From Heliocidaris erythrogramma (lineage: Eukaryota; Echinodermata; Echinoidea; Camarodonta; Echinometridae): DNA of 64,000 nt. A program made the translations under genes and the position numbers. The stretch's first letter is position 1, and each line of letters begins with the position of its first letter. The DNA lies in assembly GCA_025617745.1 (NCBI GenBank), contig CM046868.1, positions 18,418,615-18,482,614 on the forward strand, in the 5' to 3' direction. Shown here in pieces: positions 1 through 64,000 of this stretch. The notes beneath the pieces are model-generated. The model did not search any database, was not told the origin of the DNA, and worked only from the letters and a program-made list of their open reading frames with translations.

Positions 1-399
1 CACCTGGCTAAACATTTCTAAATGTCATTATCTAAAAATTTAAATTGATAAATAAGGCTTATGAAAATGCAGATGTCCCTGAGGATATTTATTGCTGAAT
101 GACTCTACAGCCAATAGGTAGAACAGATCAAACTACAAAACATTGTTTTTTGTTTCAAATTTACAAGAACAGTTTCTCCCTTCCCCTATCTTATAACCAG
201 TTTCTCCCTATTCCCATCTTATAACCAGTTCTATTCAAATCGATCACATCTTGAAAAGAGATAGGAGCTTGTAAATTTGTGATTCACTAACGGACTTGTG
301 ATCAATCTAGACCAATCGCAACTCAATATTAGACAGGCTCTGATCTCCCAATGATTAAAGACAACATACATTTTATGATCTTTTATTTTGAATGTGTAG
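1..399. other. iPGM intron, left edge of window
   Basis: This is non-coding sequence upstream of the first visible iPGM exon. A roughly 30-base stretch is imperfectly duplicated in tandem at about 171-232. The intron ends with an acceptor TGTGTAG at 393-399. No other element is recognisable. Confidence 0.6.
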
Positions 400-3300
400 T
401 AAAGTACCTGAAGCAAACCCAAGACTACCTCGCTGAACTGCAATATGGCTCCCTAGCAACGGTCATGGGTCGTTACTATGCAATGGATCGAGATAAACGA
501 GATGAGAGGATAAAGGTGGCATTCGAGGGCTTGGTACAGGGTATTGGTGAAGCTACAACTAAGGAAAACGTTATTCAGGTATCAAAATCATCCTTGTAAA
601 AACTTAATTCTTTATTAATGTGAGGCTCACTGGATGTCAGACCACAAAGGCTGTGATTGTGATAGGACATTGTAGATTATTTTTTGTTGATATTAACCAT
701 TGAATTACTAATAAAGTAAAAGGAAGTACAGTGACCTACATGTATGCATGTGATTTTAGACATTAAATTCGTATAAGAGAGAAACAGTAAAATGACAGCT
801 CTGAATTTTTCTTTAATTAGCTTTGTGACACATCTTTGAAAACAAACTAACAATGTTTGTTAATGTTTGTAATATTCACTCAGTATAATCATTTAGGTTC
901 AAATACTGAGTTTCTTGATGAATGAAATTGTTTCTTTTGCTGTTTCTTTTGCACTGTACTCCTCCATATGTATTTTGTAACAGTTTTAGTTTTCAGTCAA
1001 ATTGAACTGATCTATTTTCCATTCAATTTATTGTTTGACCTTTATCTGATACAAAGTACATTTATTTCTTCCTTTGTATGAAATCTTGAAAGTAGTGTAA
1101 GCAATGTCAATTTGATATTTATCCATATATCTTTACTGTCAGTTGGTGCAATCTCGCTATGACAAGGAAGGCAGTGAGAGACAGACAGATGAGTTCTTGA
1201 CTCCCATCATCGTTAATAAAGAAGGATGCATTAGGGATGGAGACACTTTGTTGTTTATCGACTTCAGGGCAGATCGCATGAGGCAAATTGTCGAAGCCTT
1301 TGCCATCAAGCGCAACTTTGAGACAAGTGTTGTCCCCAAAGATATTGTAAGTAAAAGGGTGTCATGGGTATGACTTGGTCAGTCTTCTTTGCAAAAATCA
1401 TTCTTGAATATTATAAACAAACACAAATTTTGATGGTATGTACATCTAGATTATACGTATCAAGGTTCATAACTCAACTTTGTATGGAATATTTCTTTAT
1501 TTCTCCTTTAATTTATATATTTTCAGTCCTCAGACTCTAATATTGGAGTCACACTGCACAATTTATACAAAAAACTGATAAGTGAAATAAATTGGTTCTT
1601 TCAAGCTTATACAAAAATTGGGTGTCTTCATGAAGTATGAGAAAATAACTTAATATGTAATGAAAATCAATGTTATGCATGAGCACTGAAAAGAATCGAT
1701 TACTCTTCACAGGAGGTCGTTCTCGATTTCCTATGGAAGGAAATGACAATTGTACAATATTCAACAGGGGTCAATTTGAAATTTAGCCTGTATTTTAATT
1801 GCCAGAGCAAATCTGTCTCCTTTCTCTTGTATTTTATCGCTGGTTGTAACCCAATAGACCTGTTTATTAATTTTATGCATACTTCTTGAACAAATGTTTC
1901 TCTTGACGACTCAAAAGCTTGCCCTAGGCTTTCCCGACATAGCAACAACTAATGTATGCAACATGGATTCCATCCATAGAGATTCTATTATGCAAAGCAG
2001 GTGCACTAAATAGTTGGTAACTAAGGATTCTGGAGAGAAACATGCATACATTGAAATACACTAATTAGTAAACAGGTCTATTGATATTTTACATAACACT
2101 GCTCTGTACCTGTACAGTCAAACCTGTCTTAGCGGCCACCTGTCTATAGCGGCCACCTGCTTATAGCGGCCACCAAAAAAAACCCCGCAGGAAATTACTG
2201 TGTTGTAGACCCTGCATATAGCGGTCACCTGCCTAACGCGGCCAGCGGCCACCCATTATGTATCCCTTGGTCAATATCTGACCGCGTATAGCGGCCACCA
2301 ATATCGAGTCGAGCCGTAGCTTCATGCATAGGCATAATAAAGCCGCGATGTGTTTACCGAGTCCTAGCTCAGTCACATTCTCACAAAAACGTCGTGAATA
2401 GATTCTACAATGGCCAAGAAGATCTAAAAGTTTTACCACATTGCCGACTAATTAGAGATTAAAAGTCTTTTTAGTAAGAATTAAGCACTAGTATTGTTCG
2501 TTTACGTAATCTTCGCACCATCCAGCTGCAATCCCCTGCACCTGTATTGTTCTCTTAAGCTATCACGGTCGGCATTGATAGCGATCGCCATTGCGCAATA
2601 GCACAGGCTCGTACACTTCAATATTAATTTTTATTTTTTAAAAGATTTATCAAAAAAAATTTAAAGGGTTAAAGCTTTCGAAAAAAATATTAAAAGGAGT
2701 GATTTTTTTTAGAAAGTGAAAATAATAAAATACTACCCAACTATTATTTTTTTAAGGATCAATAATAACGATTTCATGTACGAGATTGTCCTGCTGAAAA
2801 ACAGCAGGAAAACTCGTCCAACGGCGATCCATTGTCGACCTTCGCACTTTCGACGAATCAAGCGAGCACCTTCTATCGCCTGTTCTCAAAAACAGTTAAA
2901 ACTTCTTTTAAAACATTCAAAAGGCAAATATTTATTGAATGAAAATTGATTTTATTTTTATTCAAAAGATAAACTCATTATTGTAATTTTTTGGCAGGAA
3001 GCAAAAGCATGATTAGACATCATTTTTAGACTATAAAAATCAAGGACAGCAGTCTACCGCGGGCGGTCCGTACGTGGTAATTTGAGGGAAAATTCATTTT
3101 ACACAGATTGCTCGTATATCTATCGTTTTTCTCATTTATTGACAAAGCACATTATTTTGGCATTTTATATATCATATGACAATGACATGTTATACGTCAA
3201 ATCTGTAGATCAATAGCTTGTTTCCTTAAGTGATATATATGGATGCATGTACAAGTGATGTTGTTGCGTGTACATGTATGTGCAAAAATTAAAAATGGCC

Positions 3301-6300
3301 ACCGACCTGACTATAGCAGCCACCTGTCTATAGCGGCCGCTTTTTCCGTTTCCCTTCGGTGGCCGCTATAGACAGGTCTGACTGTATATTGATTATTGTT
3401 ACTAGAAAGCCATTTTGTTTCACTTCTCTTTTTCAGAGTGTGACTTGTATGACTGAATACAAAGCAGACTTCAAACTTCCAGTCATCTTCCCACCTGAGG
3501 AGCCTAAGAATGTGTTAGCAGAATGGCTCTCAGCGAAGGGCATACACCAGTATCACTGTGCAGGTAAATTTACAGATCACATCGGCTTCCTTTGTATGTC
3601 TAGAGGCCTGGGGCGGTATTCTGAATACTATATTATCTTTTATGTTAAGGAAAAGTATGTTAATTGTGATAACAAATTGAAATTGCGCGCAATAAACACA
3701 TATCATTGGTGGTTGCGCAGATGTCTCGGTTGACTTTACGCGGGCACAGCCATCTTTACGCAATCATTAACCAATGACTTGTCCCGATTTTGATTTGTTA
3801 TGGCAATTAACATAGTTTTACTAACATAAAAGTTAACATAGTTTTCAGAATACGGCCCCAGTTCACATATGACCTGGAACTGCCTAAAAATTCATCGGCA
3901 AAAAAAGGGAAAAGAAAAATTTACATGTAAATGAAAGAAAAGTGGGGTGAAAACAAGTACAATGTACTTGCACGCAACAAAGGCCCCTAAGCATACTCCC
4001 TTATGTGTTGGTGAAATGCGAAGCACATTACTTTTGTGTCCTTTAATTTTAGTGCAGTGATTTACTGTGTCTTGCGTGAATGAGACTTACAGAAATTCCT
4101 GTCATCATGCATAGGCCAGGATAGATTCTCAGCAAAAAAAAATTCACTTGACCTATTTATAATACAGTGTTATTTCTTCTAACATCCTGTTTTGTTTGCT
4201 TTATATGATTTTTCTTTTCCATATGTGAGCTACATGTATGTATTGTTTAAAGTTACTTTTTCAATGAAGTGATTTACTGATTTATTCTTTTCACGCTTAG
4301 TCCATGCTGTGAATAAGTCATTAATTGTAGGTCAGAGTTGGTATTCAGTTCAAAACGGCCATTAGCATTTAGCTCGGCTAAATAAACTGGCATAAAATCG
4401 TATTCAGATCAAATCTAAGTATTGCACTTTAGCAAGCTACATTTAGGTCAAAATACTTACTGATAACCATTGTGACGTCACACAGCCAGTCCAAAGTTAT
4501 GCGCAATAAATGTGTCGCTAAATGCACTCTTATATAATTTGCTTGTGCACACTTTATACAGCTCTGTGTATGTATGAAAGCCATATGCCAACCAATCAAG
4601 GCCTACAAAGTAATTGTCTTAAGTCTGCAAGTGAGCTTTCCCTTGACTTTAACTCAGCCCAAAAATTAAAATGAATACCAAAGTTGCTAAAGTATTTTAT
4701 CTCAGCCAATAAACTATTAAGTAAAATACTCATATTTCTTAAGTAAGTACTGAAATGAATATGGGCCCAGAATTATGTGTACATGTACTTCCTTTTTCTT
4801 TTATTAGGGTCATCCAGTCCTGTTTAGAATGTCATGGGTGTTTTTTTTTATTCTCCTTGTGGTATTTGAAATGTAAACAAAGAATAACGCAGAGAGTTTT
4901 TATGCCTCCGCCCACCGAAGGTGGGTGCCGGAGGCATTATGTTTTCGGGTTGTCCGTCCGTCCGTCCGTGCGTGCGTCCGTCCGTGCGTCCGTCCGTGCG
5001 TCCGTCCGTGCGTCCGTCCGTGTGTCCGTCCGTCCCACTTCTCGTTACCGCGATATCTGAAGAATCATTTGAGGTAGGAACCTCAAACTTGGTACTAGTA
5101 TGTATCCCCATACGAAGATGAACTGATTAGATTTTGGGGTAAGTAGGTCAAAGGTCAGAGGTCACAGAGGTCAATTTACATGAAATTACATAAGAATTCT
5201 TGGTTTTTAGCACCGTTACCACGATATCTCAAGAACTATCTGAGTTGAGAACTTCAAACTTGGTACCAGTATGTATCCCCATACGAAGATGAACTGATTA
5301 GATTTTGGGGTAAGTAGGTCAAAGGTCAGAGGTCACAGAGGTCAATTTACATGAAATTACATGGAATTAGTGGTTTTTACCACCGTTACCGCGATATCTC
5401 AAGAACTATCTGAGGTGAGAACTTCAAACTTGGTACCAGTATGTATCCCCATAGAAAGATGAACTGATTAGATTTTGGGGTAAGTAGGTCAAAGGTCAGA
5501 GGTCACAGAGGTCAATTTACCTGAAATTACATAAAAATTCTTGGTTTTTAGCACCGTTACCACGATATCTCGAACTGTTTGAGGTAAGAACTTCAAACTT
5601 GGTACTAGTATGTTACCGTATACGAAGATGAACTGATTAGATTTTGGGGTAGGTAGGTCAAAGTTCAAAGGTCACAGAGGTCAATTTACATGAAATTACA
5701 TGGAATTAGTGGTTTTTACCACCGTTACCGCGATATCTCAAGAACTATCTGAGGTGAGAACTTCAAACTTGGTACCAGTATGCATACCCATATAAAGATG
5801 AACTGATTAGATTTTGGGGTAAGTAGGTCAAAGGTCAGAGGTCACAGAGGTCAATTTACATAAAATTACATGAAATTACTGGTTTTTAGCCTTGTTATCA
5901 AATATTTCTAATTTTATATGAAAATGAAATGAAATAAATTTTTCTGTCTCCTGTGCATTTTAAGTGAAAAGATTTGTCATTTTGTTGGACCAGTCCTTTT
6001 TAGAGTGTACATGTATGCCATACATTTCCAATCTGGTGATGGCGGAGGCATAAATTCCGACCGCGCGCGGTCGAATATTCATCTAGTTTTTTTTTTTGTC
6101 CCGACTGATGCAGAGAATTACATCTCATTTCTATTTGCTGTCTTCTGTTTTTTTTCACTGACTAATATAGAGACTGAGAAGTATGCTCATGTCACCTTCT
6201 TCTTCAATGGTGGGGTGGAGATGCAGTTTGATGGTGAAGAGAGGAAGATGGTACCCTCACCCAAGGTCGCGACCTATGACCTTAAACCAGAGATGAGTGT

Positions 6301-6319
6301 GCAAGGTGTTGCAGATGAG
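400..6319 (+). CDS. iPGM exons A-D (exon map)
   Basis: The exons are 400-578, 1143-1346, 3437-3563 and 6171-6319. Donors are CAG/GTATCA, ATT/GTAAGT, CAG/GTAAAT and GAG/GTAAGG; all introns end in AG. The first exon begins with the last two bases of a split codon. Exons A and B join in phase 0, as do B and C, while C and D split the Glu codon of AETEKY. Exon A carries GRYYAMDRD, exon [10 protein letters not shown], exon C MTEYKADF and FPPEEP, and exon [12 protein letters not shown] and [13 protein letters not shown]. These are the conserved iPGM blocks in their usual order, without an internal stop. Confidence 0.94.
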
Positions 6320-9300
6320 GTAAGGTGAACTTCAGGGCCCAGTGTCTTTAACAGTTGCGATTGATTCAAATCGATGGCAACTTGATGATATCAATCACAA
6401 GACTGTACTGAAGTGAGGACTTTAAGTTAGGGAATTGATTGGCTGACACGCTATCAATCCGTATCAACTGCAATTTCTATAAGAAGGGCCCTAGAGCTAC
6501 GTACATGTACTTGTATTGGCTATTTAAAATTCCATATTTAGAAAATAATTTACTTCCTTTACATCAGAGAATTAAATCCAAACTACCTCTTACTTCTTAT
6601 AAAGCACTTCATGTGTACCCAAGGAAGAGCTGGTCTAGTGGTACGGTTAGCTCTCTGTTTTTGCCTTCAAACTGAATTTGATGGACTCTGGGTCGAAACT
6701 GAGCCATGTTTTATGGATGGTGATGTTAAAGGTGGGTCCTCAGGCTTGAGTGATTGATACACATCTGTAAAAACTCAAATACACACACACACACACACAC
6801 ACACGTTTACATGGCTTTACTTCCGAGGACAACTATTGTTCCTCTATTGTTACTCGTCCTCGGACAGTCGACGGAATAAGGCATAAATTCATTGTTCGAC
6901 GTTCGAGGACTATTGTCCGCCTTCCGAGGACCATTGTTGTCATGATTTTTTTTTTGTTCTCTGTCCGAAAATGTCCTCGGACATAATGCTAAACAAACGC
7001 ACACACACTTTTTTTTTTTTCTTTTCATAACTTTTTTATTCCTTGATTCAGAATTTCAAAATAAATATTACAATTTAAGCATTGATTACACAGTATAATT
7101 CAACATGGCAATATACAATATATAATACAATTCCATACATGCCATTCATAAATAACCATAGTACAATTAACTGAACAAGGTATAGATTAAAATCATGAGT
7201 AATGAATTAAAGTATATAGGGCAATTGTAACAATGATTGTTACAATAATAACTTTTTTTCATAATTTTTTTTTTTTTATTCCTTAATTCAGATTTTCAAA
7301 ATGAATATTACAAATTAAACATTGATTACACAATATAATTCAGCGTGGCAATAGACAATACATATAATTCCATAGCATGCCATTGACTTCATAAATAAAC
7401 CATAGTGCATTTAACTGAACAAGGTATAGATTAAAATCATAGGTGACAAATTAAAGTATATAGGGCAATTGTAACAATGAATATTCTTTTTAAAACCGTT
7501 TGTAATATTATCTTGTATGTCCTCCTTCCGTCCAACATTCAAAATAAGTCCATTTTTTTAGATGTAGACTTAACTTATTTCGAGCTATTGCTTTTTTCCG
7601 TTCATTATCTTTACTTTCTAAAAGTGCATTATAGATTTCTTTCTTTGTTGGGGGCGTTCCTTTTGATCTCGCATTGTATATCATATATTTTATGAGTATA
7701 ATTAAGTGGTTAATGTACATATGTTTTTCTGATTTTCCATCTAAGCCAACTAAAATTTCCTCCCATTTTAAAGTATTTAAGTGCATCAATTTCATTTGTT
7801 CCCCAATTTCTTGCCACAATTTTCTAACCAATTGACACTTCATAAACAAGTGGTTGTATGCCTCAATTTCCTTTCCACAAAAAGAACATAAGTTAGATGA
7901 TAAAAAACCAAACTGATACAATTTATCATTACAATATAGGATACTATGTAATAATCTAAACTGAAAATCACGTAATTTCCCATCTAAAGTGCATAATCTC
8001 GGGGTCAAAAAGCGAGTTGCAACTCACACACACACACACACACACACAAACACAAACACACACACAGGTACCATCTATTTAATTCAATTCAATTCAATTC
8101 AATTTTATTTTACCAAAGCAATAAAAACATTATAAATACATACATACATGGAATATATACATTGGTACAGTAAAATATAAAAAAGTTGCTTGGCAGGTAG
8201 CAGCCAGAAAGGAAGCACCCCTTATATGTGGCCGACCTTAGAAAGATTTAATAAAAAGTTAAATGTACGTACCAAACATTACAAAATACAATATTACATT
8301 CACACAAAAAAAAAATACACAACAACGTGCCAGACGTATAATTAAACAAAACAAATAAAAGGTTCAAATCAATCAATAATTTGCAAGAATAAATTCTTTT
8401 AACTTACTTTTAAAAACATTCAGCGATACTGACTCTTTAATTGAAGAGGGAAGGGAATTCCAAGTGATAGGTCCTTGGTATATAATCGATTTTTTAAACA
8501 AAGATGTACGCAAATGAGGCAAGTGAAAATTCATGGCATTTCTTGTTCTATGCTTATGAATATTACAGTTTAGACTGAAATAAGTAAGAAGTAACTCAGG
8601 AAGAAGATGTTTATAACATAAATACATGATAATTCCTACTTGGTATAAGTACAAATCATCAAAACGCAAAATTTTGAGTGAACTAAATATAGGTGATGTA
8701 TGGGCAAGAAACGAGGCATGATCAATAATCCTAACAGCACGTTTTTGTAATGTAATCATTCTATTCAGAGAGGTTTCAGATGAGTTACCCCATACAATAA
8801 TGTTATAATATAAATATGGAAGGATAATTGAATTATATATCATTTTTAGTATAGTCTTGGGAAACGTTTTAAGTCCATACATAACACCAATATTTTTAGC
8901 TAATGTATTGCATATGAAATTTACATGAATTGACCAATTTAATTTATTATCAATCATTATACCAAGAAATTTTAGTGAAGACACCTGCTTAACCTGAGAA
9001 CCACACAAATCTATAACAATATCATCAGTATTACATTTTCTATTTGTAAACACCATAAAGTGAGTTTTCTTAATATTTATTGTTAACTTGTTTTGATATA
9101 ACCATTGGGAAATTATATTAATTTCTCGGTTGAACGTAGTTTGAAGAATATGTAAGTTTTTATTAGATAAGAAAATACTAGTGTCATCGGCAAAGAGAAT
9201 ACAATGCAAAATATTGGAAATATTACAAATGTCATTAATATATAAAAGAAATAAAAGAGGGCCAAGTATAGATCCTTGAGGGACACCACATTTGATTGGT

Positions 9301-12300
9301 CGATAACCAGATTTTTCGTTATTAATTATTACCTGCTGCTTCCGATTTGAGAGATAGCTTTCAAAAAGTTTTAATGTTATTCCCCTTATTCCGTATAAGT
9401 TCAGTTTGTTAAAGTAGAACGTTGATGATTTTAAATATTGGCTTAATACTTATTATTGCATAGATGGCATAAATTAAACAAGGTTATCCAAATTCAACGC
9501 TTGGAAACATTTGAAGTAATGATTATTATCAATTATAAAACGGTAAAATACAGCCCCCGATATAGCAGCTGAAGAGCTCCTCGAACGCTGCTGAGATATG
9601 TGACGACACACCCTGGACCAGTCCTGGCTAAGCAGACGATGTCCCATAACATCTTACACATTTTTCAGAGCCTATTTTGTCATCTCCTCTTCACTTATTT
9701 CTCTTCCTTCACTAGCGTCAGTCTTAATGTTAGTCTGTTGCCTCACTCTTAACTTCGTGTATGGTATTATTTTGATGAAAAATGCAGCGTTAAAAAAATA
9801 AAGGAATCAGTCACTTGTAAACAAAATAAGACGCCATTGTATTTTCAGCTGTTTGCACCGGGGCATGTTCGGCGTTTCAAGAGGGAACGAATACCATCCT
9901 GCTATTATTCGGAGGGCTTTTCAATTTGAAAGTGGGGTTTATTTCATTGATCATTGACCCTTCTCCTATGTATTTACAATCAAACGGTTTTAGCTATCAG
10001 AATCAGTTTCACTTTCCCTTTATAATGGTGTGAAATAAGGTCATGTTTAAATACACCAAACTCTTTATAATTTGATAAATAATTGCATTGCAATTACGTT
10101 CATTCATTATAGGACGTCGTCTGCTTAAGCAGGATCGATCCCGAGTGTGACGACATCAAAACATCGCTATATTTCTGGCGAATCCTCGGATATTCCAGAT
10201 GCTGAGAAGAGCTTTTATTTGTGTTGTTTTTATAATCACCAGATACGCAGTTGACATAAAACTTATAAGATTGCCATCTGTAAGCTTCCCAGTTTCTAGT
10301 GATACATTAATTGCCATATTTGTGATTTTCTTTGAATATCTACTTTAAGCAATATACAATGGTCTAAGGTATCAAAAGCTTTTGATAAATCTAAAAACAA
10401 ACCAACCATTACTTCTTCATTATCAATAGCATGTACGGCTTTATGGATAAAATTGATTAATGCAGACGAGGTGGAATGTCCTGCCCTGAAGCCATATTGA
10501 TTATTACTGATGATATTGCACTTAGATATAAAGTTATATAGACGATTATAAATACATTTCTCTAGTATTTTGGAAAATATTGTTAATACAGATATTGGGC
10601 GATAATTAGACATTATTTCAGGAGTACCACTTTTAAAAACAGGGGTGACTCTTGCTATTTTCATTTGATCAGGAAATATACCTTGTTCAAGACTCTGATT
10701 AAATATTGCACATAATGGTTTTACAATTAAATGTATCACACGTTTAATAACTTTAACATTAATCCCATCAAACCCAGCACTAGTGTTAGGTTTAAGGCGA
10801 TCAACAATATTTATGATTTCTTTACAAGTGATAGGTTTAAAAAATGCAGTCTGTTCGTTCATTTGTATATTTTTGGCATGATAATTATCACTACAATTGT
10901 TAAATGAACGATTAAAATCATATCCAATATTACCAAAATATTCATTCATTTTTTCACAAATTTCTTTATTATCAGATATTGATTCATTATTGCACATGAT
11001 TTTTTTACAAACAACCTTTTTATGTTTTTTCCCCAATGCATGATTTATAACATCCCATGTTTTCTTAACATTACCTTGAGAGTCATGTAATCTATTCGCA
11101 TAATATTGCTTTTTAACAAGAATAATCATATTTGTTACTTTATTACGAAGTTTCTTGTAGACATCTTTTCGGTATTGTGTAGGATTTTTTATATACATTT
11201 TATACATACGACACTTTTTATTACACATTTTTCGCAATTCGTTTGAAAACCATGGTTTATCTCTACGTTTACATTTAATAGGAAAACAAACATCATAATC
11301 ATTAATGAATTCACTTGTGAAGTTATAATAATTAGTATTAACATTGTCATTATCAAGTGACCATTGTGTCAATTGCAACATATGAACAAAATTTAGAATA
11401 CTCCTTTCATTAATTACTCTTTTAACACTCTTCATTTCTGTATTTACAATTAAAAAATCAGAATCGCAAATACAATAAACAGGAAAATGATCAGAAATGT
11501 CTGTAATAATTATCCCCGATCGGATTGAACAAGTATCATTAGTTATAATGTTATCAAGTACAGAAGCAGATTGTTCGGTAACACGAGTGGGGTATTTTAT
11601 AAGAGGAAACATTGAATGAAGCATTAACAATTCTAAAAAATCTGTTACAATTTGGACCTTACCAACGTTCAATAAATTCATATTAAAATCACCCATCAAA
11701 TATAAAATACTTTTCTCTCTATTTACAGTCTCAAATACATCAGTAAGATATGAAAAAAATCTTGTGTTTGGTAGCAAGGGGGTCTATAGATAACACCAAG
11801 TAATATAGTAGAGTTATGATTATGGATTTCAATAAAGAGACTTTCAGTGAAAACTGTGTTTACATCTAGATCAAGACGACGTTTGTAATTGATGTCAGTC
11901 CGAATAAAAATACCAACACCTCCTCCACGCTTATTCTTCCTGTTATTATTCATAAATTCATAATTATCTAGATTGTACAAAGAGAGTGAAGACTGGTCAT
12001 TAATCCATGTTTCAGATATACCGATAACGGAAGGTTGCATTGAAAGATTACTCAAAAATAAAGACAAATAATTGAAGTTTTGACATAAGCTTCTACAGTT
12101 AACATGGAAACAAGATAACTTTTTAGTAATATTTTCAGATGAGTATGTACTTGACACAAAATTATTATATTCATTTGGTGTGTAATATGCTTCCACATGT
12201 ATAGGACCATGATCACTTTCAGAATCTGCTGGAGTTAAAAATTCTTGCAAAGTACATAAATCAATATCATTAAGACATTTGAAGAAACGATTCTGGCTAG

Positions 12301-14410
12301 ACATTGGCATTTAACAAAAGAAAAGGTTAAACATACACACTAAAAAACAGAAACAACAATTACATTTCTCAAACTAGAAATGGAATAATAGTAAAATGCA
12401 ACATTTAATTACATTTAAAATACTTGTAAAAAATATCAAAACATATGGAAGAGCAACAGGTTACAAATCTACAGCAACCTAGGTGCCTGGAGAATAATTT
12501 TTAAAAAAATGAATGAAATTATGCTGAACTGGTAATTACAGGAGTTGGCACATATTAGTACAAAAGTGAGGGGGAGAAAGGAAAGATATAGAACTGGGAT
12601 AGAGGAAAGAAAGAGAAAGAGAAAGGGAGAGAGAGAGAGAGAGAGAGAAAGAGAAAAAATTTTTGCCATCCATGGACCATGCTGATACAACTTTGCTATT
12701 TTCCTTCTTGATGGTCGCGAACGCGTCCCATAGAAGGGACCTGTTTCTCTCAGAAAGATCTTCGTAGATGGTGATACCTGTTTTTTGGTCTCTGAGCTTT
12801 TTCCTATTATGAAGAAAAGCTTGGCGGTGTTTGTACGTGGTCAGTTTAACGATGATCGCTGGTGGCTTCGGTTTGACACCCCGAGGAAGCGGATTCCGTC
12901 GATAAACGCGATGACTTCTGTCGATGTCCTTGCGCTCCAGGTTCAACCCGAGATTCTCGTTTGCAATATGAAGTACATGATCATCGGTATTTTCATTCTT
13001 GATCTCCGCGACGCCAAAAATACGGATGATGTTTCTCCGGGAGTATTGCTCCAAATCATTCACTTGATCCTGTAATTTCTTAATCTGATTGTTGGAGACT
13101 TCGGCATTGGTTCTCAGAGTGTCGAGCTCCTTCTCTGAGTAATCAACCCTTTTCTGCAGATCAAAAATCATCCCATCTTGTTGTTCTAGACGGGTGAAAA
13201 GCTCATGTAATTTTGTTTCAAGTGCTTGTGATACAGCTTCCCTTATTGCAGCTAACAGTTCTTCCTCTTGCAGTACCTCTTTTACTAAGCTCTTTGCAGC
13301 TCTTGTTGACATTGTACACGATGAATAGGAAAGACACGGCCAATTCACTTGGACTAGGACAGTCAGTCATTTTTCTTTAGTATATTTTGTATCATAACCG
13401 CCTTCTCTTTCTCTCTCTTTCTCTCTTTATCCTTTCAGGTAGCAGCAACAGTAAAGTCCAAGCGTTTCCCATTTGTGATGTGTAACCTTGCTCCTCCCGA
13501 TATGGTGGGACACACCGGAGTCTATGAGGCCACTGTCAAGGCTTGTGAAGCTACAGGTAGACCTCTTTCTTCTTCTTTTTCTCCTCCTCCTCCTCCTCTT
13601 CCTCCTTTGTTAGGGTAGTTGTCTGGGGGAAATTATTTTCTGGAGGATAGTAGATAGTCAGCCCGATACAGTAGAAATGTGTTATAGTAGATAAATTGAT
13701 ACAATTTTTAACATTATGTAGGCATGAATACAAAATCACATTAAATATGGTATGGAGTTTTTAAAAATGGCATATTTGGGATGCTAACATATTCATTTAG
13801 TTGTTATTTATTCTACACCAATATACAACCTTCATCAGAAAGTGCCTTGTGTATTTAGGGGTAATCTTGCAAAAGCGTTTGCAGATAGGTGAAGATGTGG
13901 ATGATAATATTGCCTCCTCTCCTTCAATTACAGATGCTGCCATTAATACCATGAAGGTTGCTTGTAAAGAGAGTGACTATGTCTTCTTGGTGACAGCTGA
14001 CCATGGTAACGCAGAGATCATGCTTGCTCCTGACGGTAGCCCTAGCACAAAACACACTACAATGAGAGGTAAGAGTTTCACACTGAGCAAGTGTGAATGT
14101 ACTAGATTGAATACCTTTATTTACATGCAGGTATTTACAATACAGATGAAACATGTATAGTTGATTATGTCAGACTATTCCTCTGTTTGTAATATTGGGA
14201 TTCTACTGTGTTCAAGTAATGTAATCTATTTTTCCCCATCTCCCACCTTCTTTCCTAAAATTTGCAGTACCCTTCATCATGTACAACTCTGGAAAGAAGT
14301 TCAATGTCCCTTCCCACAATGCATCACTCCAGGATGTAGCACCGACAGTACTCAAATTAATGGGTCAGGACATCCCTGCCGACATGAAAGGTTTAACCCT
14401 CATACCATGA
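400..14410 (+). CDS. 2,3-bisphosphoglycerate-independent phosphoglycerate mutase (5'-partial, 7 exons)
   Basis: This cytosolic glycolytic enzyme interconverts 3- and 2-phosphoglycerate through a phosphoserine intermediate and two metal ions (alkaline-phosphatase superfamily). The visible 351 codons cover about the last two thirds of a protein that is usually near 510-520 residues. The start, the first Asp ligand and the catalytic Ser lie beyond the left edge. Seen directly: [51 protein letters not shown] and TKHTTMR. From family knowledge, the D and H of DMVGH, the D and H of ADHG and the H of TKHTTMR are the metal ligands; all are intact, so the gene looks functional. Vertebrates use the unrelated cofactor-dependent enzyme, so this is a non-vertebrate marker. 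Introns 2-4 are packed with transposons. The gene is convergent with SEC23IP. Confidence 0.96.
579..2112. other. iPGM introns, unassigned sequence
   Basis: This covers intron 1 (579-1142) and the first part of intron 2 (1347-2112), with exon B between them. It is AT-rich and I see no gene or recognisable element in it. Confidence 0.5.
2115..3384. mobile_element. pogo/Tc1-like non-autonomous DNA transposon with TA target duplication
   Basis: The left end reads CAGTCAAACCTGTCTTAGC and the reverse complement of the right end reads CAGTCAGACCTGTCTATAGC. The element is flanked by TA on both sides (2113-2114 and 3385-3386). Near both ends the word TATAGCGGCCACC is repeated as sub-terminal copies. 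The interior has no transposase-like reading frame, so the element would depend on an enzyme encoded elsewhere. Two more members of the family lie at 49083 and 51538. It sits in iPGM intron 2. Confidence 0.8.
3608..3861. mobile_element. MITE-like inverted-repeat element
   Basis: The left end CTGGGGCGGTATTCTGAA pairs with the right end TTCAGAATACGGCCCCAG, giving about 18-bp inverted ends around a 254-bp AT-rich body. Words based on GTTAAC recur inside. No coding capacity is seen and the target duplication is unclear. It lies in iPGM intron 3, 45 bp after exon C. Confidence 0.65.
3862..4894. other. iPGM intron 3, unassigned sequence
   Basis: This is AT-rich intron. A weak inverted pair (TTGGTATTCAGTTC near 4338 and AAATGAATACCAA near 4669) may mark an old MITE of about 350 bp, but the ends are too diverged to be sure. 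Confidence 0.35.
4895..6090 (+). mobile_element. family-A hairpin/minisatellite element, copy 1
   Basis: A 36-base near-perfect hairpin at 4902-4937 (arms ATGCCTCCG and CGGAGGCAT, inner arms CCCACC and GGTGGG) is followed by a (TCCG)n block at about 4950-5035. Five tandem units of 169-171 bp follow. The right end is GGCGGAGGCAT at 6041-6051, the inverse of the left end, and then a tail ending in CATCTAGTTTT. Each unit carries AGGTCAAAGGTCA or a variant, at 5145, 5316, 5486, 5655 (degenerate) and 5825. The architecture recalls pearl-type and Helitron-related elements of molluscs, but this is resemblance only. It ends about 80 bp before iPGM exon D. Confidence 0.8.
4950..5035. repeat. (TCCG)n / (TCCGTGCG)n microsatellite
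   Basis: Tandem TCCG and TGCG tetranucleotides form the block after the hairpin of the family-A element. Open frames through this tract (Ser-Val-Arg-Pro or Gly-Arg-Thr-Asp repeats) are artefacts of the repeat. Confidence 0.95.
6620..6805 (+). mobile_element. tRNA-derived SINE-like sequence with CA tail
   Basis: An A-box-like TGGTCTAGTGG at 6631-6641 and a B-box-like GGTCGAAACT at 6691-6700 are spaced as in RNA polymerase III promoters. They are followed by a non-tRNA body and a (CA)n run at 6780-6804. A diverged relative of the TTGATGGACTC segment is seen near 50450. No intact tRNA cloverleaf can be drawn, so a SINE is likelier than a tRNA gene. Confidence 0.5.
7015..7480. repeat. tandem duplication of about 230 bp in the LINE tail
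   Basis: Two imperfect copies both run from a T-rich start with TTATTCCTT through GAACAAGGTATAGATTAAAA to GGGCAATTGTAACAATG. They differ by scattered substitutions and small indels, so the duplication is not recent. Confidence 0.8.
7015..8010 (-). pseudogene. LINE 3'-end fragment (reverse-transcriptase C-terminus)
   Basis: On the minus strand, 8008-7508 encodes about 166 residues including [18 protein letters not shown] and a Cys-His cluster [18 protein letters not shown]. That resembles the zinc-binding domain found after reverse transcriptase in several non-LTR retroelements. The polymerase core is absent, so the copy is 5'-truncated, as is usual for LINEs. The 3' untranslated tail is present twice in tandem (7015-7250 and 7255-7480). 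A CA microsatellite abuts at 8022-8065. Confidence 0.75.
8373..11777 (-). pseudogene. LINE reverse transcriptase, interrupted
   Basis: The upstream part (11777-10349) shows the end of the endonuclease ([14 protein letters not shown]), then [33 protein letters not shown] and [16 protein letters not shown]. The downstream part (9408-8373) continues with [23 protein letters not shown] and the catalytic [11 protein letters not shown]. It ends in the thumb and C-terminal region, with [16 protein letters not shown] 1-bp indel in a T7 run near 11745 separates this frame from the endonuclease frame. Reading across the insertion after removing one TTAA keeps the frame. Confidence 0.85.
9413..10344. 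mobile_element. TTAA-flanked non-autonomous transposon, copy 1
   Basis: Exact TTAA duplications lie at 9409-9412 and 10345-10348. The ends AGTAGA and TCTACT are inverted. Inside, two mirror-placed segments carry the words GCAGACGA and GTCGTCA or TGACGACA around the palindrome CTGCTTAAGCAG. The element is closely related, by eye about 90%, to 16643-17555 in the opposite orientation. It has no transposase frame. TTAA targeting suggests a piggyBac-like enzyme, although the ends lack the usual CCCT. Confidence 0.8.
11760..12310 (-). pseudogene. LINE endonuclease domain
   Basis: This frame encodes [28 protein letters not shown] and LLGVIYRPP, the standard endonuclease/exonuclease/phosphatase motifs of non-LTR elements. 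GISETW carries the catalytic Glu. The ATG at 12310 is the likely start. The frame ends early because of the indel described for the polymerase entry. Confidence 0.8.
12660..13312 (-). pseudogene. LINE ORF1 protein (coiled coil plus RRM-like domain), 3' end degraded
   Basis: The ATG at 13312 starts an acidic helical stretch with heptad character (about residues 35-85). Then comes [15 protein letters not shown] and an RRM/C-terminal module ending near VSAWSMDGK, typical of LINE nucleic-acid chaperone ORF1. The frame then runs into a (GA)n microsatellite at 12600-12656 and loses meaning. The short in-frame extension upstream of 13312 has no ATG. Confidence 0.75.
13439..14410 (+). CDS. iPGM exons E-G, metal-binding C-terminal part
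   Basis: The exons are 13439-13556, 13934-14068 and 14268-14410, summing to 396 nt, and end with TGA at 14408-14410. Exon E encodes [12 protein letters not shown], exon [11 protein letters not shown] and STKHTTMR, and exon [10 protein letters not shown] and the C-terminus DMKGLTLIP. Exon E starts only about 60 bp past the 5' end of a LINE lying on the opposite strand. Its acceptor follows a long CT-rich tract at 13402-13436. Confidence 0.95.
13557..13933. other. iPGM intron between exons E and F
   Basis: This holds a CT/CTT/CTCCTC pyrimidine tract at 13560-13608. Otherwise I see nothing assignable. Confidence 0.5.
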
Positions 14411-16377
14411 ATTCATTGTTAAAACCTGATCCTGCTGAAGTACCCCGAGGGCAGTCTTTAGAAGAAAAAAAGTGTATTGTATTGCCCAGGCTATACTCTA
14501 CATGTATAGTATATGATTTTATTTGTTTGAGATATCATTCATAAATTCAACCTCGACTACTGAATTTTATGAGCAGCTGACATTATGGGAAGTAGAAAGT
14601 AATATATTCATCAATTTATAGTATGTGTAATCTCTCACTTTGTTTGTTAGATTGCGAACATTTGCTAAATTTGCTGTTAGAATGTAATCTTAGAATGTAT
14701 GCTCCTGTTTTCTTCAAAGAGAATCAGATGTGCTACAAGTCTTCCTTAAAAGGAAAAAATGATCAACGGTATAGCTCTCCACTCATAAAACTATTCATGT
14801 ACATGTAATTACAAAATTACACTGCAGGTTCCCTTTAAAGTCATTTGCTTGCTGAAATAGTTGAAGGTTCACTGTATGCGAGGTTCTCTAAATACTTACT
14901 ACCATGATCCGGCATGAAACATTCATTTCTCTCCTCAGGTCTTATATTTCCGACATAAAAGTAAAGAGAAAATTATCAAAAGTAGACATAATGCCTGAAA
15001 AGGGAATAGTGACAGAAATTTTAAAATGTTATCATCAGTGTGATAATACAGGTTTGTACCAAAGGTCTAGTTCACCATGGGGTGTCTAGTTTGCCCTGTT
15101 TCTTAAAACTTGTTATTAATAACGAGTGCCCAAATTTTATGACAGATTTGCTCGCAGCCAAGCAAATGCAAGGATTTCAGTAGCTTGTATCAATTATAGT
15201 ATCTTGATACTGATTTTTTTAATAAGCTTTAAGAAACAGTATCCATATGACAGGATGGTAGCATTTTAGGCTATTTCATATTTATTGATGATCCCATCTG
15301 TGTACAACGAAACAACATAGTATATAGGCCACTATGCCAAAACCATGCTTATCATTAGAAACTGCCAACAGATTAAATCTAAAGTGATATAGCATATCAT
15401 GGAATTATTATATCTGTTGTAGAAGTTGCTAATTTGATTCTACATGTAGACACAGGTGTGAAACACTTCTTGAAGTGTGTGCTGATATAAAATTTGTGCC
15501 GTGTCTGTGCATGAATATTTACTACAAACTAATCTTGTATAGTATTTATGCAATGCCACTGAATATTGTGACCCATCACTTTAGTGTGGAAGAGGTATTT
15601 TAATAGAAGAACTTTTGCAATACATAAGTAAGTCTATTTATGTAGATTCTAATTGATGTCTACCTTTATAGTAAAAATATTTGTACCTACTACAGTGCGA
15701 GTCAGAAAAAATGTTTATGTCACAAATATACAATTATGATAGAAATATCATAATTCTTGCTCCACAGTCATATAGAATAACTCTTCCAGTTTTATTTGAT
15801 ACCACATATGTGGCGAATCAGGAATGAATTTACTGGATAGGAATCAATTAATGTGTCTGGGTGAAAGCCCATTTGCACCAATATCAATAATGCCTTGCCC
15901 GATTTGGATTCCACTGCACAATGAGCAAGAAAGCCTTTTGTAATGGAGTCATAGTGTTAGGCGAACCTGTGGAATGGCCCTCAAGACTTCTTCATCTGGG
16001 GGTTCCTAGATCAGCCCACCTGCAGGCCTGGGTGACTTGCAAAGGAAGAGGAGGGTATTTTGGTACATTGACTACCTACATGATATTAACACTTTCCCCT
16101 TGTAATTAAAAAGTTCAGCAATCATTGAAGAATACTATTAATAGCAGGTCAAATCTGCTTTTGTTGTGTTCTTCCACTGTACATTTGTTTATATCTTTAC
16201 ATTTCTTAATCAAGGTTGTCATTTTAAAAAGAGAATATTGACCTTGAAGTACAGTGATACAGATTCAAATTTTGAAGGATCAGTGCCCAGACTGGCTTGA
16301 TGTTATGCTCTTGGGTGAGATTTTGTTTTGTGATGGAATGCACCTAGTCTTTTAGATAAAAGATAAATATAAATAAA
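14411..16377 (+). other. probable iPGM 3' UTR and downstream sequence
   Basis: No coding exon is visible after the TGA. The first recognisable repeat begins at 16643. An AATAAA hexamer at 16372-16377, in an A-rich context, is a plausible polyadenylation signal. A long 3' UTR of about 2 kb is an inference; no splice-like structure or other gene is evident here. Confidence 0.4.
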
Positions 16378-16642
16378 AAAGTATTATTATAAAGTCTGAT
16401 GATTTGTCACTGTTTTTGTTGTTGATTCAGTCTGTAAAGTCTGCTATAATTCATACTTGTTGGTATACTCAAACAGAAATAATATTTCTTAGAAATGTGT
16501 ATTTAAGAATACAGATAAGCTTATACCAAAGTTCAGATAAGACGTGCCAAGTATATTCCTACTGAATACTGTATCGTCTTTGTACAAGTACGTGTACCAA
16601 TATTGTAGGATTTTTTGAGTGTGCACTGCAGTGTTCATTTAA

Positions 16643-17555
16643 AGATCACATTACAAGAAAATCACAAATATGGCAATTAATGTATCACTAGAAACTGGGA
16701 AGCTTACAGATGGCAATCGTAGCAGTTTTGTGTCAACTGCGTATCTGATGATTATTAAAACAACATAAATAAAAGCTCTTCTAAGCATCTGGAATATCCG
16801 AGGATTCGCCAGAAATATAGCGATGTTTTGATGTCGTCACACTAGGGATCGATCCTGCTTAAGCAGACGACGTCCTATAATGAATGAACGTAATTGCAAT
16901 GCAATTATTTATCAAATTATAAAGAGTTTGGTATATTTAAACATGACCTTATTTCACACCATTCTAAGAGGGAAAGTGAAACTGATTCTGATAACTAAAA
17001 CCGTTTGATTGTAAATACACAGGAGAAGGGTCAATGATCAATGAAATAAACCCCATTTTCAAATTGAATAATAGCACGGATGGTGTTCGTTGCCTCTTGA
17101 AACGCCAAACATGCCCTGGTGCAAGCAGCTGAAAATACAATGACGTCTTATTTTGTTTACAAGTGACTGATTCCTTTATTTTTTTAACGATGCATTTTTC
17201 ATCAAAATAATACCATACACGAAGTTAAGACATTAAGACTGACACTAGTCAAGTAAGAGAAATAAGTGAAGAGGAGATGACAAAACAGGCACTGAAAAAT
17301 GTGTAAGATGTTATGGGACATCGTCTGCTTAGACAGGACTGGCCCCTGGTGTGTCGTCACACATCTCAGCAGCTTTCGAGGAGCTCTTCAGCTGCTATAT
17401 CGGGGGCTGTATTTTACCATTTTATAATTGATAATCATTTCTTCAAATGTTTCCAAGCGTTGAATTTGGATAACCTTGTTTAATTTATGCCATCTATGCA
17501 ATAGAAAGTATTAAGCCAATATTTACTTTGATGGAATTTTCTTGTAATGTGATCT
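16643..17555. mobile_element. TTAA-flanked non-autonomous transposon, copy 2
   Basis: TTAA duplications lie at 16639-16642 and 17556-17559. The inverted ends are longer here than in copy 1: AGATCACATTACAAGAAAAT at the left and its inverse at the right. The interior matches 9413-10344 in reverse orientation, including the CTGCTTAAGCAG palindrome. It lies between the iPGM and SEC23IP 3' ends. Confidence 0.85.
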
Positions 17556-17559
17556 TTAA

Positions 17560-20500
17560 TAATTATGATATGACTTTTTATACATACTTACATGTAACAT
17601 TCTGTATTCTGTTATACTGTATAAGCTGATATTTTCGCGTACAGATATTTTCGCGTGTTGTTAAATTCACGTTCAACACCACACAACAGATCTAGAGAAA
17701 TTGCCTGACATCAACCAGTTTACGATCATGTTGTTTGTAAACACTAAGCTCACAAGTTTGTTCTCGCTATACACACAACTCCCGTCACGTACTAGTACAG
17801 TATGTACATGTATACAGCACTGTATTGTTCGCCTTGTAAAAATGTGCTCTCGTAATGTTGCATGTTCATATGAGAATATTTATACAGTAATTAGTTTACA
17901 CTTCAGCTTAATAAAACTTCATCTTGCATCTATTGAGCTAATAATGAACATACTCGTAAATCAGGTACACCATGAATCAACAAATTAATTTTGAACATTA
18001 GATTTAATAACAGCTCCATTGAATGGATACATTCTAGAAGTAAATATGTTGAAGAAACAATGCATCAAAACAAGGATCTATTAACATTTGTCATCTTCTT
18101 TCCAATAAAAGGCGCTTATGATCACATAGACCAGCAAATACAACAATTTAATGTATCTTATTCATTTCTTAAATAAACTTCTAGAAGGGATTTAATTATC
18201 ATTTTCAGAAAAATGAGTAGTAGCCTACATGTAATTTGAACAAGACTTTAGAAGATGAGCAATAAAATGGCAATATAGGCATCTGTGACCCATGTCAAAA
18301 CTGCAATACATACAACAGAAACACATGTTTAAAATGATACATTTCTTCATACTACATGGAGTATTACAAGGGTTCGTGATGCTATCTTAATGCTCTTCTG
18401 GTTATTAAATACGAGCAATTTTTCACCCAAATTGACATTGCTGGTTCATCTTAAAATCCATGCAAAGGACCTGAATCTTTGAAACTGGCAAATATTAATA
18501 ATTGCTTACATGTATATGAAAAATCACAAATTCTGGCCAATTATGTCAAAAAAATAATATCCCCTAAAATCTGCTAAATCTGTTTTGTTTAGGATGCCCC
18601 TCCGAGTACCAAGAATCGAGGTTAATATTTATATTTTTTGACCACTTAACCGATTCAAGCACAACTACCAGTTGTGAACTTTATGAAATGTGTAGAATGG
18701 GAGCATAAACAAAATAACATACGAGTAAGAGCAACAGTTTTAAGTGTCCAAAACCAATAATTTGTATAGAAAATCAAATGTTAAATAAACATATCAATAT
18801 TACACATGCAATAAAGTATCTCTATGCAATATTTCATTTTTGTTTTCTGTAACGTAAATGCAAAGCTTGCTTGTAGGAATAATTACTCTCCCTACTGTAA
18901 AACTACAATCTTTTGCATGCATGAAACCCTCAAGAATTTCCAAAGCGGTCAACATTTGCAAAAAGTTTGACGATGTCAAATAACTTTTAAAAAAAACAAT
19001 GTTTCTTTCCGCAAAACAGTTGTCATTAATAATTTGTGAAAGTTTATATTGCAAAAGGTTTCTGGTTTCACAGTATCATATTAGACATAAGGATGTATTT
19101 AATATCTACAAGTCACCTATACATGTATGGAGACTAAATAATGTATTTTTACTACAATAAATATACATATACATCTACATGTACATGTACATACAGTGTT
19201 TTACATAAAGGCCAAGCCATAGTTGGCTCATTGCAGAGGACAGACAGCATTATTGATCATCTTCCAAAATTGTGGTTTCATGTCACAAATCAATGTTTAC
19301 ATCAGATGATTCTTATATCCTTTCACTATCAGTATCGAAGTGATGATGTCACAAAAAGCTATTTTTTCATTTTGACATTTTTTATACCATATCTCAAAGG
19401 AACATGGTGAAAAACATCCAGAGCCCAAATTTTATGGCAATTGGCTCATTGGGCCCCGAGATATGGCCGCATGAATACCTCCTTAGCCCCATTGACGTCC
19501 ATGTTAAATTGGCCTGGTTCTAAACTGTTAAGAACCAGGCCAATTTACACCGACTTCAGTGGGGCTAATTAGATATTCATATAGCCATACCTTGGGCCAC
19601 CATGAACTGATTCATGTCAAATTTGGTGTGTGAACGTTTTTCATCATGCTCTACCTAAATATGGTCCTAAAAATACTGAAATACAAACATCAAAATTTGA
19701 TGACGTCACACTTCGGTACTCTATTGTCTTCAAAATTAGAATAAGCATCATATATATGTAGTTTTTATTTAAATACCCTTACTTGTATCAATGCAGTCAG
19801 TTCCCCTCAGACACAAAGCTATAACCTCCTCAAAAACACCTTAGCAAATTGAATTGAAATACATTCATTATAAAATGTTTCACGTATCTGTGAACTGTAA
19901 CCAACAATTGGGATGTACATGTTTTTTTTAGGGTTCCCAGCATATGATGAAAACAAAAATTCCTGATAAATTTTCAAGATCCCAGGATCATTAAAGGAAG
20001 CAATTTGCACACTAAAATGCCTCCATAGTCAATTATCTAGTGGATATGCTGTTTGGGCATAAGAGACCGACTACTTTTTATTGAGGCCATTAATGATTCT
20101 TTCCCTGATTTCTCAAATTCCCTGACATTTCCTTTGCTGGAAAAACGGAACTAATTTCTAGGTTTTCCATGAGTTTCAGGACAGCTAAGAATCCTGACTA
20201 AAAGTTGTCTACATGGCTGAACATTAACCCACACCTGAAACAAGTACTAGAGGTTGTCTGCATGGCATTTACTTATTCCTTGTGTTGATCGATCTTGAAT
20301 TGGAACAAAACAGAACAAACACAAGGACTAGAAGAAGTTCTTGGGGCTTGATATTATTTTTGGCTTTGATCTAGGAATGGTAGCAGGAACAAGGACTAAA
20401 TACAGACTACATGTACATGGCTTAATAATATTTCTAGCTTTGCGCAAAGTGTGGGAACAAATATAACGAACAAGTACAGGACATCATTACTGGTATAGGT

Positions 20501-20582
20501 TAAGAATGGGATTAGGAATAGGTATTGGAAGTGGTCTACATTGCTTGATATTTTTCCTAACTGGTCAAGCATTATGAGCAGA
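17560..20582. other. intergenic region between iPGM and SEC23IP 3' ends
   Basis: No gene is recognisable. A foldback element lies at 19333-19722. On the minus strand an AATAAA (TTTATT at 20077-20082) could end the SEC23IP transcript about 500 bp after its stop codon, but other TTTATT words exist and none is decisive. Confidence 0.4.
19333..19722. mobile_element. foldback element (long imperfect palindrome)
   Basis: The sequence folds around about 19526. The central arms AAATTGGCCTGGTTCT and AGAACCAGGCCAATTT are perfect. Outwards, TTAGCCCCA pairs with TGGGGCTAA, ATGAATA pairs with TATTCAT, and the outer ends CGAAGTG and CACTTCG pair. Arms are roughly 190 bp. There is no coding capacity. Confidence 0.7.
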
Positions 20583-23500
20583 CTAATATCTAAGTGGAGT
20601 ACTTGGCGTGGAGTCTGATCTTGGTCCCGATACTTGAGGGTAGATTCCTAGGACATCATAGACCTCCTTCAGCACCATTAAGACTGTGTCCTCAGATTCC
20701 CTGCACACACAAATGAGAAAAAGAGAAAACATCTTTTAAGTCTGTCATTGCAAATATGAACTTCATTTCTTGTGTGGTTTTGTACATTATCTTGACAGTT
20801 TCCTGAATTTTGAAATGATTAAAAGAAATGGCCGATTGTCAAATACATCAGCATCAAACACATCCCCTTTTTTATTTAAACATTCACTTCGAACTTAACT
20901 TTTGTTGAGGCATCATTTCGGTGCAATGGCTGATTTTAAATACAAGTCAGCCCATCCCCCACCCCCCACTCACACACAAAAGCATATCTGTCATTCTGAA
21001 AAGCAGCCATGCAACTTTTTTGAATGAGGCAATAGAAATTAACTATGGCTATCCAAATCAATATAGCACTGAACAATACCAGTTTTATCTGGGAAGCTGA
21101 AAAAAAGCAAGTACACACTTTAATGCTTAATTTTTTTCTGATGTACTGTTTGATAGCATTGGCACACTGATCTGCTTCAGACATGGAATCAACCTGTTTC
21201 AAGACCAACCCTCTGTGAGGCCATTTACTAGTTAACTACTACACAGAGTCTGAATCTTAGATTTTCTTACCAGTAACATGCATGACTGCTCATAGCAAAG
21301 AGGTATTCATTGAAACTCTCTAGTGGAGCCTCTTGTAGGACATAATCAATACGCTTTCCTCCATTTAACTGGCCAAGTCTTAGGTTCTCTTCTGCAAAAG
21401 AAAAGAAAAAAACATCAAATAATTCAGTTTGCATTACTATGAACATTTGATTTGTTTCATTTGAAGTCACAAATTTTCTTCTTCTACAATTACAATGGAG
21501 TTAATAATCAAATAATCTGCAGAATCTAAGAAAATATAAACTAAACAAAATAGCTCTATTACACAAGTGCAAAAATGTTTATTAAAAACAATATCTTTTA
21601 GATCGGATACAAAATTTCTCAATTAAAGAACTAAAGGTTCTACTTGTATACAAAATGGGTAGCTCGTAGGATTTATACTTGAAATGCACTGTGCGCGGAT
21701 AATGGTTGCCAGAGCTAAAGCCAGAGTAATAATTTCCAATGCTCTTTAGAAATGCACAGGGATATCATTATTGTACCATTACATGTATGTGATATGTGCT
21801 ATACAAGAACAGAATATCATATCATTATTAAGGTTGTAGATCATATTTTCGATGGCACTCTTAAATCTGCTGAGATGACAAGGTCCAGTCCTTTACTTGT
21901 GATATGAATATTTCAATATCTTAAAGCTACCTTGCTCGCCCGACTGTCCGTCGGCTTCTGCTTGCTGATTGGCCAGCTGTTGTTTACTCAGTTGCTCAGC
22001 AACCGCTTCCATCTGCTCATCAGTGACACTGCTAGGATCAGTCTCTTCCTGTTCCTCCTCGGTCCGGTGTGCTAGGGCAAACTGATGTAGGGTGGCCCAC
22101 GTCTTCTTCATCGACTCGATCAGGCTGCGCTTGAGGTCCGAACCAAAGTGGGACAGGCTTTCCCGTAGTTCTGTTTGAAGGAATAGATAAAATTATGAAC
22201 ATTTCCAATAAATAACAATGTAACTCAATCTTTGCAAATGGATGTCACCAGTTCAGTCGATGACTGGTTGGTGCCCACTGGCTGACACATAAATCAAGAA
22301 GGAAAGACAATCTCTGCTTGTCCAAACTCATATAGCGGAGCAAAGCTGTATTGATTTTTTTAAAAGGGAAACAGGATTTTTGCTTAAGGAAATTAAGGCA
22401 ATTATGATGTCTTAGGCTTCTGTCATTTATATATTTATTATATCTTATTTATCCAGGGTTGCCTCCTCAGTGGATAAAACACTGTTTCACAAGAGGGCCT
22501 TGAACAAACAATTATATCACATTCATTCCTTCTGTTAGATCTTCTAATATACATGTATCACTGTGGTTTCTTTTGGTCATTATTTTTCACCTTTTTAGCA
22601 ACTTCAGAGCTAAAGTGAGCCAAATAATTCCTGATATATTTACTACATAATTATGGTATCACTAAATATTTATCCTAAATCATTTGACACAGTTTGGCGT
22701 GAAGGCCTATTATCATTGGCTTGGGATATCGGTATTCGTGGCAGAGTTTGGAATATTTTGGATAAACTATATCATAATGTGCGATGTAATGTTAAGTTTG
22801 GCGATATTGAAACAGATTTCTTTGATATTGATGAGGGGGTCAAACAAGGTTGTGTTTTATCACCTGTTTTATTCTGTATATACATTAATGAATTATCTAA
22901 GATGCTTCAGGCTCAAGATGTAGGTGTCCATATATTTAATACAAAAATAAGTTCACTCTTTTGGGCTGACGATGTCGTCTTAATTGCAGATAATGAACGT
23001 GATTTACAACATATGTTGTCCATTGCAGGTGATTTTGCGAAGATGTGGAAACTTGATTTTAATTACGAAAAATCAAATATTATTGTTGCGGGTAAGCGCA
23101 CTAATAAAACTAAACTTTGGCCACTTGGTGATCTTCACATTACTGAGGTCGATAGTTATAAGTATTTGGGATTTCAAATTTCAAGAAATCAATCTGGCCA
23201 TATACATGCCAATGATGTTATCAGAAAAGGTAATCGATTAATCGGTTATATTAAATCCATTATTAATGGTCAGGATGATTTTAACAGGGTTTACTATGGT
23301 AATGTTCTTTGGAAGGCCCTTGCGCTCCCCTCAATTAATTATGCATGCGCGTTGTCGGCCTATAGTGCTAGTGACTATAAACGACTTGAAAACCTTCAGC
23401 TTCAAATGGCGAGATCGATTCTTAAAGCGCCTAGGAACACACCCTCATTATCCTTATTAGGCGATTTAGGGTGGGATAGCATTGAGAATATTCACAATGA

Positions 23501-26273
23501 AAGAAAGGTTAAGTATTTTGAGAGATCAATGTTACTGGAGGCATATGGATGGCCTAAACTTTTGTTGAGAGCGCTGTTTAATTTTAATGATAACGATATT
23601 CGGTTAAGGTGGAAATGGTTTGAGTCGGTTAAGGGAACTCTTACTAATACTGGTTTCGAACACATTTTTTCACTCGATCATCCCTTTAACCAACTATGGT
23701 TTAAATCATTTAAGAATATTAATCACGAATTGTATAATAATGACTGGTATAATAATGCATGTTCAAAATCATCTTTACGTGATTATGTTAACATAAAGAG
23801 AGAGCCTAAATTAGAAAGTTATCTTCTCGATAGCTTAGATTTTTTTTTGGTGCCAGCCTAAAGTTCAAAGCTCGGTCGAATACACTGCAGCTTGATGCCA
23901 AAATTAGTATTTGGGATACCAACAATTCAGGTAATTGTAGCTTATGTAATTATGCTATTGAGGACATAAGACATTTTTTGTTCACATGTCATAAACTAAA
24001 CGAGATTCGATCTGAAGAAATGCACACACTTGAACGTAAACTATGTGATTCAGATCTAGTTTCCCTCTGGGAAATGTTTATGTGGAATGATATTGATGTC
24101 AAACTATACCTTATTTTAGGAGGCGATTGCACTCAATTTATGCCTATGATTTCCAGTAACTTAGCAGTTGCTGCTCAAATAACTTTTGATGAGTTTTGTA
24201 AAGCGTACCTGAAAAGAGCATGGAAACTAAGATCATCAATCAAGTCGAGTCCACTTACTTAGCATGTGTATAGATCTATATGTGTGTATATATATATACA
24301 TTTTTTTTTTTGGGGGGGGGGGGGTAATTTTATGTTCATTTTATGTTACAATATCTTTTTGTGTTATTATATAATTATGTGTTCTATTGTATACGGATGC
24401 ACCATCGGTGAGATGGGTGCCGCTGTTTCAAAAGCGATTTCCAAATAAATAAATAACTAAATAAATATCCTTAACCAAATCATCTCAAGACAAAATCTAA
24501 ACCCAGCACTGTTGTCAAAGCTTCGTCCAAATTTGAGTTTAACAAAGGAAAATATATTGAGGTCTAAGTTGTCCTTTTGTTTAACATGACTTACATGTAA
24601 GTCCTTGTGTCAGGTTTAATGAATTAGTGGAATGCAGGCCTTCAAATTCAATGACCACTACAAATCTATCCTCAAAGAAAGAAGTACATGTACGTGTAAG
24701 CCACAGTACATCTCTTCCAGGCAATGTACATTTGATTGACAGGTTGTATATTACTCAGGAAAATACCAAGAGTGAAACTGACACAAAAACAGGTGCACAT
24801 GGATTGTAATTGACCATTTGTAAATTACAGGAGAAAGCTACATGAAATCAACAAGGGAGGTATTTCTTGGCCAGAATTTGTAAAGGAGAAGGAATGTGTA
24901 ATTAACAGCAAACCCACTTGCTTGAAAAGACTGTGCCTCTGAGTACAAGAAACAGAGATGCTGAAACTCAATAGGTGACTTCAAATATTTATTACAGAAA
25001 ATGCTTCCATCCAGAAGTTAACATGGAAAGTTTCCAGGAGTTATCAGGAATGGTTAATTGTACACTTTAGAGACAAAATTAAGTTTAATGTCATAAGATG
25101 GACAGGCTTTCATTTAGACCTGCTCAAGAACAGACATGTGGATGCAAAATTAAATCTGAAAACAGAATTTCACAGCCTGAGAAAATCAAAAGCAAAATTA
25201 GCCAGAGTTATATTTTAGAAGACCAAACAGAAAGAAGATACAAATAAAGAATGAAGAAGATATATAAAGAGAAAGAGAGAGGGAGAGAAAGAGAGAGAGA
25301 GAGAGAGAAAGAAAGAGCAAAAGTGAGAGAAGAGAGACAGATTGACAGAGAGAGAGAGAGGGCAAAACAAAGAGAAATAAAGAGAAAGAAAAAGAGAATG
25401 AATGTGGGAGTGTGAGAGTGACAGAAGGGAGATAGAGAAAAGAGAAAAAGAGAGAAAGTGGAAGGGGAAAAACAGGGAAACATATGTCACCTAGATGAAG
25501 TCGTTTCCTTCCCTTATGATGTGGCATGAGAACTGGTTTGATATCTGAGAGGGTCGGGTGAATCAGGGGCTCAATACGATATGCCACAGGGTCAAACTAG
25601 AAAGAAGTGATGAAAACACATGAAATGGAATTTTAGAGAAAACAATTGCACTAGATATACATGTACTGTATCTTTGACAAAAAGTTAGAAAACTGACATA
25701 TTTATGTATATCAAATGACAGCAAAATAATAGTACGATAAAGAGAGAAATTTTTAATACTACAGATATAGTAATACTATATATATGTATATATTTAGGGA
25801 CCTTATCAATTTTACAATTTGGGGGGTTAACAAATACCTTCTAAAATGAACTTCTAAAAAAACATTCCAAATTTGTCTGACACTTGTCTCTCAGAATATG
25901 CACAAAAAGGATGGGTGTTTTATTCACAATCAAAACATTGATATCCCCCCCCCCCCCAATTCAAAATATATGTGGATAGTAACACCAAGTCTCATGTCCA
26001 ATATTCTTAAAACAAGATATGAAAGTACTTACAGGGTGGAACACATTGAACATGTACGGGCAGGTCGGCAGTCGGTAGTTCTCACCCACTCTTCCTACAC
26101 CTCTAATGGTTAGAAACATACCAATGGGAGAACCCAAGGCAAAGAAACATGCTGGCTGGAAGTCTAGCTGAGGATAGTTGACAAATGGCTGGCCAACACC
26201 TGGATTATACAATGTAAAAGAATTCATTTCAATATGTTCAGGGACATGTGGATGTGTGTACATTGTACGTAAG

Positions 26274-26308
<35 letters not shown>

Positions 26309-29300
26309 GGGAGGGGGATGGTGTTTAAATTTCCTAAGCTATAATTTACAAAACTGTAAATGTATACGAGGAACTTATACATGTACCAACAAAGCCTTAC
26401 AGGCTTTTCCAAAGCTCTCTCTTTTCATGTTCATGTAATTATAATTTCTAAACAGGCCGTATAACTAACATGTACATTTGTACATTTGTATATTCATATA
26501 CCAATGTACCTCTGTATACATATACCTTGTACCTCTGTATATGCTGTATATGTTTTTATGGAAATGGAAAATAAAGGAAACCAAAAACTAAAACCAGGAA
26601 CTTGTTTGAAATTAAACTTTTGCAAAATTATTAACCCTAAAAAGACTGGGTATTTTGGAGGCTGGAAAAAAAGATCTCGGCTGTTGATTGTCCGATTGCA
26701 ACCAAATTTGGTATACACATAGTTCATTATGTTTTCTTCATCATGAATGCATAGTCAAATTAATCTTATTATTCTTATTTTTGAAAATATGAAAATATAG
26801 TTTGAAAACAGTATCTGTAATATTCATTCCAGTCCCCATTGACTTTACACACAAACAAATGCAAAATATCAAATTTTTCTTGACATGCCTTGTGAAAACA
26901 TGACATAACTCTGTTATCGTACACGCGGGGCATGCAAATTTGGTATCAAAAGTTGCGCAAAACTCTAAAGAAAAAAGTCATGAAACAGCGCGAAATCTTT
27001 AAGCGTTACAAAATAATCGCAGTTTATGTTGAGGGGGGGGGCCAAGTCTTTTTAGGGTTAAGGACCACATGTTTGGCATCATAAAATATCTCGAACATAA
27101 TATTCGGAAAATGGAGTTGAAGAGAAACATACTAAAGCTTTTTGTCTTGCACTCATCGGAGTATACCGCAAGAATAAACAGAAAGCCGAAAGCCGAAAGT
27201 TCTCAGCCAAGCGAGAAACTCTACACATTTGCGCATGCTCAAAGCCACATACATTCAGCTCACCGACCCTATTCTGTGCCGACAGGAAGAGTTTGTGAGG
27301 ACGCTCGTATTATTTTAGCTCCGGCTATTACAAAACCAGCTGGCAATAAGCCTAATTTCCCGTTATTTTTAGGCAGCCAATCAAAACCTGTTATATACTG
27401 CGCCCGCGCTTTGTTCCTTTAGTTTCCGTGTTGGGAGGCTTTCTGCTTTTTTCATTCTTGCGGTATACTCTGATGAGTGCAAGACGAAAAGCTTCAGTAT
27501 GTCTCTCTTCAACGCCATTTTCCGATTCTGTAGTACCAAACATCTTTTCAAACATAAGATTGTTCATGTGTCAATCAGGTTTGTAACAGCATAATCTGGA
27601 CCACTCACATAATTTGCAAAAGTTTCAAACACATGAAAGCTTCTGGTTTTACAGTATCTAAAAATACTATGTCATACATGAACATGGACAACCTTTTTGA
27701 CACAGGGTTATATTTCTCAAACTTGTAGACACCATAAGAAATATAGATGGGATATAGGTCAGGTATTCTTTAGTCCATGGTGGCCTGAACAGTTATGAGA
27801 AGGGCTCAAACTCACAAATGACACTTTCTGGAAATCAAAGAATTCTATGAAATATACCAATATAGTCCAGGTATGACTGTTGCCTATGAACAACACTCAC
27901 CCTTAAGACTGGTTAATATTCAACATGGACAGACATTGCAAGATGAAGGACATTGATTCCTAAGGACACTACTCACCCTCAAGACCTGGTTCATAGTCAA
28001 CATGGACAGACATTGCAGGATGAAGTGCATCCTTTGAGGGTGCTACAGCTGTTGAGGCATTCAGCTCTTCTTGTTTCTGCCTCTCCTCCTCCACAGCCTT
28101 CTGTTCAGCCTTTGCCTGTTTTTGTTGCATCAGTGCTTCCTTTCGCTTTTCCTGAAATGTCAACATATATATCTCAGTTTACCTGGTTGCCTAACAAAGA
28201 CATGTGGTAACATACAAAAGGTACATGTATTCAACTTCTTTTTATAGTCTAATTCAAGTTAGCTAGCTTTGATTAGAAGATAGAGTTGTGATCAATATAC
28301 TGGTATCGTTTTGTACAGCTCTTGAAAATTTAGCAAGTTTCATACTTTGAGGCATCATGCACATTTGCTAAAAGTCATGCAAACTATCTTTGTTAGTTGC
28401 CATCTATTTTGGGTGTCAATTACACATAAATCAAACATTTTGTTCAGAAATGTTAGCTAAACTAAGCTTAATTTATTTCTACACCCTGTATACCTTATTT
28501 CAGATGCATACAAAAATATTGATATTAACAGCATAACAATAATTTCAGGGCCATGACCAATACAATCAATTGTCCATTCAAAATTGTCCATTCAAAATTG
28601 TATCTCACAAAGGAACTTATCCTTTCAAATATGTATTTTTCATACATGTATAACATGACCTTGGTTTTCTGAAGTACAGTTTCTTTGTGTTTGATTTTGA
28701 TTGTTAAATTTTGCATTCAAATAATCTTTGGTGTGTTTTGTGAGAAAAAGTTACCTCTTTTGCTGCCTGATCCCGCAAGAAGCCCCCTAGCTTCTTCCTG
28801 GGGCCAAGGGGAATCCCCAACTCTTTCAGATCTGCATCACTGCACATGAGCTGGCGTTAAGATAGGATCAAATAAAAGAAGAGCAATGCTAGGATCATTT
28901 CTGATGCTGTGTTTTTCCTTTATAACATTGGGGTTGTCTGACATACATGTACTGTATGCTCCGGCAACAACTGCTTCACGGTAAATTTCCTACACTAACC
29001 AAATTCCCAACTTTAACCCTGGACCAAACACGATACCTAACCCTGACCCTAACCCCAAACCTAATATAAAACCCAATGGAAACCCTAACTCTAACCTTAC
29101 ATCTTTGATGAAGTAAAGCCTGGTGCAATTGTTGTCAAAGCAAATGTTGGATCACCAACATTGGTGTTACATCAGTTTGGTATCACATTGATACAGGGCA
29201 GTATTACAGTACTATAGTGCTGATGTTTTAACGGCTTTAAATTATCTCAAACACCACCTCAGACAATTACATTAAGACCATCATAAACATCAGTATATCA

Positions 29301-31905
29301 CTGCACATCACCCTAATGCACAGCACTCAATGTAATTTAGAGTGGATTTATCACAGTCAAAGTGAATCATACAGGCAGGGAGAATGCATTCAAAAATATC
29401 ATGCTTGCTATCTGTTAGAAGCCATTTTATGAATCTTTGTATTCTACAGTTAGTTCAAAACTATTACACTGTATTAGGACAAGATAGCTGAATTAAACAT
29501 GCAAATATTTCATACATACGCCAAGCAATAGTAGTCAAATTGGCAGTGATTAGTCTTCAAGCACAGTTGTTGTTTCAGTTTTTTCACAGTTCAATTACAC
29601 TCCGAATATTGAAGCCATCTACATGAGGGTTCCTGTACTTTTTTATTTAATTTAATTTTCAAAATTTTCCAGTAACTTGTTTGGTATTTCGTTTAGACTT
29701 TAGCCAATCCTACGTTAGGAAAGCTGACCATACCAACTCTAGGAAAGCTATACAAAAGGCTACTCTAATGATTACTGTTATTAAAGAAGGAAGAGAACGG
29801 GCCATACCAGACTCTCCATGTCGATTCTTTCTTCCTCGAATTTAGGGAGCAGGTCTAGGAGCCCCATGGATTCCAGAGACTCCTCAAGACTCATCACGGC
29901 AGGCCCTTCGTCCAGCGTAGCCCCACTGAGGAGGGACGCACTGCTGCTGGTTGGCGTGATGGATTCAGCTGAGGGGGCTGGGGTTGGGGGCTTGTCCGTG
30001 AAGATCTCGGATTTGATGAGATTCTCTTCCGACTCTACCTCGTCACCATCTTTCTGGTGCTTGAGAAGGTCAAAGGCAATGAGGGAACCTAGAGAAGAGT
30101 TACAAAAAAGAAGACTTTTTATGCCTCCGCCCACCGAAGGTGGGTGCCGGAGGCATTATGTTTTCGGGTTGTCCGTCCGTGCGTCCGTGCGTCCGTCCCA
30201 CTTCTCGTTACCGCGATATCTGAAGAATCATTTGAGGTAGGAACCTCAAACTTGGTACTAGTATGTATCCCCATACGAAGATGAACTGATTAGATTTTGG
30301 GGTAAGTAGGTCAAAGGTCAGAGGTCACAGAGGTCAATTTACATGAAATTACATAAAAATTCTTGGTTTTTAGCACCGTTACCACGATATCTCAAGAACT
30401 GTTTGAGATAAGAACTTCAAACTTGGTACTAGTATGTTTCCCTATATGAAGATGAACTGATTAGATTTTGGGGTAAGGAGGTCAAAGGTCAGAGGTGACA
30501 GAGGTCAATTTACATGAAATTACATGAAATTCTTGGTTTTTAGCACTGTTACCACGATATCTCAAGAACTGTTTGAGGTAAGAACTTCAAACTTGGTACT
30601 AGTATGTTTCCCTATATGAAGATGAACTGATTAGATTTTGGGTAAGTAGGTCAAAGGTCAGAGGTCACAGAGGTCAATTTACATGAAATTACATGAAATT
30701 CTTGGTTTTTAGCACCGTTACCGCGATATCTCAAGAACTGTTTGAGGTGAGAACTTCAAACTTGGTACCAGTATGCATACCCATAGAAAGATGAACTGAT
30801 TAGATTTTGGGGTAAGTAGGTCAAAGGTCAGAGGTCACAGAGGTCAATTTACATAAAATTACATGAAATTACTGGTTTTTAGCCTCGTTATCAAATATTT
30901 CTAGAAGAGTTTGAGCCATCAACTGAATTTAGGCGGAGGCATATAGGAGACGCAGTCGCATTCATCTTGTTTATTTGATGATTTATTTTACCAGTAAGTA
31001 CGCAACCAAGCAGACCTACGGCACTAAGTCCTATCCAGGGGACTTGTTAATGACGATTAATGCCTTATCAAAGGGCACTAGCACATCTACTTGGTTTGAA
31101 CCTGGTACCTCCCGGTTACATACCATTGCTCTACCACTGAGCCATTGTGTCTCCTCAAAAACAATATTTTAATACTTCTTGATAAATCAGATGTAAAAAT
31201 CAATTGTTAATCCATCAAAACAACCTTTCAAGTGTTTTTCAGAAAAGTCCATGCAATAATAACACAAACAACTTCTTGTATTCCATGTACTTCAAGGACT
31301 GAAACAACCTACATGTACCATCCAACATCCACAACATAACAGCTAATAACTTTTCCTTTCTCTTCTACATTCAATTAGAAAGTTTTATTTTCTCCTACAG
31401 TAGTACCTTACACCAATATAAATAAAACAAGCAATGGACTCACTCTCAAGGTTAAGGAATTACAGATGCTCACTACAGGATGAATCCCATAATGAAATAA
31501 ATTCAGCATTTCCATTGCTAGCAATATATTTCTTCTGTACCAAGACCTACTCAAGACCTACTCAAGAGAGAGTAACAAACAACAGAGAACACTCCTAACC
31601 CTCCTCGTTTCAGGTAAACTATAGAAGATGAGAATTGTTAAATTTAATGAGAACAAAAAACACACAGGTACAAAGCATAAGTATTACACAACCCACCTAA
31701 ACTATGTCCAATAAGGGAGACCTGACCACAGAAATCTGGGTTTCTCTCTCTAAATTTGGCATATAATTTGTTGACCTCTGAGCAAACCACCTCTGCTATC
31801 TGCTGGGCATAGATGGGACTGGTATAGAAGAGAATGTCTAGAAGTGTCTCATTGGTGAAATTCCGTAAACGTGTGATGCTGGGTAGAGTGATACGCTTTA
31901 GTCGC
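20583..31905 (-). CDS. SEC23IP: SEC23IP exons 9-17 (lipase elbow, SAM and DDHD part)
   Basis: The exons are 31697-31905, 29808-30088, 28755-28850, 27977-28151, 26033-26199, 25491-25596, 21931-22170, 21271-21391 and 20583-20700. The glycine after the catalytic Ser-Leu is split by the exon 9/10 intron. Exons 10-11 hold the SAM domain ([24 protein letters not shown]). Exon 12 is a Lys/Glu/Gln-rich linker. Exons 13-16 hold DDHD landmarks [39 protein letters not shown] and [15 protein letters not shown]. Exon 17 ends in a TAG at 20585-20583. Confidence 0.95.
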
Positions 31906-34900
31906 CTGTTAATAGAAAGACAGAAAGCACACACTAGACACCATAACTTAATACCATACATATATTCAGGAGAATCAAATATGATGTTGAAGGGAATGAA
32001 TCCATTTGATTTTGTGGTGATAGTTATTCCTTTTCAGAAGTAAATGTTCAGTAGACAAATTCATTTGGTAATTCATCAAATGGAGACTCATAATGCATTC
32101 TCAAGAATATGTGTGGTTATTTTTCTTAAATATTTCAAACAATTTATGACATCAGGACTTGCATTAGAATATATTTTTTTAAAGTCAAACACAAATATAC
32201 TACTCAAATCAATCAAATCTACTGTAATCAATTTCACACATGGGTGGTTTCAGTTGTTGCATAATGTCTCTTGCATCTTTGCACATCCTGAAAAGTGGGC
32301 CCATAGGGGTGTCAGCTGACCACATGAAGTGGTACAAAAGTGAGTGCAAAAGCATTTTCTGTCTTTAGTCTCTACAATCAACAACTTGGTGACAACAGCA
32401 ATGCCAAGACGCCACCTGAGTGAAACAGAAGTTGCCAGAGCCCTAGGGATGCTGGAAGCTGGCCTCAGTCCGCGAAGAGTAGCCGAAATGATGGGCGTGT
32501 CACACAGTGTCATCAGCAGAGCAAACCGAAGACACCGAGAGACTCCGCAGTGGCCGACCAGTTTCAACAACCGCTAGAAATGATCGCTACTTGACGAATC
32601 TCAGCCTCCGCAACTGCTTTCACAGTGCACGTCGCCTCAATAATGACTTCGCTGCACTGGAGTGATTGTTTCCACTCAAACAATTCGTAACCGACTTCAC
32701 AGAGCCAATTTGCATGCCAGAAGGCCAGCTCAGTGTGTCCCACTCACCCCTGCTCACAGAAGAATCCGTCTCAACTGGGCTCGGGAGCATGTCAGATGGA
32801 CCCAACAGCAATGGCGCAGAGTTCTGTTCACAGATGAGAGCAGATTCTCCCTTGACCACAATGATGGACGTTGGAGAGTCTGGAGACGAGCAGGAGAGAG
32901 ATTTGCCGACCCCTGTATTGCAGAACATGACCGTTATGGGGGAGGCAGCATCATGGTGTGGGGAGGCATCATCTATGGCAACCGTACTCGTCTCTACGTG
33001 GTCCCAGGGGGAGCAATGACAGGAGTGAGGTACAGGGATGAAGTCCTTGAACCTATCGTGGTGCCATTTGCAGAAAATGTGGGGGGAAACTTCATTTTCA
33101 TGGACGATAAATGCCCGTCCCCACCGAGCTAGGGTGGTGACTGAGTTCCTCGAGGACCATGAAATTGAGCGTATGGAGTGGCCAGCGAAGTCCCCGGACT
33201 TGAATCCTATAGAACATGTCTGGGACATGATGGGGAGGAGTATCGAGCAGCTTGAAGCCCATCCACATGGACTGCAGCAGCTGGGTGTAGCTCTGGAGGC
33301 TGCATGGGATGCACTGGCCGTCAGAGACATCAATCGCCTCATTAGCTCCATGAGACAGCGCTGTGAAGCCGTTATTGCTGCAGGAGGAGGCCATACTCGA
33401 TACTGAGCTGACTGAAAGACATTCAGACATTCATTTGTACCACTTCATGTCGTCAGCTGATGCCCCTATGGGCCCACTTTTCAGGATGTGCAATGATGCG
33501 AGAGACATTATGCAACAACTGAAACCACCCATGTGTGAAATTGATTACAGTGTGTTTGAGGACATTCAGGACAGTTGTATTGGGGTATTTCCAGAAATAC
33601 AATACCACGTATAAAAAATTTATACACAAATTAAAAAGTGGTCCTTAACTTTTTTGTGTAGTGTAGTAGAAAAATCAATGGTATTACCTGAAAATATAAG
33701 AGAAATGAGGTCCAAAATGTTATTCAAACCTGGATCAGATTTGACAAGATTGGTCTATCTCAAACCAGAGGACTTTGAGGTAAAGACAAGCGGTATGGTA
33801 GTGGGACCAGTCTCAAATATTAGCAGGAAAAAAGATAAGCTCACATAGCAAACCTTAAAATCAAACACTTGCCTGTCAACTCCTGTGGCATCCCCGTGGA
33901 GAGCTGCATACCAGTAGACCGGTAGGAACTCAACACGCCCTGCCCTGCCCTCATCCTGGGCATGCTTGAAATGAGAGCTCATCAGACCCAGAGACAATGA
34001 TCTAAAATCATCCACTTTATAAAAGGAGGAAACAAAATCAGTAGAGATATTAGTGAGATGTCCATATAGACTTGTAGACATGTCCTTATATTTCTACTTT
34101 AGTTCACAAAGAGTTAGCCTTTGGATACCCGAGGATGACTAAGCCATTTCTGAACCTTTCAGTAAAAGAAAAGAAGACACTTTGCAAAACCATCCAGGTA
34201 CCTTTTGTTACAATCAATACACATTATGTCACTTACTATGAATATGTACATGTAGTACTGCCACAGGAATTAAATGACAGCAAGTACAACCAAAACAGTT
34301 ATAAACTAAGACCTTATTTTGGACTTACCACACTCTGTGATAGTTCTAAATCTTAGATCACATACTGGTCCTATTCCATGGATCACAAAGACAAGATGGT
34401 CCACCTGACCTGGCTCTCCTACAGAAACAGGAAACAAATTTTCAAAATTAAAAAATTGCTGGCTTGTATTCACACAGGCAGACTATTAAAGTTAAACCTG
34501 TTTTAACATAGTCCACCGTTTCAAGGAGGGCCAAGTGTCATCACTTTATTCCATATCAACTATAGTAATTATGTCTAAACTGAGTGAAAAATATGCAATG
34601 CCTAGCAGCATCTATGGGAGTTGGGTTTAGAACTACCAAAGCAATCTGCAGGTTGAAAGTACACATTAACACATTCATTATCCTTGTTGGTACCCCCGTG
34701 CATAGGGGAAGTAAGTGTTTTCCTGAACCTTAATATGAGCACCATGTGTGTTAAGCAAAGGTAAATATCCTATCCAGAAGTACAGCAAATAAGAAAGAAA
34801 ATTTTTAGTTAAAGACAACAAAGAAAAAAACCCTCAGGTCCTCACATTTTCACAACTTTGCTGACAAGTTTAACATTTTCAAAGGTTATCACATATAAAA

Positions 34901-37900
34901 GTTTGATAAAGGTGGAAAAAAAATCTAGAATTTATGTAATTCCCTAATTTTTTAATTTGTTGACAGAAATGTTGATGCACCCATGGACATGATGATATCA
35001 TCACTGACCTTGTTGAATACTGTCAATGTCATCCACCCCTCTCTTGACCACCCTGGGCCTCATCTGGGTGTCCGGTGATGCCCCCCACTCATCCGGTCTG
35101 GTGGAGGGTCTGAAGTGAACAATGACATTGGGGTTGTGCATGATGATGGTCTCTCCATCGGATAGCTCCAACCTCCGGTGCCACTGGTTCTGCATAGATG
35201 CGGTCCGATATTCCTCCTATGTTTACAGATGGATATTAACATTGAATTAAGAGGATACTTTTGCATGGAACTTAACCCTTTTCATGTCATGGGTGGCAAA
35301 TCCCGCTAAAGAATTCAAGTGCTAAACAATGTGTTTGGACTACAAGGGTCTACATTACTCTTCCAGAATCATCTTCATGAGCCACTGTAAACAGCATGTT
35401 TTCTAACAAGTCATGACTTAACAAAAAGAAAGACTGCAGCTTACCTCTAGCATGTTTGCCATTTGCTCTTCATAGGGGATAAACCTGTTCTCACTGTCAC
35501 TCTTATAAAACCATGTACACCTCCTCACTCTGGAGGGCTGCTCATCCCAATAGATGGAAAAACGCAATCTTTCTGACAGACTCACATCATAGCGCCCTCC
35601 GTTGGTGGAAATGATGATGTTGCTGTCTGGTGAAGCTTGTGCTAAAAACAGAATGTGTAAAATCACATTTGTACACAACCAGTAAAAGCGTATGGCAGAC
35701 AAGACTATGACAAGATTTTGAAAGAAATCAGGGTCAGATCTGAAAATTTCAAAATTGATCATTTAGGTTATCTAGTCTAGTGGATTAGGTCACCAGACTG
35801 TTATCCTTGCAACATCATTAACCTGTTGGCTCCTGAATTCTCCTACTCCCAGAGGCTTATTACGGGAACTACCTGGTTCCCATAGGCAATGGGTTAACAT
35901 CCTTTGGCAAGATATTAATTTACATTAGCCACAATTCAACCCTGGGAAGTAAATGGGTACTGGAAGATGTAGGAATGAATTCCTTGAATGCCGCCACACC
36001 TAATTGGGGTAGCAAGGCTTCAGCCTGATCATGATTTCTGAAACACTTTGCAAGCACATTGAGATCATAATGTCATATGCGCTATACAAGAGGTGCCATG
36101 GTCTAGCGGATAAATCACTGTACTTTGAAGCACAAGGTATGGGGTTCAAATCCTGCCATGACATTAATAGCTTTTGGCAAGACATGAATCTACATTTGCC
36201 ACTCTCCACCCAGGTGAAATAAATGGGCACCTGGTAGGAAGAAATTCACTGAATGCTTGAGCACTTTATCATGGTAACATGAATATCATACGTATTATTA
36301 CCTCTGAGCATGGCCTCCTCCAGCTTGATGGAATCGATGATGCTGAATGGCACCCAGATGCTCCTCTTCTCCATCTCCTTACAGTAGTACCAATGGGGTT
36401 GAATGGGTTGGTAGGCACCACTAGATCTGGGGGTTCCTCCAGGGGATGTCTGGGTCTGCTGCTGGATCTCAGCCGCTGTAGGAGGAGGTTTGCTCGCATC
36501 ATACTAGGATGAAATGGAGGAGAATATTGGATTACACTGTGTTATAAGGCCCAGGGTTGACACAATTCAATCATCTTAATTTAAATCGCATTGACTTTTT
36601 TTAATCACTGATGTTTAAAAACATAAGTTATTAACTGTCTATATGGTGCATCCCAGAAAAACGAAACCGAGATTTATCAATGTTTAATCACATCTTTATC
36701 ACAATTATAATTAATAAATTACACATATTTGTAAAGTCTGGATCCTCTTCTCTTTCATTTGATGCCACTTATATGATGCATACTTCATGCATGAGTGAAT
36801 AAAGACAATATGAAGCAGGGCTACCAGAAAGTTGTTTGGCCAATGATATCTGAATTCCAAAGGATAATCACATGACACCTCAATCGGGTAAAATGAGCCA
36901 GGGATGACAAAGCTTTGTTGGTGTAAAGTGTTGCTTGCATTTCCATGATTTATTAAACAAATCATTTGCACTGGCTGCCTGTCCTAGCAATAAACAAACA
37001 AGACAAAAGACTTGATGCATGGCTGATCGTCAACAAAATGGAGTGGTGAGTACAAAATGATAACAGCTGATTGATAGTGAGGTACGTTTTCCTTATTGAA
37101 CCTACTTGACCATGCAGTTGACAACAGAGCAACAAGTATTTCTAGTGACAGAATAGAGATGATCTGGGAGCCTTTGATAAATCATGGAAATGCAAGCATC
37201 AATTTACACCAACAGAGCTGTGTCATCCCTGGCTCATATTTCGCGCTGAGGTGTCATGTGAAAGGGCAGAAAGTGAACTTTCTAGAAACGTGATTATCTC
37301 TTTGAAATTCAGATATTGTTGGTCAAATTACTTTTTGGTAGCCCTGCTTCATATTGTCTTTATTCACTCACGCGTGAAGTATGTATCATATGAGTGGCAT
37401 CAAATAAAAAAAGAGGATCCAAGCTTTACAAATATGTGTCATTTATTAATCATAATTGTGCTTAAGATGTGACTAAACATCGATAAATCTCGGTTTGGTT
37501 TTTTCTTGGACTGTATAGACAGTTACTACCTTACATGTTTATTCTTGTCCTTGTGTCTTTGCCTCTGAGGGATGTCATAAAATCTCAGTTTTAAAGATAA
37601 AGTAGAGTTCTAGTCATCCAATTGCAATTTGACAGGAAGAAATGTTACCGATATTTAGAAAGGTTGATTATGTAGTAAATAGAATATTTGGTTACTGTAA
37701 GGTTTTGGTATCATCAAATCTAATGGTGGTTCCAAAAAGAAAATCTTCATGATGGCATTTTTATAGAAAAATGGGAGTACTTCACTGACATATTACATAT
37801 AGGATAAGAAATTCTATTTTGTTGTGTGTATTGCATGCTATCATTGTCTATACCTGCTGTAGTTTTGGAGGAGGTGCTAATATGCCTGGTGGTAGGGGAC

Positions 37901-40510
37901 CACTTGCTGGGGTCACACCCCCCATGGGGTAAGCCATGGGCTTGTGTTGGAACCCTTTGATGCCATATTTGGGAGCAGCTTGTCCAGAGGGAGGACCAGC
38001 GGTAGGTGGAGGGGCACTAGGAGAGTAGCTGGTAGTTGATGGTGGTGGTGGACCTGTGTTTTGAATAATTAAAGTTATTTTGTAAACTGAAACATATCAT
38101 GAATGAAGATTATATTTGCAAATTTGAATATCATTTGGCAAACTGATACATTATTTCGCAAATTATCTTCACTTCGTTATAACTATCAATAGTCTACAGT
38201 TTGTTGGTTACAAAAAGAAAATCTTTATTTTTCCATTTTAACAGAAAAGGGAAGTACAGTTAACCTTGCATAACTCGAAGTCGCATAAGTCAAACTTTCC
38301 CTAAGTCGAATCAATTTTTTTTACCAAACTATGCAAAATATGTGTTATTCACATTTCCTAAGTCGAATTTTGCATACTTTTTGTGGTCCCAACAGATTCA
38401 ACTTATGCAAAGTTAACTGTACTATACTTAGGCCCTACATATGACACAAAGGATGAGTCTTTCTAAATTAATTGTCCATGATAGAAGAGCATTATATAAA
38501 AATAAAATCAACAGAGAGATAAAATAAAAACAAAACAAAATCTAACTAAAGGTAAACAATTTAAATAACTCATTATGAATCCAAATTATTTGTCCGTTGA
38601 TAATCAGAAGGGCATTAACTCAATGTGTAGAGGGATACCAGAGAATGCTTTTTTGGTTCTCAGAAGTAGATGTAGGTGGGAGATTATAATGACCATACCT
38701 GCTGATGGCTCGTCTTGAAAGTGCACTACACGCGGCTGAGTTGGTATGTTCTGTGATGGTGTGAACGACACTGCTTGGGGTGGGGGTGGCCCTGGCTGCA
38801 GCGAGGGGGGCGAAGAAAACTGGTTGTTTGGTGCATAGGTTGGAATAGCTGCAGGGCCTGCTAGTGATGCTGGTTGAGGGGAGGGGAAGGATGACTGTCC
38901 CTGGGAGGATATCCCAGCAAAAGGGTCAGACTGGGGAGGACCAGATGGCTGCTGCTGCTGCTGCTGCTGCTGGAAATAGGAGAATGTTGATGGCGCGGCT
39001 TGCTGGTTGGAGACTGGGGGTGGGGCCCCTACTTGTAGATCAGGGGGGTCATTTTGTCCCAGAAAGCTATCTGCTTCACCATCTTCATCTGTGAAAATCA
39101 CAAAAGAAAATATGGAGAGATATTTATGAAAATGTCTTTGAAATTCTCAGAGGTTAATTTGCTTTTTAATATAAAATATGATGGGGTGTCCAAATTTTAT
39201 GTACATTTTAAGTGTTTTTGAAATGTGATAACAGATCGATGATATATCATGCTCTAAAAAAATTAGCAAGATAAATTTGCAGCAAAATGGAAGCAGAATT
39301 CTAGGGCAATATTAAACAAGAGAACCAATTACAAAGAATTCTTGAGATATATAATAATCACAAATTTAGATGTGGGATCGCAACACACAATTGAAAAACA
39401 AAGTAACAACAGTTCTCAATTTTTCACTCTTGACTTTATGGTTTATTCAAAATACAGAACAACAAGTTGATTGCACTTTTAACAATTTTGAATACATCTT
39501 CTCCAGAAATACAGATTTCAAGACCTATATCGCAAGTTTAAAGCTTTTTTGAAGGAATGCAAAACATACAAATACTGCCTCTATTTTTCTTTATTTTTTG
39601 ACAATTTCTTATCCCAATCACTATAAGGTCAGCTAATTAGACACTTTCTAGATCTCTACTAGTTTTTAATATGCCGACTATCGACCACTCAACATAAACA
39701 ACATGCGATGGTGAAAAAAATGGGCGGGATTTCTATAGTATTGGACATGATTTTGACTTCTGATTATGCTGGAAATATCTGAAGTTCTTCGTAACAGCCA
39801 TTTAAGGTATGGCCAGCTCCATGACAGTCATATCTTTGTCGGCGCCTCACCAGAGATGTCCGCTTGCCGACAAACTATCGATACCGCAAGTTCGAGAATA
39901 TAGTCTTTCTCACGATCCTCTAGGCTTATTCCAGAAAATTTAAATCACGTTTTGGGGCTTAAATGGTTGGTTATGATTGAAACATGCATGAATTTCCCAT
40001 TAAAATGTGTTACAAATTTAGTAGACCAATTATACGTCATCTTTTCCGCTTTTAGTCTTTTTAGAAAAATTGAATAAAAGAAAATCGCAGTATTCATATT
40101 TTTGCTACCGGCAAATTGAACGTTGGTTGAAGGACACCATAATGTGATAGTTTAGCGCTAAGAACTCATTTTAATAAATTGACATTGAGTTTTTACAAGA
40201 ATATTACTCCAAATAGCGTGTTATTGGAATAATCATGCAAATCATTAAAGTAATTAATAGAATATTTGTTATGATTATTTCGATTCTATTACGTTCATGA
40301 AACGTAAGATGGGTATGCAAGTCAAAGACTATTAATATGCTATGGAGAACGATGTGTGGCAACTTTCAAACTGATAATATTTATCTCGCTATATTTATAA
40401 AATTGTGATTTCATTCGTTTCATACCCCCGAGGGAGGTGCATCCATCAATATCATTCGCGCAATTCGGTTTAATCTTTTCAAAATATATTTTCCCCCTGA
40501 AATTTAGATT

Positions 40511-40550
<40 letters not shown>

Positions 40551-41835
40551 CGGGTAGGCCTGATATATGACAGTGACAACCATGTCCGTGATTTTAATCA
40601 TTATGCATTATTATGATTCATTGACTATATTGTTTGTTTCATCATTTAATTTTAGATGCAAAAATACTGAACGAATGAACCAGTGTGAATGAGTAAATTT
40701 TTGAAGGAATTAACAAATGAGTGCATGAACGAAATGATAAATTAAATACATAAAACTTTTATTAAAGAATATACCAGAAAAAAGAACAAACTTGAATTAT
40801 CATAGCGCAAAAAGGTTAAAGTTTGGAATATTTGTGATACAAGTAAAATCCTTTGTTGAATATTTAGTTTTGTATAAAGACAATGAATGGAATCTTTCAA
40901 ATTCTATTTTATAGCATTTCATTTAATTATACACGAAAATTAAAGAGGTGAAGAGAGGAAGAGAGAGAGAGTGGAGACTCGAGAACCTGAAAGAGAGGGA
41001 GGGAGGGAGAGAGAGAGGCAGAGAGGGGGATGGAGAGGGGAGATGCCATTGGGTGGGCAGAGATGTATGAAAGACTGAGAAAAGCTAAGAGCTGAAAGGA
41101 ATGGAGAAGATAAACAGAGAGGGAATATATATAGGGGAAGAGAAGCAGAGATAGAGACAGACTGCAGTGAATGTTTAAATGATACTAATCCTGCCCCACT
41201 GCCCACCCTCGTAACTGATCAAAATATATTTAAAAGTGATTTTTGAAAAAAGGTTTAGATCGAACCTTAACTAGTGTACATACGAGTAAACGATGAGCTA
41301 AGAATTAATATTATTACTTGAAACTACATCTTTCGCATCTCATAGAATCGCGACTAATGAACCGAGTGTGGAGGCGCTTTCCAACGAATAAAAAAGATAA
41401 GACAACTCCAGAGCAGCGACAACTCTCTTGTCGGCGAGCTTGTCGCTCATCTTGGCAAAGACGGTGTTGTGAAACACCTCGCGGACAAGTTAAGGGATAG
41501 CGCATGAGCATGATGAGTTGTCGCTGTGCTGGAGTTATGACGCTTTCGTGAAACGGCCCCCTGCCCCTGGTCGTGATCGTGATGTCGGGATGCCAACACT
41601 AAACTAAGTCAGCAAGACATCAGTATAAATGGATGGGACCGCACTAAACACAACGGCCGGTTTTATTGCGCAAATAAATACATGAAATATCCATCGAAAA
41701 CAATATAAAAAACTTCGAACCTGTAGGAAACAAAGATGCTGTTGCAGGGACGGGTCGGAAAATACCAGGCGTGATGCTATCATTGGTAGAACATAATAAT
41801 AAAGGAGGGGGGCTGTTCTCTTTTTGGTCTGCCAT
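20583..41835 (-). CDS. SEC23IP: SEC23-interacting protein (p125, DDHD-family phospholipase), complete, 17 exons
   Basis: This COPII-associated protein of ER exit sites binds the SEC23/SEC31 coat and phosphoinositides and belongs to the intracellular PA-PLA1-like DDHD family. The model gives 3057 nt, 1018 residues; human is near 1000. In order: a Pro/Gln-rich N-terminus with DSFLGQ and a polyQ run (about 40-260), a WWE-like region (about 276-375), [13 protein letters not shown] (about 442-454), the lipase nucleophile elbow GHSLG with Ser583, a SAM domain (about 649-708), and a DDHD domain (about 770-975). Human-like landmarks include [23 protein letters not shown] and [12 protein letters not shown]. 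The start at 41835 is the first ATG; upstream in-frame sequence has only GTG. It is divergent from MCMBP and shares its promoter interval. Confidence 0.97.
22640..24468 (+). pseudogene. 5'-truncated LINE fragment with reverse transcriptase core
   Basis: It begins inside the polymerase at [11 protein letters not shown] and contains [20 protein letters not shown] and the catalytic WADDVVLIA. The thumb carries YKYLGFQIS, and LLGDLGW follows. A 1-bp indel at the T run near 23840 shifts the frame. The second frame gives [16 protein letters not shown], a Cys-His cluster [18 protein letters not shown], and a stop near 24260. The 3' end is an AAATAAATA-type tail at 24445-24468. It is a different family from the LINEs in iPGM. 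It lies in the SEC23IP intron between exons 14 and 15, in the opposite orientation. Confidence 0.85.
24300..24324. repeat. T10/G13 homopolymer junction
   Basis: A run of T is followed directly by a run of G in the LINE 3' untranslated part. The lengths may be unreliable in assembly. Confidence 0.8.
25255..25465. repeat. GA-rich purine tract next to SEC23IP exon 14
   Basis: An imperfect (GA)n/(GAAA)n tract of about 210 bp is purine on the plus strand. The Ser/Leu/Phe-rich minus-strand open frames here come from this repeat. It starts about 25 bp downstream, in gene orientation, of the exon 14 donor, so it is intronic. Confidence 0.9.
26280..26306. repeat. (GT)n microsatellite
   Basis: About 13 GT units lie in the intron between SEC23IP exons 12 and 13, followed by a G-rich stretch. 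Confidence 0.95.
26635..27057. mobile_element. piggyBac-like MITE
   Basis: TTAA lies on both sides (26631-26634 and 27058-27061). The inverted ends CCCTAAAAAGACT and AGTCTTTTTAGGG carry the CCCT start expected of piggyBac elements. The body is 423 bp and non-coding. A G9 run abuts the right end. It lies in the SEC23IP intron between exons 12 and 13. Confidence 0.85.
27067..27547. mobile_element. inverted-repeat (foldback) element with about 110-bp arms
   Basis: Left-arm words GGAAAATGGAGTTGAAGAGA, GTCTTGCACTCATCGGAGTA and TACCGCAAGAAT recur inverted at the right end (27430-27547) with few mismatches. The middle has no meaningful frame; the open frame at 27069-27422 is an arm artefact. It starts five bases after the TTAA of the piggyBac-like MITE. 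Confidence 0.75.
28930..29170. repeat. dispersed repeat containing telomere-like CCCTAA words
   Basis: Degenerate CCCTAA/CCTAACC words at about 29010-29095 are flanked by CTCCGGCAACAACTG-type and CAAATGTTGGATCACC-type ends. A diverged copy with the same layout is at about 50765-50905. The motif therefore belongs to a mobile repeat and does not mark an old chromosome end. Confidence 0.5.
29171..29807. other. SEC23IP intron 10, remainder
   Basis: This is AT-rich intron. I see no gene or clear repeat. Confidence 0.4.
30116..30972 (+). mobile_element. family-A hairpin/minisatellite element, copy 2
   Basis: It has the same layout as 4895-6090: a hairpin at 30121-30156, a short (TCCG) block, four tandem units, GGCGGAGGCAT at 30932-30942 and a tail ending CATCTTGTTT. 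AGGTCAAAGGTCA occurs at 30308, 30479, 30648 and 30818, a period of 169-171 bp. Units are highly similar to copy 1, suggesting recent activity or homogenisation. It lies in SEC23IP intron 9, with the hairpin only about 32 bp upstream of the exon 10 acceptor in gene orientation. Confidence 0.85.
30973..31155 (-). mobile_element. tRNA-derived SINE-like sequence
   Basis: Read on the minus strand, TGGCTCAGTGGTAGAGC (31144-31128) matches an A box and GGTTCAAACC (31102-31093) a B box. The tRNA-like part is followed by an unrelated body. The anticodon arm cannot be assigned confidently, so this is listed as a SINE and not a tRNA gene. Confidence 0.6.
32222..33663 (+). mobile_element. Tc1/mariner transposon, 5' end truncated
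   Basis: Sub-terminal inverted arms of about 117 bp (32222-32338 and 33435-33550) share words such as TTTCACACATGGG, GTGGGCCCATAGGGG and AAGTGGTACAAA. The right side continues for about 110 bp to a typical end, AACTTTTTTGTGTAGTG, followed by TA at 33664-33665. The matching outer end is missing on the left, so that terminus was deleted. It lies in SEC23IP intron 8, on the opposite strand. Confidence 0.8.
32401..33406 (+). pseudogene. Tc1-like transposase, frameshifted
   Basis: The N-terminal HTH part reads [19 protein letters not shown] and [11 protein letters not shown]. The catalytic part carries [11 protein letters not shown] (first Asp), IFMDD (second Asp) with ARPHRARV, and [16 protein letters not shown] (Glu), a DDE layout. 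At least three frame breaks are seen: near 32545, between about 32600 and 32680, and a 1-base insertion near 33108 inside the second catalytic block. It cannot encode an active enzyme as it stands. Confidence 0.85.
33871..33872 (-). other. SEC23IP: GC splice donor of SEC23IP intron 8
   Basis: The exon reads GTTGACAG/GCAAGTG on the minus strand. Only this cut joins in frame with the next exon (GCGACTAAAG), giving [13 protein letters not shown] as in the family. The nearby GT six bases on would break the frame. The rest of the site (CAG/GCAAGT) matches the strong consensus required of GC donors. Confidence 0.85.
33873..41835 (-). CDS. SEC23IP: SEC23IP exons 1-8 (N-terminal and WWE-like part)
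   Basis: The exons are 41721-41835, 38699-39088, 37854-38053, 36302-36503, 35445-35641, 35009-35216, 34329-34418 and 33873-34014. Exon 1 encodes [11 protein letters not shown] and ends at CAG/GTTCGA. Exon 2 holds DSFLGQ and a (CAG)n-coded glutamine run. Exons 4-6 carry the WWE-like block. Exon 7 carries [16 protein letters not shown] and exon 8 [11 protein letters not shown] with GDATGVD. Exon 8 ends with a GC donor (AG/GCAAGT). Each junction was checked by reading codons across it. Confidence 0.95.
34424..34980. other. SEC23IP intron 6
   Basis: This is AT-rich intron with no recognisable element or gene. Confidence 0.4.
35765..36270 (+). mobile_element. two adjacent tRNA-derived SINE copies
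   Basis: The second copy (about 36090-36270) has A box TGGTCTAGCGG at 36099-36109 and a perfect B box GGTTCAAATCC at 36143-36153. Its body has TTTTGGCAAGACATGAATC and AAATGGGCACCTGG. The first copy (about 35765-36000) shares the body (TTTGGCAAGATATTAAT, AAATGGGTACTGG) but its promoter boxes are decayed. Both lie in the SEC23IP intron between exons 4 and 5. Confidence 0.75.
36632..37525. mobile_element. long-arm foldback element
   Basis: The ends TAACTGTCTATA and TATAGACAGTTA bound inverted arms of about 340 bp. Paired words include CGAAACCGAGATTTATC, TATTTGTAAAG, TTTGATGCCACT, GACAATATGAAGCAGGGCTA and CCATGATTTAT. The spacer (about 36990-37170) is unrelated sequence. There is no transposase. 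It lies in the SEC23IP intron between exons 3 and 4. Confidence 0.8.
38257..38419. mobile_element. 163-bp MITE with TA target duplication
   Basis: Inverted ends CAGTTAACCTTGCATAA and TTATGCAAAGTTAACTG are flanked by TA at 38255-38256 and 38420-38421. Internal words (CCTAAGTCGAA) are also mirrored. The CAG start and TA duplication suggest a pogo/Tigger-type enzyme. It lies in SEC23IP intron 2. Confidence 0.8.
39089..41380. other. SEC23IP intron 1, unassigned part
   Basis: This AT-rich sequence carries a (GA)n run at 40515-40547 and a longer GA-rich tract at 40950-41165. No gene is recognisable. Intron 1 continues to 41720. Confidence 0.5.
41385..41560. mobile_element. small inverted-repeat element near the promoter
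   Basis: ACAACTCCAGAGCAGCGACA near 41401 pairs with TGTCGCTGTGCTGGAGTT at about 41519-41536. Outer words AAGCG/CGCTT also pair. The loop is GC-richer than its surroundings. It is probably an old MITE in SEC23IP intron 1. Confidence 0.5.
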
Positions 41836-42188
41836 ATTCGCCGGTTCTGTTCCGCTCGATGTGTACACGTCACGTCACGTTTCGTATCCGCATAAATTAA
41901 GAGGTCAAAGGTCGATTTAAATGTCCGGATTGAATTCCCGCGCCACACAATGCGGATTTCGCGCGGGGAATGGATCATGTGTGCCACTCACTGTGTGTGT
42001 AGGCATTGTTGTTCGGTGGGACATTTAAATTGTGCTAGCAGAGAAATAGATGCAATGTACATTAGGATTAACTTAGATCGCATGTTATTCGCCTGCTGCT
42101 GTTGTTTTGGAATCTTGGTGGAAGGAACAGGTTCTTGATTTAATTACTAGTATTTGTGGTAAATAGTTATATCAGTATCAGCTTCACC
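41836..42188. promoter_or_regulatory. shared SEC23IP/MCMBP promoter interval
   Basis: This 353-bp GC-richer gap separates two divergent start codons, so it should hold both promoters and both 5' UTRs. Visible candidate sites are CACGTCACGTCACGT at about 41866-41880 (overlapping CRE-like half-sites), AGGTCAAAGGTCG at 41902-41914 (DR1-like), TTCCCGCGCC at 41935-41944 and TTTCGCGCGGGGAA at 41957-41970. The last two are E2F-like and face each other. There is no clear TATA box. E2F control would suit MCMBP, a replication factor, but is inference. Confidence 0.7.
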
Positions 42189-45100
42189 ATGCCGGGAATA
42201 GATGACTGGGTGAATTCACCTCTTGATATTGTTCAGAGTTTATTTGGTGAGTATACTAGACTAGGCCTACATGTACTAACAGACTAGAATAAAGTTAAAC
42301 TTAAACTTAAACTATTAAAGTTGAAGAAAAAATATAGGACTAAGAGAAGGAGAGGGAGAAGGAGAAGGATATAGAGAAGGAAGAAGAAGGAAGAAGAAGA
42401 AGAAGAAAGAAGAAGAAAAAGAAGAAGAAGAAGGAGGAAGAAGAAGAAGGAAGAAGAAGAAGAAGGAGGAGGAGGGGGAGGGGGAGGGGGAGGGGGAGCT
42501 CAATCATACTTGCATAGCTATCTGCCCCAAACCATAACTAGGCCTACTAACTGGAATAATATACCCATATAAAAAACCAAACATCTATCCCCAAATTCCA
42601 GTTGGCACTAACCTGACTAAACAAATTGGCGTAGCCACGTCGCACAGCAACAGCACCATCTATGCATGACGATGCTGAGTAAATCCTTAGAAGAAGAAGA
42701 AGAAGGAGGAGGAAAAGGAGGAAGAAGAAAAGAAGAAGAAACAGATCTGGACTGTCAAATCTTTCTCTTTTTCTTTTTTTTTTGTTTGAACAGATGCAGA
42801 GAATAAGGAGTGGAGTGATAATGTTGATGGATTCTTTAAAAATCGTTTAACTGACTTTACAGCATGGCAAAGAGTGAGTGAACTTATAATTTATTATGTT
42901 AACTAACGTTGGACCTAGATCTAGTTTACGTCTACCTAAATTTTTTGATTTGTTATGAGATTTTTTCTGTAAGACTTTCTCACTTAAGAGGATATTTGTT
43001 GCTCCCCTGTTTCTTTTTGCATCTTTTACTTTTTTTATCCTCAAGCCCTTTCTCACCTTTGTAATAATACAAATGTATCGCTGATTAATCCAGCTGGACT
43101 ATAACAGGTCATAATGTTCATTGTTAAAAAGAGAGGGTCAGGGATAGGGAATGGTATATGGTCAGAATCACAGAGGGTATAAATCGTTTGATGACCTTTA
43201 AATCATTTTTTACTTCAGTAACTTAGCCATTGCCAATTAAAAATCCAGTTTTAAGATTTTAAAGTATTCTTTTAAAGTTCTCTATATCTTCTTACTGGCT
43301 CTTTAAAATGTGAAGTTACATCCAAGACTTTACTTTTTTGTACATTGTTTAATTAATACTGATCCTCAGCTAATTTCTTTTTTTTTGGTTTATTCTTTTT
43401 TTTATCCTTTAAGTTTTTAGACTTGCTAGTTCTTTTATTATCCTTTGTTGTGATGATGCATTAGCTAGTGTTTTTTTGTCTGTTATTTTTATCCTGTACT
43501 AATTGTCTATAAAAGATATGAGACTAATTGCTATAGACCTACATGTACATGTAGTTCCTCCTTCATTAATTGTCATGATGCATTTGATTTCAGATTCCCT
43601 CCTTGAATCACACCCCACTCCACACCCTCAAGCCCAATTCACTGGTTCGATTCCGATGTATGGTCCAGGACATGTTTGATCCAGAGTTCTACCTTGGTGT
43701 CTATGAAGTCCAGGATAAATCCAACAAGACAACAGTAAGTAGGGTTCAATACCAAAAACCAGTGCCTCATCAAAAAGTACACTAGTGCAGTTTGCAACAA
43801 AATTTTGTGTATGTTTAAGGAAATTAATTTGGCAAACTAGAAAAATTGTAAAAATTAAGCCTAACCTGTCTAGCTGGCTAGTCATGAAAAGGTCTTTAAT
43901 TGCAAAGTCTAAATTGGAGCTTTTTCATTTGACATTTCCAATAGACGAAGAAGTAAAAATGTGTATTTAGAGAAGATTTAGTTAACCGTATTGACATATA
44001 ATAGTAATATTTGTATGTGAAATGAAGAAAAGAAACATTTTTTTTGTTTAAATATCTCTATCAGGGAAGTTTTTATTTTGAGAAAAATGCATAAAATGGG
44101 TATCAACTATATGTGCTCTCAATATGTATCTTATTAGATAGATTTAAGCAAATTACATGGCTAAATTTCTGCTTGATTAGAGTTTTCAACTACTAATCTT
44201 CCACCAACAATATTTCATTAGTTGATGATATAAGATTTGCAGATGATTGTAAATAAGTGATATCAAAAAGTAATCATCAGGTAGAATGCACCAAGAAAAT
44301 GTGGGTAACTTTGTAAATATGGTGAAGTATGGTGAAGTAATCATTTGTTTAATCAAAGTCATTTTTGTTTTCATTTCTCAAGTTTTTGAAAACAGGGAAG
44401 TACCAGGATGTTGCTGAATGCAGTCCAGACCAAGAGATTTTGGTGGAATCCAGGAGGAATATCACCTGGGATCGTCAAACGCTCTACTGTGTCCCAATAC
44501 CAGCTGAGAATGACTGGATCAAACAGATATCCTTTTCTTTATACTATATGGGTTGATTGCAGATTAAAAAGTTCGCTTTAACCTCCCAATTCGTACACAA
44601 ATAGTGGCCATTGGCAATTAAATTTTGAGTTACCCATGGGGTTTTTTTTATGCATGGTATGATTTTTCACATATTACTGTATACAGATACATGCATGTTA
44701 CAATGTCAAAATGTAACATGCTTGTCTGCAGGATAAAGATGTACATTTTAAAACCTACAGTGGCAGATTTATGGGAGACACAGATAGCCCCTGCCCCCCT
44801 GCCCCCCCCCCCCTCCTTTTTAAGGTACTCTGGCTTAACTGCAAGTACACGTAACAAAAAACTTGGCCCCTTAATTGTTATTGTGCTTCCCCCCCCCCCC
44901 CTTTTTTTTTACAAAATCTGTATCTGACCCTGCTGACACAAATCATATCATGGAGCAATGTCAAGACTTTGGCTTGTTTGAAAGGATAAATAATAGTGCT
45001 TTTAAAGTGAAGATAAGGGAAAAGAGGTACAGAAGACATCGCAGTGTGATTCTTTAACTTAAGGTCTACGGCTATGAGGAGACTAGCCAACAGATGTCCG

Positions 45101-45390
45101 GCCCTCTACTTGACCCCAGCTCAAGTTCAACTTCCAGGGTCAAGCGAGCACTTGATATCGACGAATCCTCTGCCACACCATCACAAGATTCCACAGTTAC
45201 GCCTCATCAAAATGGTGGCGAGGTTACCATGGAGAATGATGAAGGGAATGAAGGAGATGCTGAGAAGAGGAGTAGGACAACAGATGGAGTTACAGAGAGA
45301 GCTGGAGGAAGAGGAGCAGGGGGAGCAAATACTGCCATAGATCTCAACTTCCCAATTCCAGGAGAGAAAGGAACTGCTTGTCTTGTCAAA
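42189..45390 (+). CDS. MCMBP: MCMBP exons 1-5
   Basis: The exons are 42189-42246, 42794-42873, 43594-43734, 44383-44526 and 45070-45390. Donors are TTG/GTGAGT, AGA/GTGAGT, ACA/GTAAGT, CAG/ATATCC and AAA/GTAAGA. Exons 3 to 5 join in phase 0. Exon 4 could also begin after the nearby ACAG (four codons shorter, still in frame). Exon 5 holds the variable Ser/Glu/Gly-rich insert followed by [16 protein letters not shown]. Confidence 0.93.
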
Positions 45391-48300
45391 GTAAGATTTT
45401 CCTTTTTTTTTTTTTTTTTTCTATTGCCGAGGTGATGAAAAGGCAGTGTATGGTTTTATGTAGCATCAAGGAACCTGTGCCTTGAACATTCTTTTCCTTT
45501 TTTTCCTTTTTTATTGGTAAGCATTCACATTATTTTGATTATGGATCAATACGTTTCCATTGTATTACTTCTTCCAAACCAAAGTTGCTTCATTATGTTA
45601 CATACATGGACATGCATGTTGTGAATTCCAGTCTACAGTAGTAAAGAGAAATAGTTGCAGTGGCAGTTACATGTCTGTATTTCTGGCATTTTCTGGTTCT
45701 TAAATATTAACTCCACTTATCTGGGTTTTTGGAACTACAGGGCTCGACCTTAGCGGCTGGCCCGGGGCCAATGGCCACCTGAAACGGCGTCGGGCCACCC
45801 GAAACTGACGGATAGGTGGCCCGGTTGGCCACCTAAAAATTTAGCAACTGTAAAGTGTAATGTGTTTTGAATGTTGTGAAAATACATGTAGTACGTCTGT
45901 GACTGTGTGTATCTTTTATGTACTTGAAATTGTTTACTTTTATAACTCTGTAATAAGTCTGCCGATGAAACACGAACATATCACGCATGTATAAAAAAAT
46001 CTTAACTACTACTAGATCTACATCAAGTACGAGTCATAGCGCTAGCACAATGAAACATGCATTGAATTATGTGTCGAACCACTGCGCTACGTGTACGTAC
46101 GTACGTACACCTATACCGGTATAGGCGTACGTAGTGCAGTGGATCGACTACTGTATACAGTATTGTACGTACACATAATTCAATATACCTGCAGCTGCAG
46201 CGATCGCGGATCGACCGCGCGCGCGATTCTATATGACTCAACCACCACATAATTATAAGCGTTAGTCTGTATTCCAGTCAAGTGCATAATGATCCATAAC
46301 TATTTTAATAAAGTCCACCTATAGAACGCATTCTCCAGCTGCTCCCGATCGCATGTCCGCATGGAGTCTCCAGCTACGGTGAGCACTTTACTGGAATGCC
46401 CAATCAGTCTGTTCTAGTTGTGAAATACAGTTGCAATCAGGTTTTTTTAAATAATAGATTTATTGTAAACGGTTGGAATTCAAACTAGCACTAAGATCAA
46501 GACCATGTGCGTCGTACGCGTTGTCCTTGCGATGTGATATTTTGCCGCCTTATCTTAGTCTTTTACAGAGGCAGCGGAGCTGTCGGTGGCGTTAACAATT
46601 TCTCAAAATGAATCAAGTTTAAAGTTTCAAGTTTATTTATCTTTGTTTCTTCAGAAAAACATCAGATACATATGAACAATAAAATAATACATCTATGAGA
46701 TTGAATATATAGGATAGTACAATAGTAACAATGATTTAACAATCACCCGGGCACTGCGAGTGTTTATAAAACAACACAAGACTCCAGTGGCGGCACCAAG
46801 GGGGAGGGGGGCAGAAGCTTTGCCCCCCTCCCCCCAATAATTTTCGGAGTGAAAAAAAATAAAAGGGTGGAAAATGTTTTTGTCCGCCCTTGCCCCCCCC
46901 CCCAACATTTTCTTTTGCCCCCCATTTGCCCCCCCCCCCCACTTTAAAAATCCTGGTGCCGCCACTGCAAGACTCCCATTTTCAAACCAAGACTAAAATC
47001 TTGAATGGGTGTAGTTGATTTGACTTGACGCTGATGGCCTGAACTATGCTAAGAAATAACAAACGCTACCCTAGACCAGGCTAAAGTGCAGGCCGACGTT
47101 GGTTGTTAGGGAAAAATAAATATGTATTATTGTGAATCTGAAACGGTCATGATAGTTTGCACTTTCACTGGTTTCAGTCTTTGCACGATTCTCGTCCTCT
47201 CTTTCTTCTCTGTTTATCCATCTTTATTCTGTCTCTTATCTATAACAACAAGAATGCATCATTGATAAAATCATGATCTCATAACAGATTGACTCAAAAT
47301 CTAAAACATTTTGAAAGCGTCTGTGATACAGACTATTGCTGACAAATTCCAGACGCTCACTCTGATCTGACAGGTTGGTCGTCCGGCCTGGTGCTCGCCG
47401 ATAGGCCAATTAAAAAAAATGTTGTTTACCGTGACGTCCATTTTTTCCATGAAATAATGTCAAAATATAACAGACCAGATAAAAAAGCAATATTCTATAA
47501 TTTACTTAATTACGTAGAAGATCCGATTTAAAATAATTCACAAAGAGAGCACTGGCTCTTTGGATCTTTTCCCGAACTGTCCTTTCATTTATATGACATT
47601 CCATTCTTATATCAAGCCATTATTTTCCAAATTATGAAATTAATGATAATTCTCATCTGTAAATCGCCTGGTCGAACTCATCGTTTACTGCGGATTGCAA
47701 CAAGATACAAACAATTATTTTGCATGGTCCTGTGTGTACCAAAACAACATTCGCATGTGCGAATACATCTTGCTTAAACCCGCTACCGCTACTAGCTACT
47801 TTCGTTACGCAATTGTCAATTATCTAAGTGAATATGATATGATTTGTCTTGATGCAACCTGGAGTAAGTAACCATTATAATAAAGTCAAAAAATAGTTTA
47901 GTTATAAAACTTTAGGCAAACCCGGAGAATAGGGGCTGCGGTCTGCGCGTGCTGTATTCATTTGTGTGCAAGCAAATGTAGCCCAGCGGCGGCGGCGGCG
48001 GCGGCGACGATCTTTCACCAGATTCAGCGATGAAACATTTGCGAGTTTGACTCCATTTCTGGCCAAAATCGTTATGATTTTCATCAAATAACTACAAATC
48101 TGAAAGCCAAGAGGACAATATGATATATCACAGCATTAATTACTTGATTTAAAATATATTTGGAAGTTGTTTTGAACTTGATTATGAACTTGTAACATGT
48201 GTTCATTTTTGTCTCTGCCGATCTCCGCACTGTAAAACCCTATTCTCCGGGTTTGGCAAACTTTAATTATATGAACTGATTCCAAAACACATTATATAAC

Positions 48301-51300
48301 AAAATTGTTTTATTAACTCGTTTCGCGTAGGCTAGCCGTAGGATACATTATTTTTCAATTGAATAAAATGCAGCAATGCATCCGGGCCACCTGAAAATCC
48401 ATTTGGCCACCTGGATTTCATGCTCAAGTGGCCCTGCTGGCCACCTTAAGAAAAAGTTAATGGCAAGCCCTGAACTACAATGTAACAAGGGTCCAGTGCA
48501 AATGCCCCCCTCCTCAAAATGTTATAATATAGTTCTATGGGCCTTACACCCCACCCCCCCCCCCCCCCCCCTCTGCACCTAAATTTTACTCCTCACCCCC
48601 AGAATCAATTCTGAATGGAGTCTTGAATCCATGCTATGGTTATTTAATGTAAAAACTTGTGGAGTCCCTTTTATTATCAGTTGCATCTGTGTTGTTTATT
48701 TTTCTGTGCAGGTTTATGATCAAATGGATGTCTTTAAAGTTGCAGAAATGGTGGAGTTTGTTGGGGTCCTCTCCGTTGATCCTTCATTAGCTCATTTTGC
48801 AGAATCAGAACAAGAGTAAGTTTGTTGTTTTTTCCAGCAATACCTTTATACTTCAAAATACTCAGATGTGGAGAGCACTTTGGCTGTATAAAGCTTTAAA
48901 AAAGGTCCTCACAAAATTTTAAAGTGCAGTACTTCAAAAAGGGAGAGAAATAATCTTGTAAATTGTCACTGATGAAAGTTAACAGTTAATAACTTTACTT
49001 CTAGTTTATTCACATTAATCCTATTTGTCAGAAATTTGAAGTAGATGTACATCTTATGCTTGTCTGTTGGGAGACTAAAATACAGTGAAACCTGCGTTAG
49101 CAACCACCTGTATTAAAAGATCACCTGTCTACTAAGACCACATTTTCTGTTTCCCTGGAATAGTGTTTCTCATTGAAATGTGTAATAAAGGAACCTTTAC
49201 ATCAAGACCAGCTGTCTATAAAGACCACTTTTCTTCTCTCCCTGATTCAGTCTTTGTACACAGGTTTAACTGTACCATTAAATACTAATGTGATCAGTGG
49301 CTGCAGATATCAACTATTTTGCTCATTTCTGCATATATATAGGTCAAGTATAGGTGATGCAGTGGAATCTATGGAATGCATAGAGGAGCAGAACGCCCAT
49401 TCTCCACCTCCGTCTCTGGTTCCGAGGTTACACATGATCGCATCCCGCAAGCTCTCCCACATCAACCCACACATCCCACCTGATATCAACTCCATCATTG
49501 GAAAGTCATGTAGGTTTAACGCATCCAACACAATTTATCTTCTTTCGGGCTAAATAAATTGCCTACCTTCTTCAAATTGACAACATTTATACATTTCTTT
49601 CATTCTTAGTTTAACAGGCAAGCATCTTATTCCCCATCAGTTACTCCATCTTTCTTTCCTCATATACATACAATTCTTTTGGACTTTAAGCTCAGTTATA
49701 AGTTCTTCAACTTTCCCTTCAGTTTATTCACATCTTTTTGATCACTGATTGTTTTGCAATGTAGGATATATTCTCTTTAAGTCATTGCATTACCTGGTAG
49801 ACTGATTTGCAAAGGTATTTCAATATCATTCATACTTCTTTAAACCAAATTTGCTATTAGTAAGTGGAAGGCTGGCCAGATGCTTACTTGTCAGTTGTCA
49901 TAGCAACAACCAATGTATGCAAACTGGTTTCCATCTACAGAGGTCTTAATTATTATAGATATTACAGGGTTTGTTACTAGGGATTCTTGCAAAAATCTTT
50001 TCTTATACATTGCCCCTTAATTGAAAGATATTCTAATATTGGACAGAGGATGTTGATTGGGTAAATACACTTGATGTGAATTTTCCTTATTTTCCCAGTG
50101 GTGGAGAACATCTTAAAGGAGGCAGGTATCATTCGAGACCAGCTGAGATGGCTTCTGAGTCAAGTCCTTCTATGTGATGCCCTAACAGCTGATTATCTCA
50201 TCCTTCATCTTTTATCATCGGTGTAAGTCACCTCTTGAAATTTTGTATTATTACAAAATTACTACCTAGGGACATGTACCTCATAGGCACACTTTTTATA
50301 TCTTCCATGCTGAAACAACCCCTTGAAATAAATAAAAGCTTCCCTATTTGATGCTCAAGCACAATGAATAACAGCAAACATCTTTAGATTAGGGAGATGT
50401 GATTGGTTAAGCAGTATGGTAAGCACTTTGTCTTCACCTACGAACTGGCTTTGACGGACTCCGATCCAAACACAGTCATGGTAACAATAAAGGTTGGTGC
50501 CCAGACGTAAATACCCATATGATTGATACATGTCTGTGAAAATGCAGTCATACTTACAAACTCTGTCGATGTGGATTTTCCCAAATTTATTAATTTCTCA
50601 TCTTTTTCTCCCCCTTGCCTTTCAGGTATGCAAGGAGAGAGGTGTGTGCTCTAGGAAAGCTGAGTCTGAATCTAACTGGACTACCTCAAGATCCTGAGTT
50701 TATCACAACCCTCTACTCGTTGCTAGAACAACTAGTTTCCAAGGTGAGTCTAGGGTTGTACAACACATGCTCCACCAACAATTTCCTACAATAACCAGAT
50801 TCTTAATCTCATTTGTTGACACAATGCTATCCCTTACCCTGACCTTTACCCTAATAAATAAAGCTGGAATAAATGTTGTTGGAGCAAATGGTGGATAACC
50901 GAGTCTGGCCCATTAATATATGAACCAGAAAGATTTTTTGTCTCGCCCACCGGAGGTGAAGGCGAGACTAAGGGATCCAAATGTCATCCGTCCGTCGTCC
51001 GTCCGTCCGTCACAAACGTTATGACAGATAACTTTGCAACCGTCACTCACTTTTCAACCAAACTTGGGTTGTAGATGCACTGAGGGGACCTGCATGTTAT
51101 GGTGCCGTTGGAGGTCACATGATAAGGTCAAAGGTCATACGTTAAAGTTTACCTGCAAGACTCTCTTATGACAGATAACTTTGCAACCATCACTCACTTT
51201 TCAACCAAACTTGGGTTTTAGAAGCACTTGGGGGACCTGCATGTTATGCTGCCATCAGAGGTCACATGGTAAGGTCAAAGGTCATTTCAGGTCAAACATT

Positions 51301-54300
51301 ATAGTTTACCCGCAAGACTCTCTTATGACATAACTTTGTAAACGTCACTTTCCAACCAGTAATGTAGATATATGCAAGCATAACTTATGCAGATTTATGC
51401 ACTTGGGGGACCTGTTGCATGGCAACAGAGATCACGATATTTCTAGTTATCGCATGTGGGCGAGACAAATTATCGCTAATGCCTTGTTTTTTATCTGCAT
51501 TGTATGACTGGGGCAGAACAGCAAAATTTATGTAGTACAGTCAGACCTGCTTTAGCGACCACCTGTATAGAACGACCACCCTAATTTCTCCCGCAGAAAA
51601 TTTGCGTGTTTAGCAACTTTTATACAGCGACCACCCAATTTGCTTCCCATCAGGCGGAAAAATGCCCCCACAACAACCTCCAAACTCGGCGGTTGGCCGT
51701 CCACCGACCATTTACACAACAATAGAACTCAAATTCTAAGACATTTAGCACATCAAAAGGAAATTTTATTGCCTAAAGGGAACGTTTGTCACAATAATCC
51801 GGGGACAGGCAAAGTGTCTTTTGTTCGGAACTCACAATTGACCGCTTCGGCGTAGTTCTAATTGGACAGTTATACATTCACGATGCTAGACCCTACAGAC
51901 GAACAACACAAAAATAGAACTCAAACCAAATTCAAAGACATTTAGGATATTATCAAAAGGACAGCTACATGTAATTACTGAAAGGGAATGTTTCTTACAC
52001 ATTAAATGGATAATCAGAGTGTAGGAGACCAGCAAACAATGCATCTTTTGTTTCGAACACGCAATTGATCGCTTCGCCGTAAATCCCCCGCATTGATAAT
52101 TCAGCGCGGGCATGTCTGAAACAGGCTTGTTCGTTAACTATCTTTTCTAAAAGGAAAATAAATAATTTCAAAAATCTATTTTCTTGGCTAAGATTAATTG
52201 AAATATTGTTTTTAAACAATAAAATGTTTATTTCTTTTAAACTAATGAAGTTTAAATTTTTTACAGACAATATTTATTTTTTTGATAAAAATTTATTGAG
52301 ATCCCCCGATATTTAAAAAAAAATATTTTTAATCGATAGTAGAGAGGCTGAGCCCATCCGATCGCGATCATATCGATCATAGCGACCCATCGATGTCGGT
52401 ATCCTATAAAATGCGTAGCGATCGCATTAAAAAAAGAATAGCCCCAAACATAGAGAAGTCAATTGTATTATTTGATTAAAGTCTGTTTAAAATAATAATT
52501 TTTGGTTGTTGAAAAGTCAAAGTTGCCTGACTGCGATATAACACAAACCAACAAAAAATATATTTCAACTGTACCAAGGAGCTACTAGGCAGTTCATTAT
52601 CATTGCTTAAATATTGTCTGCTGTGATTTATCAACCACTTCATTACTGATCCCAATTTCACTACTCATGTTCAGTCTACTCAAGAACACTCTAATGGGGT
52701 GTTGCAAGAAAGTTGTAATTGATTGCAAGTTGCAACTGATTGGTACTGACCAATCAAAATTATTGTTGCAAGCGCATCTTCTTGAATAGGCAGACCCTGA
52801 ACCATTCAGAATGGTTGTTCTAATTTGCTTGACAATTTGCAATTGATTGCAACTTTCTTGCAACACCCCATAAGACACTAAGAACACTCATATCTACACA
52901 TTTTATGGCATTTACTTTATTCTCACATAATTATGAATGCAAAGTTAACTATTTAAAGGTAAATACAAACACATGTAGGCCTACATATAAAGATACATGT
53001 TAGGTGATGAACTTAATTTCCATTTTAAAAGAGCAAGAGTAATTGGGAACACGATAAATTATGAATTATAATGCTTAAAATATAATCATTATAATTTAAA
53101 CATTTAAAATATCAAGAAGCAAAAAAGTGGTCGCTGCAGCATCTGATTTACATGTAAATTTGCATATATAATAGGCCACCATCCCGCATCCATGTTTCAT
53201 TATTATTACTCGGATTTCAAATGTCCGCCAACCTGTCTATAAAGACCACCTGGTCATAAAGACCGCTTTTCTCGTTTCCCTTGAGCGGTCTTTCTGTACA
53301 GGTTTGACTGTACTATCAGTCCAGATTATAATGCTAGGTTTTGAATATTTGCCAATAGACCTTAGCTCATTGATATGTCATAGGCCTATAAAATGTTATA
53401 CCATTTCTGTAAGAGGATATAGACTACATAGATTGAAGTTTTCTAGCTTTATAGATGTTTTTAAAAGTGAACAACCTAAAATTTGAAAGTGTTTTACCCT
53501 TTGAAATATTGATCCTGGAAATTTGAAGGTAGTGTGATGTGAAGTGCATATTGGGTTTGTATAATTTTGTATTCTTGTTTTATGTTTTTCTTATATTGGT
53601 AAAAGTAATGTCTGTGATGTAACCTGATGTTAGATATTGTCATGCTACATGTACTATGTATTAAATGATATCTAACTTAATGCTTTGTCTCTCAATTCTG
53701 TCACTTAGTCCCACCTATTGCCTCTGACGTTAAGTAACATGAACAAGCTGAAATTGACACCCAAGAAAGACTACACAGCCAACAGGTTAAAAAGCGGCTT
53801 ACTACAGCTCACAGATCGGACACATCTTGTTTTAGATGAGACTGCTCTTCAGCCAGGCCAGCTAGATGCCAATGGTGAGTTTATGATTCTGAAGAATCTT
53901 TTAACAAATTTTCTGATCTTCCAAACAAATGCAAGAGCATGTATATATATATATATGTATAAGATTTACTAAGAATTGTTGAGGTGGAAAGTATGTCATT
54001 TATTTATTAAATTAAAGGGCAATCCAACCTTGGTAATAAGTTGATTTGTGTGAAAGCAGAAAAATAAGAAAAACAGGCTGGTGAAATTTTGAAAGAAATC
54101 GGACAAGGAATAAGAAAGTTATGGATGTTTGAAAAATGAGATCACTACATCTCTGCGAATCTCAAATTGGCAATTTGGTGAGTCGATTGTGACATACTTG
54201 TGGACAACTCTCCCATTTGTCGTACACAAATTTATCATTAATTTGCCGTTTTCTCCGAAGCACCTTTACCCTCGGGGCAGTACTCCAAATATATTGGAGA

Positions 54301-57300
54301 TAGCATATTGTTGTAGGTCCTCATGAAAGAAAAAGATCCTACTAATTAAAACATTTTGAAAAAAGTGACATTTTAGTCATTTTATGTGTTGGAGCGAATG
54401 GAGGAGTTGTCCACAGCTACATCACAGTGACATTACCTATTCGGCCAATTTGAAATTCCCATATGTATAGTGATTACAACTTTCAAAAATTCATAACTTT
54501 CTTATTGCTTGTCCGATTTCGTTTAAACTTTCACCAAACTGCTTCTCTGATTTTTCCTCTTTCTTTCAAAGCAACTTGCTATTAAGGTTGGATTTCCCTT
54601 TAAATTTACAGGGGTGAACTAACAAAATACCCCTGTAATTTTGAAGGGTAATTAAACTGTTAACAGGGTAGTGGTAGGTCATCTATTTGCAATATTCCTA
54701 TTTTTCTACAATAAAAGAAATTGTAGATAATGATATAAAATTTTGCAGTTTTGTTTTATTTGCTTTGTTTTCTGTTGTAATACAGACATTAAAAATAAGG
54801 TACATTGAAACCCATCTGTAGATATTTTGAAAGGTTCCACAAGTCTTGGTCTTTTACCCAACATGCAAGACAGATTTATGCAAAAGTTTAACACAAGTGA
54901 ATATTTGTCAAAATTTAGAATAGTTTTCAAAAATATAGAATAGAACTGATAGGTTTATTGTTCATTAAGATTAGTCTCAATTTTGTGAATAAGTTGTGAT
55001 TGTTTCTTATTACTTTTTTTTCCTAATGTCATTTTCAGGTGTAATGAACTTGGCTGGCCTTGGTAATGTGATTTCATGGCAGAAGGTGGATTATGATTTC
55101 AACTACCACAAGACAGAGTTCCATACTAACATTGGGGTCCTGGTCCTATCTGATGCCAAGTCTATTCTACCAGTGAGTATTTTTCAATGCTTTATGAATA
55201 TTTTTGGAGAAGATATGAATATTAACTTACAAATCCTAGAAGTTCCTAAAGTAGATCAGAACTACCACAAGACAGAAATTTGTTTCCTGGATTTTAGGTT
55301 CAAGAGGTCAAAGATTACAGGGTTATGAAAGTCTAAATATTAAAAAATCTCTATAAATATTGCGTTTTCTAATACATGCACTAATAACCAATCTCAATTT
55401 TGTTCTGTTCTTTCTTGTAGACTGACTGTAGGGTTCATCTGCAGCCCAAGCGAGACCAGGTCAACATGGCTGAGGTTCAGGCCTCTGTCCAGCAAGCCAT
55501 GAGATCTGGAACCATCAACCTTGATAAGATCAGGACCTTTCTAGAGGTCTTACCTCTCTTAGAATACACCATGTCTGATGATGTTCAGAAGGTATGTAAT
55601 CTTGTACGCTTATTGTCTGCTTCCTCTACTCAAGGCAGTTATGTAACCAACGCTTCCAAGAACCTTGCTGTGCAGAAGTTTACTTTCATCTGTCCTTTTG
55701 TAGGATCAGTGAACATAACAAGAGGCATAGTATAGTGGAAACTTCTTTGTTGAACACCTAAACAGAAAGACCACCTGTGTACAGAGACATATTTGTTGCT
55801 TTTGAACAGTTTTTCTCATCAAAATGTACACTGAAGTAACCTATACATAACACAGCCTGCATATGAACATACATGCCAACCGTTCCGTTTTTAACATAAC
55901 CATCCCGTTTTTTTAGTCTTTAGAACCATAAAAAACGGAACGTTCCAATTTTGGGAAAATAGTATTATACCAATCGGCTTCCCATAGCATCCGATTCTTA
56001 ATAAATCTCTTAAAACTTAGATTTTCTTGTGATTTCATGAAGGCCTCCTTTAAATACGCACAAGTAAATAAATGAAATTATTTTAACAGTCAACCGTTCT
56101 ATCCAATTCGCCTAACCCTTCTTCGATTTGGCAATAAATAATTTAAACAACAAAACCCTTATGCACCGAGTGCACTCTGACACTGACCTATCCTTATTGG
56201 CCTCATTAAATATGCGTGCATTCATCCTGTTACTTTATGCACTTCTAGTCCTTAATCTCAACCAAATACATTTAACTCACATGCCCAGCATAAAGCCTGG
56301 CTCATAAGTCATTACTAAAATTAAAATTCATGTTTCTTCATACACTGTCTGTGAGTTCATACATTTTGATTCACATTAACGTGTACATATGTGCACAACT
56401 GCACACATGCACACATGCACAAGCTTCGCTGTACAGATACATAGCAATTACGAACCCACACTTCATTCTTCGAGTTGTAAATTTCAAACTCATAATACTC
56501 ATGTATGAAAATCAGCATAACCATCCTCATCAATACATATGATACATGAAACCTTAAATTAAAATAATAACTCATATTCGTTTACTTACAACATTGGGTT
56601 CATCACAAAATTTAACAAATAACGGCGAGTCTTTAGAATGAAGGTGTATCAAAACACACGTGTACATCATGCAGCGAATATTAGAGCGCCTCCTAGTGAC
56701 AAATTAAAAAATTCATGAGAAGATCCTCGCTTCTGACGTCATCAATTTCTAAACGAATCAAATCACTAATTTTATCAACTGATAATGAAAGAAAGCTTTG
56801 GCAATTTACACCCTCCCCTGTCATATTTAGTGATACTTCCCTTGGACCAATCCCACACCCTCAAAAAACTACCTCATAAGGCAATTATTCAAGTTCAAGT
56901 GCAATTTCAAGTTCGCTTTTACTTCATATTCACATGTCATATTTCATTTTTAATACATACTGTCGGTTTGTTAACAAGACTTAATAATGATAAAAAATAA
57001 TACAGTGTTTATGTAATAAACATAAGCACATAACCAATATATTACATTTTATATCACTTTGGATTACTTGTCGTAACTTGTAAAGAATGACTAACAAAAT
57101 TGGAAATGAGGATATGAAGGAGCCTAAAGTAAAAGCCAAGCTTGTTGGTTATAGGCTCCAGAGAGTAATAAAATATAAGTCTTACAAGGTTGTGAGAAGG
57201 AACAAGAAACAGTTGAAGATAAGTTTAAGTAAAACAACTACATGTATTATTAAAAGTTTCATCAAATGTGAATGAATAATCAGCAAATGATACTTAAGTG

Positions 57301-58330
57301 CAAATAAAAGAGTCCTGGAGTAATTGTCTAATGGGGGTAGATGTCCAGGGGGTGAATGTTCAGGGGATAGTTGCCCGAGGGAGTAATTGTCCTAAGGGGC
57401 TGTTGCTCAGGGGCAGTAGTCCACTGGTTGTCATACCGATGCAAAAATATGTCTTCGTTGAACCTTTTACAGTTAAGATCAGGGAAGGATGGATGGATGG
57501 AGTATCAAATCTTTCAGATTTGTCAAAAGCTCTCAATAATCTATCCAACAAATAGGTTTAAAAGTTATATGTTCCCTGTTCTGTGGTTAATTTTAATACC
57601 AATTTTTCTTTTTTTCAATCTTGACAGTTTGTTGAACAGGACTTTGTTGAAGCAAGGAAGAGTGACCCTAACAAAATGACACCAGAAGATTTCCAACATC
57701 TTCTCGTCATTACAAGGTGAGAACATGTTGAGTTCAAAAATTGTAAATCACAAAATTCATTTTAGTATGCCTTGTAGAAGGGTGGGAATACTCCCTTTCT
57801 TCTTTTTTATAAGGTGTTTAGTTTTGATTGCTGAAGTAATAATATCCTTGTTGATGATTGTGTTGATGTATAGACTGAATTTTGTTCTACTTGTAAATGT
57901 AATCAAGGAACAGTAACATTTTGGAATATGATTTTCTTGACAATGCATTTTGAGAAATCAAATTGTTGCATTGCTTTCTAAATTTGTCCAAATTTGAAAG
58001 CTTTCACATTTTTTGTCCGCCATAGAACCAGCTATAATATAAGTGTCTGAATATTGGAAATCGAAATGCAATGTACATGTAGATCATAGCCTACGCATTT
58101 GCTTCAATAGTAAATAAGTCTATTACGTTTTCATTTTAAGAAGAAAGGTAAATATTAATTGTTAACATTTTGTGTATTTCATGTCTTTCAGGTTACTGAG
58201 CTTATCACTTGGTCAGCTATCCCTTACGAGACAGATCTGGGAGAGAGCTAAGAGGATGGAAGCTGAGCGCAAGAATCGTCTGAAGAGCGCAACCCCGGCT
58301 GTGCCTCCTGCTGCTGCTGATGCACAGTAG
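42189..58330 (+). CDS. MCMBP: MCM-binding protein, complete, 14 exons
   Basis: This nuclear protein binds MCM3-7 in place of MCM2, chaperones MCM subcomplexes and helps unload MCM from chromatin after replication. The model gives 1956 nt, 651 residues; the human protein is about 642. Family landmarks in order: [52 protein letters not shown], a low-complexity acidic segment, [89 protein letters not shown] and a basic C-terminal helix [19 protein letters not shown]. There are no internal stops. The ATG has no in-frame competitor and aligns with the human N-terminus. It is transcribed away from SEC23IP. Confidence 0.97.
42340..42497. repeat. (GAA/GGA)n purine tract in MCMBP intron 1
   Basis: This is about 158 bp of pure purine on the plus strand, made of GAA, GGA and GGGGGA units; a smaller relative lies at 42688-42745. 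Such mirror-symmetric tracts can form triplex DNA. The Ser/Pro-rich minus-strand frame is an artefact. Confidence 0.9.
44527..45069 (+). other. MCMBP: U12-type AT-AC intron in MCMBP
   Basis: The intron starts ATATCCTTTTC, the exact minor-spliceosome 5' consensus. It ends TTCTTTAACTTAAGGTCTAC, with a branch element TTCTTTAAC at 45050-45058 (consensus TTCCTTRAY) and the branch A 12 bases from the terminal AC. Joining at AC gives WIKQ-GYEE, the same length as human WVKE-AYVN. The upstream AAG is only 6 bases from the branch and would add two residues. It is 543 bp and phase 0. Confidence 0.88.
46785..46967. mobile_element. hAT MITE with perfect 8-bp target duplication
   Basis: CAGTGGCGGCACCA and TGGTGCCGCCACTG are inverted ends, flanked by CAAGACTC at 46777-46784 and 46968-46975. 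The body is C-rich with several C9-C12 runs. It is nested in the larger hAT-like element. Confidence 0.9.
47915..48257. mobile_element. 343-bp MITE with perfect 8-bp target duplication
   Basis: The ends GGCAAACCCGGAGAATAGGG and the inverse of CCCTATTCTCCGGGTTTGGC match at 19 of 20 positions. AAACTTTA flanks both sides (47907-47914 and 48258-48265). It contains a GGC repeat (about 47986-48006). An 8-bp duplication suggests hAT, but the family is not certain. It is nested in the larger hAT-like element. Confidence 0.85.
48550..48571. repeat. poly-C run
   Basis: About 20 consecutive C residues lie in MCMBP intron 5, 140 bp before exon 6. The length is probably unstable in assemblies. Confidence 0.9.
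48712..58330 (+). CDS. MCMBP: MCMBP exons 6-14
   Basis: The exons are 48712-48815, 49343-49509, 50099-50222, 50626-50743, 53709-53874, 55039-55172, 55421-55591, 57628-57716 and 58192-58330, all with GT-AG introns. Exon 14 ends in TAG at 58328-58330 after an Ala-rich tail. The acceptor of exon 7 follows TATATATAG, and the alternative AG ten bases on (TATAG/GTGATG) would change frame and was not used. Confidence 0.95.
49083..49272. mobile_element. 190-bp pogo-like MITE (same family as 2115-3384)
   Basis: CAGTGAAACCTGCGTTAGC and the inverse of GTACACAGGTTTAACTG are the ends. TA flanks at 49081-49082 and 49273-49274. AGACCACCTGTCTA-type sub-terminal words are shared with the longer copies. It lies in MCMBP intron 6. 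Confidence 0.75.
50400..50560. mobile_element. degenerate SINE-like sequence
   Basis: GATTGGTTAAGCAGTATGG followed by TTGACGGACTCCGATCC resembles the SINE-like copy at 6620-6805 (TTGATGGACTCTGGGTC), including the later TGATTGATACA and CTGTGAAAA words. The boxes are eroded. It lies in MCMBP intron 8. Confidence 0.45.
50934..51492 (+). mobile_element. family-B hairpin/minisatellite element
   Basis: A hairpin at 50940-50968 has arms GTCTCGCC and GGCGAGAC with inner CACC/GGTG. It is followed by a TCCG/TCGTCCG block (50989-51011) and about 2.5 tandem units with the word TATGACAGATAACTTTG. The right end is GTGGGCGAGAC (51456-51466), again the inverse of the left arm, with a tail ending CCTTGTTTTTT. 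AGGTCAAAGGTCA occurs at 51125 and 51272. The primary sequence is unlike family A. It lies in MCMBP intron 9. Confidence 0.8.
51538..53310. mobile_element. 1.8-kb pogo-like non-autonomous transposon
   Basis: CAGTCAGACCTGCTTTAGCG and the inverse of GTACAGGTTTGACTG bound the element. TA lies at 51536-51537 and 53311-53312. GACCACC sub-terminal repeats resemble 2115-3384. A Harbinger-like MITE is nested at 52695-52870. There is no transposase frame. It lies in MCMBP intron 9, 45 bp after the family-B element. Confidence 0.8.
52695..52870. mobile_element. PIF/Harbinger-like MITE
   Basis: Inverted ends TGGGGTGTTGCAAGAAAGTT and the inverse of AACTTTCTTGCAACACCCCA are perfect over 20 bp. TAA flanks both sides (52692-52694 and 52871-52873), the 3-bp target type of PIF/Harbinger. 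It is 176 bp and nested inside 51538-53310. Confidence 0.85.
54018..54599. mobile_element. TTAA-flanked MITE
   Basis: TTAA lies at 54014-54017 and 54600-54603. The ends AGGGCAATCCAACCTTGGTA and the inverse of TTAAGGTTGGATTTCCCT match except for one or two bases. Inner arms (ACTTTCTTAT/ATAAGAAAGT, GAAATCGGACAAG/CTTGTCCGATTTC) extend the pairing. It lies in MCMBP intron 10. Confidence 0.8.
55592..57627. other. MCMBP intron 12
   Basis: It contains a decayed pogo-like piece at about 55736-55800 (AGAAAGACCACCTGTGTACAG) and a mirrored CCGTTCCGTTTTT / AAAAACGGAACG pair at 55879-55945. A degenerate short tandem stretch at 57320-57425 carries repeated TTGTCC/GTAGTCC words separated by GGGG. No gene is seen. 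Confidence 0.5.
57717..58191. other. MCMBP intron 13
   Basis: This is ordinary AT-rich intron with a standard GTGAGA donor and TTTCAG acceptor. No element is recognised. Confidence 0.5.
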
Positions 58331-58339
58331 ACACACACA

Positions 58340-58700
58340 CAGAGGATTATGAGGACTGTCCCCATTGCCATAAGGTGTGTCTTTACCTTTACCGGAGATA
58401 GTTTACAATGGACACACAGGAGCATTGGGACTGTTTCCATTGTCATGCATCTCTGCGATATTAACGTGTGCCTTAATTATGCTGCAGATGTATCACAGGA
58501 TTATAAGGACTGTTTCCATTGCCATTTTCTCTTGTACAGCATTATTTTTTTTGCTACAGATAGAGTAGAGTGGATATACAGGATAATAAGGACTGTTTCC
58601 ATTACCATAGCATGCTCTTGTGCAGCATCAATATGCATGTTCCTTCAGCTGCAGATTGTATTGCAGTGGACATATGGATGTATGTTTCCACTATCATAGC
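58340..58700 (+). repeat. degenerate tandem repeat just after the MCMBP stop codon
   Basis: Four to five copies of a unit of about 70-85 bp are built around GGACTGTTTCCATTGCCAT and a later TTGTGCAGC/TTGTACAGC. They are centred near 58355, 58430, 58510, 58595 and 58685. The open frames here simply reflect the repeat. Confidence 0.75.
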
Positions 58701-59098
58701 AGGCATTTTTGTAACAAGCTGTGTCAGACCTTTGCTGCATGTGAATTATGATGACACTAAGAGTACAATAATAAATAGATTGTTTGCACTGTCACACTTT
58801 TTTTGTTGTGCAAGGTTCATTATTTTATGTCCTATATTTCTGCTAAGCATTAACCAAGTTGTTTCCCACTTCATATGCAACTTGTAGAACTGACTGTGTA
58901 GCACAAATGTGTATTGAGTTAGTATCTAAATGTTCTTGTGCAGTTGCATTCTATTTATTTCATAATGTAGTTAGCTTATTTAACTAAAGATTGAATTCCT
59001 ACACCTTTATCTCTGAGATTTGAGGACCAACGCATTATAAAGCTTTGCTAGCTAGCTTTTCATGTTTGGTATGTGACCAAAGAACCCAATGCCTACTG

Positions 59099-59526
59099 TA
59101 AAGTGATTTGGTAACTTTGTAGAGGCTTGATAAAGTGATTTGGTAACTTTGTAGAGGCTTGATATAATCTAAGCTGTCTGGCTTTACATGCTATCAGTGT
59201 ATGTAATATGGTGTAAAAATGAAGCCCAGGGCGGAAAAAAGCACTTCAAAATCATCATATCCTTCACAAAAGTAAACATATGCAAGTGACCGGAAATGCC
59301 AGACTCATTTTCCCCCATAGACTCAGTGTTAGAGTAAAGTGTATGGCCATATGCTTTCGTAATGGGGAGTATTCAGTCATAGATATCTTAATAATAGCAT
59401 TATATTTTTGAAAACCTTTCTATGCCTGGCTATTTATTTATCCTTCTGAACATCATTATACAAGACAGATATCAAAATTCAACAATTTATTAAATCAAGC
59501 CTCCACAAAGTTACTGAATCCCTTTA
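59099..59526. mobile_element. MITE-like element with duplicated left end
   Basis: A 32-bp unit (GATTTGGTAACTTTGTAGAG core) is repeated exactly twice at 59099-59162. It recurs inverted at 59495-59526 (CCTCCACAAAGTTACTGAAT). The TA flanks are compatible with Tc1/mariner targeting. Confidence 0.6.
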
Positions 59527-59778
59527 AGTCTATGAGAATGAGAAATTTCAGTAGTCAACAGTTTAACTCCGCATGACTAGATAGAACTCAAGGAACATGT
59601 TGTAATGCAGAAAATTTTCTTACTGGTAATATGGCTTTGATGCTGTAATAACTATTTTTAGGTCGTATACTATGTTAAAAGTTGTTTTTTTAGTTTCTTG
59701 AGGTTTTCAATATTGTTTGTTTTGCAGTTAGGAGTATATGAGACATATTTATCTATCCACTGTGGTTTTTGTATTGCA

Positions 59779-59916
59779 GGGCCCCCGTTTCATAAAACTT
59801 GATATCTATGACCCATTACAATAACAGTTATAAGCCACTGAAATACTTACACCTGATTGGCTGAGAGCAAATTAGTCATAGATATGTTATTGATAATAAG
59901 TTTTATGAACGGGCCC
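59779..59916. mobile_element. 138-bp MITE with GGGCCCGTTTCATAAA-type ends
   Basis: The left end GGGCCCCCGTTTCATAAAAC pairs with the right end GTTTTATGAACGGGCCC. It is AT-rich inside, and ATCTATGAC/GTCATAGAT is mirrored. The target duplication is unclear. Confidence 0.7.
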
Positions 59917-60571
59917 AGATTTCAGATAAAATGATAGCTTCTTGGTATTTAGATCGAGTGATGTGCAGATGTTAAGATCATTCATTATAACCATTACCAT
60001 TTGATTGAATGTGTCAGTTTATTCCTCAGAACATTTAGTTTAAAGTTATAAGATTACAGTGAAAATAAAGGATTTCTTGTCATCATATGAACATGTATAT
60101 ACTTAGAATTTAAACCTAAGAACATTGTGTGTCCCATACTTCCTTCCAAACATAACATTTCTAGTCAGCCTTTAATTCAAGAAGATGCATTTTTAATTTA
60201 TTTTATACATTACACAATTTCATGTTCCTTCTTTAACTTTCTACAAATCAATGAAACTATCTTTTAAAAAGGTAAACAGGATTTTTGTACAGTGTTTTCT
60301 ATGTGAATATGTACTATCACAGCAAACACTGAATTTGTATATTTGAATATTCAACAGGAATAAAAATGTATACCCTGTACATAGACTTCTAGAATAAGCT
60401 ACATAATGTGTCGTTCTTTAGTATGCAACCATTTGCAGTCAATTATATCTGTGGAAAATGTGTCGAGTGTATTATTGAACGTGTTTCAAAACTAGTCGAC
60501 ACAGAGCATGAATGCCATATTCGTAATACATTGTAAAACTTTTTTTGTAATTGTTCACAAGAGCTCCTTTT

Positions 60572-61663
60572 TATTGTATCCCCCGGCAGTATGCTGGAGG
60601 ATACTTTGGATTCAGCAGCGTTCCGCCGCCGCCGCGGCGTCACATTCTTGTGTGCACTCTAGCGGTCACATTTCTCAACAGATTTCTTTCAAACTTTGTA
60701 TGGAGGTGTATCTTGGTAAAATCTGGACACCTATAATTTCTGGTAATGCTGCCCGCAGTGTTCCGTCTATTGTAGGGTAAAAGACCATATTTTGGGGGAT
60801 AGTTTGTGTGCACTCTTGCGGTCACATTTCTCAACGGATTTTGTTGAAATTTTGCATGAATGCGACTCTTGGTAAATTCTAGAAACCTCTAGATTTTGGT
60901 GATGCTGCCACCAGTGTCCCGTCTTTTATAGGGTCAAGGGTCATACTTTGGAGAATGGCATGAGTGCACTCTGCAGGCCACATTCCTTGATGGATTTCTT
61001 TCAAATTTTGTATGGAGATGTATCTTGGTATAATCTACACATGTTTATTTTTTGGTGATGCTGCCCTTATTGTTCCGTCCTTTATAAGGCCAAAGGTCAT
61101 ATATCTTTTGTGCACTCTAACTTCCACATTTCTTGACGGATTTCGTTCAAGTTTTATATGGAGGTATTTCTTAGTGAAATCTCCACATCTTTAGTGTTTT
61201 CTGATGCTGCCCCCAGTGTTCCGCTTTTTATAGGGTCAAATGTCATATTTTGGTTGCATGCATTCTGGAGGACACATTTGTTGACTGATTTCTTTCAGAT
61301 TTTATATGGAGGTCCATCATAGATTACTCTAGACCTCTACAGTTTTTGGTGATGCTGCCCCCAGTGTTCCATTTTTCATAGGGTCAAAGGTCATATTTTA
61401 GTGGATATCTTGTGTGCGCTCTGAGGTCACATTTCTTGACAGATTTCTTTCGAATTTTCTATAGAAATGCATTATACTCTAATCTACACACATTGTTTTG
61501 GTGATGCAGCTCCTAGTGTTGACAATAGTCTGCGCCACTGACGGCAATCTCTACGCCATCCTTTTGTTTGAGGGAGGGGAGGGGGGAGGTTCTTTGTCCC
61601 TCCTTCGAAATGCTGCCAGTGCCGGGGATACATTCGCATTGCGCTGCAATGGAAATTTCTAGT
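60572..61663 (+). mobile_element. family-C hairpin/minisatellite element
   Basis: A hairpin at about 60579-60606 has arms TATCC and GGATA with inner GGCA/TGCT. It is followed by a CCGCCGCCGCGGCG block and about six tandem units with the word TGTGCACTCT (period 146-156 bp). The right end is AGTGCCGGGGATA near 61618-61631 and a tail ending ATTTCTAGTTTTT. DR1-like words: GGGTCAAGGGTCA at 60931, AGGCCAAAGGTCA at 61087, GGGTCAAATGTCA at 61233 and GGGTCAAAGGTCA at 61381. Units are more diverged than in family A, so the copy is older. Confidence 0.75.
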
Positions 61664-63510
61664 TTTTGTGCTGAAAAAATTCTTTTCTCACTTGTTTTTC
61701 CAGAGCTTGTTTGAGTTCAATAGTTAAAATTTTTTTTCCTCCCTTGCATTTCTTTGCTAATGAAAATTGACAGTCCTTGGTCAAATAATTTCCTTTGAGA
61801 ACAAGTATTTAAACAAGTTGAAGGGGTGTTGAATTATAGGCCCTTATAAATAGTCCACTCCACCCTTTGAAAATGACTACTTTTAATGTTCAGGTGTTCT
61901 AACGTGTAAACTCAGTGAAAAGGACTTGTGTAATTAAGAGATAGAGAATGTGGGTGAGAAAGAGAGAAAGGGCAGAGGGAAATGGAAAGAAGATATTAAC
62001 AGAAAGAGAAAAGGATGAAAAGAGAGAGAGAGAGAGAAATAAAAATGAAAGATTAGAGAAATAGAGAGAGAGAGGGGGGGGGGGGAGGGTAATAAACTCC
62101 ACGACTTTGACCCAAGATGATTAAGAGTTTCGAGGAAGAAAAGATAGATTTGCGTTTCCAATGTTCGTACGCTTCAGCGGGTTTTTTTTTTTACTTTCCA
62201 AACAAATAGATACATAAACTTACCAATAGACATAGAAAGGCGGATATAAAAGCTGAATGAAGAAATAAAATACATAAACCTCTCTTCGTGAAACTTTTGA
62301 CCCAACTCGATCAAAAAGTAGGAAGACGACATCCAATTAGATTTCTTAAAGTTGGATGTAAGGATAAGCACAAATTTCTGACAGGGAATCGTTCCGAAGA
62401 CCTACTAAAATGCTAAAGATCTTTCCCAACTCGATTTTAGCCCAGCAATAGAGCCCGGAGCCCTCGTCTAACCACGTGGAAATGAGGAAACACTCGAATG
62501 TCTAATCTGGCATTCCGTCTCTTCGCGGGCATTTTATAAGCCTCGGTATCTAGCCTATCCGGTAGTGATGCTCAGTCATCCATTGTGATATGGAGGGCTT
62601 CCCTTTTCTCTCATCTTCCCCTCTCTACCAGTCAAATCCACTTCGTCTGTCTGTCTCTCTGTCTTTGTCTGTCTGTATGTCTGTCTGTCTGTCTCTCTCT
62701 CTCTATCTCTCTTTCCCTCGATCCCTCACCTATTCGTGATTATTTCCCATTTCACTTCAACACCACCCCGCCCCCCTCGCCCTCTCTCCTCTAGTAATAT
62801 CTTCACTTTATCTCTACTTTTTTCACCTCTTATTCCTCCAAACATACGTTCATACCCCCCCCCCCCCCCCTCTCTCTATCTCTCTCTTTCTCCCCCTCTC
62901 TCTCTCTCTCTATCTCTCGCTCTCTCTTCCTTCCTTTCTTCACCCCCTCACTTCTTCTTCTTCTTCTTATTCCTCTCTGTACCTCTTTCTCAAATCCTAT
63001 ACTTCTCACTCTGCTTACCATTTCTTCCAAATAGCTGAAATCGATATCACTTTCAAAGGTTGAAAAATAAGAACTTGGAAGATATCGGCCATTTTGACGA
63101 ATCGATTCGGTTTTACCCTCGCCGATATTTACGAGAGTGAGATGTGAAGAGTCTTAATGGAGACGAGTATTTATTTGCAGTCAGATCGCTGTGGATTTCC
63201 ATCTTAAAGAGAAGCATTTTCAGGCGACAGATGACATGGGATGTCTTCAAGGCTGTAGTCGATCAGTAGATCTTAAACATGAATGAGTTTTCAGCCAGAA
63301 GTTTAAAGGACGGGATTGCCTCTTTTCTCCAGAACGTCACCATTCTCCTTCGGAGATTGACCCATTCAAAACAACAACACTAAAAATACACTGTACCATG
63401 TCGTACGCCAAATATCAGAAACAACAACAACTACCACGTCTTCTTCCAGTTAGAGTTATCTCCTGAAGACCAACCCAAAAAGTCTTTCGATTAAAGACTT
63501 CAATTCTTTG

Positions 63511-63541
<31 letters not shown>

Positions 63542-64000
63542 TTTTGGGGGGGGGGGGTGTGATAGTAAAGTTCACGTGAAAACTGCAATGCGCTTTACAG
63601 TGTTGTAATTACCCCTTGTCACATGTTTTCAAGCACGTACATTGGTGTGCACCATCTCCATCCCGTCGGGAGTATTCCTAAATAATTGATTTTAAAAATG
63701 CATATCTGGAATAAGTTAGGCAACCAATTTCAATGGGAATTCATTCTCAACACCTTGGATATAGGACTACACAGAGTGATGAAATAATCACATATATTAT
63801 CACATAAGAAATCATGAATATTATTACTAGTTTATTGCCATGATGCAACTTTCTTTCTTTAAGAAAATCTAGGATCAGAGTCACGGCAATCGCAAGAATG
63901 ATAAAACTTTCATTGCTATGTACAAATGTACAAATGTACGTACTGATTAACTTTTACATGCCATTGTGTAAGATGTCACGACTTCTAATGAATATCTAAA
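61664..64000. other. low-complexity right end, no gene recognised
   Basis: It contains GA-rich tracts (61930-62085), CT/TCTG repeats (62640-62725), a C run (62856-62869), CT repeats (62870-62930) and a CTT run ending in T/G homopolymers (63500-63560). Open frames here are Ser/Leu or Arg/Glu repeats without gene character. The 63010-63480 stretch is of normal complexity but I recognise nothing in it. Confidence 0.6.

Follow-up and report, generated by a model that had tools for sequence, protein, structure and literature searches.

The DR1 motif that recurs along the 64-kb window (the whole 64,000-nucleotide stretch analysed here) most probably belongs to the central repeat unit of HINEs, a unit with two boxes that come from an old common repeat; we put the probability of this reading at about three in four. 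Short and without coding sequence, HINEs are believed to rely on the rolling-circle machinery of Helentrons for their movement. The families would have inherited box 1 and box 2 from one old repeat, which rolling-circle transposition and unequal exchange may then have multiplied. Judged from sequence, descent appears to be the best explanation of why the families share the motif, and docking of nuclear receptors on the arrays is possible.

The motif is an RGGTCA direct repeat with a one-base spacer, a canonical DR1 by sequence, as the original prediction had it. All ten exact matches to AGGTCAAAGGTCA that it named are present (5145, 5316, 5486, 5825, 30308, 30479, 30648, 30818, 51125 and 51272), and its five close variants (one mismatch at 5655, 61087 and 61381; two at 60931 and 61233) are all among the 29 window matches with at most two mismatches, against 1.86 expected; no exact match arose in 100 dinucleotide shuffles of the window. 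Further half-sites directly follow the motif in family A, again as claimed, and the family C consensus, GGGTCAAAGGTCA, is likewise an RGGTCA DR1. The claim that every core unit carries the motif was overstated: the copy in the first family C unit, at 60775, differs at three positions, and the terminal units of B (about 51340-51440) and of C (about 61500) are by eye truncated and lack one.

By their anatomy, the four arrays in the window are the central repeats of four putative HINE-type (non-autonomous Helentron) elements, set out here with their parts and one lone site.

4897-6086, + strand: HINE-type element A1, with T-run, hairpin, microsatellite, array, palindrome and 3' end
4899-4912 and 6041-6054, +: A1 subterminal inverted repeats, 14 bp
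4902-4937, +: A1 5' hairpin
4952-5035, +: A1 GTCC microsatellite
5043-5890, +: tandem array A1, about five 170-bp units; motif at 5145, 5316, 5486, 5655 (one mismatch) and 5825
5421-5444, +: example of box 1 in family A (ACTTCAAACTTGGTACCAGTATGT); its CTTGG core starts 57 bp upstream of the motif at 5486
6058-6073, +: A1 palindrome
6083-6086, +: A1 3' end, CTAG followed by T
30116-30969, +: HINE-type element A2, with 5' hairpin, short GTCC-type microsatellite and array
30120-30131 and 30932-30943, +: A2 subterminal inverted repeats, 12 bp
30206-30915, +: tandem array A2, four 170-bp units; motif at 30308, 30479, 30648 and 30818
30966-30969, +: A2 3' end, CTTG followed by T
41902-41914, +: lone DR1-like site AGGTCAAAGGTCG, one mismatch, outside all arrays
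50934-51486, +: HINE-type element B, with 5' hairpin and short GTCC-type microsatellite
50937-50950 and 51456-51469, +: B subterminal inverted repeats, 14 bp
51125 and 51272, +: motifs of the two motif-bearing B units, 147 bp apart; one further unit is truncated
51483-51486, +: B 3' end, CTTG followed by T
60568-61662, +: HINE-type element C, with imperfect 5' hairpin (by eye) and array
60575-60583 and 61624-61632, +: C subterminal inverted repeats, 9 bp
60653-61520, +: tandem array C, units of 146-156 bp, consensus GGGTCAAAGGTCA; copies at 60931, 61087, 61233 and 61381
61637-61651, +: C palindrome
61659-61662, +: C 3' end, CTAG followed by T

All four elements have subterminal inverted repeats at both ends (9-14 bp) and a central tandem array. 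The 5' hairpin has a perfect stem of 8-9 bp in three of the four (A1, A2 and B); in C it is imperfect only, as seen by eye. A 3' palindrome is present in A1 and C, is not clear in B, where the stem has only 5 bp, and was sought in A2 and not found there. A GTCC-type microsatellite occurs in A1 and, by eye, in A2 and B, and is absent from C; T-runs at the element ends were likewise noted by eye. Rfam at gathering thresholds had no match in the window or in three stretches from other assemblies (L005, L007 and L010, described below), so none of these holds a known ribozyme family.

This anatomy resembles that of HINE and DINE-1 elements, whose description includes subterminal inverted repeats near both ends, a 5' hairpin, a 3' palindrome in some, a microsatellite and central repeats, and T-rich insertion sites (Thomas et al. 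2014, PMC4067079); the DR1 in the central repeats sets the present elements apart from that description, as far as the available part of the paper goes. Similar, too, are the Cg_HINE elements and Cg170/HindIII satellites of the Pacific oyster: their central repeats measure 138-181 bp, several have GTCY/GTCC microsatellites, related flanks surround different monomers, and two segments are common to otherwise dissimilar monomers, the last a likeness of description rather than of segment sequence (PMC7492417). Compared again by description, the BIV160/Cg170/CvA satellites of bivalves form a big family whose monomers diverge but have two well-conserved motifs in common (PMC5139131).

Genome-wide, perfect RGGTCAAAGGTCA occurs 45,632 times, or about 43 times per megabase, against 125 for the reversed pattern (counts of 26,597 and 19,035 against 93 and 32 for controls), in line with the suggestion that such elements spread the motif as arrays. 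The motif is closely tied to the element. Among 40 GTCC loci sampled blind to it, 38 carry an exact DR1 on the strand of the microsatellite, no more than about 1.1 kb downstream of it, none carries one on the opposite strand, two have no exact copy, and 35 show a left end of family A or B type (at most one mismatch) ahead of the microsatellite. Half-sites in this sample number 525, against 4 on the opposite strand, and their spacings are DR1 188, DR2 0 and DR3 113. Both the genome-wide abundance and this spacing spectrum favour the idea that the DR1s are working docking sites preserved by selection on the element or by host co-option, which we nonetheless consider somewhat unlikely; a binding site needs no fixed strand, and the restriction of the motif to one strand in the 40 loci counts against it. 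The fixed strand fits the idea that box 2 is a signal by which the element replicates, transfers strands or recombines its array, as does the recurrence of the motif unit after unit in elements that spread. Conserved motifs have been proposed as junction signals in such satellites, in BIV160/Cg170 with no statistical support in the accessible part of that source (PMC5139131). The two loci with no exact copy argue against a signal of this kind, and we regard it as very improbable.

Support for common ancestry comes from a second box. With the motif removed, an unsupervised search over six hand-chosen units, one per family, found one common upstream box in all six families, with a score of 151.3 that none of 60 shuffles reached (null mean 132.3, sd 4.7, maximum 147.2). 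One unit from each of the six families thus contains two conserved boxes, box 1 and the DR1: box 1 (around CAAANTTGG) is followed, some 57-77 bp further on, by box 2, which ends in the DR1. A Cg170 sequence may contain box 1 as well. Families D, E and F were collected through an exact-motif search, so families without the motif are under-sampled. Pairwise alignment of motif-masked units was not significant, with shuffles reaching the strict score in 61 of 500 cases for A-B, 122 of 500 for A-C and 370 of 500 for B-C. The original prediction that the families cannot be aligned therefore holds for pairs, but comparison across several families yields the second common box; its description of three families as unrelated is contradicted by that box in six families and by graded subfamilies in family A, which link units of different look. 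Simple descent, which it had named as a competing account of the sharing, is borne out in part, in that the families look like kin. A leave-one-out test of box 1 was set aside in favour of the unsupervised search, because its boxes were aligned by eye and two of seven rows were weak (shuffles scoring at least as high: A1, 239 of 1000; B, 155 of 1000).

Inside a family, the sequence around the motif is often kept about as well as the motif itself, whose conservation is mixed and gives it no reliable advantage. The proposed comparison of the 13-mer with the unit background gave it ranks of 11/130, 23/130, 9/156 and 1/146, and of 58/109 with a farther anchor. The first rank in family C (1/146 in one analysis, 1/131 in another) was lost in a second sample anchored 88 bp upstream (58/109, or 29/109 with one unit per cluster), and we do not uphold special within-family conservation; conservation in the window alone is weak evidence, its copies being too few and too young. 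Adjoining 13-mers in families A and B are conserved equally or better, and in the sample with the farther anchor the second half-site has degenerated to AGCTCA in 8 of 20 family C units, both of which weigh against working docking sites. On the other side, the 14 most divergent A-type units retain the exact motif at a frequency of 0.57 against 0.05 expected from mean divergence, a figure biased by the unit-finding method and by rates that vary from one part of the unit to another. We infer some constraint on the DR1, present or past, because it is exact or nearly so across families that have otherwise diverged; binding by host nuclear receptors of the COUP-TF, HNF4 or RXR type would be its most obvious candidate source.

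Elsewhere, a genome-contig scan gave nine stretches, of which three are animal-type HINE arrays (L005, L007 and L010), two are copies spanning runs of N (L004 and L006) and four are short repeats on bacterial contigs (L008, L009, L011 and L012). Animal-type arrays are present in two bacterial assemblies. L005 and L010 share the HINE anatomy, with subterminal inverted repeats of 11 and 10 bp, respectively; the ends of L007 have no perfect subterminal inverted repeat of at least 10 bp. No animal elements were visible in three viral-contig scans, which gave three unrelated contigs, none, and two near-alike contigs. In the element from a mussel-gill symbiont assembly, the motif lies in the opposite orientation to box 1 and the termini, as a site that works either way round would allow and contrary to what a box 2 serving element replication or recombination would suggest. 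In Cg_HINE, by contrast, array and flanks are described as always in the same orientation (PMC7492417).

The bacterial contigs also bear on heptamer slippage as a possible source of the half-site cluster: AGGTCAA-type repeats would gain and lose seven bases at a time, and DR1 pairs would recur with no receptor involved. L008, L009 and L011 carry the motif in short-repeat runs in bacteria, which are not known to have nuclear receptors, and several elements (L080, L099 and L100) have extra copies at seven-base steps. Slippage is nevertheless improbable: many units have a single DR1 at a fixed place between unrelated flanks, three-base spacings are common too, and the window's B and C units lack any heptamer run.

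COUP-TF, HNF4 and RXR receptors bind DR1, and the genome codes for DNA-binding domains resembling those of COUP-TF, HNF4 and RXR (judged by the best PDB sequence match for three compared domains), which adds to the case for docking. It also contains 103 matches to Helitron-type Rep domains; L118 and L120 read IEFQSRGSSHVH, a Helentron-like motif in which S stands in place of the P or L of the published one. In the stretches examined (eight short loci, L125), no autonomous partner sharing the element ends was found. A precedent for docking is Alu, a mobile repeat that multiplies nuclear-receptor sites genome-wide and is bound by HNF4 and RAR (PMC3252374, PMC1785376); Alu is a retroelement with published binding data, whereas the present case consists of tandem DR1 arrays in rolling-circle-type elements known from sequence alone. 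Among the matches listed in the open-access literature, nothing linked the motif or nuclear receptors to Helitron, satellite or tandem repeats, and occurrences of the motif or half-site were primers or one promoter only. It is conceivable, if doubtful, that an old HINE-repeat lineage in several animal groups keeps the DR1, whichever way it points, because a bound receptor benefits the element, for instance by opening chromatin in the germ line or early embryo; the tens of thousands of perfect, phased candidate receptor sites here could then titrate receptors or seed regulation.

Much of the oyster's dispersed satellite-like DNA lies in HINE-type elements, and the accessible parts of that work give no reason why two short motifs are common to dissimilar repeats (PMC7492417, PMC8268682). 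Should one of these motifs prove to be a nuclear-receptor site, standard chromatin assays could address the question, and this genome would offer a large natural example of a host flooded by a transposon with perfect receptor sites of a single class, at about 43 per megabase.

Ten exact copies of the 13-base DR1 motif, a direct repeat of RGGTCA with a one-base spacer of the nuclear-receptor type, were confirmed in the window (0 in 100 shuffles), as were the five near-copies named in the original prediction, which are among 29 matches at up to two mismatches (1.86 expected). These copies fall into four tandem arrays, representing families A (A1, A2), B and C:

A1, 5043-5890, units of 170 bp
A2, 30206-30915, units of 170 bp
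B, two units that carry the motif, spaced 147 bp
C, 60653-61520, units of 146-156 bp

Every core unit had been said to carry the motif. Not all have a good copy: in the opening unit of C three positions deviate, and, by eye, the incomplete units that close B and C show none. The consensus motif of family C, GGGTCAAAGGTCA, is likewise an RGGTCA DR1. A lone AGGTCAAAGGTCG also occurs at 41902-41914 (+); some 290 bases further on, a reading frame beginning ATGCCGGGAATAGATGACTGG was seen by eye, making this a possible single-copy receptor site close to the start of a gene.

Shortly 3' of element A1, an exon-like stretch at about 6170-6320 (+) has a translation that we take to resemble cofactor-independent phosphoglycerate mutase; A1 therefore seems to lie within an intron. 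Other remains in the window, identified by eye, are:

8373-11783 (-) and 22635-24262 (+), long reverse-transcriptase-like frames, non-LTR retrotransposon remains
32344-33406 (+), fragments resembling Tc1/mariner-type transposase

Each array sits inside a short element whose left side consists of a T-run and an inverted-repeat hairpin (imperfect in C), with a GTCC-type microsatellite in A1, A2 and B, and whose right side has the left subterminal repeat again in inverted orientation (14 bp in A1, 12 bp in A2, 14 bp in B, 9 bp in C), with CTAG or CTTG, then T, after it. A 3' palindrome is clear in A1 and C; B shows only a 5-bp stem, and A2 yielded none. This layout is that of HINEs, non-autonomous Helentrons, as characterized in PMC4067079. 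Oyster Cg_HINEs are similar: their central repeats measure 138-181 bp, and several contain GTCY/GTCC microsatellites (PMC7492417). Central repeats in HINEs are of a known kind, the ordinary part of the finding.

The genome to which the window belongs (1.064 Gb in 26 contigs) contains 26,597 copies of AGGTCAAAGGTCA, compared with 93 of its reversed pattern, and 19,035 of GGGTCAAAGGTCA, compared with 32; together these make 45,632 against 125. To avoid picking loci by the motif, we sampled (GTCC)4 sites, starting from the first 100 (contig 1 throughout) among 6,974 and using 40 of the 41 distinct loci beyond 3.3 Mb (the last was omitted; loci before 3.3 Mb were excluded because loci there had already been picked by motif). 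An exact DR1 followed within about 1.1 kb on the same strand in 38 of 40 loci (all but L087 and L090) and on the other strand in none. The left end of family A or B, with at most one mismatch, preceded the microsatellite in 35 loci, and A-type units were present in 35 of 40, so the sample is mostly family A. Half-sites numbered 525 on the microsatellite strand versus 4 opposite, at spacings of DR1 188, DR2 0 and DR3 113. The 40 loci are not all independent, since L094/L096, L099/L100 and L111/L113 share left flanks. By eye, these pairs and L061/L063 have a common left flank while lying tens to hundreds of kb apart, which suggests local duplications or uncollapsed assembly haplotypes.

Within families, the motif fared unevenly against the unit background. 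In the window, 28 of 160 13-base windows in A, 37 of 145 in B and 25 of 134 in C were kept at least as well. In samples not picked by motif, scored by shift-tolerant exact match, it ranked 11/130 in A (29 elements), 23/130 in A1 (10 elements), 9/156 in B (20 units) and 1/146 in C (20 units). By column identity it ranked 20/136 in B and 1/131 in C, and the windows equalling or exceeding it numbered 79/144 in A, 59/144 in A1 and 87/144 between A subfamilies, these three counts coming from an alignment of poor quality near the half-sites. A second C sample, anchored on the upstream box described below, gave 58/109 (29/109 at one unit per cluster); the second half-site is disrupted in 8 of its 20 units, which read GGGTCAAAGCTCA, and a recognisable copy is absent from 4 of 20. 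The best-kept stretch in family A is CTGATTAGATTTT, directly before the motif, and CTGATTAGATTTTGGGG has 16,682 exact genome copies. DR1 therefore closes a longer conserved stretch on its 3' side and, within families, does not stand out. Between the window families it is the piece retained, exact in A and B and one base off in C.

The families had also been called unrelated and non-alignable. Pairwise alignments with the motif masked were indeed not significant, but an unsupervised, one-per-sequence search of one unit from each of six families (E reversed), with DR1 cut out and adjoining half-sites also removed in A, D and E, recovered a common upstream box 1 in 6/6, at a score of 151.3 (null mean 132.3, sd 4.7, maximum 147.2 in 60 shuffles):

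Family A, ACTTCAAACTTGGTACCAGTATGT
Family B, CAACCAAACTTGGGTTTTAGAAGC
Family C, CTTTCAAATTTTGTATGGAGATGT
Family D (L007), CAATGAAAATGGGTGTGAGCATCC
Family E (L010, reversed), CAATGATATTTGGTATGTGGGTGT
Family F (L065, 128-bp unit), AGTTGAAAGTTGGTATAGGGATAG

In A, A1, B, C, D and F its core precedes the following motif by 57-77 bp, and in E it lies 65 bp ahead of an inverted motif. Additional loci, themselves found via the motif, include graded A subfamilies (L055, L064, L071, L072 and others) and further B copies (L058, L069), as well as a unit resembling B but divergent (L039) and a C locus (L046). Because box 1 is common to all six and the A subfamilies are graded, the families look like diverged relatives with a two-box unit, and the claim that they are unrelated is not borne out. 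Since the exact motif is what led to D, E and F, they cannot count towards its retention between families. A two-motif family of this kind has been described in bivalves (BIV160, Cg170, CvA; PMC5139131).

Prokaryote assemblies were scanned for pairs of exact motifs spaced 143-173 bp. Among the 9 stretches returned, 3 hold animal-type HINE arrays, in deposited bacterial assemblies (PIVJ01, CAHJWD02):

L005 and L007, assembly of bacterium 'Glo_2'
L010, assembly of a Bathymodiolus brooksi gill symbiont

We read all three as host contamination of bacterial records, and L010 as mussel DNA on the strength of the symbiont assembly's label. In L010, DR1 (TGACCTTTGACCT on the element strand) points opposite to both box 1 and the HINE ends, which agree in direction. 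Inversion and independent gain are both possible, since this is a single element with two exact copies, the sole two in that assembly. Oyster Cg_HINE arrays and flanks are described in constant relative orientation (PMC7492417), and a later review mentions oyster central arrays running in differing directions (PMC12628747). Separately, AGGTCAA-type motifs occur in bacterial and viral-collection contigs (L001, L008, L009, L011), in the last three within short-repeat runs.

The host genome has 103 Helitron_like_N matches, a number of them within open frames longer than 3,000 residues. Among eight loci fetched, L118 and L120 read IEFQSRGSSHVH, near Rep motif 2 as it occurs in Helentrons, and L117 reads RGLPHAH, the Helitron form; ends matching the HINEs were found neither in the eight loci nor in 5.6 kb further upstream of one.

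Zf-C4 has 57 genome matches, including partial ones, with a readable domain in 15 of 16 fetched stretches; three domains compared with solved structures best matched COUP-TF1, HNF4-alpha and RXR-alpha. Alu repeats offer an earlier example of nuclear-receptor sites spread by mobile DNA, backed by ChIP (PMC3252374, PMC1785376). Among the matches listed in searches of open-access papers, none reported DR1 in such arrays. What is new is a perfect DR1 in 38 of 40 motif-blind loci and in tens of thousands of copies; also new are similar arrays in animal-type DNA of two other sources and the shared two-box unit.
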